Positions 1-35,249 of a stretch of 35,249 nucleotides of DNA are shown here, piece by piece. Position numbers and translations under genes: made by a program. The stretch is taken from positions 1-35,249 of the IMG/VR virus record IMGVR_UViG_3300022187_000103; one strand, given 5' to 3'. The stretch comes from a virus. The notes below the pieces were generated by a model that worked only from the letters and a program-made list of their open reading frames with translations, did no database searches and had not been told where the DNA came from. The first letter of the stretch is position 1. Each line of letters starts with the position of its first letter.

Positions 1-194
1 GTGGGGATGCGGGCAGCGCAGGAAGCAACGGCACTGGCTCTGGCGGTGGCGGAGGCGGGGGCGGCTGGGGTGCTAGTGGCGGAAACGGCAGTGGTGACAC
101 TCAAGGTAGCGGCGGTACTGGTGGTGCAGCTATCTCAGGTACAGCCATTGCTACATACACTAACAACGGCACAGTTTATGGATCAACAGCATGA
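1..194 (+). CDS. Glycine-rich tail protein, C-terminal end only (partial)
   Basis: The reading frame that begins at base 3 runs open from the window edge to the TGA at 192-194. It encodes a stretch made mostly of Gly, Ser, Asn and Thr, ending in AISGTAIATYTNNGTVYGSTA with Ala-Ile and Thr-Asn-Asn-Gly motifs. Such glycine-rich tails that finish in a short beta-like cap are typical of phage tail tip or fibre proteins. A competing open frame from base 1 is an Ala/Val-rich shadow produced by the same GC-rich repeats. The stop overlaps the next start (ATGA at 191-194), which supports translational coupling with the tail protein downstream. Most of the gene lies before the window, so its exact role cannot be read. 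Confidence 0.75.
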   Translation, partial: GDAGSAGSNGTGSGGGGGGGGWGASGGNGSGDTQGSGGTGGAAISGTAIATYTNNGTVYGSTA

Positions 195-2389
195 GTTTTA
201 CAGAGCTAAGATTTAAACCTGGGATCAATAAAGAAATAACTCCGTATTCTGAAGAAAACGGATGGGTGAATTGTGACAAAGTTAGGTTTCGTTTTGGTTA
301 TCCAGAAAAGTTAAATGGTTGGGAAAAGAATAGTACAAATTCTTTTCTTGGAAATTGCCGTGGCCTTCATGAATGGGTTGCTCTCAGTGGTGAAAAGTTT
401 TTAGGTGTTGGTACACAGTTAAAATACTACATAAAGCAAGGTACTGATTACAACGATATCACACCTATAAGGCTTACGACTGGTGCGGGCGATGTTACTT
501 TTGCAGCCACCAATGGGTCTTCTACTATTACGGTCACAGAAGTGAACCACGGTGCCGTTGAGAATGATTTCGTTACGTTTAGTGGGGCAGCTAGTCTAGG
601 CGGCAACATTACCGCAGATATACTAAATCAAGAGTATCAAATTGTAAGCATTACTGACGGTAACACATATACAATCCAAGCCAGAACTGTAAGTACGATA
701 TCTAGTATAACAGAAAACGGAGCGCTGAACCCCACGTTAGTCACGGCAGATTCTAGTGATACAGGAAATGGCGGTGCATCTGTAGTTGGCGCATACCAAA
801 TAGGCACAGGTCTTAATTCTTCTGTTGCTGGCACTGGTTGGGGCGCAGGTTTGTTTGGCGGTACTAACAACGGCGCACTACAGACAACTCTCAATGAAGG
901 TGGGACACTTAGTGACAGCGATACTACAATTACTGTTACGTCTGCCACGGGGATTGCAGCAAGCGATGTAATCTTAATCGGTGGAACTGAGCTTGTTTTG
1001 GTTGGTGGGGTTAGCTCAAATGATCTTACTGGATGTACTCGTGGTCACAATGGCACACCCGCTTCATCTCACGCAGATGGTTCTGTAGTTCGCCTAACAG
1101 AGGGCAATGCCGATAGCGCAGACGATTTTAATGGGTGGGGCGAGGGCGTTGCCACAGGCACTCAAACAGCCACAACAGGTCTAAGAATATGGTCACATGA
1201 CAATTTCGGAGAAGACTTGATCTTCAACGAGCGCAACGGTCAAGTGTTCTACTGGGATAAAACAAATGGCGTGACAACTCGTGGTGTAGAGCTTTCCACA
1301 CTTTCAGGAACGCCACGGTCTGTTCCGCAAAAGTGCGCTCAAATCTTGCTGTCGGACAGAGACAGGCACGTAATTGCTTTTGGCTCTGATGGCTTGGGCG
1401 CTTCATCTGATACGCAGGGCGATGGCACACAAGACCCCATGCTGATTAGATTCTCTAGTCAGGAAAACCCAATAGACTGGTATCCAACAGATACAAACAC
1501 CGCTGGTGATTTGAGGATCGATACAGGATCAAGGATTGTTCAGGCTGTTGAGACACGCCAACAAATCGCTGTATTTACAGATACCGCTGTGTACGCCATG
1601 CAGTTTATTGGTCCACCTTTTACCTTTGGTATAAATTTAGTTTCGTCAAACATAACTATCGCAAGTCCAAAAGCAGCCATCGCTGTAAACGATATTGTTT
1701 ATTGGATGGGCAATGCAGAATTCTACAGCTATGCGGGTGCGGTTCAAAGAATACCATGCACTGTTCGTGATTACGTCTTTGATGACTTCAATACCAGCCA
1801 GATAGAAAAGGTTGTAGCGGGTTCAAACGTATCGTTTGCAGAGGTTTGGTGGTTCTATCCATCTGCGGATTCAGAAGAAAACGATAGGTATGTAGTCTAC
1901 AACTACCAAGAAAACATTTGGTATATCGGCACACTATCAAGAACAGCTTGGCTAGATCGTGGAATTAGTAGCTTGCCAGTTGCTACGGGCAATGATGGGT
2001 ATTTGTACAATCATGAAACAGGTGCAAAAGCTGACGGTCAAGCAATGACTGCCTACATAGAATCTGGGGATATGGGTATTTCTGACGGCAACAACTTCAG
2101 CTTTATAAGCCGTGTCATACCTGACTTAAACTTTAGAGAAACTAACGTAAACGATACCACGGTAAACTTTGTATTGAATGCAAAAAATGCCCCAGGTCAG
2201 GTCAATCAACAGACTGACACAAACACAGTTACAAAGACATCTAATGTTCCAGTTGACCAATACACGAACCAGTATCAGACTAGGTTGAGAGGTAGAAGTT
2301 TTACCTTCAAGGTAGAATCAACCGATGCAGATGTGCTATGGAGACTTGGAATCCCAAGGATAGACATAAGGCAGGACGGTAGAAGATGA
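191..2389 (+). CDS. Tail/neck stabilisation-type structural protein
   Basis: This 732-residue protein starts with a PGIN motif (residues 8-11) followed by a WxxCDKVRFRxGxPEKxxGW-like block. I associate that opening with tail accessory or DNA-stabilisation proteins (P22 gp10-like) found widely in marine phages. Residues of roughly 100-310 look like an inserted Thr/Ser/Gly-rich beta domain, with an RGHNGTPASSHADG segment that recurs in phage tail modules. The second half carries repeated aromatic and acidic blade-like stretches (WYPTDTNTAG, FIGPPFTFG, RTAWLDRG, HETGAKADG) that suggest a beta-propeller. It is coupled by an ATGA overlap to the glycine-rich protein before it and to the small protein after it. 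The structural role is confident; the exact position in the virion is inferred. Confidence 0.7.
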   Translation: MSFTELRFKPGINKEITPYSEENGWVNCDKVRFRFGYPEKLNGWEKNSTNSFLGNCRGLHEWVALSGEKFLGVGTQLKYYIKQGTDYNDITPIRLTTGAGDVTFAATNGSSTITVTEVNHGAVENDFVTFSGAASLGGNITADILNQEYQIVSITDGNTYTIQARTVSTISSITENGALNPTLVTADSSDTGNGGASVVGAYQIGTGLNSSVAGTGWGAGLFGGTNNGALQTTLNEGGTLSDSDTTITVTSATGIAASDVILIGGTELVLVGGVSSNDLTGCTRGHNGTPASSHADGSVVRLTEGNADSADDFNGWGEGVATGTQTATTGLRIWSHDNFGEDLIFNERNGQVFYWDKTNGVTTRGVELSTLSGTPRSVPQKCAQILLSDRDRHVIAFGSDGLGASSDTQGDGTQDPMLIRFSSQENPIDWYPTDTNTAGDLRIDTGSRIVQAVETRQQIAVFTDTAVYAMQFIGPPFTFGINLVSSNITIASPKAAIAVNDIVYWMGNAEFYSYAGAVQRIPCTVRDYVFDDFNTSQIEKVVAGSNVSFAEVWWFYPSADSEENDRYVVYNYQENIWYIGTLSRTAWLDRGISSLPVATGNDGYLYNHETGAKADGQAMTAYIESGDMGISDGNNFSFISRVIPDLNFRETNVNDTTVNFVLNAKNAPGQVNQQTDTNTVTKTSNVPVDQYTNQYQTRLRGRSFTFKVESTDADVLWRLGIPRIDIRQDGRR

Positions 2390-2784
2390 GTATAGCACCA
2401 GTACCATATTTTCCTGTGCCACCTGTACAGTATTCGCCACAGTACATGGCAGAGGTCACGAGGGCGTTTGCTACTTTTGCGCTGCAGATGACAAACCCTG
2501 CCATAGCAAAACCTGTGCTTATAGAGATTCCAACGTCTGCTCAGTCTGGTGACGAGGTGGGGACCGTTTACGAGACCGAAGGCGTACTGAGAATAAAATC
2601 CGCTACATCCGCTGACAATACTGTTGGCATACCATTACCAAGTTATACGGTGGCTACGTTGCCAACTGTGGAGACAGGCACACTAATATACGTTTCTGAT
2701 GGGGCTGCTGGCAGTCCTGTTGTTGCGTTTGGTGACGGGTCCAACTGGCTGCGTGTCGATACTAGAGCCGCCGTTTCTACTTAG
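2386..2784 (+). CDS. Small tail-associated structural protein
   Basis: This 132-residue protein overlaps the previous gene by ATGA. Its N-terminus is Pro/Tyr-rich and is followed by an amphipathic helix (MAEVTRAFATFALQ). The C-terminal third has the pattern GTLIYVSDGAAGSPVVAFGDGSNW, which is a common surface-module motif in phage tail fibre and spike proteins. It lies between the stabilisation-type tail protein and the lysis region, in a tight + strand operon, so a virion component is likely. No catalytic motif is visible. I do not recognise a named family; it could be a fibre-tip or adaptor subunit. Confidence 0.6.
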   Translation: MSIAPVPYFPVPPVQYSPQYMAEVTRAFATFALQMTNPAIAKPVLIEIPTSAQSGDEVGTVYETEGVLRIKSATSADNTVGIPLPSYTVATLPTVETGTLIYVSDGAAGSPVVAFGDGSNWLRVDTRAAVST

Positions 2785-2793
2785 GAGATCACT

Positions 2794-3009
2794 ATGGCAC
2801 ACACGATTATAGACAACTACAAGGTTTTCCCCAGACTGATGATGTTGGTTGTAACTATACTGACCTATCAAAGCGTCCACTGGTATATGTCTTTGCCTGA
2901 TCCAACCAATGGGCAGGCTGGTCTTGTATCTGTCTGCATGGGCGCACTCACTGGCTGCTTCGGCATCTGGATGAACAAAGAAGCTAAGACAGATCGCGGA
3001 GTAGTATAA
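2794..3009 (+). CDS. Small membrane protein, holin candidate
   Basis: The 71-residue product has two hydrophobic segments: residues 14-30 (rich in Leu, Met, Val, Ile) and residues 43-60 (AGLVSVCMGALTGCFGIW). A short PDPTNGQ loop separates them and the C-terminus is charged. The start follows AGGAG at a 7-base spacing. Two helices, small size and a place three genes before the endolysin fit a holin or a holin regulator. A second, better-recognised holin gene lies at 3680-4069, so this one might be the antiholin partner or simply a conserved small membrane protein of the tail operon. The membrane location is well supported; the lysis role is an inference. Confidence 0.6.
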   Translation: MAHTIIDNYKVFPRLMMLVVTILTYQSVHWYMSLPDPTNGQAGLVSVCMGALTGCFGIWMNKEAKTDRGVV

Positions 3010-3683
3010 TGCCACTCGTTATTCAGTCAGGACAACCAGTTTCACAGGGTGTTTATACGGCACCAACCTCTCCGAAACCGCCAGAGCCAAAGGAAAAGAA
3101 GGGTGGTATCTTTAATAGTGGGTACATCAGTTTCAAAGATATGTTTGATGGCGGTGGCCCAGGCCGTAGTGGTGCTAGATTTTCTAGCGCAGATACAGGT
3201 GCATACGACACTAACAAAGACAACTACATATCTGAAGCCGAATACGCTGCAGCATCAAGCAGTCCAAATTTCTCACAGACTCAAGGCGGTATAGCAGCCT
3301 TATCAAACTTTATTGGAGCCAGACCTCGTGGTTCATATGGACGTGAACGCGCTCTTGGCCCAAGCGGAACCAACATTGGCACATCAGGTATTGCAAATTA
3401 CATTGCTGGCGGCGGAATGTTTGGACCTATGCTTGGTGGTGGACCTACTAGATTTCAGCAAGCATACCCAGAAATGGATCAAGGCAAGATGTTCACCATC
3501 CAAAACTTGATAGCTTCTGGAATGACACCAGAACAGGCTGCGGCATATGTCGGAGCTAACAATACTGGAGGCTCTATCATAAAGCCTATGCTCAAACCAA
3601 CAGTAGGTATGAACATGGGCGGCTTGATGGCATTACGTGACTACAACATGGGTATGCAGATGGGCATGGGGCAGTCGGTATGA
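3009..3683 (+). CDS. Structural protein with one EF-hand-like calcium loop
   Basis: This 224-residue protein starts inside the preceding stop (TAATG). The N-terminus is Pro/Lys-rich (residues 18-32). Residues 67-78 read DTNKDNYISEAE, which places Asp, Asn, Asp, Tyr, Ile and Glu at EF-hand loop positions 1, 3, 5, 7, 8 and 12. The remainder is rich in Gly, Met and Ala, with an LIASGMTPEQAAAYVG segment that looks like a short helix pair, and the C-terminus is unusually Met/Gly-rich (NMGMQMGMGQ). I do not recognise the family. Its place among tail and lysis genes suggests a virion protein, possibly stabilised by calcium. Only one EF-hand loop is visible, so pairing would require a dimer. Confidence 0.6.
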   Translation: MPLVIQSGQPVSQGVYTAPTSPKPPEPKEKKGGIFNSGYISFKDMFDGGGPGRSGARFSSADTGAYDTNKDNYISEAEYAAASSSPNFSQTQGGIAALSNFIGARPRGSYGRERALGPSGTNIGTSGIANYIAGGGMFGPMLGGGPTRFQQAYPEMDQGKMFTIQNLIASGMTPEQAAAYVGANNTGGSIIKPMLKPTVGMNMGGLMALRDYNMGMQMGMGQSV

Positions 3684-4069
3684 TACAGGCACTGATAGGA
3701 CCACTGACTGAACTAGCGGGTGGATGGCTCAAAGGCAAGGCTGATGCGCAAGCTGCCGCTGCAAATCTGAAGCTTGTAGAGGCAGAAGCGAAAGCGACCA
3801 TAATGAAGTCCGCCGCTACATCGGAAGCGGAGTGGGAAAAGATCATGGCGCAAGGCACCATGAACTCGTGGAAAGACGAGTATCTGGTCTTACTTTTCAG
3901 TATTCCGCTAATCCTCTGTTTTACAGGAGATTGGGGGCGCACCACGGTAGCAGAAGGCTTCGCTGCTTTGGAGACAATGCCAGAGTGGTATCAATATACG
4001 TTGGGTGTAATCGTAGCTAGTAGCTTTGCCGTGCGGTCAGCAACTAAATTCTTTGGGGGTAAGAAATGA
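3680..4069 (+). CDS. Holin of the three-TM, gene-transfer-agent type
   Basis: The 129-residue product opens with a weakly hydrophobic helix (residues 2-17). An Ala/Lys/Glu-rich helical region follows, ending in the MAQGTMNSWKDE signature before the membrane part. Two clear membrane segments follow at residues 68-82 (YLVLLFSIPLILCF) and 104-120 (YTLGVIVASSFAVRSA). The NSWKDE block, the PEWY motif before the last helix and the basic C-terminus match what I know of the GTA_holin_3TM family common in alphaproteobacteria and their phages. It overlaps both neighbours by ATGA-type junctions and directly precedes the endolysin, giving a holin-endolysin pair that controls the timing of lysis at the inner membrane. 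Confidence 0.8.
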   Translation: MIQALIGPLTELAGGWLKGKADAQAAAANLKLVEAEAKATIMKSAATSEAEWEKIMAQGTMNSWKDEYLVLLFSIPLILCFTGDWGRTTVAEGFAALETMPEWYQYTLGVIVASSFAVRSATKFFGGKK

Positions 4070-4539
4070 GTTTTAAGTTAAGCAGACGTAGCCTAGATCG
4101 TCTTGAGGGTATCGACGATAGACTACAAGAAGTTGTGAAGATGGCTATCACGCTCACGAAGACCGACTTCGGGGTGGTGCAAGGAATGAGAACCATCGAA
4201 CAGCAGAAGGAGTTGGTTGCCAAAGGTGCCAGTAAAACGATGAAGTCGAAGCACCTTGAGGGTAAGGCTTTTGACATTATGGCCTTTGTAAATGGCAGAG
4301 CTAGTTGGGAATTGAATTTGTATGATGATCTAGCCGATGCAATCAAGGAAGCTGCTATACATCTAGGCGTACCGATTTGTTGGGGTGCGGCATGGGGTAC
4401 TGCTGATATGCCATATCCTATGGACATTCGTAAGTGGGATGGCACAATGGAAGAAGCAATGAATGCCTACATAGACTTGCGTCGATCTCAAGGACGTAGA
4501 CCGTTTATCGACGGACCACACTTTGAATTGATAGGTTAG
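4066..4539 (+). CDS. Endolysin, M15-type L-alanyl-D-glutamate peptidase / carboxypeptidase
   Basis: This 157-residue protein carries the M15 (VanY/Ply) zinc-peptidase pattern. R42 lies in the GMRT motif, H63 and D70 lie in SKHLEGKAFD, and H152 lies in DGPHFEL; the two histidines and the aspartate would bind zinc. Such enzymes cut the peptide side chains of peptidoglycan. No signal peptide or membrane anchor is visible, so export depends on the holin encoded just upstream, which overlaps it by ATGA. The family usually has about 130 residues. Here the stretch of roughly 110-145, between the WGAAW motif and the last zinc ligand, looks like an insertion. Confidence 0.88.
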   Translation: MSFKLSRRSLDRLEGIDDRLQEVVKMAITLTKTDFGVVQGMRTIEQQKELVAKGASKTMKSKHLEGKAFDIMAFVNGRASWELNLYDDLADAIKEAAIHLGVPICWGAAWGTADMPYPMDIRKWDGTMEEAMNAYIDLRRSQGRRPFIDGPHFELIG

Positions 4540-4556
4540 TCGAATGATGGTAAAGT
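4528..4556 (+). promoter_or_regulatory. Possible sigma70-like promoter before the 480-residue virion gene
   Basis: TTGATA (4528-4533), a 17-base spacer and TAAAGT (4551-4556) give a reasonable -35/-10 pair. The predicted transcription start falls inside the 12-bp palindrome at 4555-4566, and the next gene starts at 4583. The -10 match is only fair, so this is a hypothesis. Confidence 0.3.
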
Positions 4557-4566
4557 GCAATTGAAC
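4555..4566. repeat. Dispersed palindrome copy (junction)
   Basis: GTGCAATTGAAC; on the - strand it reads GTTCAATTGCAC followed by TTTA. It lies in the short gap between the endolysin and the 480-residue gene, 16 bases before that ATG. One of twelve near-identical copies in the window. Confidence 0.8.
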
Positions 4567-4582
4567 TAATTGAGAGGTCTCA

Positions 4583-6025
4583 ATGTTACCGTTTCTTTTT
4601 AGCTTAGGACTGCCCGCTCTTGCTCCAAGTATAGGACTTGGTGGACTCTCTGGTGCCGCTCTTGCTGGCATGGGTGCTGGCCTTGGCTCTTTTCTTGAAA
4701 CAGGTGACGTTGGTAAAGGCATAAAAACTGGTATGCTGTCTTTCTTGGGTGGCAAACTTCTAGGTGGCTTAGGCGGTGGTGTAGCGGGCTTAAAGGATAC
4801 AGCGGCTGGCAATGCAGTGCTGTCAGGAAAAGCTCAGGCGGCTATGAGTCAAGGTGCATTCCAAGAGGCAGTCAAAGCTGCTGGGACTAAGGTTCCATTC
4901 TCAGGAATACTTGGTGAAAACGTGGGTTCTGCCATTCTGCAACCTGGGATTATGACTGCAGCAGGTCTAAGTTCTGCTGTAAGTGCAGCGCAGCAAGAGC
5001 CAGAAAAGGGAAAAGATGGTGAAAGATTTGAACCACCTCTACCAACATCGCTAAAAAGACAGGTAACTATAGGTGATCCTCTCGAAGGTTCTGGTGAGCA
5101 AACTTACTTTGACTACACGTATAGTCCAGACCCTACGCTTGAATATCCATATATAGATTACGGTACTTTGCAGGAGAAAAACCGCGAGGTTAAAGGAATG
5201 TATTTGGGTGGTATTGCAAGTGTAGGTGGAGGCCACCCTATGTTTATGGGTTTAGGAAGAGGTATAAGCAGCGCTCTTTCTCAATCTCAAGGTCCAAAAA
5301 TACAAGCGTTTGTGCAAAAAGTTGAGAACGATGCACGATCAGAGTTTGGCGATGACTTATTTCAAGCACCTCAAGTAGCCACTCAAATTCCTACTCAAAT
5401 GCCTATGAATCGTTTACAGCCAGCGATACCTACGGAACCTATGAATGCACTTGAGCAAGCGCAGCAAGCTAGAAATAGTAGTGTTCTCTCAGGACTTTAC
5501 AATTCTGGCAAAGGAGCTGGGTTGGTCAACGCGGAAGCTATACCAGTTAATGCAATGGCTCGCCCCGCGAATATGTTCCAGAGTGCATTGGGCATGGCTG
5601 AAGGTGGTGAAGTGGAATCCATGAATGAGAAAGATATCATTCTAGAATCCATCAAAGCCATAAAGGGAATGAAGGAAGACGCAGAAGCTCAAGAGATTTT
5701 GGGTGTATTCCTAGCGACATATGGTGAAGAAGCTCTTCGTGATCTAGTAAGCTCTGTTCAGTCTGGTGAGTTTGATGAAACTGTTGAGCGCTTTGAAAAC
5801 GGTGAGAATGGAATCGTTCGTGGGCCTGGGGATGGTTCTGGAAGTGATGACAAAGTTCCTGCAACCTTAGATAATCAACAGGATGTCCTGTTGACGGAAG
5901 GCGAGTATGTCTTCCGCGAACCAACTACTGATGCGCTTACCAAGGCGTATGGTGGTGGCTTTTTAGATAAGATCAATGAAGCTGAAGGAGATGCACCAGA
6001 GGTGCTGAGAAAAATGGTGGGTTAA
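4583..6025 (+). CDS. Internal virion (injection) protein, 480 residues
   Basis: The start follows GAGAGG at a good distance. The first 75 residues are Gly/Ala/Leu-rich and hydrophobic (GLGGLSGAALAGMGAGLG), as in membrane-active ejection proteins. The C-terminal part holds the motif GPGDGSGSDDKVPATLDNQQ followed by TEGEYVF, near residues 413-448. I recognise this as a variant of the GPGDGxSDxxPAxIDGxxPAxLSxGEFV motif shared by internal proteins of many marine podovirus-like phages. The gene heads a run of four further injection-type genes, so I infer that it is ejected with the DNA. No enzymatic signature is visible. The exact function is unknown. Confidence 0.6.
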   Translation: MLPFLFSLGLPALAPSIGLGGLSGAALAGMGAGLGSFLETGDVGKGIKTGMLSFLGGKLLGGLGGGVAGLKDTAAGNAVLSGKAQAAMSQGAFQEAVKAAGTKVPFSGILGENVGSAILQPGIMTAAGLSSAVSAAQQEPEKGKDGERFEPPLPTSLKRQVTIGDPLEGSGEQTYFDYTYSPDPTLEYPYIDYGTLQEKNREVKGMYLGGIASVGGGHPMFMGLGRGISSALSQSQGPKIQAFVQKVENDARSEFGDDLFQAPQVATQIPTQMPMNRLQPAIPTEPMNALEQAQQARNSSVLSGLYNSGKGAGLVNAEAIPVNAMARPANMFQSALGMAEGGEVESMNEKDIILESIKAIKGMKEDAEAQEILGVFLATYGEEALRDLVSSVQSGEFDETVERFENGENGIVRGPGDGSGSDDKVPATLDNQQDVLLTEGEYVFREPTTDALTKAYGGGFLDKINEAEGDAPEVLRKMVG

Positions 6026-6445
6026 TTGAGAGTAAGTGCTGTTCCGAAGGAGGCGGTCAAGTACATATGGAAGGACGTTGAAAGGGTACTAGAGAAAAGT
6101 GTTGCTACGGCTGAAACAAAGATTCAGTTGATAGATGTTCTGAAAGGAATTCTGGACGACACTTATGTTCTTTGGGTAGTATTTGAGGAAGACGAGGTTG
6201 TTGCAGCATTTACTACTAGAATAATTGAGTATCCGCAGCGAAGAAGTATGGCACTTGATTGGGTAGGTGGAAGTAGAATGAAAGAATGGTTGGATATCGG
6301 TATGGAAAAGGTTATCGAATTTGCCTCTCTTAATAACTGCGAACACCTAGAAGGCTATGGTCGTAAGGCTTGGGGGAGGGCTTTAAATAAATATGGGTTC
6401 TACCCAGAGTATATTGCGTTTCGCATGGAGATAGAAAATGGGTAA
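6026..6445 (+). CDS. GNAT-fold acetyltransferase-like protein of the virion cassette
   Basis: This 139-residue protein begins with a TTG placed directly after the preceding TAA; no ATG gives the same N-terminus. The pattern (YVLWVVFEEDEVVAAFTTRIIEYP in the middle, then a GRKAWGRALNKYGFYPE-like end) is that of a minimal GNAT fold. It has the beta-beta-alpha core and the arginine-glycine turn region that normally holds acetyl-CoA. I have seen this type of small protein between internal virion genes in marine phages. It overlaps the next gene by 8 bases. Whether it has acetyltransferase activity, and on what target, cannot be told from sequence. Confidence 0.55.
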   Translation: MRVSAVPKEAVKYIWKDVERVLEKSVATAETKIQLIDVLKGILDDTYVLWVVFEEDEVVAAFTTRIIEYPQRRSMALDWVGGSRMKEWLDIGMEKVIEFASLNNCEHLEGYGRKAWGRALNKYGFYPEYIAFRMEIENG

Positions 6446-7934
6446 AGGCAGTTCAACGCCAACACAGCAGGTAGTGCAATCAACAGGTCTGCCTGATTAC
6501 GTTGACCCGTATTTTAAGCGGCTCCTCAAGGGTGCTGAAGAGGCCACGATGCCCTTCGATCCAGAAACTGGAGAGTCAACCTATACCCCATATACAGGTG
6601 AAAGACTTACTCGAAGCGCAAATTATGGGGATATCACTGGTGCCAGACAAGATATTCGTGACATAGCGGGTGCTGGCCTTACTGGTATGAATGAAGCTCT
6701 TGCTGCTCAGAGGCTTGGCATGTCTGGAATAGCGGGCCTTGCAATGGCACCGCCTAGCTTTACCGCATCTAATTTTTCTGCAACAGGTGTTGATCCTTAC
6801 TCTGGCTTTATTGCTGGAACTGCTGATCCATATTCTAAATTTACGGCAGGTACTGCAGACCCATTTAGTGAATTCCAACAGGCAGACTTTAACAAAGCTC
6901 AGGGTCAAGCGTATGACTTTGGTCCCGCCCGTCAGTTCACAGGACAAGAAGTCGCTGACTACATGGACCCATACATGCAGAACGTGGTTGATCTGCAGAA
7001 ACGTGAAGCAATTAAAGACTTTGCTCAACAGCAAGCGGGTAGAGATGCATCAGCAGTTCAAGCGGGTGCGTTTGGTGGTTCTCGTCAAGCCGTTGCTCAA
7101 GGTATGGCAGAGCAAAACTTACAGCAAAGACTTGGTGACATTCAGCAGGTAGGTAGCCAAGCAGCCTTTGACCGTGCGATGCAGATGTTTGAGTCTGACC
7201 GTGAAGCACAAATGGATGTTGAAGGTCGCCGTGCGGCAGAATTAGCCAGAGTTCAGGGTATTGACGTTGGCGAAACAGGACGCACACAGACGGGTGCCGC
7301 AGCAGAGATGGCACGAACACAGGCTGCAAGAGCGGCTGAACTTGCACGGACCCAAGGCATTGGTCTTGATGAGGCGGCACGAGTTCAAGCGGCAGAGGCG
7401 GCAGAGCTTGCTAGAACACAGGGCATCGGGCTTGATGAGGCCGCTCGTATACAGGCGGGTCAAGCTGCTGAGTTAGGTCGCACACAAGGTATCGATGTTG
7501 GTGAGGCGGCTCGTATTCAGGCAGCAAATGCGGCAGAGCAAGCTAGAATTCAAGCCGCTCTAGAGGCACAAAGGTACGGTACTGCAGGTCTATATGGCGA
7601 CTTAATGGGCGCAGGTCGCGGTCTTGTTGGCTTAGGTGAGCTAGAGCGTGGCACTGATATACAAGGTGCGCAGCTTCTAGAAACATTAGGACGTGATATT
7701 CGTGGGGAAGATCAGGCTAGACTTGATCTTGCATATCAAGACTTCTTGCGTCAGCAAGACTATCCGATCAGTCAGTACGAGAGATACGCAGGTATCTTGA
7801 GTGGTGTGCCGACTGGTTCTTTGGATCGCACAACTCAGCAGTATGCAAGCTACAATCCAATCCAACAGGCTCTTGGTGCAGGAATCTCTGCACTTGGTTT
7901 ATACAGGGGACTAGGCGGAGGTTACGGAGCTTAA
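6438..7934 (+). CDS. Internal virion protein with 11/22-residue helical repeats
   Basis: This is a 498-residue protein. Residues 1-60 are Pro/Thr-rich with a DYVDPYFKRLLKGAEE helix. Residues 110-160 hold three approximate copies of a GxxDPYSxF motif (VDPYSGF, ADPYSKF, ADPFSEF). Residues 266 to about 378 are built from Ala/Glu/Arg/Gln-rich repeats of 22 residues, each made of two 11-residue halves. The rest is helical, followed by a small Gly-rich end. Long Ala-rich helices and lack of enzymatic motifs are usual for ejection or internal core proteins of short-tailed phages. Its neighbours are other injection-type genes. The family is familiar from marine phage genomes, but I cannot name it. 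Confidence 0.6.
   Translation: MGKGSSTPTQQVVQSTGLPDYVDPYFKRLLKGAEEATMPFDPETGESTYTPYTGERLTRSANYGDITGARQDIRDIAGAGLTGMNEALAAQRLGMSGIAGLAMAPPSFTASNFSATGVDPYSGFIAGTADPYSKFTAGTADPFSEFQQADFNKAQGQAYDFGPARQFTGQEVADYMDPYMQNVVDLQKREAIKDFAQQQAGRDASAVQAGAFGGSRQAVAQGMAEQNLQQRLGDIQQVGSQAAFDRAMQMFESDREAQMDVEGRRAAELARVQGIDVGETGRTQTGAAAEMARTQAARAAELARTQGIGLDEAARVQAAEAAELARTQGIGLDEAARIQAGQAAELGRTQGIDVGEAARIQAANAAEQARIQAALEAQRYGTAGLYGDLMGAGRGLVGLGELERGTDIQGAQLLETLGRDIRGEDQARLDLAYQDFLRQQDYPISQYERYAGILSGVPTGSLDRTTQQYASYNPIQQALGAGISALGLYRGLGGGYGA
7233..7571 (+). repeat. In-frame 66-bp tandem repeats coding a hendecad helix
   Basis: Units start at 7233, 7299 (half unit of 33 bp), 7332, 7398, 7464 and 7530 (partial). 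Each full unit encodes two 11-residue halves of the type AAELARTQGIG and LDEAARVQAAE. The third and fourth full units are almost identical in protein, whereas their DNA differs at synonymous positions. This indicates selection on the protein rather than a recent DNA duplication. An 11-residue period predicts a nearly straight or right-handed coiled coil. Confidence 0.85.
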
Positions 7935-7935
7935 C

Positions 7936-10035
7936 ATGAATATCATAGAGCAGACAGAAGCACTCAAAGACCTTCCCGATCAAAGATTAATGCAAGAGAT
8001 GCAGGCACCCACAGGGTTTGCACCTCAATTTCTTGTTCTTAGTGAGCTTAAACGCCGCAAAAGAATGCGTGATGAGTATCAGCGTCAGCAATCTGCTGAC
8101 ATGAAGACGGTTGCCGAAGAGACTATTACTGCAGCAGGTTTACCACAGGGTGGCATCATGCAAATGTCACGGGCAATGAACCCAAATAGTTCAATTGCAC
8201 AAAACACTGGAATGGACCAGGCACCTCAAATGCAGCCCACTAGAATGGCTGATGGTGGTGTGGTTCGCATGTTCGATGGTGGTGTTTCTGGCGGCACTAT
8301 GTCTGCTATTGCAAACCTTAAAGCAAATTATCCTGATGTATACAGGTCGGCAGTTGAGCAGGGCATTGTTGAAGAAATAGCAGGGTACATGCAAAATGTT
8401 GCTCAAGATGTGCCGTATGGCCTTGATGCTTTTGAAGATCCACGTAGCTTTGATTTTCTGAAAAGCATGTTTACTGACCCATCTAATCGTGTCGTAACTG
8501 AGAAACAGCGTGAAATAGAAGAAAGCCAACCAGAAAGAGCATTACAGGCAAGGATTGATTCTAGGAATGCACTAAGTAGGTATGGCGACAATGATCCTGT
8601 ATTTGCAGAAGGTTCTGTGGCTGAATACCTAAGAGTTACACCAGAAGGTGGGTTCCCTAGAGCCAGTGAAGTGTATGATATTTCAGGAACTATGGTTTCT
8701 CCAGATGTTGAAGACTATATTCCACAAATTAGTGGTGAGCAGAGCTTTGTTTTGCAGAGGCCAAAAGGCGCTATGCTTAACCAACCCTCTACAAAGGGTG
8801 GTGATAAACCTGCTGCTATAAACGAACCCTCTACAAATGCATCTACATTTACTCAACTGATTGATGTTCGTGACCCAGTACCACCATACGGTGGTTTGTA
8901 TTCAGAGCGTGACCGTTTAATGGCTGCGCAAGATGCATTTACTCAGGGTATTGGTTCTCTTGGTGGTCCGCTTACACAGGATGAAGCTTATGCAGCAGCG
9001 GCTCGTCAGAGAATAGAGTCACCTATAAGTACTCAAGTTGAGCAGCCAATGCTTGTTGATCAGATGGCAACAGCAAGCATCGAAGACGAATCCCCAATGA
9101 TCGCAGAGCTTGCTCGCCAAGCTGAAATCAAGCGCATGATGGAGATCAACGAAATTCCAGAGCCTTCTCCAGAAGCTGGCCCTATATCTTCTGCCTTAGT
9201 TGACCTTGGTGAGGCGGGAATTGAAGGTCTTGGAAGTTCTTTTGAAGCAGGTGTTGATGCTCTTCAGTCCTTGACAGAAGGCGGAGATGGGATGCCAGAG
9301 CCTACCCCTGCATCCGCACTGCCAGAAGGGTTTGCACTTGGTGATGGGACAACAGCAGAAGGTGCCTCGTCCTTTGGTGAGTTACTGAAATCATCTACTG
9401 ACAAAGATGACACATCTACAAACCCTGCGGGAAATAAAACCACTGGCGGGCAGAAGGCTAGTGCAACCTCATCTCTTGGTGGCATCGAAGGTCGTATTGC
9501 AAAGATGCTTGAAGATAAAGAGAAGAGCGTTCAGAGCGATAAGTGGATGGCGCTTGCTCAGGCGGGTATGGCCCTTATGTCATCAAAGGAGCCAACGCTT
9601 GCGGGTGCTATAGGTGAAGCAGGTCTTGTTGGTGTGGGTGCCTTGAAGAAAGGTAAAGCTCAGTATGAGAAAGATGTTCTTGATCTTCTAACTCTACAGC
9701 AACGTATAGATGAGCAGAGAGCACGGGCTTCTAGTAAGTCTGGGGGTCTAACCGCAAGCAATATGATTAGCCTGATGGATGATCTTCGTAGTTATAAAGG
9801 CGACATCCAAGATAGAATTGATGCCCTTAATGATCCTACAAACTTAATGAGTGAAGAAGTGAAGGCCGCGCAGCTTCAAAGACTTCAGGCAGAATTGATG
9901 CGTACTGATATCGAGCTTGGCACTTATCGTAACGCTCTTAGTGGCGGGGGATCAAACAGAACTCCGATTGACGTAAGAGGTGGATCACAAACTCAGAGTG
10001 GTGTAGGATACAGCTTAGGCACAGCTAAACAATAA
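7936..10035 (+). CDS. Internal virion (injection) protein, 699 residues
   Basis: The start lies one base after the previous stop. The N-terminus has a charged helix (residues 25-50, ending LKRRKRMRDEYQRQQ), then MADGGVVRMFDGG near residue 107. Such ADGGVV repeats occur in several marine podovirus internal proteins. The centre (residues 150-500) is acidic, Pro/Ser-rich and likely disordered. The C-terminal part has a KWMALAQAGMALMSSKEPTLAGAIGEAG-like stretch, too long to quote in full, followed by a coiled-coil region. This organisation fits a protein ejected ahead of the DNA. Base use matches its neighbours. A copy of the dispersed palindrome sits inside the gene at 8189-8200. Confidence 0.6.
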   Translation: MNIIEQTEALKDLPDQRLMQEMQAPTGFAPQFLVLSELKRRKRMRDEYQRQQSADMKTVAEETITAAGLPQGGIMQMSRAMNPNSSIAQNTGMDQAPQMQPTRMADGGVVRMFDGGVSGGTMSAIANLKANYPDVYRSAVEQGIVEEIAGYMQNVAQDVPYGLDAFEDPRSFDFLKSMFTDPSNRVVTEKQREIEESQPERALQARIDSRNALSRYGDNDPVFAEGSVAEYLRVTPEGGFPRASEVYDISGTMVSPDVEDYIPQISGEQSFVLQRPKGAMLNQPSTKGGDKPAAINEPSTNASTFTQLIDVRDPVPPYGGLYSERDRLMAAQDAFTQGIGSLGGPLTQDEAYAAAARQRIESPISTQVEQPMLVDQMATASIEDESPMIAELARQAEIKRMMEINEIPEPSPEAGPISSALVDLGEAGIEGLGSSFEAGVDALQSLTEGGDGMPEPTPASALPEGFALGDGTTAEGASSFGELLKSSTDKDDTSTNPAGNKTTGGQKASATSSLGGIEGRIAKMLEDKEKSVQSDKWMALAQAGMALMSSKEPTLAGAIGEAGLVGVGALKKGKAQYEKDVLDLLTLQQRIDEQRARASSKSGGLTASNMISLMDDLRSYKGDIQDRIDALNDPTNLMSEEVKAAQLQRLQAELMRTDIELGTYRNALSGGGSNRTPIDVRGGSQTQSGVGYSLGTAKQ
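8189..8200. repeat. Dispersed palindrome copy (inside the 699-residue gene)
   Basis: GTTCAATTGCAC, an exact match to the CAC form of the motif. It encodes part of a Ser-Ser-Ile-Ala-Gln string. The copy inside the annealing-protein gene encodes Ser-Ser-Ile-Glu-Gln in the same phase. Confidence 0.6.
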
Positions 10036-10046
10036 GGAGATGACTC

Positions 10047-13000
10047 TTGGGCGTTTTTCAACAAGTAGGTCAGTTCTCTGGTAATCCATATTCTTTCACT
10101 ATCGCAGGTGATGCACCGACTGAGCAGGAAGCTGCTCGTATCTCGCAGATATTAGATCAGCAAGAGTCACCTTATCGTCAGCAATATGAGTCTATGTATG
10201 GCGGTATAGCTGCTCTGCCTCAAGCCGCAGAAGAAGAGGGGCCAGACACTTCTTTTGGTAGTGCGTTTACTTCAGCGTTAGATGCTCCTCTTGAAAACTT
10301 CGCTACTACAGCGAGACTTACTGGTTACGAGGGTCTTGCTAACTTCCTTAGTGATGCTGTTGAAACACCAGAGAATTATGAAAATGCCTCTGAGAAATTC
10401 ATCAATGAGGGTGGATTTGGTTTCAGACTTGGATACGCACCAAGAGCTTTGGTCGAGCAAGCTGGCCAGTTCGCGGGTTCATTGTTGTCTAGAGGCGCGG
10501 GTGCAGTAATAGGTGGTGCTGTAACCCTTGGTAACCCTGCAGGTGTTTTGGCGGGAGCTATAACTGGCCCCGCTTTGTTTGAGGCAGTTCAGCTTGTTGG
10601 TCCGATTGCAGAAGAACGCGCAAGAAACAACGGCAGAGACACACCAAACAGAGATGATTGGTTGGGTGCTATAGGTAGCTCAAGTGCATCTGGTGCATTA
10701 AACGCAATCGCCCCAGGAATGGCTGGCACTTTAAGAAAACTTGTTGTTGAAGGTGGGACTGAAACGCTTCAGTCAGTAATTCAACAGACTGGTGAGACCG
10801 CAGGTACAGACAAGGGTCTTGATATCAGCTTGAAGCAAGCGGTTGGTGAGGGTGTCCTAGCGGGTGGTACTGTTGCCGCTATCTCTGGCCCCATAGACCT
10901 TGTTAAGGGCAAGCCTAAGCCTGAAGCTGACGTGCAGCTTGATGAAGATATTCTAGAAGAAGCTCAGGTAACCAGAGAAAGATTGGGGTATGCATCTACT
11001 ATAAGCCAAGAAATCACAGCAGATGCAGAGGCTAAAGCAGAAGCGGCCATACAATCTGAGACACCTCAAGAAACATCGCAAGAACCTGCAACATTTTCTG
11101 AGGTTACAACAGAAGAAGAGTTTGCCGAAAAGACATTTAACAAGGCGCAATATGATCGCGTACTTCAGCAAATCAAAGCTGATATTGCACGAGAGAAAGC
11201 ATTGAGTGTCACTGGCATACAGCAGGGCGTAAAGAAAGATATACCTGAGACAAAGGTCAGTCAGGTTCGTGACATCATGGCAGAGCTAGAGACACGAGGA
11301 TACTTGCAATCTGAGCCGCAACCCGCTGCAGTTCGTGATCGTGCTACAGGTGTTCGATATACACCCGCTCCTCAATACGCAGCCACACAGAACATCGTGC
11401 CTCAATTGAAGACACCAGATGTCGCTTATCGTCGCCAAATCGATATCGCCAATGAAGCGATAGAGAAAAACAACCGCATTATGGAAGACTTAAAACTTGA
11501 TTTGGATTCCGTCCGTCAGTTTGGTCGAGACTTGCAGGGTAAGCGTACCAGTGAGGATGCTATTAACTACGAGATCACAAGACTTAGTGAGCGCAATAAG
11601 CAGTACAATGGGGTTGTCAACGAAGCACAGCAGGGGCTGCAGCGCCTTGGTCGTTTGCCGTATGTGCCTCGTGTAACACCTGAATTCAACAGATCACAGA
11701 AGATCGAACGCAAGGTTGCAGCAGCCAAGGCTCGTAGTGTTGCGGATCAAGTGAAAGAAAAAGTTCAATCGAACAAACCTGTATTCACACCTGCCCTGAC
11801 TGAGAAACAGGACAAGGTATTCAAGTCTATCCGTGGTCGCCTTGATGGCTATGGACTAAAAGATGTTCGCCTCAGTGCAGAGCAGATTGTCGATGGTGGT
11901 GAAGGTACATATAACCCAACCAACCGCATGATCAGTTTGTCTATGGGTCTATATGATCCAAAGCTATCAGAGACAGAACTGTTTGATCGTGTGGGTGAGG
12001 TTCTTGATCACGAGACAGTTCATGCCCTGAAAGAGATGAACGTCATCAAGCCTGATGAATGGAAGGCACTGACCAATGCAGCGGCTAAGGTTAAGTACAC
12101 CAAGGTAAAGGGCGGCGAAAAGCAACAGCGCAAATACACATATCTAGACAGAGCCAAGCGTTTGTATGGCGATATGGATGCAGAAATCCAGTCTGAAGAA
12201 GCCGTTGCGGAGATGTTCCGTGATTACAATTCAGGAAGATTAGACTTAAAAGGAAAGCCCCAGGGGCTGTTCACGAAGATTAAAAATTTCTTCAAGTCTA
12301 TCATTGGCGGCGCTACAGATAACGGCTTCACAGATGTTCAATCAATCTTTGATGAGATAGTTGTGGGCAACATTGGTCAACGCGAACGTGGCGTTGCGGC
12401 ACAGCAGCAGACGGAACCCGCAGCACGTCAATCAAGACTGGCTGCTACAGAAGAAGAGATAGCTCCTGAAAAGGACATCAGAATGCCGTTGAATGTAGCG
12501 GCACCCAACGATCAAATACGTGCTGAAATTCAGCGCATGACAAACCAAAACCGTCCGCTGGTTAAGAGATTGATCAAGCGTATCGATGAAAGATTTGGAA
12601 CCAAGTCAGGTGATAACGCAAAGGACTTATCAAAGGTAACACAGAAGGCTCGTCGTCCTTCTATCCTAGCAAACAAGCCTTGGCATGATGTGTCTCACAT
12701 CCGTGATAGCTATCGCTTCAAGACAGTAATCGATGACTTCCGTGCAGTACCTGCAATCTTTGATGAGCTTCTAGCTGACGGAATATCTCTGGTTAAGATC
12801 GACACAGGCAAGCTATTCCGCCCCAAGGAATGGGGATGGCGCATCATTGCATTTGATCTTCGCATGCCAAATGGACAGCTTGTAGAATGGTATCTACCTC
12901 TGAAGGAATTAGAGGTTGAGAAGAAAGCTCGTGGTCACCTGATCTTTGAAGAGTGGCGCAACAAGACACAGGAAGAGTTGTCAGCGCAGCGTGATGCTTA

Positions 13001-16000
13001 CTTTGAGGCAATCGCTCGTAGTTACAGGAACTATGACGAAGCGTTCCAAGCTGCACTAGACCGTATGAACACTACTCGTCAGGATGCAGAGGCATCTTGG
13101 AGAAGCGCGGAAAGTTCACTGCTTGATGCTGCGCGAAATGCACGTAGATCATCAGGCGTTGGTATCTCTTCAGCAGGTACAGCAGAAGAAGGCATTATAG
13201 CACCCTCTGAGGTACGCACTGATGTGGAACCATCAGCTTTAAATATTAGTGCGCGAGAGGAGCCATCCTCTATTAGTGCAAAAGGTTCTGCCATCTTATC
13301 TACCTCCGATGACTATGTTACAGATGTGCCAGTCGAAGAACAAGTTAAGTTTTCAAGACTGCCTCGCACGTCCAATGTATCAGGTTTGCAGGACTTTATC
13401 AGAAATAATCCTGAAGGTTTCACAATTGATCCTGTCACTATGGAACCTGCATCTGGCGGGTTCGTTGTTGCACCTCTCAAGGAAGCCGAAATAATTGTCG
13501 GAGAGACCTTGCCAGAAGAAGTACTATTAGGCTATATAGAGGATAATAAGGATATTTCTGCCGCTGTCAATAAGCCAGTTTACCTTGGTGGGTGGTTCGA
13601 TAGTGACTCTCAGCAATACTTCTTAGACAACACTCTTATACTGCCGACTGCAGAAGAAGCATTGTATATCGCTGAGGCTGCAGACCAACTGGCTATCTTT
13701 GACCTGAACAATTTTGAGGAGATCAGGACTAATGAAGGAATCAGACAACTCCAAGAAAGTGGTGCTTACAGAGGTGACACCGCAATCGGATACCAAAGAA
13801 ACCTTGCAGAAGTTGGTCGCCGCTTTGCGGAAGCAAGGGATAACCGTAACGCCCGCCAAAGAGAACAGCTTACTGGAGGAGTAGAGGGCTTTAGGCAATC
13901 ACGTCTAACCCTACCTCTAACACCTGAGCAACGTGCCGCAAGTATTCTGGATTATCTAGACCCAGATACTGGTCAGCCTAAGTTCAAGAGCAAGCAAGGA
14001 TCAGAAACCCTTGTAAGTTTTGCCAACAAGCTGCTTGAGCTTCGAGGCACTCGTCCATACGACATCGTCAACTCAGAGCAAGACCGTGAAGAAGTCGCTC
14101 GCATCATGGCTGCTGAGGCAGAAGCTGCGCTTCTATCTAGCAGTGATGCCATTGGTTGGTACGATGCTAAGTTAAAATTAGCAAAACAGATTTTGTTCCC
14201 CGTGTATCCAGAGGTTTCTCCTCTGCGTCCAGATGGTACAGAGAACTCATTGTATGACCCTGCATCTGAGCATGCGTTTGATTACGCAACAGCCGTCACC
14301 TCAAACGGTTTGTCAGTAATCGATAACTACCTGCTGGCATCTCGCCAGTATGACGCATGGAAGAACAGCCAAGACGGAAGGTTCCCATTGTCTTCCTCTG
14401 GCAAGCAGGGTCAGTCCATGATCAAGGCATGGGAATTCTGGAACGCACTCACTGATCTTGGATATGACTCAAACCAGATCAACGAACTCCTTACAATGCA
14501 GATGCGTAAAGGTGACCTTGCTGCCTTAATGACAGATGTCTTTGGTGTCGAGCGTGTCAAAGATTTACCGTTCAAGATCGATGGTAAAGAGTTGGCTGAC
14601 GAGATTGTAGGTGTTGCTTATGTGATTGGCCCAAAGATTGGTAACGGTTTCTATCAGAACCTACGCGGTAACTTTAACCCACTTACAATGGACCGTTGGT
14701 GGATGCGCTTTGTCAACCGCATCACTGGTAATCCTATCGTCAACTATCGTGACGAGCTTGTGCAAGAAAACAAGGACAAGCTATGGGAGCTTATCTCCAA
14801 CCCAAGCCGTTTGACAGATACTGACAAGCAGCTCCTGGTGGATACATTGGAATCTCTTGATATCAATACTATTGAGAAAAGTGATATTGAACTTATTGCT
14901 CCACAAGTACAGAAAATCTGGGACAAGAACTTCTACAACAAGGCATTCAATGACAAGCTAGATGAGCTTGCTGATCAGTATGACTTCGTCGTTACATCTG
15001 GCGGCACTATCACTGGTCGTGATGCTGCCAAGGTTAAGAAACTAGCACAGGACGCACGTCCTAAATCTACAGACTTGGCACTATCTGCTAAGAACCTAGC
15101 GGGTAAGCTGAAGACAGCGCTACAAGAAGACCCACGCAATGCTCGTGAGCGTTCAGCTATGAGAGCAGCAGCTAACCGTGCAAGAGAGATACTTCGTCAG
15201 AGCAATCAGATCGGTGCCGATTTAACTAACGCAGACTTCCAAGCTCTTATGTGGTACGCAGAGAAGCGCATCTTTGAGGCTGGTGGTGTTCGTAAAGGTC
15301 GTGGTGATGATAACGACTACGCTGATGGCGCGATTGCCATCCTCAAAAACAAAGGTGTAAGCGATGACAAAATCAAAGCCACACTCCCCGATTCAGAGCG
15401 AGGACGGATCAGTGGTGTCAAATCTCAGCTCGACAGAGATTCTGAAATTGGCAGAGAGGTTGATGCGATACAACGAGGCCCAGAAGAAGGGAACTTCTTC
15501 GCCCCAAGAGAGTTAACTCTTCTCGATGGGTCGATGGCACCTCAGTCACAACTGACTACAGATCAGCTACAGCAAACAGAAGCTGACCTATCAGGTGTAG
15601 AAGTCGATCCAGAGTTACCGCCTCAAAGGTTCTCTCGCATGGTTCCCGCACAGGCACTTGTACCTGTACGTGCGCCCGTCAACATGGCAGATGGATCACC
15701 CAATCCTGTCTATGGTTACTTCAGAGATGATAGCACAGGGCGGCTTCGTCCTATTGTTCTACCCAAGGGATCACACAAGACATACGAGAGTGGCGTTGAG
15801 GTAGGACAAGGATTGTTCCACATTCAGCAGCGCAACCATGACAAAGAGCTTGTACTGAATTCAAAGTATAAGCGTGTAGAGAATGCCATCTTTGATCTTC
15901 TTCGTCGCTGGCAGGATCAGGGATACGATGACGGTGAGTCAGTTATATCCTATCCAAGTCAGGGTGGCATCGTCCTTGAGTGGCGGAATAACATGGCGTT

Positions 16001-18986
16001 CAAAGCGCCACCTATGCGTCTTGTTCTGCAGTCAGGTCGTGAGCTACCAAATGCACCTGCCAAGGATGTGTTCTATGTCAAGACATTCTTCCCGATACTA
16101 GAGAAGAAGGCACGTAAGACAGCACCTGTTCGTGCATCTCGCATGTTTAGTGCGTTGCCAGAGCAGATTGAAACCAAGAAGTCTTCATTAACTTATGCCA
16201 GAACATCAGACGTATTGGCGAAAGGTCTTGGGTTCTTTGTTCCAAAAGAAAAGGCTCAGACTGCAGCGGACGGAATAATCCGTAGGTTCCAAGACAACAT
16301 GCTGCCAGTTGGTCGCATGATCCAAGAGCTTCAGGAAAAGAATGCTACTATCACAGATGCATTTGATCCGTACCTACAGGAAGAATTGTATCATGGTCGT
16401 GTCGGTGCAGAGATTGAGAGCCGTGAGAAAACAATTTACAAAGATGCCGTTGACGCAGTTAAGGGTGTTAACATTGCTCAGGGTAAGATCGATCAACTGA
16501 AAGCTCTTTCTGACAGAGCATCAGAGACTGGTGATGGCTTCGTTAAGAAAGCTCTTGATAGTTATCCAAGCAAGAAACTGGCAGTGGTTGATGCTGTGCT
16601 CTACGCAACCCACGCAAAAGAGCGTAACGCTTTCATCAGACAAAGAGACCCAGACAATGTTTCTGGTTCTGGTATGTCGGATACAGAAGCTGATGCAATC
16701 CTAGCATGGGTAGCAACATTAGATGCACCAAGCATAGCAGCCTTGCAGCGAGTTCAGCAGAGTGTACGCAGTATTGTTGGCAATACAAACACAACGAGAG
16801 CAGACTACGGCCTGATACCAGAAGACTTACGCACTGATACTAACTTCAATTCCTACGTGCCTCTGCGTGGCAAAGTAGATTTGTTAGAAGATGAGATGGA
16901 CTTCACTCGTCCCGCAGGCGGTGCTCCGTTTGGTGTACGAGGAAGAGAAGATCGTCGTGCGCTGGGCCGCTTCGATTATGCCACAGATATTCTGGCAACT
17001 GTAATCAATCAGAACCAGAACTCTGTTGTTCGTGGTGAACGCAACAAGGTCGGCCAAGCATTCATTGGATTGCTTCGAGCAAACCCAGACAAGACCCGTG
17101 GGTATGGTCGCATCCTAGATCGTATGCCAACACGCCGTGTATTGGACTCATCAGGCAAGGTAAGAGAAATACCTGATATGATGGCAGGACAAGACCCTAA
17201 CATCTTCGTTGCGAAAGAAGATGGCAAGGATGTCTTTGTTGAATTAAACGATGTTCGTTTAGCAAATGCATTGAAAGGCACAGATGGCACAGGAGCAAGC
17301 TCCCTTTCTGGGATTAACCGCGCACTTGGAAAGCTGAACAGATACCTGTCTAACATCAACACCTCTTACAACCCAGAATTCTTCATCACCAACATCGTCC
17401 GCGATATTCAGACCGCAGGTATAAACGTGCAGCAGTTTGACGCTGATGGCATGGTGAAGAGTATTGCCAAGGATTACGGTAAAGCGTTTGGAGGCATTAA
17501 GAGAGCCATAAGAAATGGCGACAAGGATAGTGAGTGGGCAAAGATATACGCCGAATTCGTCCGTGATGGTGGTCAGAACTCTGCCAACCCTATGAACAGT
17601 GTCGCTGATCAGATGGCAAACATCAGTAATCTGCTAGGTGATATTGCTGAAGACGGTGTGCGCGGCAAGTTCAACAAGATGAAGAACAGCTTTGCAGGTG
17701 AGAAGACAAAGTCACTTCTCAAGTTCCTAGAGGATTACAACACCGTGGCTGAGAACGCTGTACGTGTTGCTGTATACAAGGGACTCAAGGACAAGGGGTT
17801 CTCGAACGAGAGAGCAGCACAGGCCGCACGTAATGTGACTGTAAACTTTGGTAAGGGCGGCGAGTACAAGACTCTGATGAACTCGTGGTACTTGTTCTAC
17901 AACGCGTCTATCCAAGGTTCATTTGCACTTTTCAATGCGTTCTTGAAATCACCAAAGGTTCGCAAGTTATGGGGCGCATTGATAATATCAGGCATCATGC
18001 AAGATGTTATTAACTCTGCACTGTCTGAAGAGGATGATGATGAGATTAAGGTCTATGATAAGATACCTGATTACATCCTTGAGCATAACCTGATCCTACC
18101 CACATTCGGGATAGGTGAGAGATCGTACCTTGCTATACCAATGCCGTATGGCTTGAACATGGCTGTTAATGCGGGTCGTGCATTTAGCCGTACACTACGT
18201 GGCGAATACTCTGCATCAGAGGGTGCCAACTCAATCATCATGACAGCAGTGGACGCTCTTAACCCAATCGGTGGCACTGAGAACATGGCGAACTTTGTTG
18301 CACCAACTGTGGCTGATCCATTCATTGAGATCATGCGCAATGAAAACTATGCGGGAGTGCCAATATATAAGCAGCAGTATTCTGGGGACCAATCGCCTGA
18401 TAGTCAACGCTACTTTAACAGCGTAAGCCCGTCAGCACGTTGGGTTACTGAAAACTTGAACTCTTTGACAGGCGGCACTAGCGAGATGTCTGGCTTCATT
18501 GATTGGAACCCAGAGATCATGGACTACTGGTTCGAATATCTTACTGGCGGTATTGGGCGGTTCGTACAAAGAACAGGTGAGCTTCCCGCTCGTATCTACA
18601 CAGATGGCTTCAATGAAGACCTGACCCGCGAGATACCTTTCGTTCGCAAGGCAATCGGTAGCGTATCAGAGCGTGAGAATATCGGGTTGTTTGTGGAGAA
18701 ACGTGATCGCATCCTGAACGTAGGTTCGGAGATTAAGGCGGCACAGGAAGCGGGTGATCGTAATCGTCTGATCAGAGCGCGAGACAAGTACTCTGAAGAG
18801 ATTGCCCTACTGCCACGCGTCAAGGCTATCAATAACGCTATCAAGAAAATATCGCGGCAGCAAAACGCCATCCGCGATAATGTAAATCTTCCTGATAGTC
18901 AGCGCCAGTTGTTGTTGGAACGCTTAGATAAGCAGAAGCAAATGCTCTACGCTCGTGGCAACATGATCATGAAAGACTATCGATAA
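10047..18986 (+). CDS. Giant polyvalent virion/injection protein (2979 residues) with metallopeptidase and LPD38-type domains
   Basis: A TTG start is chosen because AAGGAG (10034-10039) lies 7 bases before it; a nearby ATG is out of frame. From the N-terminus: small-residue, membrane-like helices (residues 130-185); a HETVH zinc motif at 655-659 followed by an EAVAEMF glutamate region, giving a gluzincin-like peptidase; a RelA/SpoT-like module near 860-975; an uncharacterised domain near 1120-1222 (GFTIDPVT to LAIFDL); a TMDRWWMR block near 1547; a HIQQRNHD to VKTFFP module near 1920-2015; and, from about 2442 (NPEFFITNIVRD) to 2840, a region I recognise as a large-polyvalent-protein domain 38 type. 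Such proteins are packaged and injected to act on the host. No T7-like or N4-like RNA polymerase motif is seen. Confidence 0.75.
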   Translation: MGVFQQVGQFSGNPYSFTIAGDAPTEQEAARISQILDQQESPYRQQYESMYGGIAALPQAAEEEGPDTSFGSAFTSALDAPLENFATTARLTGYEGLANFLSDAVETPENYENASEKFINEGGFGFRLGYAPRALVEQAGQFAGSLLSRGAGAVIGGAVTLGNPAGVLAGAITGPALFEAVQLVGPIAEERARNNGRDTPNRDDWLGAIGSSSASGALNAIAPGMAGTLRKLVVEGGTETLQSVIQQTGETAGTDKGLDISLKQAVGEGVLAGGTVAAISGPIDLVKGKPKPEADVQLDEDILEEAQVTRERLGYASTISQEITADAEAKAEAAIQSETPQETSQEPATFSEVTTEEEFAEKTFNKAQYDRVLQQIKADIAREKALSVTGIQQGVKKDIPETKVSQVRDIMAELETRGYLQSEPQPAAVRDRATGVRYTPAPQYAATQNIVPQLKTPDVAYRRQIDIANEAIEKNNRIMEDLKLDLDSVRQFGRDLQGKRTSEDAINYEITRLSERNKQYNGVVNEAQQGLQRLGRLPYVPRVTPEFNRSQKIERKVAAAKARSVADQVKEKVQSNKPVFTPALTEKQDKVFKSIRGRLDGYGLKDVRLSAEQIVDGGEGTYNPTNRMISLSMGLYDPKLSETELFDRVGEVLDHETVHALKEMNVIKPDEWKALTNAAAKVKYTKVKGGEKQQRKYTYLDRAKRLYGDMDAEIQSEEAVAEMFRDYNSGRLDLKGKPQGLFTKIKNFFKSIIGGATDNGFTDVQSIFDEIVVGNIGQRERGVAAQQQTEPAARQSRLAATEEEIAPEKDIRMPLNVAAPNDQIRAEIQRMTNQNRPLVKRLIKRIDERFGTKSGDNAKDLSKVTQKARRPSILANKPWHDVSHIRDSYRFKTVIDDFRAVPAIFDELLADGISLVKIDTGKLFRPKEWGWRIIAFDLRMPNGQLVEWYLPLKELEVEKKARGHLIFEEWRNKTQEELSAQRDAYFEAIARSYRNYDEAFQAALDRMNTTRQDAEASWRSAESSLLDAARNARRSSGVGISSAGTAEEGIIAPSEVRTDVEPSALNISAREEPSSISAKGSAILSTSDDYVTDVPVEEQVKFSRLPRTSNVSGLQDFIRNNPEGFTIDPVTMEPASGGFVVAPLKEAEIIVGETLPEEVLLGYIEDNKDISAAVNKPVYLGGWFDSDSQQYFLDNTLILPTAEEALYIAEAADQLAIFDLNNFEEIRTNEGIRQLQESGAYRGDTAIGYQRNLAEVGRRFAEARDNRNARQREQLTGGVEGFRQSRLTLPLTPEQRAASILDYLDPDTGQPKFKSKQGSETLVSFANKLLELRGTRPYDIVNSEQDREEVARIMAAEAEAALLSSSDAIGWYDAKLKLAKQILFPVYPEVSPLRPDGTENSLYDPASEHAFDYATAVTSNGLSVIDNYLLASRQYDAWKNSQDGRFPLSSSGKQGQSMIKAWEFWNALTDLGYDSNQINELLTMQMRKGDLAALMTDVFGVERVKDLPFKIDGKELADEIVGVAYVIGPKIGNGFYQNLRGNFNPLTMDRWWMRFVNRITGNPIVNYRDELVQENKDKLWELISNPSRLTDTDKQLLVDTLESLDINTIEKSDIELIAPQVQKIWDKNFYNKAFNDKLDELADQYDFVVTSGGTITGRDAAKVKKLAQDARPKSTDLALSAKNLAGKLKTALQEDPRNARERSAMRAAANRAREILRQSNQIGADLTNADFQALMWYAEKRIFEAGGVRKGRGDDNDYADGAIAILKNKGVSDDKIKATLPDSERGRISGVKSQLDRDSEIGREVDAIQRGPEEGNFFAPRELTLLDGSMAPQSQLTTDQLQQTEADLSGVEVDPELPPQRFSRMVPAQALVPVRAPVNMADGSPNPVYGYFRDDSTGRLRPIVLPKGSHKTYESGVEVGQGLFHIQQRNHDKELVLNSKYKRVENAIFDLLRRWQDQGYDDGESVISYPSQGGIVLEWRNNMAFKAPPMRLVLQSGRELPNAPAKDVFYVKTFFPILEKKARKTAPVRASRMFSALPEQIETKKSSLTYARTSDVLAKGLGFFVPKEKAQTAADGIIRRFQDNMLPVGRMIQELQEKNATITDAFDPYLQEELYHGRVGAEIESREKTIYKDAVDAVKGVNIAQGKIDQLKALSDRASETGDGFVKKALDSYPSKKLAVVDAVLYATHAKERNAFIRQRDPDNVSGSGMSDTEADAILAWVATLDAPSIAALQRVQQSVRSIVGNTNTTRADYGLIPEDLRTDTNFNSYVPLRGKVDLLEDEMDFTRPAGGAPFGVRGREDRRALGRFDYATDILATVINQNQNSVVRGERNKVGQAFIGLLRANPDKTRGYGRILDRMPTRRVLDSSGKVREIPDMMAGQDPNIFVAKEDGKDVFVELNDVRLANALKGTDGTGASSLSGINRALGKLNRYLSNINTSYNPEFFITNIVRDIQTAGINVQQFDADGMVKSIAKDYGKAFGGIKRAIRNGDKDSEWAKIYAEFVRDGGQNSANPMNSVADQMANISNLLGDIAEDGVRGKFNKMKNSFAGEKTKSLLKFLEDYNTVAENAVRVAVYKGLKDKGFSNERAAQAARNVTVNFGKGGEYKTLMNSWYLFYNASIQGSFALFNAFLKSPKVRKLWGALIISGIMQDVINSALSEEDDDEIKVYDKIPDYILEHNLILPTFGIGERSYLAIPMPYGLNMAVNAGRAFSRTLRGEYSASEGANSIIMTAVDALNPIGGTENMANFVAPTVADPFIEIMRNENYAGVPIYKQQYSGDQSPDSQRYFNSVSPSARWVTENLNSLTGGTSEMSGFIDWNPEIMDYWFEYLTGGIGRFVQRTGELPARIYTDGFNEDLTREIPFVRKAIGSVSERENIGLFVEKRDRILNVGSEIKAAQEAGDRNRLIRARDKYSEEIALLPRVKAINNAIKKISRQQNAIRDNVNLPDSQRQLLLERLDKQKQMLYARGNMIMKDYR
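11763..11774. repeat. Dispersed palindrome copy (inside the giant gene)
   Basis: GTTCAATCGAAC, one mismatch. On the - strand it reads GTTCGATTGAAC followed by TTTTTC, the same flank as other copies. Confidence 0.55.
17917..17928. repeat. Dispersed palindrome copy (inside the giant gene)
   Basis: GTTCATTTGCAC followed by TTTTC, one mismatch to the CAC form. It falls in the conserved LPD38-type region, so coding constraint alone could explain part of the match. Confidence 0.45.
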
Positions 18987-18987
18987 A

Positions 18988-18999
18988 GTTCAATTGAAC
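18988..18999. repeat. Dispersed palindrome copy at the convergent gene junction
   Basis: GTTCAATTGAAC is a perfect palindrome. It starts one base after the stop of the giant gene (18984-18986) and contains the TGA stop of the convergent gene on the - strand (18990-18992). It could bind a protein or act as a weak bidirectional hairpin, but no T-run follows. Confidence 0.8.
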
Positions 19000-19412
19000 A
19001 TTACGAACCTGTTCGTTGGTATCAAGCCTATGGCTTCAATGTCGGATGGATCGTTGCGGCGATTCCATCCCTCACCACTGAACTCAACGTCGCACTTCAT
19101 ATCAAGGTTGCAGTAACCAGTTCTGTCTGACCACTGAACCACGAATAAGCAAGGTACGTCACACACGTTCTTCAGGTTCTGTGCCATAAGTAACTTGGTT
19201 AGTGATATGAAGCATGTTGGATACTTATCATACGGCACATTCCTATGCCGCATCTCAACGAATGCCTGTATCTTCTTACCTCGCAATGCAACATAGTCAA
19301 ACTGTGCATACTTCATCTGACGCTGCATCTTGCACTTCCACTTTTCCTCTAGAAGAAGCGCAAGTTGTCTTTCGTTTTCTGCGTCAGCTTGGTTCTCGTA
19401 GGTTGGTTTCAT
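18990..19412 (-). CDS. PD-(D/E)XK-like nuclease candidate
   Basis: This 140-residue protein has a helix rich in Glu and Lys (residues 8-33). Then comes FDYVALRGKKIQAFVEMRHR, a strand-turn-strand with Asp followed by Glu-x-Arg, and then YDKYPTCFISLTKLLMAQNL and PCLFVVQW. The order Asp, Glu-x-Arg/Lys, basic helix and hydrophobic strand fits the PD-(D/E)XK nuclease fold, with Arg in the usual Lys position. The gene is the last of the - strand recombination operon, overlaps the AlpA-like gene by 29 bases, and its stop codon lies within the palindrome at 18988. A DNA-processing role is inferred; activity is uncertain because of the Lys-to-Arg change. Confidence 0.45.
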   Translation of the reverse strand: MKPTYENQADAENERQLALLLEEKWKCKMQRQMKYAQFDYVALRGKKIQAFVEMRHRNVPYDKYPTCFISLTKLLMAQNLKNVCDVPCLFVVQWSDRTGYCNLDMKCDVEFSGEGWNRRNDPSDIEAIGLIPTNRFVMFN

Positions 19413-19584
19413 GTTTGCTATCTATCCACTCTAATATCTCTGAATACTTCCAACGCTTAACACGCTCACTAAAGACAATCTCTTTAGGGAAGCTCTGGTC
19501 TTCTTTTATAATCTTACGCATAGACTTGGGATGCATTGACATCATTTCTGCCACCCCATGAATGTCCATTAGCTTTTCTTCCAT
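19384..19584 (-). CDS. AlpA/excisionase-type helix-turn-helix protein
   Basis: The 66-residue product reads as a winged helix-turn-helix of the MerR/AlpA type. It has a DIHGVAEMMSMHPKSMRKII recognition region, a FPKEIVF turn, then RVKRWKYSEILEWIDSK as the wing and last helix. Proteins of this size act as transcription regulators or excisionases. No integrase is seen in the window, so a regulatory role is more likely. It overlaps the neighbours on both sides in the - strand operon. It is one of two visible candidates that might bind the dispersed palindrome; that link is only a suggestion. Confidence 0.7.
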   Translation of the reverse strand: MEEKLMDIHGVAEMMSMHPKSMRKIIKEDQSFPKEIVFSERVKRWKYSEILEWIDSKHETNLREPS

Positions 19585-20015
19585 TGCCGAAAGTCCTCTC
19601 GTAGTGTTTCAAACTTGTTTCGGGCATCAGGATTACTTCTAAACTCTGACCGCGATTCGATGCCACAGTACTTGCGAACAGCAGCAACGGCTGCGTTCTC
19701 TATTTTAAATGGATCGATATCCCCTATCAATCCACAGTCATGCAGGTACTCACCAAACTCTTGGTTACGGCACAGTAAACCCGCTGATGCTATCAGCCGC
19801 TCGACGCGCTGAAACTCTTCTCGTGTCTCTGGTTGATCGTCATCAGTCAATCTAACCATAGCCACCATGTATCTTGTTCCCACCCAATCAGTGTGTAGTT
19901 CTGGGGGGCAGTCATTTGGGTGTACGTTGAGGCGTAGTATGATGCCGTTCCTGTCCTGAGACATGGATACCTTAACGGCCTCGAACCCCATTGCTGCATC
20001 TCTAATGTTACTCAT
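19569..20015 (-). CDS. Conserved phage protein of unknown function, 148 residues
   Basis: The sequence begins with a beta-rich half (FEAVKVSMSQDRNGIILRLNVHPND) and a GTRYMVAMVRLTDDDQPE segment. The second half is alpha-helical, with two cysteines (residues 81 and 93), and ends FETLREDFRQWKK. I recognise the general look from phage replication operons but cannot name the family, and no catalytic motif stands out. The start overlaps the HNH gene stop (ATGA type) and the end overlaps the AlpA-like gene by 16 bases. An accessory role in DNA metabolism is inferred from position only. Confidence 0.5.
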   Translation of the reverse strand: MSNIRDAAMGFEAVKVSMSQDRNGIILRLNVHPNDCPPELHTDWVGTRYMVAMVRLTDDDQPETREEFQRVERLIASAGLLCRNQEFGEYLHDCGLIGDIDPFKIENAAVAAVRKYCGIESRSEFRSNPDARNKFETLREDFRQWKKS

Positions 20016-20290
20016 CTATACTTCTCCCAGTTCTTGGAAGCCCATTCCTTTGGATCAACTCCCTCTAAATCCCACCATGTGCGTTCATCACCAAAGCGAT
20101 GTAGTTCCATGTGACATTCGTGACACAGAGGTACAGCCCAGTTATCTCCCGACCTGATGCCTACACCACGTTCCCCAACATGCTGTAGGTGGTGCGCCTC
20201 TGCGCCACGTCTGCACACTAAGCAGGGTGACCCCCGCAAAGTATTCAGATACTTCTCATCCCGAATGTTCTTATGTTTCGGAATGAGCAT
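20012..20290 (-). CDS. HNH-type endonuclease (DUF968-like)
   Basis: This 92-residue protein contains CLVC at residues 23-26, followed by AEAHHLQH, which holds the first HNH histidines. WAVPLCHECHMELHRFGDE then gives the second Cys-x2-Cys pair and the last histidine. The pattern RDEKYLNTLRGSPC ... GDNWAVPLC ... HR ... GDE ... WW ... GVDP is the one I associate with phage-encoded small HNH proteins of the DUF968 kind. These bind a structural zinc through the cysteines and cut DNA with a metal at the histidines. It lies in the recombination operon, with 4 bases between it and the upstream gene. Roles could include processing of recombination intermediates or packaging. Confidence 0.75.
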   Translation of the reverse strand: MLIPKHKNIRDEKYLNTLRGSPCLVCRRGAEAHHLQHVGERGVGIRSGDNWAVPLCHECHMELHRFGDERTWWDLEGVDPKEWASKNWEKYR

Positions 20291-20294
20291 GAGA

Positions 20295-20579
20295 TTATGA
20301 TTTCACCATCTCTGCATCGATCTCACCTTCCAGTTGCCATAGTTTGCAAATCGCATCAAAAAGATCGTAGTTTTCTTCACTAACAGTTACTGTAAGCTCA
20401 CCTTCATGATCATGCATTCTTGTTATATGGTGAAAGTATTCATAACCATCGTACATACTGGCGAGGTAAGAATACACTTTTATCAGGCGTTGCAGTCTCC
20501 AAGTCTCAACTGCATTTGAAAAAGAAAATGTAACTACACCTGTGGTAGTAGTAGAATTTTCTTTTGTTTCTATCTGCAT
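20295..20579 (-). CDS. Small protein of unknown function, 94 residues
   Basis: AAGGAG lies 7 bases before the ATG. The product starts with a polar Thr-rich stretch (residues 4-14), then mixed alpha/beta sequence rich in aromatic residues and histidine (YLASMYDGYEYFHHITRMHDH). It ends with an acidic helix (WQLEGEIDAEMV). No metal-binding or catalytic signature is certain, although the HHI and HDH clusters could bind metal. It sits between the HNH and ParB-like genes and is likely co-transcribed with them. I do not recognise the family. Confidence 0.5.
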   Translation of the reverse strand: MQIETKENSTTTTGVVTFSFSNAVETWRLQRLIKVYSYLASMYDGYEYFHHITRMHDHEGELTVTVSEENYDLFDAICKLWQLEGEIDAEMVKS

Positions 20580-20599
20580 AATACTTCTCCTTTAATATC

Positions 20600-21418
20600 T
20601 TACGCCAGACCGCACTTCTTTTCGTCCCAGTCTTCCATATAGAAACCATCCTTTGGAAGTGATGCCTGTTTCATTTCGGCACCCTTTTTGAATTTGTGCC
20701 AAGACAACATGATGTATTTCATCCTAGTTATCGTGGTGAACTTGTCCGACCTCATGTCATTTCTTATCAGCTTGTTCCTTGTGAAGACGACAGGATCGTA
20801 TTCATAATTATTCTGACCATCGCGCCATGTTCTTATGAATTCATTGGCTTCCTGCTCGTAGCCAGTTTGGGTTCCAATATAATGCATAGCTGCAAGAATA
20901 TTGTCAGACTTATGGAATGATCCAATAGAATAAGACACACTTTCTGCCAAGTTTGGATGCTTGTCTAGAATTGCATCAAGCTCATTGACTGTCCAACCAT
21001 GATCCTTTGGGTCTCTCTTGGCTATCAGGGCAAGCATCTTTGTAGATGCAGCAAGTCTATTGTAGTTGACGTGCCCATGAATTTTTAATTGATCCCCAAA
21101 GGTTCTCTTCTTTCCGCTATCAATTGTAAGCATGGTTTCTTCTGGGAGGTTCTCAACAAGTATTGTCCAGAACGGTTCTCCAGATTTCTCACATGCCATC
21201 AATCTTTGTTGACCATCCAAAAGAATACCTGTGTTTGATACACAAATTGAGTGACCGTTAAAGACAAAATTCCTAGCTGCCATATCCCTTGCATAAAGGG
21301 ACACGACTTTAGGTGATGCTTTCCTGTTTCTTGTATTGATATCCAAAAGCTCTTTGGCTTTGGTTGGTGTCATCAAATACTTTTCTACAGTTACCTTATC
21401 AAGTTGATGTTGTTTCAT
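20600..21418 (-). CDS. ParB/Srx-like domain protein
   Basis: The ATG at 21418 is preferred over a GTG 12 bases upstream because TGGAGAAA then forms its ribosome site, as in three neighbouring genes. The protein carries VVSLYARDMAARNFVFNGHSI and then GILLDGQQRLMAC, the ParB-like DGQxR motif that forms a nucleotide-binding loop. It continues with VENLPEETMLTIDSGKKRTFGDQL and a helical C-terminal half. Phage proteins of this architecture are common beside recombination genes; some ParB-fold members are nucleases or CTPases. Which activity applies here is unknown. No partition partner (ParA) is present. Confidence 0.65.
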   Translation of the reverse strand: MKQHQLDKVTVEKYLMTPTKAKELLDINTRNRKASPKVVSLYARDMAARNFVFNGHSICVSNTGILLDGQQRLMACEKSGEPFWTILVENLPEETMLTIDSGKKRTFGDQLKIHGHVNYNRLAASTKMLALIAKRDPKDHGWTVNELDAILDKHPNLAESVSYSIGSFHKSDNILAAMHYIGTQTGYEQEANEFIRTWRDGQNNYEYDPVVFTRNKLIRNDMRSDKFTTITRMKYIMLSWHKFKKGAEMKQASLPKDGFYMEDWDEKKCGLA

Positions 21419-21441
21419 AGCTTTCTCCACTCGCTTGAAAA

Positions 21442-21759
21442 TTAAAACGGTATTTCGTCATCCATCTGATTGGATGCGTTCTGATTGCTTTGGTTGTACT
21501 GATACCCTGAACCGCCGCTCTCTTTGCGCTCTCTCAACAAGTCGCTGCGCAACGACAGAAATGGCTTGCCATTCTTCGACACTTTTCTCCAACCCACTAG
21601 GTTGGCCTTCGGGTTCTGCACCCCTTCTTGTAGTTGGTTCCATAGGTCAGTCACCGTTGCATGATCCATTTCAATGTTGCCAGTATAGTCTGGCTGACGT
21701 TCATTCTGCTTTCGATCATTCTGAAACAGAATTCCTGATGCGGGATATTGTTGCGACAT
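21442..21759 (-). CDS. SSB-like phage protein with acidic tip
   Basis: This 105-residue protein begins ASGILFQNDRKQNERQPDYTGNIE, which resembles the N-terminal strand pattern of small phage DUF736-like or SSB-like proteins. It then has a GWRKVSKNGKPFLSLR strand and a Gln/Asn/Ser-rich linker, ending in DDEIPF. A flexible linker closed by an acidic tip with a final Phe is the hallmark of single-stranded DNA-binding proteins, where the tip recruits partners. The start overlaps the annealing-protein stop (TAATG), so the two are translationally coupled. An SSB role is inferred from the tail and the neighbours; the core is shorter than a classic OB fold. Confidence 0.55.
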   Translation of the reverse strand: MSQQYPASGILFQNDRKQNERQPDYTGNIEMDHATVTDLWNQLQEGVQNPKANLVGWRKVSKNGKPFLSLRSDLLRERKESGGSGYQYNQSNQNASNQMDDEIPF

Positions 21760-22520
21760 TACTTCTTCTCCTTCGCAAGTTCTTGTTTCTTAGTTGAGAT
21801 CGCTGCCCCAACTGATTCATAGGCTGTGGAAGCCTCTTCTTTTGCGCGTTCAAACAATGGTTTGTTTGCCGCGTAAAACTTATTCAAAGTCTCAGTGCTC
21901 TTGATAGTATTGACCCAAGCTACAGCTACATCTGCCCAAACATCCCAATTGTATACAGCACGAGGCACACGATCTTCTTTCTTGTAGGCACCTGCGTTTA
22001 TCATGTATCCAAGCGGTCCGCCTGAAGCTTCCTCTTCTTTTTGTTCAATTGAACTTTTTTCTGAGGCGTCCTGTGGGGACGGTACAGGCGCGTTTGCTTT
22101 CTTTGTGGGGGTAGGGTTGGGTTTTTTATTTACCTCTTCCTGCCGCACCTCTCCGTCGCTCTGAGGGATATCCTCACCTGCATAGATGTAGTGACCCAGT
22201 CCGTGCATGGCGATAGCCTTCGCAAGGCAGCGCATTCTAGCGTCACTGATCTGTCGTGACGTTGGTCCAGAGATAGCGTTGTTTCTGTTATCCATAACAG
22301 GCAACCACATCATGTGGTCCTGATCTTCTACGGTTACAGTGACACGCACTTCAACGGTGCTATCTGGGTAAATGATATCATCGTGAACTTCATACGATGC
22401 ATTAGGGTATTTAGATTTAACCTCACCCCAAGCCCAAGCCCAAGACAGATAACTTAATCCCATCTTCTCTTGCTTCTTATCATTCACGTTAATTGAGGAT
22501 AGTGTTTTCCATACTGACAT
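21759..22520 (-). CDS. Single-strand annealing protein, Sak3/DUF1071 type
   Basis: The start at 22520 overlaps the exonuclease stop as TAATG and is preceded by GGAGAAA, so it is preferred to a start 12 bases upstream. The N-terminus (SVWKTLSSINVNDKKQEKMG followed by LSYLSWAWAWGEVK) and the GPTSRQISDARMRCLAKAIA helix with a final GLG motif match DUF1071. That group is the Rad52-related Sak3 family of phage annealases. The middle (residues 115-170) is a low-complexity, charged linker, and it is here that a copy of the dispersed palindrome occurs (22043-22054). Together with the exonuclease it forms a two-part recombination system acting on phage DNA ends. Confidence 0.85.
   Translation of the reverse strand: MSVWKTLSSINVNDKKQEKMGLSYLSWAWAWGEVKSKYPNASYEVHDDIIYPDSTVEVRVTVTVEDQDHMMWLPVMDNRNNAISGPTSRQISDARMRCLAKAIAMHGLGHYIYAGEDIPQSDGEVRQEEVNKKPNPTPTKKANAPVPSPQDASEKSSIEQKEEEASGGPLGYMINAGAYKKEDRVPRAVYNWDVWADVAVAWVNTIKSTETLNKFYAANKPLFERAKEEASTAYESVGAAISTKKQELAKEKK
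22043..22054. repeat. Dispersed palindrome copy (inside the annealing-protein gene)
   Basis: GTTCAATTGAAC, a perfect palindrome, followed by TTTTTT on the + strand. It lies in the low-complexity linker of the protein, where coding constraint is weak. Confidence 0.7.
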
Positions 22521-23410
22521 TACTTTCTCCATCCAGTAAATTGTTCACAAAACTCTGCTACTCCGCAGTAGTTTCCTTCGCATCGGGTCTTCTCGCCCTT
22601 TCTGTGTTCGATCTCTAGCTTTCTATCGCTACCATCGACATGCTCCTGAGCTTTCTCCAGACTGTCCCAGAGTTTCAAAGCCCTCTTCTTCCCTACTTCC
22701 TTAACAGCGTATTGATCTGGCTTTGCCCACTGATCTTCTGGTGAGCAGCGAGGGAATTGATCGTAGAGATCGTAGTCCATCTGTGCTTCTTGATGGGCAT
22801 CGACGCGCTCGTAGATATAATCCTCACGGTCCTCTTTGCTCCACAAGGGAAGCTCAACAACCACCACTGGTGCCTGTGGATACTCAGGATCGAACTGAGC
22901 CTTTCGTCTTTGCCAGTCTCTGAGGATAGCGCAGATGCGTATCTTGCTCACTGTCTTCCCACGATTAGAACCGTTGTCAGAGTTTTCAACAAGCCAAGCA
23001 TAGCAGTTTTGCTGACGCTCCCATTCCTTCTTGCCAAGAATTACTGACCAAGCTGACGTAACCTTGTAGTCCGTTATCTGCACGGTGCCATCAGGAAGAA
23101 CCTCTTGGTGGTCAAGCGCACCAGAAAGAACCCAGTTAGCCACGGTTGCATAAAGGCGTTCCTCTACCTGCACATGCTCTGGGTCATCGGCACTTTCAAG
23201 AATGTGATGGACTGCCGTACCAAACAGAGGCCAGATCATATCAGTGACATCTGTCTCTGCATCTTTGGCATATAAGTCTTTCATCAGGCGCACTCGTGGT
23301 GCGTCGATCAATGTTGTTACACTGATGTCTGCCTTGCCTTTCGTGTACTTATCGTCACGAGCAAAGTTCAAGAACGCATCAGGTAAGTCGTACTTGTTTG
23401 TGATTTTCAT
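22520..23410 (-). CDS. RecB/Cas4-type PD-(D/E)XK exonuclease
   Basis: With the ATG at 23410 (site TGGAGAAA) the protein has 296 residues. GTAVHHILE (His 68/69), SGALD (Asp 100) and ITDYKV (Asp 114, Lys 116) give the His-Asp-Asp-x-Lys active site of Cas4/RecB-like nucleases. Near the C-terminus a cysteine set (PRCSPEDQ, then TRCEGNYCGVAEFCEQF) could hold an iron-sulfur cluster as in Cas4. The gene leads the - strand operon and is coupled to the annealing protein, which matches the usual exonuclease-annealase pairs of phages. The expected reaction is resection of double-stranded DNA ends to give single strands for annealing. Confidence 0.85.
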   Translation of the reverse strand: MKITNKYDLPDAFLNFARDDKYTKGKADISVTTLIDAPRVRLMKDLYAKDAETDVTDMIWPLFGTAVHHILESADDPEHVQVEERLYATVANWVLSGALDHQEVLPDGTVQITDYKVTSAWSVILGKKEWERQQNCYAWLVENSDNGSNRGKTVSKIRICAILRDWQRRKAQFDPEYPQAPVVVVELPLWSKEDREDYIYERVDAHQEAQMDYDLYDQFPRCSPEDQWAKPDQYAVKEVGKKRALKLWDSLEKAQEHVDGSDRKLEIEHRKGEKTRCEGNYCGVAEFCEQFTGWRK

Positions 23411-23431
23411 TGTTTTCTCCACTGGTCTGTA

Positions 23432-23460
23432 GTTAAATCACACATGGAATACAAAGTCAA
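23432..23460 (-). promoter_or_regulatory. Leftward promoter candidate for the recombination operon
   Basis: On the - strand TTGACT (23460-23455), a 17-base spacer and TTTAAC (23437-23432) precede the exonuclease gene by about 20 bases. The -35 is near consensus and the -10 is weak. The 72-base gap between the divergent exonuclease and RusA genes must hold both promoters. Confidence 0.4.
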
Positions 23461-23482
23461 ATAGGAATATTTAGGGGAAGAT

Positions 23483-23902
23483 ATGAGTAATTTTGACGTT
23501 ACATTTACGGTATATGGTGAACCCGCATCGAAAGCAAACTCACGCAAGATGGTAGTGATCAAGGGGCGACCCGCCCTGATCAAGTCAGCCAAAGCGAGAG
23601 CCTACGTTACGATGTTCGAAAGCCAATGCCCTGTCATGGAAGTGCCAACGACTGATGATGTTGTCGTTGAGATGATGATACACTACGCCTCACGCCGCCC
23701 TGATTTGGATGAGAGCTTGATACTGGATTGCATGCAGGGACGCATCTACAAAAACGACAGGCAGGTGAAGCAGAAGTTTATCTATTGGGGGTTGGACAAG
23801 GAAGAGCCGCGTTCGATCATTCGTGTCCGCTCATGTGATGTAAAAAATATTCCAGACTATCTTTCATCCGATACCGTTATTCTATCGGAAGACGTTCGGT
23901 AG
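23483..23902 (+). CDS. rusA: RusA-like Holliday junction resolvase
   Basis: The 139-residue product reads VYGEPASKANSRK near the N-terminus, then IKSAKARAYV, and the RRPDLDESLILDCMQG and IYKNDRQV motifs that supply the conserved acidic residues of RusA (Asp in RPDLDE, Asp in LDCMQG, Asp in KNDRQV). RusA dimers resolve four-way DNA junctions in a magnesium-dependent way. GGGGAAG lies before the ATG. It is on the + strand, divergent from the exonuclease operon and just upstream of the primase-helicase. It probably clears branched DNA made by recombination-dependent replication before packaging. Its 3' end overlaps the first copy of a short repeat set. Confidence 0.85.
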   Translation: MSNFDVTFTVYGEPASKANSRKMVVIKGRPALIKSAKARAYVTMFESQCPVMEVPTTDDVVVEMMIHYASRRPDLDESLILDCMQGRIYKNDRQVKQKFIYWGLDKEEPRSIIRVRSCDVKNIPDYLSSDTVILSEDVR

Positions 23903-23947
23903 ACGATATTACATATCGGTAGACTAAGTATATATATTATATATTAG
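23885..23947. repeat. Three TCGGWAGAC repeats plus AT-rich tract, origin- or operator-like
   Basis: TCGGAAGAC at 23885, TCGGTAGAC at 23896 and TCGGTAGAC at 23916 are direct repeats spaced 11 and 20 bases, that is one and two helical turns. An almost pure A/T stretch follows (about 23925-23947, with alternating TATATA). It lies between RusA and the primase-helicase. Phased repeats beside an AT-rich tract are usual for replication origins and for operators. Confidence 0.55.
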
Positions 23948-23966
23948 GCGGGAAAAAATTGGCAAG

Positions 23967-23996
23967 TTGACTGCTCGTATCTGTTTCTTCTATGAT
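23967..23996 (+). promoter_or_regulatory. Promoter candidate for the primase-helicase
   Basis: TTGACT (23967-23972), an 18-base spacer and TATGAT (23991-23996) form a good sigma70-like pair. The predicted start near 24003 leaves a short leader with AGGAG (24010-24014) before the GTG at 24021. Confidence 0.5.
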
Positions 23997-24020
23997 GTCG
24001 GGATAGAGTAGGAGATAGCC

Positions 24021-25802
24021 GTGCAGATCGAACAACAAGTTCGTGGCGAGGCGTACAGATTAGGGCAAGGTCAACACAAGATCAAATGTCCAAGCTGTTC
24101 CCCAAGCCGCAAAAACAAAACCGACAGAACGCTCTCTCTAAAAATTGAACAAGACAAAATACTGTTTCAGTGTTGGCACTGCAATCAGCAGGGGATTGTT
24201 CCGTTGGTAGAGCGAGTAGAAAAAATAAACAAAGTGGAAACAATGTCCGTAGCAAAAAAAATAGACAAGACCTCACTTACTGAGGCGGCACTGGCGTGGC
24301 TGAAGAGCCGTGGCATAAGTGCAGAAACAGCAGAGAAAGCAAACCTTCAGTCATCCGTCACATGGTTCCAATCGGTGGGACATGAGACACCAAGCATCTT
24401 ATTCCCATATCAAAATCATGAGGGTCAAGAGTACGCGCAGAAGATACGATCAATCGATAGCAAAGCGTTCATCTGCAATGGCGCACCCCAGACTTTCTTC
24501 AACCTAAAGAACGTGCAACGTGACGATGATCTCATCATTTGCGAGGGAGAAATGGATGCGCTTGCATTCATGGAGACAGGTTACGAAAGCGTTGTATCAA
24601 TACCAAATGGGGCGGTCATAAAGGTTGTCGATGGTAACATCGATCCGAAAGAAGATAATAAATTCAAGTTCTTATGGGCAGCAAAGAATAAGATCGATGC
24701 CGCTCGTCGTATCATCATCGCTATGGATGCAGACCCTGCGGGTCAAGCAACAGCGGAAGAGATCGCTCGTCGTATCGGAAAGGATCGATGCTTCAAGGTT
24801 GAGTATCCAGAGGGGTGCAAGGATTGCAATGATGTACTCCTGAAACTGGGAAAGGATGGTGTTGATGATGTAGTGGTGGGCGCAAAGCCGTGGCCTGTCG
24901 CAGGGCTTTACGATGCCTCACATTTCTATGACCAGATCGATGACATCTATGAGAGGGGCATGGGCCGTGGCGAAAGCACTGGTTACGAGAACGTGGATGA
25001 TTTATACACTGTTGTCACTGGTCAGCTTACCGTTGTCACTGGGCATCCATCATCTGGTAAGTCAGAATTCATTGACCAGATCATGGTGAACATGGCGCAA
25101 GAGAAGGGGTGGAAGTTTGCCATCTGTTCTTTCGAGAATGAACCTCGTTTGCACATTGCCAAGTTGATCAGCAAGTATATCCGTAAACCATTCTTTGAAG
25201 GTGCAATGGATCGGATAACGCCAGACGAGCTGACGCGGGGTAAGGAATTTGTTCAATCGCACTTTTCTTTCTTGTACCAAGCTGATGGTTCCATGTCTTC
25301 AGTCGATAGCATCATCGAAAGATTGAAGGTTGCGGTCATGCGGCACGGTGTCAGAGGTGCCATCATTGACCCATACAATTACATTCAGAAGGGCCGTGAT
25401 GTCAGCGAGACTGACTGGGTATCTGATGTACTAACACGGCTCCGCGTGTTCGCTCAGGCGCATGGCATTCACCTCTGGTTTGTCGCCCACCCAACAAAGA
25501 TGATGCGTGACCAGACAGGCAAGGTTCCCGCCCCTAAAGGCTATGACATCTCAGGCAGTGCTGCTTGGTTTGCGAAAGCTGATGTTGGCTTGACAGTTCA
25601 CAGACCTGACCCATCTCACTCACGCGTATCAGAGATACACATATGGAAGTGTCGTTTCTCGTGGGTTGGGAAGCAAGGGGATACAGAGCTTGAGTTTGAC
25701 GTTCCTACATCTACATACAGGAAATACATACCAGACCCCATACTTGATGCGCCAACACCATACTCAGAAGTGGATATAGATTTTGACAGTATCTTCCCAT
25801 AA
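24021..25802 (+). CDS. Primase-helicase (T7 gp4-like)
   Basis: The GTG start has AGGAG 6 bases before it. The 593 residues hold a zinc-binding domain (Cys 23, 26, 51, 54), then a TOPRIM primase core with CEGEMDA (Glu 175) and MDADPAG (Asp 236, Asp 238). A DnaB-type helicase follows, with Walker A GHPSSGKS at 341-348, a Walker B-like GAIIDPYN near 445 and a FVAHPTKM motif near 480. This order is that of bifunctional phage primase-helicases, which unwind the fork and lay primers. No DNA polymerase is seen nearby, so the phage may encode it elsewhere or use that of the host. Confidence 0.9.
   Translation: MQIEQQVRGEAYRLGQGQHKIKCPSCSPSRKNKTDRTLSLKIEQDKILFQCWHCNQQGIVPLVERVEKINKVETMSVAKKIDKTSLTEAALAWLKSRGISAETAEKANLQSSVTWFQSVGHETPSILFPYQNHEGQEYAQKIRSIDSKAFICNGAPQTFFNLKNVQRDDDLIICEGEMDALAFMETGYESVVSIPNGAVIKVVDGNIDPKEDNKFKFLWAAKNKIDAARRIIIAMDADPAGQATAEEIARRIGKDRCFKVEYPEGCKDCNDVLLKLGKDGVDDVVVGAKPWPVAGLYDASHFYDQIDDIYERGMGRGESTGYENVDDLYTVVTGQLTVVTGHPSSGKSEFIDQIMVNMAQEKGWKFAICSFENEPRLHIAKLISKYIRKPFFEGAMDRITPDELTRGKEFVQSHFSFLYQADGSMSSVDSIIERLKVAVMRHGVRGAIIDPYNYIQKGRDVSETDWVSDVLTRLRVFAQAHGIHLWFVAHPTKMMRDQTGKVPAPKGYDISGSAAWFAKADVGLTVHRPDPSHSRVSEIHIWKCRFSWVGKQGDTELEFDVPTSTYRKYIPDPILDAPTPYSEVDIDFDSIFP
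25251..25262. repeat. Dispersed palindrome copy (inside the primase-helicase gene)
   Basis: GTTCAATCGCAC followed by TTTTC, one mismatch to the CAC form. The 17-base match including the flank is nearly that of the copy before the terminase gene (34528). Confidence 0.5.
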
Positions 25803-25809
25803 CAAGTTC

Positions 25810-25950
25810 TTGATTGTTAGGCAGGGAGAAAATGGACCCACTGTACATGTCTTTGTCGATGGCAAAGAGGTTGCAGTCATTGATCTTAACTCTAGACAAA
25901 CACTGCGACTAATAGGCAACTTAGCAGATAACATGTTTGAATCGGTTTGA
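25810..25950 (+). CDS. Small protein after the primase-helicase, 46 residues
   Basis: A short open frame starts with TTG 7 bases after the helicase stop and ends with TGA at 25948-25950. The product begins IVRQGENGPTVHVFVDGKEV and continues with AVIDLNSRQTLRLIGNLAD. It has a strand-turn-strand with a DGKEVA turn and then an amphipathic helix, so it reads as a compact real protein and not as random sequence. No strong Shine-Dalgarno site is visible; translation may be coupled to the helicase gene. The function is unknown. It is the last gene before the terminator at 26036-26061. Confidence 0.55.
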   Translation: MIVRQGENGPTVHVFVDGKEVAVIDLNSRQTLRLIGNLADNMFESV

Positions 25951-26161
25951 CGTATGCAGAACTGCATGCTAGGTCTTGTGTCAGGATATTGTTCACAGCC
26001 CTACATGTAGGGTGACATCCTCTCCACTCTATACTGGGCCACCTTCGGGTGGTCCTTTTTTATAAAAAAGACAGGGAGAGCAACATGTAGTGTGGTGACT
26101 GCTCTATCCCTGTCAGTTGAACATTAGTGCGCGAGGCAAACATGGGCGAAATGTAAACGCA
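25951..26161. other. Non-coding junction between convergent operons, rich in inverted repeats
   Basis: No credible gene is present. It holds a perfect 14-bp palindrome (CCCTACATGTAGGG, 25999-26012), flanked by further pairing segments, and a terminator (26036-26061). It also holds an imperfect 13-15-base inverted repeat (26070-26082 with 26100-26114) and the left arm of a perfect 10-bp one (CATTAGTGCG 26122-26131 with 26158-26167). Confidence 0.7.
26036..26061 (+). terminator. Rho-independent terminator after the primase-helicase operon
   Basis: GGGCCACC and GGTGGTCC form an 8-bp stem with one G-U pair and a stable TTCG loop, followed by six T residues. It ends rightward transcription of the RusA/primase operon. 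Confidence 0.88.
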
Positions 26162-26374
26162 CTAATGCATGGGTGATCCTTTTATTATATCATCTTCACT
26201 GAGATTTTCTATGGCCTCATTTATAACGACAGCCATAACTGGGAAATCGTCATGCATGTTGTAGGCCATAAGAATGTTTATGATTAAGTCACACATTTGA
26301 ATCCGACATGCAGTCGGTGGCAAAGAGGAAATAACCTTTGATATTTGCTCGTGTGTTAACTCTTTTACATCCAT
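26162..26374 (-). CDS. Small acidic protein of unknown function, 70 residues
   Basis: The product is mostly helical. It has an N-terminal VKELTHEQISKVISSLPP segment, a short hydrophobic region with cysteine (CDLIINILMAY) and an acidic end (INEAIENLSEDDII). Its ATG overlaps the stop of the upstream gene as TAATG. It is the last gene of the long - strand operon, and its stop codon lies in the right arm of the 10-bp inverted repeat 26122-26167, which may act in 3' end formation. I do not recognise the family. Confidence 0.5.
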   Translation of the reverse strand: MDVKELTHEQISKVISSLPPTACRIQMCDLIINILMAYNMHDDFPVMAVVINEAIENLSEDDIIKGSPMH

Positions 26375-27129
26375 TAGAAATCCACCAACTCTTTAGTTAC
26401 AGTATCCTTGATGCGTCTTGTAATCAAGCTCTCACATTTAGAGAACTCAGTTTGGATAGCAGTCACTGGATCGCCAGAGGTTTCGTATTTCATAACCCAA
26501 GCGTTGTCGAACTCAGCCTCTTTGTTCTTGACCTTGAGTGCTACAACTGAGAACGCGCGGATGCCTATGTCATTGAGGCGATCTAGCTTCCTCTCTTGAG
26601 CATCCATGATGAAGCGCATGCCATCACCCGCCTTGACGTTGTCGATGCCCTGATCGTAAACGCGCTTACCCCAAGTAACAGGGATGCCAACCTCATAGTT
26701 CACGCGCCATACGTTAGGCAATCTCTCGCAGTACATTGAGCCAGTAGTATACGGCGTGACTTCCCAACTGATAGATGGGAACGCATCGTTCAAAGAGGAT
26801 ACACCATTTATCTTGGTGGCTTCCTTGGCTCTTTCGATAACAGTTTGCAGTGGTGGCACAGCTTTTCGTATCGCACGTAGTTCATGTATTCTCTTCAGTA
26901 GATGAGAGCCATATCGTTGAGCATGGCCTACGTCCTCATCTGGTAGGCTCCTGAATAACTTTGGTGCAGTGTCGTAATCAAATGCTTTCCACCCATATTG
27001 CGATGGACTTAAAGCGATGTCCTTTTTGTTGTCGTTTGAGAATTCATAAGCCTCAAAATACTTTTCAATCGCATTTGATAGGTGACGTATCGCGTGATAA
27101 TTATTGATATCTGGATTGTTGCTTTTCAT
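26374..27129 (-). CDS. Unknown protein, 251 residues
   Basis: AAGGAG lies before the ATG, and the palindrome copy at 27145-27156 lies 15 bases upstream of the start. The first 110 residues are alpha-helical and charged (HLLKRIHELRAIRKAVPPLQTVIERAKEA in two pieces). Residues 115-160 look beta-rich, with aromatic residues (ISWEVTPYTTGSMYCERLP, then VWRVNYEVGIPVTWGKRVYD). The rest alternates strands and helices and ends in a Lys/Arg-rich tail. I recognise no enzyme motif. It is among the largest unassigned early genes of the window, and its own palindrome suggests separate control from the genes upstream. Confidence 0.5.
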   Translation of the reverse strand: MKSNNPDINNYHAIRHLSNAIEKYFEAYEFSNDNKKDIALSPSQYGWKAFDYDTAPKLFRSLPDEDVGHAQRYGSHLLKRIHELRAIRKAVPPLQTVIERAKEATKINGVSSLNDAFPSISWEVTPYTTGSMYCERLPNVWRVNYEVGIPVTWGKRVYDQGIDNVKAGDGMRFIMDAQERKLDRLNDIGIRAFSVVALKVKNKEAEFDNAWVMKYETSGDPVTAIQTEFSKCESLITRRIKDTVTKELVDF

Positions 27130-27144
27130 CTTTCCACTCCTTTT

Positions 27145-27156
27145 GTTCTATTGAAC
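27145..27156. repeat. Dispersed palindrome copy (junction)
   Basis: GTTCTATTGAAC, one mismatch, followed by TTTT on the + strand. It lies between the 57-residue gene (stop 27159-27161) and the 251-residue gene (start 27129) on the - strand. Confidence 0.8.
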
Positions 27157-27158
27157 TT

Positions 27159-27332
27159 TTATATGTTAACACCCTGATCTCGTAGCTCAGAGATGTATTC
27201 CTTTAGCGCAAGTCGCGCCCTCCAAAGATCGTGTTGCACATTGGGATGATAGTTCTTTCTGTTGGCCTCATCCTCATGCTTGCTGACCTCACCCTTCAGA
27301 AATCTGATGGTTGCTTTCTGTTCTTCATTCAT
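27159..27332 (-). CDS. Small helical protein, 57 residues
   Basis: A short frame with ATG at 27332 overlaps the upstream gene stop by 8 bases and ends in TAA at 27159. The product (MNEEQKATIRFLKGEVSKHE, then DEANRKNYHPNVQHDLWRAR and an LALKEYISELRD helix) is charged and predicted to form two helices. The last helix resembles those of small phage coiled-coil proteins. The frame lacks rare features, sits in phase with the tightly packed operon and fills an otherwise empty gap, so I consider it real. The function is unknown. Confidence 0.6.
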   Translation of the reverse strand: MNEEQKATIRFLKGEVSKHEDEANRKNYHPNVQHDLWRARLALKEYISELRDQGVNI

Positions 27333-27549
27333 TGGTTGGCCTCAGCATTGGTCTAATTGATTGGGACATGATACCTGTTTCTAGGCACCACATGTTCACG
27401 TCACCATCTGCATAGAAGTATTGGTCCATATCTTCGTTGTCGCGGATGGCTATCTGACAAGCCTCGTGGCTTGGCAGTATCAGGTAGGTCTGGATGTCCC
27501 TGCCTTTGATTGTGTACTCTATGTAGAGAGTAAAGAAATACTCTATCAC
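27325..27549 (-). CDS. Unknown small protein, 74 residues
   Basis: The product starts IEYFFTLYIEYTIKGRDIQT, a beta-rich stretch. It continues with a HEACQIAIRDNEDMDQYFYADGDVNM segment, part helix and part acidic loop, and ends with CLETGIMSQSIRPMLRP. The pattern of two strands, a helix and a Cys-containing strand is common in small phage early proteins. Its start overlaps the upstream gene by an ATGA-type junction, and its end overlaps the next gene by 8 bases. No family is recognised. Confidence 0.5.
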   Translation of the reverse strand: MIEYFFTLYIEYTIKGRDIQTYLILPSHEACQIAIRDNEDMDQYFYADGDVNMWCLETGIMSQSIRPMLRPTNE

Positions 27550-27764
27550 AAAAAACCTCTTCTTTTTCTAGCCTCTTCTAATGTCTCCCCATATCTAGGG
27601 CGACCCGATTTTCCTTTCGCGTTCGCTTGACCTTTTTTTGGATCACGAAACATGGGGTTAACTTTATGATTTTCACTACGCACTAGGTCACCCCAACACT
27701 GTGCGTATGCTTGCTCGTATGGTATCCCTAATTGTAGTAGGGCTTTCAGTTCCTGTATGTTCAT
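27546..27764 (-). CDS. Unknown basic protein, 72 residues
   Basis: I place the start at ATG 27764, because GGGAG precedes it by 6 bases and the upstream small gene ends at 27775. A longer frame would run through that gene. The product opens with an amphipathic helix (MNIQELKALLQLGIPYEQAYAQ). It then has a Gly/Lys/Arg-rich tail (KKGQANAKGKSGRPRY and EEARKRRGF) that could contact nucleic acid or be disordered. No domain is recognised. The next gene downstream overlaps its stop. Confidence 0.5.
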   Translation of the reverse strand: MNIQELKALLQLGIPYEQAYAQCWGDLVRSENHKVNPMFRDPKKGQANAKGKSGRPRYGETLEEARKRRGFL

Positions 27765-27774
27765 TGACGCTCCC

Positions 27775-27879
27775 TCAAAATGGTGGCTCTTCATCTCCAC
27801 TTGGTTTCCATACGATATCGTACTGGAACATGGCTAAAAGAAAACCCCGCAGATCGCAGGGCCAAGCATCTTTAATCAT
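27775..27879 (-). CDS. Very small protein, 34 residues
   Basis: The ATG at 27879 overlaps the stop of the upstream HTH-like gene by 8 bases, and the TGA is at 27775. The product has one hydrophobic patch (LRGFLLAMFQYDIVW) and an acidic C-terminus PSGDEEPPF that ends in Phe. It recalls the partner-binding tips of SSB-like proteins. Overlapped starts and stops on both sides argue for a real gene; the length is the weak point. The function is unknown. Confidence 0.45.
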   Translation of the reverse strand: MIKDAWPCDLRGFLLAMFQYDIVWKPSGDEEPPF

Positions 27880-28132
27880 TGTACACGCCAAGTTTGCGCA
27901 TCCAGTTCTTAGCCATCATGTAGTTAGATAGCCTCAACATCTTGGCTATCTTTGTGTAGCTTGGACCATGAACTCTCTTAGCATGTATCAAGTATGCACG
28001 AGCGACATCGTCCATGTGCTTACGAACATTCATGTCATCACGCAGTTGTATTTCAGGGCGGCGAGCCGTAGCCCTGCCCTGATCCGCATCCACTGACACG
28101 TCTTGTCCATTGATGATTATCTTTATCTCCAT
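27872..28132 (-). CDS. Small DNA-binding protein candidate with HTH-like C-terminus
   Basis: GGAGTGAGAG precedes the ATG at 28132. The N-terminus (residues 1-16) is a short beta hairpin (EIKIIINGQDVSVD). From residue 36 it is helical: RKHMDDVARAYLIHAKRVHG, then SYTKIAKMLRLSNYMMAKNWMRKLG. The last stretch has the layout of a helix-turn-helix, with a Ser-Tyr-x2-Ile-Ala-x2-Leu core. A regulator of early genes is plausible. It is the second visible candidate, after the AlpA-like protein, for binding the dispersed palindrome. Confidence 0.5.
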   Translation of the reverse strand: MEIKIIINGQDVSVDADQGRATARRPEIQLRDDMNVRKHMDDVARAYLIHAKRVHGPSYTKIAKMLRLSNYMMAKNWMRKLGVYND

Positions 28133-28141
28133 CTCTCACTC

Positions 28142-29266
28142 CTATGTTTCTAGATATGTTGTCTGACCAAACGGTGCGGGGTTGGCGTTAGCCCATGATG
28201 AAATCCATAGCACTGGGTAGTGCGGTTCATCTGGGTAATCGTTGATGCCCAAGTCAGTAAACACGACCATGTTATCCACGTTCAACTCGTTATCCTCAAC
28301 GTATCTGAACGCAGGTGATACCAACGTGCAACCTCGACCACCGACCTCAATCTTATCGACCTCGTCACCCTGTTCGTAACGGCGCACCGTCTGAACCTCA
28401 GCATCAAAGGTGATCACTGTGATCGACTGTGGTTTGATGTCTTGGCTGATCGCATTCAGTTCACCAAGGAAGAACGACATCTCACGGTTCGATACAGACC
28501 CGCTGCTATCACACAGGACAACAACGTCACCCGCACCCATCTTCAAGATCGATGGGGCCACGATACCGTTCGTGTGATACATCTTGCGCTGAGGTTTGCG
28601 CATGCTGTAATCATCTGGCTGATCGCCACCGATAAACCTACGCATCACGTCACGCCAATCGACTTGGCTGCGCTTCATCTGTTCGATCAACTGCTTGATC
28701 TTGGCAGGTAGGTTGCCCACTGCCTTGGCACCAGTAGCAGCCATCATGACCTTGCTATCGATGTCAGCTTCCATCTGCTGTTGTTCCGCAGGGGATAGTG
28801 CATTGCCGTTGCCATCAGTTGCATCGACAACCTCACCGACACCCGATGCCTGACCGTAGCGTTCCTTGGCATCCTCTGGCAGTCTGTCATAGATAGCCTC
28901 AGCCATCAGGCCGCTGTACTGTGGATCATGCAGACCGCCCTCTGGCAGGGTGAACCCCGCCTCAATCAGGATGTCGTTGATCGCAAAGTCACAGGCGATA
29001 TTCCAAAGCTCTGGGTCACGCTCACCACGGCGCAGAGGGTGCTTGAATGTGACGTGGCAGACCTCGTGCGCCATGACACCGACAGTCTCTTCCTGATCAA
29101 TCGTGTCAACGAATTCTGAATTCCACTTGATGAACTTGCCATCAGTACACATTGTGCTGACAGTCGGATCAGGCTCAACGCGCAGGGACAGGGCAATGGA
29201 CCCAAAGAATGGGTGCTTCACCACAAGCCGCGTAATCGAACGCGACACTTTCATTTGTGCATCCAT
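28142..29266 (-). CDS. VWA-like / putative metallopeptidase protein, partner of the MoxR ATPase
   Basis: This 374-residue protein has a HEVCH zinc motif at residues 67-71, followed by an ELWNIACDFAIND block, as in the putative metallopeptidase half of DUF2201 proteins. The C-terminal half has a VWA-like fold, with DSSGS (residues 253-257) as the MIDAS site and further acidic positions in VFTDLGIND. A linker of about 100 residues connects the halves. The start overlaps the Zn-ribbon gene stop (TGATG). The MoxR-type ATPase is encoded two genes upstream in the same operon. Such pairs act as chaperones or as substrate modifiers in bacteria; the target here is unknown. Confidence 0.8.
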   Translation of the reverse strand: MDAQMKVSRSITRLVVKHPFFGSIALSLRVEPDPTVSTMCTDGKFIKWNSEFVDTIDQEETVGVMAHEVCHVTFKHPLRRGERDPELWNIACDFAINDILIEAGFTLPEGGLHDPQYSGLMAEAIYDRLPEDAKERYGQASGVGEVVDATDGNGNALSPAEQQQMEADIDSKVMMAATGAKAVGNLPAKIKQLIEQMKRSQVDWRDVMRRFIGGDQPDDYSMRKPQRKMYHTNGIVAPSILKMGAGDVVVLCDSSGSVSNREMSFFLGELNAISQDIKPQSITVITFDAEVQTVRRYEQGDEVDKIEVGGRGCTLVSPAFRYVEDNELNVDNMVVFTDLGINDYPDEPHYPVLWISSWANANPAPFGQTTYLET

Positions 29267-29460
29267 CAGGATATCTCCTCTATCACTTTCTCAATTGTAT
29301 TTTCTTTGTTGAACACAGCCTTAAAGACTTGGTTCAGTGTGATCTCAACGTCCAAGTAAATGTCACGCCCACAACTCTCGTTGATACAGGTCAGGGCAGA
29401 CCACTCTAAGTGGCCCACCTTGAATAGGGTATGACAATATGGACATGTAAATACATGCAT
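29266..29460 (-). CDS. Zinc-ribbon protein, 64 residues
   Basis: The ATG at 29460 has GGAGAG 4 bases upstream; a TTG 12 bases earlier is less likely. The product has CPYC (residues 6-9) and CINESC (residues 25-30) as two cysteine pairs, which make a treble-clef or ribbon-type zinc site. An acidic-basic helix follows (FKAVFNKENTIEKVIEEIS). It sits between the MoxR ATPase and VWA genes in one operon. It may thus be an adaptor or substrate-recognition part of that pair; this is inferred only from position. The palindrome copy at 29477-29488 is just upstream. Confidence 0.6.
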   Translation of the reverse strand: MHVFTCPYCHTLFKVGHLEWSALTCINESCGRDIYLDVEITLNQVFKAVFNKENTIEKVIEEIS

Positions 29461-29476
29461 ATCTCTCTCCAAAAAA

Positions 29477-29488
29477 GTTCAATAGAAC
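29477..29488. repeat. Dispersed palindrome copy (junction)
   Basis: GTTCAATAGAAC, flanked by six A residues on each side, placed between a terminator hairpin and the Zn-ribbon gene, 16 bases before that ATG. Confidence 0.8.
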
Positions 29489-29523
29489 AAAAAACATGGA
29501 TAGTTGAAGGCCATCAACTATCC
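29489..29523 (-). terminator. Rho-independent terminator after the MoxR ATPase gene
   Basis: On the - strand GGATAGTTGA and TCAACTATCC form a perfect 10-bp stem with a 6-base loop (29523-29498), followed after three bases by six T. It ends transcription from the ATPase gene or attenuates it before the Zn-ribbon gene. Confidence 0.8.
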
Positions 29524-29539
29524 GCGTAAGTTATTGTTT

Positions 29540-30559
29540 TTAAAGGATCAGGTTCTTACCTGTCTTTATGATCCAATCGCGGATCGCTTGAGACTGCTTC
29601 AAGTCCTTGGTGCGATTGATCGCATCCTTAACGACGAAAGCAGCGAACTCTTGCTGAGGCAGACGCTCAAGGTAATTGATCACGTTGCCCACGTTCTTCT
29701 CGTTCACGCGGGAAGCAATGGCAGCACAGATCGCGTACAGTACAGCGGGATCGCTTGGAACATCAGCACTCGCAGGGTTTGCGATTAGCTTGTCGATGTC
29801 TGGCACACTGTTGTACATCTTCAGGAACCCAGTGAAATCAGCAGTCGCAGCGCGACCAACCTGACCCGCGATAGCTTCCAGTTGGTTCACTGGATCAAGA
29901 CCCCATGACATGATCGAACCAACGCGCTCCCATGAACGAGGCGATGGGCATGCGTTCGCATCACGATCAAACTTGTGCAACCACTCAGGGCGGAACCGCA
30001 AGAACGCACAGATGCGCTCGTCGATACGCTTGCTGTAGTAGTAGGCGATGGTGTCTTCCAGATCGGCCTCAATCTCCAAGAACATCAGGCGATCCTTCAG
30101 GTGCGAGGGCATGTTGTTTGTACCCGCACGGTCAGACATGCGGTTACCCGCCGCAACGATCACCCAACCCTGTGGCAGATGGTGCGGACCAACACGGCGT
30201 TCGTTGACGATCTGAGCCGCGATGTTCTGGTTGGCAACTGGTGCCTGTGGAAGCTCGTCGAGGAACAGGATGCCCTCACCCTCAGTCGGCATCCAGTCAG
30301 GACGCATGCGGACCATTGTCTCACCATCAGGTGATGGGACAGGCCAACCGCCAAGCTCACCCGCATCGTACTGTGCCAATGACAGTATCTCGCAGCCGAT
30401 ACCTCGACGATCCGCGATATCCTTGACCGTAGTGGTCTTACCTATACCCGCGCCAGACACGAGGTATGGCACAACGTATTGGGCATCGCGTCCCTGCTTC
30501 AGGTTAAAGGCAAAGTCGATAGCTGCCTCAGTGATTGATTGCGCTTGTGATAGCTTCAT
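29540..30559 (-). CDS. MoxR-type AAA+ ATPase
   Basis: The 339 residues carry Walker A GAGIGKT at 36-42 and Walker B ILFLDEL at 97-103. VIVAAGNRMSDRAG supplies the sensor asparagine, and a NERRVG segment and an arginine-rich SHLKDRLMFLE region lie where pore and arginine-finger elements belong. The C-terminal half is helical. The layout matches MoxR ATPases, which work with VWA proteins to remodel partners using ATP. The VWA/metallopeptidase protein is encoded downstream in the same strand, past a terminator and the Zn-ribbon gene. A phage carrying this pair suggests remodelling of a host or phage complex early in infection. Confidence 0.85.
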   Translation of the reverse strand: MKLSQAQSITEAAIDFAFNLKQGRDAQYVVPYLVSGAGIGKTTTVKDIADRRGIGCEILSLAQYDAGELGGWPVPSPDGETMVRMRPDWMPTEGEGILFLDELPQAPVANQNIAAQIVNERRVGPHHLPQGWVIVAAGNRMSDRAGTNNMPSHLKDRLMFLEIEADLEDTIAYYYSKRIDERICAFLRFRPEWLHKFDRDANACPSPRSWERVGSIMSWGLDPVNQLEAIAGQVGRAATADFTGFLKMYNSVPDIDKLIANPASADVPSDPAVLYAICAAIASRVNEKNVGNVINYLERLPQQEFAAFVVKDAINRTKDLKQSQAIRDWIIKTGKNLIL

Positions 30560-30801
30560 GATTGATCTCCACTCTCTCTATAATTGATCACAAATTTTAG
30601 GTTCTCTATCCGCACTGAGGCATCCTCAATGTGGACCTTGTCAGACTTCAGATAGTGACGTTGATAGTTCATCACCGCCCTGTCGTGTTTGTCTCGTGCC
30701 TTGGCAAGCTCATCCTTGAGCCTGTCCATGCTGTAGTCGGCGTACTGTTGGATCAGTCGCTCGTTCGATTGTTTGATGTATTCTTCAAGGTCAGTTTGCA
30801 T
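30556..30801 (-). CDS. Small coiled-coil protein, 81 residues
   Basis: I use ATG 30801, one base after the stop of the upstream gene, because AGAGGA gives a good ribosome site. A longer frame reads through that gene. The product is almost wholly helical and highly charged (DLEEYIKQSNERLIQQY, DRLKDELAKARDKHDRAV) and ends in a short strand-like segment. Its stop overlaps the ATPase start as ATGA, so the two are translationally coupled. It might modulate the ATPase, but no motif shows this. Confidence 0.55.
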   Translation of the reverse strand: MQTDLEEYIKQSNERLIQQYADYSMDRLKDELAKARDKHDRAVMNYQRHYLKSDKVHIEDASVRIENLKFVINYRESGDQS

Positions 30802-30802
30802 A

Positions 30803-31033
30803 TCAGTCCTCTGTTTCTGAAAGATCAGGGCATGTGCCATCCTCACAGGCTTGGCACCAATCTTCCCCGATCAATTGCTTTGGATCACTGTATACTTCAA
30901 GCACCGTACCATCGATGCCACCGACCAAAGCCATCGCTTCTTTCAGGCCAAGCTGTTCGGCCTCATCAATCGTTGTCGCTTCCACCGTCACATGACGTAT
31001 CGTCTGGACTTTCACTCCCACCATGTAAATCAT
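30803..31033 (-). CDS. Small protein of unknown function, 76 residues
   Basis: The start ATG 31033 has AAGGAG about 9 bases before it. The N-terminal half is beta-rich (YMVGVKVQTIRHVTVEATT) and is followed by a helix (DEAEQLGLKEAMALVGG). Then comes DGTVLEVYSD and a tail with two cysteines (WCQACEDGTCP region), which could bind metal. The layout of strand, helix, strand and short tail is that of many phage early proteins. The first 68 bases overlap the 3' end of the neighbouring gene 30966-31145 in another frame. The function is unknown. Confidence 0.5.
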   Translation of the reverse strand: MIYMVGVKVQTIRHVTVEATTIDEAEQLGLKEAMALVGGIDGTVLEVYSDPKQLIGEDWCQACEDGTCPDLSETED

Positions 31034-31145
31034 CCACTGGCTCCTTCTGGTAAATGGGTTCGCCGTTGGATATCTTGCGAACCAGTTCATCGAATTCATT
31101 TTGGGTGAAGCCCCCAAAGATAGAGGCTTGGCTGTTCTTACTCAT
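30966..31145 (-). CDS. Small protein with acidic tail, 59 residues
   Basis: The ATG at 31145 overlaps the upstream stop as TGATG. The first half (SIFGGFTQNEFDELVRKISNG) reads as a short helical domain. The second half is Asp/Ser/Gly-rich (PDDTSCDGGSDND) and likely disordered. That second half coincides with the overlap region used by the downstream gene, so only the N-terminal part may be under selection. No family is recognised. Confidence 0.45.
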   Translation of the reverse strand: MSKNSQASIFGGFTQNEFDELVRKISNGEPIYQKEPVDDLHGGSESPDDTSCDGGSDND

Positions 31146-31690
31146 CACAACCCCCAGTTACTTGCGCAGATCGGGCCAATGCCCATCTCAATCGACACAG
31201 GGTCAGTCAACTCACGTCCGCAGCATGAGCAGCGTCCAGTGACCTTACCGTGCTGCACTGCCTCACCCCTTGGGTCAGACGCTACCCGCACTACAGCGTC
31301 CGCTGTGGCTGTATGACAGGTGCCTACAGGCATGAACTTACCTTCCATGATCTTGCCCTGATAGTCAGGACCACGCTTGACGTACACGGCACCGCCATTA
31401 CGCCCATTCATAGGGGCCAACGAGAATGCCAACTCAGCCGCGCGGAAGACAGGCTTCTTGACCTTGGCTGTTTCGAGCAAGGTCTTGATCCGCGAGACAT
31501 CGACATCCCGCGTCAATGTTTCACGGCGTTCAGCTTTGTTCTTGATCTTGGTGATCGTGCGCTCCGCTGCGTCCCATTGCTTCTCCGACAGATCACCCTT
31601 GGTGACGTACTGGACAATCAGGGAAGCCGCAAAGTTATTCCATGTGCGCATCCCGCCAAGCTCTTGTAAGATTTCTTCACGTTCCATCAT
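31145..31690 (-). CDS. DUF6011-like protein with C-terminal zinc motif
   Basis: This 181-residue protein begins with a helical domain (residues 1-70). It has a central strand-rich region (GGAVYVKRGPDYQGKIMEG, then KFMPVG) and ends with GRCSCCGRELTDPVSIEMGIGP followed by ICASNWGL. That ending has the Cys-x2-Cys, Leu-Thr-Asp-Pro-x-Ser and Gly-Ile-Gly-Pro-x-Cys arrangement I know from DUF6011 proteins of phages and actinobacteria. One role could be nucleic acid binding through the zinc knuckle. The start overlaps the previous gene by ATGA, and its stop overlaps the next gene by TGATG. Confidence 0.65.
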   Translation of the reverse strand: MMEREEILQELGGMRTWNNFAASLIVQYVTKGDLSEKQWDAAERTITKIKNKAERRETLTRDVDVSRIKTLLETAKVKKPVFRAAELAFSLAPMNGRNGGAVYVKRGPDYQGKIMEGKFMPVGTCHTATADAVVRVASDPRGEAVQHGKVTGRCSCCGRELTDPVSIEMGIGPICASNWGL

Positions 31691-31956
31691 ACTCTCCCAA
31701 GTTCACGAATAAATGCATCGCCATTGTGATACTGTTCGACCAGTTCGAACTCCTCACCCTTTGCCTGTAAGGCATTGAGGAAGAGGGGCATGTCGCAGTC
31801 TTCTTCAAGGTACAGTGTCGGCACGTACTTGTCAGTGACCTGAGCGTAGCTGAAACGGCTGACCTGAGACATGTGCAGCCCCGCGTTGAGCAGATCACGG
31901 TACGGCACTTCTAGCCAACCATGACCCGCGTCAGTGTGATATGTGTATTTAGTCAT
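31687..31956 (-). CDS. Conserved phage/plasmid protein of unknown function, 89 residues
   Basis: The product starts with YTYHTDAGHGWLEVPYRDLLNAG, a pattern I recall from uncharacterised phage and plasmid proteins. It continues with SRFSYAQVTDKYVPTLYLEEDCDMPLFLNAL in two parts, and ends in a helix. The sequence is rich in aromatic and acidic residues and predicts a compact alpha/beta fold. It is coupled on both sides by ATGA overlaps. No catalytic site is evident. Confidence 0.6.
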   Translation of the reverse strand: MTKYTYHTDAGHGWLEVPYRDLLNAGLHMSQVSRFSYAQVTDKYVPTLYLEEDCDMPLFLNALQAKGEEFELVEQYHNGDAFIRELGRV

Positions 31957-32123
31957 TGTTCATCCTTTCCCCATATTAAAACTTTCCCGATAACCTTTGA
32001 CCGTATGCTTTTGTCCCCAAGGATTTCTTTGACGAAATATTCCTCAAGGTCTTCAAAGGTTTCGAATTCATACCGCGAGTAAAACTTGCCCCGCGCTTCT
32101 ATCTGATCGGTTTTGATATACAT
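31953..32123 (-). CDS. Small protein, 56 residues, first gene after a palindrome
   Basis: The ATG at 32123 has GGAG 7 bases upstream, and the stop overlaps the next start as ATGA. The product (MYIKTDQIEARGKFYSRYEF, a FETFEDLEEYF helix, then ILGDKSIRSKVIGKVLIWGK) alternates strands and an acidic helix. The short length explains why a simple gene call would miss it. The palindrome copy at 32141-32152 ends 17 bases before the ATG. The function is unknown. Confidence 0.65.
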   Translation of the reverse strand: MYIKTDQIEARGKFYSRYEFETFEDLEEYFVKEILGDKSIRSKVIGKVLIWGKDEQ

Positions 32124-32140
32124 TCTTCACTCCATAAAAA

Positions 32141-32152
32141 GTTCAAATGAAC
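32141..32152. repeat. Dispersed palindrome copy (junction)
   Basis: GTTCAAATGAAC; on the - strand GTTCATTTGAAC followed by TTTTT. It lies between the 34-residue membrane protein and the 56-residue gene. Confidence 0.8.
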
Positions 32153-32189
32153 TTTGTGCAGCAGCCCATCTCAGGGCTACCAACAAAAT

Positions 32190-32294
32190 TCACCATGCGA
32201 GCATGAAAATCAGCAGCCCTACAGTGAAGGCCGTGAAGGCGATCCCAGAAACAAACGCTTCTAGGATCAAGAGAAAGCGGTCACGCTTATTCAT
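32190..32294 (-). CDS. Very small single-pass membrane protein, 34 residues
   Basis: The ATG at 32294 overlaps the stop of the upstream gene as ATGA; the TGA is at 32190. The product begins MNKRDRF, basic, and then has one long hydrophobic segment (LLILEAFVSGIAFTAFTVGL, followed by LIFMLAW). A positive N-terminus and a single helix indicate an inner-membrane protein with the N-terminus in the cytoplasm. Such small early membrane proteins are often involved in host takeover or in superinfection immunity, but nothing in the sequence shows which. Confidence 0.6.
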   Translation of the reverse strand: MNKRDRFLLILEAFVSGIAFTAFTVGLLIFMLAW

Positions 32295-32986
32295 GACGCA
32301 ATACCAAGCTCGTCGAGCATCGCCACAACGGCAGCATCGACAGTGTCGTTCTCGTTTTCTGCCTCAGCGGCAGCGGCCTTAGCAGCCTCAGTGTCACGGT
32401 ACGCTTTCCGCGCAGCCATCAACTCACGCATCGCGTTCTGGAACTCGTCCAGTTCGTCATCATCAAGGCCATCCTTGAAGACATCGCCCTGCACCTGCTT
32501 GCCGTTCTCATCCTTCTTGGTAGAGAACTTGCCGACAACTTGCTCTGCGAGGCGTTGAGCTTTTGACTTGTCGCTCTCACCCTTGACCGCCTTGGCAAGT
32601 TTGTTCTCGCTATCGATCTCCATCGCAGCAAGGTCACGCACAATGGCATCGCCAGTGTACTGGCTTGGGATGTCACCGATCTTTTCTTTGATCAGGCGCA
32701 CGGCACCCACAGAATTCTCGACGTACCGCTTGACGGTGGCCTCTTTCAGACCCGCCTCTTCAAGCAGCGCAGCGCGTAGCTTCTTAGACACGGCACGAGG
32801 TAGGTTGCCCTTGACCAGTTTGACGTGGGCGATTGAGGCGATCACCTCGCCATAGGCACCCATCTTCTCAGCGTTAGCCGCCTCGTTGTTGGTGCGGTTC
32901 TGACCCTTGAGGTCAGCAATGTTTTGCTCCGCTTTGTAAACAACATTGATCGAAGCATCTGAAACAATAAAATCTTTAGCAGTCAT
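32291..32986 (-). CDS. Helical phage protein of unknown function, 231 residues
   Basis: ATG 32986 is chosen because AAAAGGA precedes it by 8 bases and the longer frame begins inside the previous gene. The product is almost wholly alpha-helical and charged. Residues 20-45 are polar; AVSKKLRAALLEEAGLKEAT then reads like a helix-turn-helix-like stretch, followed by KRYVENSVGAVRLIKEK. The C-terminal third is Ala/Glu/Asp-rich (DELDEFQNAM, then AAKAAAAEAENEND). It may be a DNA-binding or scaffold-like early protein. No family is recognised. The stop overlaps the membrane-protein start. Confidence 0.5.
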   Translation of the reverse strand: MTAKDFIVSDASINVVYKAEQNIADLKGQNRTNNEAANAEKMGAYGEVIASIAHVKLVKGNLPRAVSKKLRAALLEEAGLKEATVKRYVENSVGAVRLIKEKIGDIPSQYTGDAIVRDLAAMEIDSENKLAKAVKGESDKSKAQRLAEQVVGKFSTKKDENGKQVQGDVFKDGLDDDELDEFQNAMRELMAARKAYRDTEAAKAAAAEAENENDTVDAAVVAMLDELGIAS

Positions 32987-33053
32987 CTGTTCATCCTTTT
33001 CTGGCTGACTGTTATTGGGAAAGTGTGGCCCGATAAGGCCACAGTGAAGGGGC

Positions 33054-33368
33054 TTACGCAGCGCGTTGGATGTCGAGGGTGTTTTTGATTTCACGGCCTA
33101 GCTCTTTGACCTTCATTGCCATTGCACTAACGTGGAAGATGTCGTCTTCATTAAATGCGCCATGCAAATTCTCGTCGTGCAAGAAATCGTCAGTGCGGTA
33201 GCGGTACGCATCGCCGTTTGGATCGACATACTCATATGTCCACTGGAAAGCAGTGTCGCTATCAGAGCGAATGATTAGGACGTGATCGCCGCCATCACCA
33301 GAACAGGTGATTTCGATGGTGATGCCAACGCGGGTGATTGAGCGGAATACAGTTTTGATAGAAGCCAT
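33054..33368 (-). CDS. Small early protein, 104 residues
   Basis: GGAGATAAATC precedes the ATG at 33368. The first half is a run of beta strands with acidic loops (VGITIEITCSGDGGDHVLII, then TAFQWTYEYVDPNGDAYRYR). The second half is an acidic loop and a charged helix (VSAMAMKVKELGREIKNTL). Aromatic and acidic content is high, as in DNA-mimic or inhibitor proteins of phages, but this is only a resemblance. A GC-rich hairpin lies between it and the upstream gene. Confidence 0.55.
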   Translation of the reverse strand: MASIKTVFRSITRVGITIEITCSGDGGDHVLIIRSDSDTAFQWTYEYVDPNGDAYRYRTDDFLHDENLHGAFNEDDIFHVSAMAMKVKELGREIKNTLDIQRAA

Positions 33369-33407
33369 GATTTATCTCCTCTCATGGTGGGGGTGGAACT
33401 AACATCA

Positions 33408-33423
33408 CCGCCCCTTGGGGCGG
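33408..33423. other. GC-rich perfect hairpin between early genes
   Basis: CCGCCCC and GGGGCGG form a 7-bp stem around TT, in the gap between genes 33435-33650 and 33054-33368. No T-run follows on the - strand, so it is more likely an RNA stability or processing element than a terminator. Confidence 0.55.
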
Positions 33424-33434
33424 CAAACTTAGTT

Positions 33435-33650
33435 TCACGCAGCGATTGGTTGGTGGTAGCCAGTGACATCATTGACCACATTCAGGTAGACATCTAGGTA
33501 GTCATCGTCGGTTAGCGTGTAGCATTCCTTGATGTATTTACGGATGCTAGAGCGCATTGCGATGCGATAGCTTTCCGCCTCATATGCATTGACCTTGGCA
33601 AAGCGGCGGGCCATTCCATAGTAGGCGACTGCGTTTTTATAATGGCACAT
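33435..33650 (-). CDS. Small early protein, paralogue of 33799-33999
   Basis: AAGGAG lies 8 bases before ATG 33650. The 71-residue product begins CHYKNAVAYYGMARR and has YEAESYRIAMRSSIRKYIKE, followed by an acidic DDDYLDVYLNVVNDV end. The pattern M-x-H-(Y/F)-x-N-A-(V/I)-A, Y-x-M-x2-R, YEAESY is shared with the product of 33799-33999, so the two genes are diverged copies. Both are helical and His/Tyr-rich. The function is unknown; tandem copies of small early genes often diversify under host pressure. Confidence 0.55.
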   Translation of the reverse strand: MCHYKNAVAYYGMARRFAKVNAYEAESYRIAMRSSIRKYIKECYTLTDDDYLDVYLNVVNDVTGYHQPIAA

Positions 33651-33661
33651 AACTGGTCTCC

Positions 33662-33769
33662 TTATGCGATTGCGTTTTTGATGGATACGATGAGTGCCGC
33701 TGCGTCCATTGCGACTGCGGCGTAATTGCCTTCTGAAATTGAAAGGCAGAACGATGCGAAAGCGTCCAT
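33662..33769 (-). CDS. Possible very small protein, 35 residues (weak)
   Basis: An open frame begins with ATG 33769 and ends in TAA just before the ribosome site of the next gene. It encodes an Ala-rich sequence with two related pieces (MDAFASFCLSISEGNY and MDAAALIVSIKNAIA). The frame stays open for another 13 codons upstream without a good start. No Shine-Dalgarno site is visible before the ATG, so this could be a decayed or misplaced frame. It is listed because it exactly fills the gap between the two paralogous genes. Confidence 0.3.
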   Translation of the reverse strand: MDAFASFCLSISEGNYAAVAMDAAALIVSIKNAIA

Positions 33770-33798
33770 TGCTGTAACGGCTGCATCCGCATCCTTGA

Positions 33799-33999
33799 TT
33801 AAGAATAGACAGGATTTTCGATCATGTGGTCAAACACGTCCCACATGACATTGAGGCGGTTGCTGCCGATCTCAGCGGCATGCTTGGTGGCGAAGTGTGT
33901 CGCCTGTTGGTAGTAGCTCTCAGCCTCATAATCACGGCGTTCAGCCTTGCAACGAAGATGCATGCGATAAGCAGCGATAGCGTTGTTAAAGTGGATCAT
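33799..33999 (-). CDS. Small early protein, paralogue of 33435-33650; first gene of the leftward operon
   Basis: ATG 33999 has AGGAG 7 bases upstream, which makes an upstream alternative unlikely. The 66-residue product (IHFNNAIAAYRMHLRCKAER, then DYEAESYYQQATHF and a C-terminal VMWDVFDHMIENP) shares the spaced pattern of its neighbour at 33435: an N-A-x-A core, Y-x-M-x2-R, and YEAESY. It is the first gene after the long non-coding leader, so it is likely the earliest gene expressed from the leftward promoter. The function is unknown. Confidence 0.55.
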   Translation of the reverse strand: MIHFNNAIAAYRMHLRCKAERRDYEAESYYQQATHFATKHAAEIGSNRLNVMWDVFDHMIENPVYS

Positions 34000-34367
34000 T
34001 GGAAACTCCTCTGAATGAAACCATGACAACGGCAACTAGATAGCTGCCGCTCTCGATTGTCTCACTCCAACCACCTCTGTCTTTCTCTACCCTGATCACT
34101 CTGGAAAACCTCAGCGGACATCACTTGTGGAAGGTGATGCTGACTGACAGCGTCAGGTCCGATACCAAGCCGCGTCTAACGACGACTAACTGAACATCAG
34201 TGGTGCGCCCCGTTTGGTGGGAAGCCCGATCTTTCTGGGGAAAGTTGATTGTCGGCGTGTTGCCCGATCAACCGTCCGCTAGGAACGAAGCTCTCTCTAC
34301 TGCCCGTGCGAGGCTTTATGACAATTCCGCTGAGAGGTGGCGGCGTTCGGGGTTAGGGCGAGGGGGC

Positions 34368-34386
34368 AAAAAAGGCCGCGTCGGCC
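34368..34386 (-). terminator. Intrinsic terminator or attenuator at the start of the leftward transcript
   Basis: On the - strand GGCCG, ACG and CGGCC form a tight hairpin directly followed by TTTTTT. It lies about 10 bases after the start predicted from the promoter at 34402-34430. Confidence 0.7.
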
Positions 34387-34401
34387 CGTCCGACACCCAC
34401 T

Positions 34402-34430
34402 TATCTAAGGGGTGATCATTCCCTTGTCAA
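34402..34430 (-). promoter_or_regulatory. Leftward early promoter candidate
   Basis: On the - strand a perfect TTGACA (34430-34425), a 17-base spacer and TAGATA (34407-34402). The -35 is consensus and the -10 is weak. It would drive the whole operon 33999 to 26162 with a leader of about 400 bases. Confidence 0.45.
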
Positions 34431-34460
34431 CCCTTATGTTCCCTTATATTCCTCTATCAT
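34421..34460. repeat. Four 10-bp phased direct repeats
   Basis: CCCTTGTCAA, CCCTTATGTT, CCCTTATATT and CCTCTATCAT follow each other at exactly one helical turn. An inverted ACAAGGG lies at 34479-34485. They overlap the leftward -35. The layout suggests a protein-binding site, perhaps for a repressor or the small terminase. Confidence 0.5.
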
Positions 34461-34490
34461 TGCACTAAACCCAATAAAACAAGGGATATC

Positions 34491-34519
34491 GTGACAAGAA
34501 AAAGTTTTGGGTGTACACT
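34491..34519 (+). promoter_or_regulatory. Rightward promoter candidate for the small terminase gene
   Basis: GTGACA (34491-34496), a 17-base spacer and TACACT (34514-34519). The predicted transcription start (about 34526) abuts the palindrome copy at 34528-34539. Confidence 0.35.
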
Positions 34520-34527
34520 CTGGATTA

Positions 34528-34539
34528 GTTCAATTGCAC
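34528..34539. repeat. Dispersed palindrome copy (before the terminase gene)
   Basis: GTTCAATTGCAC followed by TTTTC, an exact match to the CAC form. A TTG in frame with the terminase gene lies 15 bases downstream (34555). Confidence 0.8.
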
Positions 34540-34638
34540 TTTTCTGGGGATCGCTTGGCCCAGATTTCAGGTGCTGATTTGGGGGGTGATTCGCAAGAGG
34601 TCAAAACCACGAAAGCCAAGCGCAGCGTCGAGGTCAAT

Positions 34639-35166
34639 ATGACAAGTAATAGGAACACAGGTAACAAGGGTAAGCCCAAGCTCACAATAGTGGGTAATAC
34701 AGGTAAGAAGACTACAGGCACCAGAAAGAAGAGTGCCACCAATACCAGAGGTCTCACAGACAAGCAGGAAGCATTCGCTCAGGCCATCTTTGAGGGGGCC
34801 AACTTTAGTGATGCGTATCGGCAGTCATATGATGCAGCAAACATGAGTAATGCAAGCATACACAATGAGGCTTGCCTGTTGGTCCAGAACCCCAAGGTGT
34901 CCATGAGATTAGAGCAGCTAAATGCTGAAAGGGAACAGCAGCGGCGCATGCAGAGCCTCTCGCGAGGTGACTTCGTTTTGAAACAGCTGACAGATGAGGC
35001 ACTGAACCCTGACAATTCTGATGGGGCTAGGGTCCGCGCTCTGGAACTACTGGGCAAGAGTGTTGCACTGTTCACTGACAAAGTGGAAACAGAGGATAAG
35101 ACTGAGCGGGACGCTGATGCGATCAAGGCAGAGCTACAGGCCAAGCTGGATCGCCTGTTGGGATAA
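34639..35166 (+). CDS. terS: Terminase small subunit
   Basis: ATG 34639 with GAGGT 4 bases before it is my preferred start (175 residues). A TTG at 34555, with GGGGA before it, would add 28 residues and matches the spacing seen between other palindromes and start codons. After a basic Thr/Lys-rich N-terminus comes LTDKQEAFAQAIFEGANFSDAYRQSY in two pieces, then SNASIHNEACLLVQNPKV. This is the helix-turn-helix pattern of phage small terminases. A coiled-coil-like middle with a C-terminal helix follows. The small subunit binds the packaging site and loads the large subunit, whose gene should follow beyond the window. Confidence 0.8.
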   Translation: MTSNRNTGNKGKPKLTIVGNTGKKTTGTRKKSATNTRGLTDKQEAFAQAIFEGANFSDAYRQSYDAANMSNASIHNEACLLVQNPKVSMRLEQLNAEREQQRRMQSLSRGDFVLKQLTDEALNPDNSDGARVRALELLGKSVALFTDKVETEDKTERDADAIKAELQAKLDRLLG

Positions 35167-35167
35167 A

Positions 35168-35179
35168 GTTCGATTGCAC
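35168..35179. repeat. Dispersed palindrome copy (after the terminase gene)
   Basis: GTTCGATTGCAC followed by TTTTC, one mismatch. It starts one base after the terminase stop. The remaining 70 bases hold no gene I can support; a GTG at 35233 could begin the next gene. Confidence 0.75.
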
Positions 35180-35249
35180 TTTTCCACCATGTGTTTCGGG
35201 TCGGGGTCGCCCATCTTAAATCCAAACGGAACGTGACCCCCACCTACCC

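What the first reader, a model, noticed from the sequence alone, without database searches (positions are those of the whole stretch)
4555..35179. A dispersed 12-bp palindrome family spread over the whole window
GTTCAATTGAAC, or its variant GTTCAATTGCAC, occurs with at most one mismatch at 4555, 8189, 11763, 17917, 18988, 22043, 25251, 27145, 29477, 32141, 34528 and 35168. A weaker copy (two mismatches) is at 14881. Most are followed on one side by TTTT, often TTTTC. By a rough estimate fewer than one such site is expected by chance in 35 kb. Seven lie in gene junctions, five inside genes. Distances between neighbours are mostly 1.9-3.6 kb, and near 3.0-3.6 kb in the left arm. Phages such as L5 use dispersed repressor sites (stoperators), but those are asymmetric and this motif is not one I know. 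Other options are a segregation or packaging mark, an architectural-protein site, or a recombination boundary sequence.
Basis: partly seen in the sequence, partly recalled or inferred. Interest (0 to 1): 0.87.

Follow-up and report, generated by a model that had tools for sequence, protein, structure and literature searches.

The report
Phage-wide palindromic protein-docking sites
A marine virus of bacteria carries about twenty copies of one short mirror-image DNA word spread fairly evenly along its genome, and its relatives keep the same layout but spell the word differently, which points to landing pads for a virus-made protein that works on the whole genome.

Summary
In detail: 12 sites match with at most one mismatch; 300 protein-preserving shuffles average 1.4, maximum 5. 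The window is 13,958-49,206 of a near-complete ~60-kb podovirus-like contig with 19 matrix-called sites. (1) The DNA word itself is selected: at 25251 it is the least variable six-codon stretch, at synonymous positions, of 380 windows in 40 unique class-A primases. (2) Relatives keep the layout and change the word: class A GTTC-AATT-GAAC, B TTGTAC-N4-GTACAA, C AAGTT-N6-AACTT, cyanophage MinM2 GGTTCA-N3-TGAACC. (3) In a ~1.9-Mb MAG holding such a phage contig, all 17 perfect sites lie on that contig, so the reader of the sites is probably phage-encoded. I propose a new 231-aa early protein (32291-32986, -); its HTH-like helix changes with the word, but so do other genes, so it is a candidate, not a demonstration. 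No integrase or lysogeny repressor was recognised; an AlpA-like protein matches excisionase/regulator families. Most likely role: a genome-wide transcription brake, stoperator-like but symmetric; a MatP/matS-like organiser is a close rival. Nearest precedent: 17-bp repeats of unknown function in Cluster O mycobacteriophages.

The parts
4555..4566 (+). site GTGCAATTGAAC, 17 bp from its edge to a start codon (gene 4583-6025)
   Evidence: shared with 5 of 11 compared class-A genomes
8189..8200 (.). site GTTCAATTGCAC inside ORF 7936-10035
   Evidence: shared with 5 of 11
11763..11774 (.). site GTTCAATCGAAC inside the 2979-aa ORF
   Evidence: shared with 3 of 11
14881..14892 (.). weak site GTGATATTGAAC inside the 2979-aa ORF
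   Evidence: site matrix; same codons in close relatives; 0 of 11 by the <=2-mismatch scan
17917..17928 (.). site GTTCATTTGCAC inside the 2979-aa ORF
   Evidence: shared with 5 of 11
18988..18999 (.). perfect site at the junction of two convergent genes
   Evidence: shared with 10 of 11
22043..22054 (.). perfect site inside the Sak-like annealing protein gene (linker)
   Evidence: shared with 2 of 11, in G005 in another frame
25251..25262 (.). site GTTCAATCGCAC inside the primase/helicase gene, nearly frozen at synonymous positions
   Evidence: shared with 9 of 11
27145..27156 (.). site GTTCTATTGAAC, 16 bp from its edge to the start codon of gene 26374-27129
   Evidence: shared with 5 of 11
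29477..29488 (.). site GTTCAATAGAAC, 17 bp from its edge to the likely ATG at 29460
   Evidence: shared with 2 of 11
32141..32152 (.). site GTTCAAATGAAC, 18 bp from its edge to the ATG at 32123
   Evidence: shared with 6 of 11
34528..34539 (.). site GTTCAATTGCAC in the leader of the small terminase gene
   Evidence: shared with 7 of 11
35168..35179 (.). site GTTCGATTGCAC just after the small terminase stop codon
   Evidence: shared with 7 of 11
32291..32986 (-). gene of the candidate site-binding protein, 231 aa, HTH-like helix pair plus long C-terminal helix (start at MTAKDF; the mechanical ORF reaches 33094)

Best explanation
The palindromes are binding sites of a phage-encoded, sequence-specific dimeric DNA-binding protein that acts on the whole phage genome (this part about 0.85). 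The protein is most likely the 231-aa early protein at 32291-32986 (about 0.5). Mechanism, inferred: two copies of its helix-turn-helix-like domain read the two GTTC half-sites, the long C-terminal helix pairs the subunits, and the bound dimers sit every ~3 kb. Sites just upstream of ribosome-binding sites and inside long genes would act as roadblocks that damp transcription of the phase of infection that should be silent, as stoperators do, but symmetric and therefore blocking both directions (about 0.4 for this role). Shown: the sites, selection on one of them, their restriction to the phage contig in one MAG, and the change of word between clades. Inferred: the protein, dimer binding, and the effect on transcription.
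For: Excess over protein-preserving shuffles. Synonymous freezing of the primase site: 0.09 bit against a gene mean of 1.08, lowest of 380 windows; not among the lowest in class B. Dispersed palindromes in classes A, B, C and MinM2 with different words but the same build, short inverted half-sites around a 3-6 bp centre. Sites on the phage contig only: 17 of 17 perfect ones in a ~1.9-Mb MAG. Candidate family found in 10 of 10 class-A and 6 of 6 class-B genomes compared, in five loci with the C word (0 of 6 class-C loci, whose contigs end before that gene), and distantly, twice, in MinM2. It was not found in HTVC023P, CRP-902, DSL-LC04, 023Pt_psg01 or BcepMigl (first 50 kb of each), where none of the four words stands clearly above chance. 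Helix and word in 80 loci, judged by helix group: KRY in 66 (A word), [NQE]K[ML] in 8 (B word), KKY in 5 (C word), 1 unassigned. KRYVENSVG is the second most conserved 9-residue window of 202 in class A. Placement: 40 of 149 sites lie 12-30 nt before an ATG with a ribosome-binding site, 44 such starts against 12.2 expected; 12 of 37 in MinM2 lie 17-28 bp before a start.
Against: No binding data. Word, primase and candidate split along the same clades: 28 of 28 loci carrying both genes are concordant, so covariation cannot single out the protein. The predicted model (pLDDT 82, pTM 0.58) has no significant PDB match, so the helix-turn-helix is a reading of sequence and secondary structure only. 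No integrase or lysogeny repressor was recognised in the ~60-kb contig, so there may be no prophage to silence; the one hint the other way is that the AlpA-like protein matches PHROG families labelled excisionase and transcriptional regulator (E 5.5e-6 and 5e-4). Roadblocks in the middle of late genes would need to be lifted. Even spacing fits an organiser at least as well. The A word is thin (0.14-0.21 per kb) in eight high-G+C loci with KRY.
Confidence: 0.5

Rival explanations
1. DNA organiser: the same phage protein binds the sites and bridges them through its long C-terminal helix, folding, condensing or separating phage DNA during replication or packaging, as MatP does with matS, without acting on transcription.
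For: Sites are more evenly spaced than chance even when the numbers of intergenic and coding sites are kept: P 5e-5 in G001, largest gap 6.7 kb, P 0.006; MinM2 P 0.0012. Three sites stand at 3.1 and 3.0 kb steps inside one 9-kb ORF with no gene start nearby. The best shared site, in 10 of 11 genomes, lies between convergent genes. No lysogeny genes recognised.
Against: Evenness is weak or absent in several contigs: class B P 0.03, 0.43, 0.05, 0.78, 0.34 in G019, G021, G022, G023, G024; class A P 0.0001 to 0.11 over 12 related contigs. The start-codon association in class A and MinM2 is not predicted unless it only reflects where free space is.
Confidence: 0.3
2. Marks for another phage process: replication, recombination boundary, packaging or segregation.
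For: The array seems to go with the early module: HTVC023P-like phages share structural genes with this phage but show none of the four words above chance, MinM2 shares the early module and has an array. Two sites flank the small terminase gene and each is shared with 7 of 11 genomes.
Against: The primase site is kept by synonymous choice, which a boundary left over from recombination would not need. Sites cover the whole genome rather than one locus. No ParA was recognised in the proteins scanned; the ParB-like protein at 20600-21430 (my reading) is absent from 6 of 10 class-A genomes that have the motif.
Confidence: 0.12
3. Sites for a host regulator or nucleoid protein.
For: A palindrome is a common operator shape; hosts are unknown.
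Against: In the only genome bin found with such a phage contig, the 17 perfect sites are all on that contig and none elsewhere in ~1.9 Mb; whether that bin is the host is not shown. The word changes with phage clade.
Confidence: 0.06
4. RNA hairpins (processing, stability or termination) rather than DNA sites.
For: Palindromes near ribosome-binding sites would fold in the mRNA leader.
Against: 34 of 149 sites carry GTGC in one half, which breaks the RNA stem; 0 of 149 carry it in both halves, which would restore pairing, though the scan admits that only with a perfect AATT centre. Predicted stems of the 19 G001 sites run from 0 to -5.9 kcal/mol and the primase site is 0.0 on both strands.
Confidence: 0.02

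Closest known systems
17-bp repeats of Cluster O mycobacteriophages (Corndog, Firecracker; TGTTCGG-NNN-CCGAACA)
   Same: 34 symmetric copies in Corndog, spread over the genome between and inside genes, not in the host genomes the authors checked, in phages without integrase; function unknown (PMC4351075, sections 8 and 13 read). My dyad scan recovers it in Firecracker.
   Different: Different word and spacing; one near-invariant word in that cluster, against at least four words in related clades here; no homologue of the candidate protein found in the 50 of 71 kb of Firecracker searched.
Stoperators of Cluster A mycobacteriophages (L5 Gp71, Bxb1 Gp69)
   Same: 24 and 34 dispersed short sites, mainly intergenic, different consensus in related phages, residues of the repressor helix correlating with site bases (PMC3029335, passages).
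   Different: Stoperators are 13 bp, asymmetric and oriented with transcription, in phages with a repressor; here symmetric, and no integrase or lysogeny repressor recognised.
Dispersed motifs of Nostoc cyanophages A-1 (43) and N-1 (21)
   Same: Many copies, mostly between ORFs, not consistently aligned with gene direction; the authors suggest promoters or stoperators (PMC4916379, passages).
   Different: Described as asymmetric; sequences not compared here.
Start-associated and extended start-associated sequences of Cluster K mycobacteriophages
   Same: Dispersed repeats close to translation starts, part of them with inverted repeats, function unknown (PMC3203893, passages).
   Different: SAS is non-palindromic, confined to one genome half and tied to starts; here about a quarter of sites are start-associated (40 of 149).
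SPBRE of Bacillus prophage SPbeta and its repressor MrpR
   Same: A repeated element found in silico, later shown to bind a phage master repressor (PMC10516654, abstract and passages).
   Different: 15-bp motif, described at intergenic regions of a prophage; MrpR has a tyrosine-recombinase fold.
matS sites and MatP of E. coli
   Same: A 13-bp site repeated 23 times over 800 kb, bound by an organising protein (PMC3330122, abstract in search listing).
   Different: Host chromosome domain, spacing ten times wider; no MatP match listed for the candidate.
Conserved inverted repeats of Streptomyces phage phiC31 (recalled, not found in the library)
   Same: Recalled: dispersed symmetric repressor sites.
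   Different: Temperate phage; not compared here (one search found no paper).

Membership tests
Cluster A stoperators | 13-bp asymmetric site | tested here: not met
   Sites are near-symmetric; 103 of 149 have two identical GTTC halves
Cluster A stoperators | One orientation relative to transcription | tested here: not met
   Sites with two GTTC halves, 103 of 149, have no clear orientation
Cluster A stoperators | Dispersed sites, mostly at gene junctions | tested here: met
   9 of 19 in non-coding DNA against 10.9% of positions, after leaving out five doubtful small ORFs: enriched, though just under half
Cluster A stoperators | Integrase and lysogeny repressor in the phage | tested here: inconclusive
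   None recognised in the proteins scanned nor by eye; the AlpA-like protein matches excisionase/regulator families; not every small ORF was scanned and contig ends are not closed
Cluster A stoperators | Sites block transcription elongation | not testable with these tools
   needs experiment
Cluster O-type dispersed repeats | Many symmetric copies between and inside genes, phage-specific | tested here: met
Cluster O-type dispersed repeats | Word TGTTCGG-NNN-CCGAACA | tested here: not met
   Words of classes A, B, C and MinM2 differ
MatP/matS | Binding protein homologous to MatP | tested here: inconclusive
   Pfam scan of the 231-aa protein lists no MatP model at E up to 1; fold searches gave no significant match either way
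MatP/matS | Regular long-range spacing of a repeated short site (feature partly recalled) | tested here: met
   G001 P 5e-5; other contigs mixed
SPBRE/MrpR | Repressor with tyrosine-recombinase fold | tested here: inconclusive
   No significant PDB match for the 231-aa or the 251-aa protein
ParB/parS | ParB with cognate ParA | tested here: inconclusive
   No ParA recognised in the proteins scanned; a ParB-like protein (my reading of the sequence) is missing from 6 of 10 class-A genomes

The most novel reading that the evidence does not exclude
A lineage of virulent-looking marine phages encodes its own genome organiser: a new family of dimeric DNA-binding proteins that bridges regularly spaced symmetric sites, with the site word and the reading helix switching together between clades so that each clade organises or silences only its own DNA.
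Probability: 0.25. Interest if true: 0.85.

Novelty: new variant of a known kind. Interest (0 to 1): 0.62.

Why it matters
Dispersed symmetric sites in phages that are not obviously temperate were left open in the Cluster O paper: function unknown, binding protein unnamed. Here the same kind of array appears across a diverse, largely uncultivated marine lineage and in cultured cyanophages, with the word changing from clade to clade. That gives a natural set of site variants, a named candidate protein whose helix changes with them, and in MinM2/Pag-Yong1 a cultured phage to test. If the role is transcriptional it extends stoperator-like control to phages without recognised integrase or lysogeny repressor; if architectural it would be an unusual case of a phage carrying its own matS-like system.

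Tried and rejected
Chance: rejected. RNA hairpin: rejected. Site at 17238: dropped, no A/T flanks and below the matrix threshold. AlpA-like protein as binder: in 21 of 22 genomes or loci compared, but its helix varies within class A. HTH-like 27872-28132: found in 3 of 10 class-A genomes. ParB-like 20600-21430: absent from 6 of 10 class-A genomes. The 251-aa protein 26374-27129 is in 19 of 22 with a site 16 bp upstream, but it was not found in MinM2 and its predicted model (pLDDT 87) shows no helix-turn-helix that I recognise and no PDB match; not excluded.

Limits of the dyad scan: it put GTTC-N4-GAAC among the four best palindromic dyads in only part of the class-A contigs; in others AT-repeats or few sites hid it, and in G012 it is missing. 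Its best palindromic dyads in HTVC023P, CRP-902, DSL-LC04, 023Pt_psg01 and BcepMigl reach log10 P of -3.7 to -7.1, which overlaps class-A values (-3.7 in the window, -7.4 in G001), so some other dispersed palindrome in those five is not excluded; the four words of this report are not clearly above chance there (0-6 copies against 0-6.3 expected; largest excess AAGTT-N6-AACTT in CRP-902, 4 against 1.4).

Pfam's weak Herpes_ICP4_N match to the candidate (E 5e-4, below the curated cut-off) is treated as composition bias. Literature: no paper listed by searches describes these sites in this lineage, going by the titles, abstract starts and passages I saw; listings were capped; others (Pag-Yong1; phiC31 repeats) found no paper. 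In one search the column table for the 231-aa helix failed to print the helix; only its window ranking is used. In one search one class-A row, L059, is a class-C-like primase misfiled by a short-locus count, which makes the result conservative; the MAG phage (L132), which lacks the site, was not in that set.
Full report
What the sites are. With GTTCAATTGAAC and up to two mismatches there are 13 against 1.85 expected. A matrix built from 157 seed sites in 12 class-A contigs is A/T-rich, then GT[T/G]C, then AATT, then the mirror image, with A or T at 85-96% of the four positions on each side.

The genome. The record holding the window is 35,249 bases. It equals positions 13,958-49,206 of a 62,279-base IMG/VR contig, G001, whose ends repeat the same genes, so I take the genome to be about 60 kb. 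Structural genes resemble the HTVC023P group; the early module (primase/helicase, Sak-like annealing protein, exonuclease, RusA, AlpA-like protein, MoxR-like ATPase and VWA protein) resembles cyanophage MinM2/Pag-Yong1. No integrase, lysogeny repressor, ParA or phage RNA polymerase was recognised in the proteins scanned or by eye; not every small ORF was scanned. The AlpA-like protein matches PHROG families labelled excisionase and transcriptional regulator, the only hint of a lysogeny function.

Relatives with the same word (class A). Of 80 IMG/VR loci found with the primase, the 44 with at least 71% identity (L009-L051, L055) all have the word, 0.17-0.84 per kb at up to two mismatches; of the 36 with at most 67%, 17 have none, 18 have one, and L059 (4 kb) has two. 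Over 25 whole records, 18 class-A records have 6-20 matches against 0-3 for the reversed control word; the other 7 have 0-2 against 0-2. The matrix sites in G001, with 0.6 expected.

The DNA word is under selection. Inside the primase gene, the codons TTT GTT CAA TCG CAC TTT TCT at 25251 are nearly frozen: mean synonymous entropy of the six-codon window is 0.09 bit against a gene mean of 1.08, the lowest of 380 windows in 40 unique class-A sequences, while neighbouring codons vary freely; in class B the same place is not among the lowest windows. The codons are identical in G014 (54% G+C); in G012 (57% G+C) two of them differ. Only this site was tested quantitatively. Sites also move: the phage contig of a Porticoccaceae bin lacks the primase site at that codon but has another in the gene, and the Sak-like linker carries a site in different reading frames in G001 and G005. 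Of 19 G001 sites, one between convergent genes is shared with 10 of 11 compared class-A genomes, the primase site with 9, and others with 0-7; several compared contigs are incomplete, so these are lower bounds.

Other clades have other words. A search for over-represented dyads found class B, TTGTAC-N4-GTACAA: 16, 9, 12, 12, 11 and 13 copies at up to two mismatches in G019-G024 (G019 and G021 include one overlapping pair each), and class C, AAGTT-N6-AACTT, in G025 and relatives. MinM2 has 37 copies of GGTTCA-NNN-TGAACC at up to one mismatch in 65 kb. The method recovers the published Cluster O repeat in Firecracker. In HTVC023P, CRP-902, DSL-LC04, 023Pt_psg01 and BcepMigl (50 kb each) none of the four words is clearly above chance; their best palindromic dyads are no stronger than log10 P -7.1, but the scan is not sensitive enough to exclude another array there, as it also missed the word in some class-A contigs.

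Phage-specific. In the ~1.9-Mb Porticoccaceae bin, all 17 perfect sites are on the 62.5-kb phage contig and none elsewhere; the listing is capped but sorted by mismatches, so the perfect ones are complete. The contig has 27 sites at up to two mismatches, of which the last two repeat the first two, as expected from end redundancy. Whether the bin is the host is not shown.

Placement. In G001, after leaving out five doubtful small ORFs, 9 of 19 sites are mostly non-coding, against 10.9% of positions (P 7e-5), and spacing is more even than chance with those numbers kept (P 5e-5; largest gap 6.7 kb, P 0.006). In 12 class-A contigs the simple evenness P runs from 0.0001 to 0.11; in five class-B contigs it is 0.03, 0.43, 0.05, 0.78 and 0.34; in MinM2 0.0012. 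These contigs are related and partly incomplete, so the tests are not independent. Of 149 sites from 12 class-A sources, 40 lie 12-30 nt before an ATG with a ribosome-binding site (44 such starts against 12.2 expected; at 31-60 nt 19 against 19.6). In MinM2, 19 of 37 are intergenic and 12 lie 17-28 bp before a start, while five stand inside its 8.4-kb ORF.

Which protein. Over 10 class-A, 6 class-B and 6 class-C genomes or loci, the AlpA-like protein is found in 21 of 22, the 251-aa protein 26374-27129 in 19, and the 231-aa protein 32291-32986 in 16 (all of A and B; the class-C contigs end before that gene), and the 231-aa family turns up in five further loci with the C word. I favour the 231-aa protein. 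It has a helix-turn-helix-like stretch (LLEEAGLKEATVKRYVENSVGA; predicted helices 64-77 and 82-103), a beta hairpin and a 50-residue C-terminal helix. Over 80 loci, judged by helix group because many are short, 66 have KRY in the second helix and the A word, 8 have [NQE]K[ML] and the B word, 5 have KKY and the C word with little of the A word, and L246 is unassigned; the A word is thin (0.14-0.21 per kb) in eight high-G+C KRY loci (L228, L229, L231-L236). KRYVENSVG is the second most conserved 9-residue window of 202 in class A, whereas the AlpA-like recognition helix is about as variable as the rest of that protein. MinM2 has two distant homologues with AKR[LV]VE (hhalign probability 93%); a tblastn of the window protein finds nothing in 50,697 phage records. 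Against this: 28 of 28 loci with both genes are concordant with primase clade, so covariation is confounded with ancestry; no PDB fold matches; no Pfam family reaches its curated cut-off and no PHROG match is better than E 0.019.

How it may work. The dispersed phage sites with a proven reader that I could look up are repressor sites: stoperators (PMC3029335, passages) and SPBRE/MrpR (PMC10516654, abstract and passages). By that precedent and by the start-codon association, a genome-wide transcription brake is my first choice, about 0.4. Even spacing, sites inside very long genes and at convergent junctions, and the absence of a recognised integrase or repressor fit a MatP/matS-like organiser (PMC3330122, abstract in listing) nearly as well, about 0.3. 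The closest published array is that of Cluster O, whose authors argue against control of transcription initiation and leave the function open (PMC4351075, sections 8 and 13).

Noticed in passing
window 20600-21430 (-): Protein with a ParB/sulfiredoxin-like stretch (LLDGQQRLMACEKSG; my reading, Pfam gives no significant hit), present in only some class-A and class-B genomes.
   Followed up: partly
window 28142-29266 and 29540-30559 (-): A DUF2201 metallopeptidase/VWA protein and a MoxR-like AAA ATPase, a pair also annotated in MinM2.
   Followed up: partly
window 10047-18986 (+): A 2979-aa ORF whose C-terminal third matches giant phage proteins of unknown function (phrog_14770, phrog_616).
   Followed up: no
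window 26374-27129 (-): Fast-evolving 251-aa protein present in classes A, B and C, no family, confident predicted model (pLDDT 87) without PDB match; a site lies 16 bp upstream of its start.
   Followed up: partly
window 7311-7548: Three copies of a 106-nt repeat offset by 66 nt inside ORF 6438-7934.
   Followed up: no
G009, G010, G013, G018 (IMG/VR contigs): Strong excess of AT-dinucleotide repeats in several class-A contigs.
   Followed up: no
L163/L164 (MinM2) 47979-48818 and 54908-55471 (-): MinM2 carries two paralogues of the candidate protein, and its sites are denser in part of the early region.
   Followed up: partly
L247 3003-3713 (-) and 3724: In the Porticoccaceae-bin phage contig a perfect site lies just upstream of the candidate protein's frame, as if it controlled itself.
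   Followed up: no
L128 (HTVC023P) and L131 (023Pt_psg01): TTAA-N20-TTAA is in excess in both (16 against 3.9, 20 against 4.6), at the edge of the gap range scanned; no longer shared sequence is apparent.
   Followed up: partly
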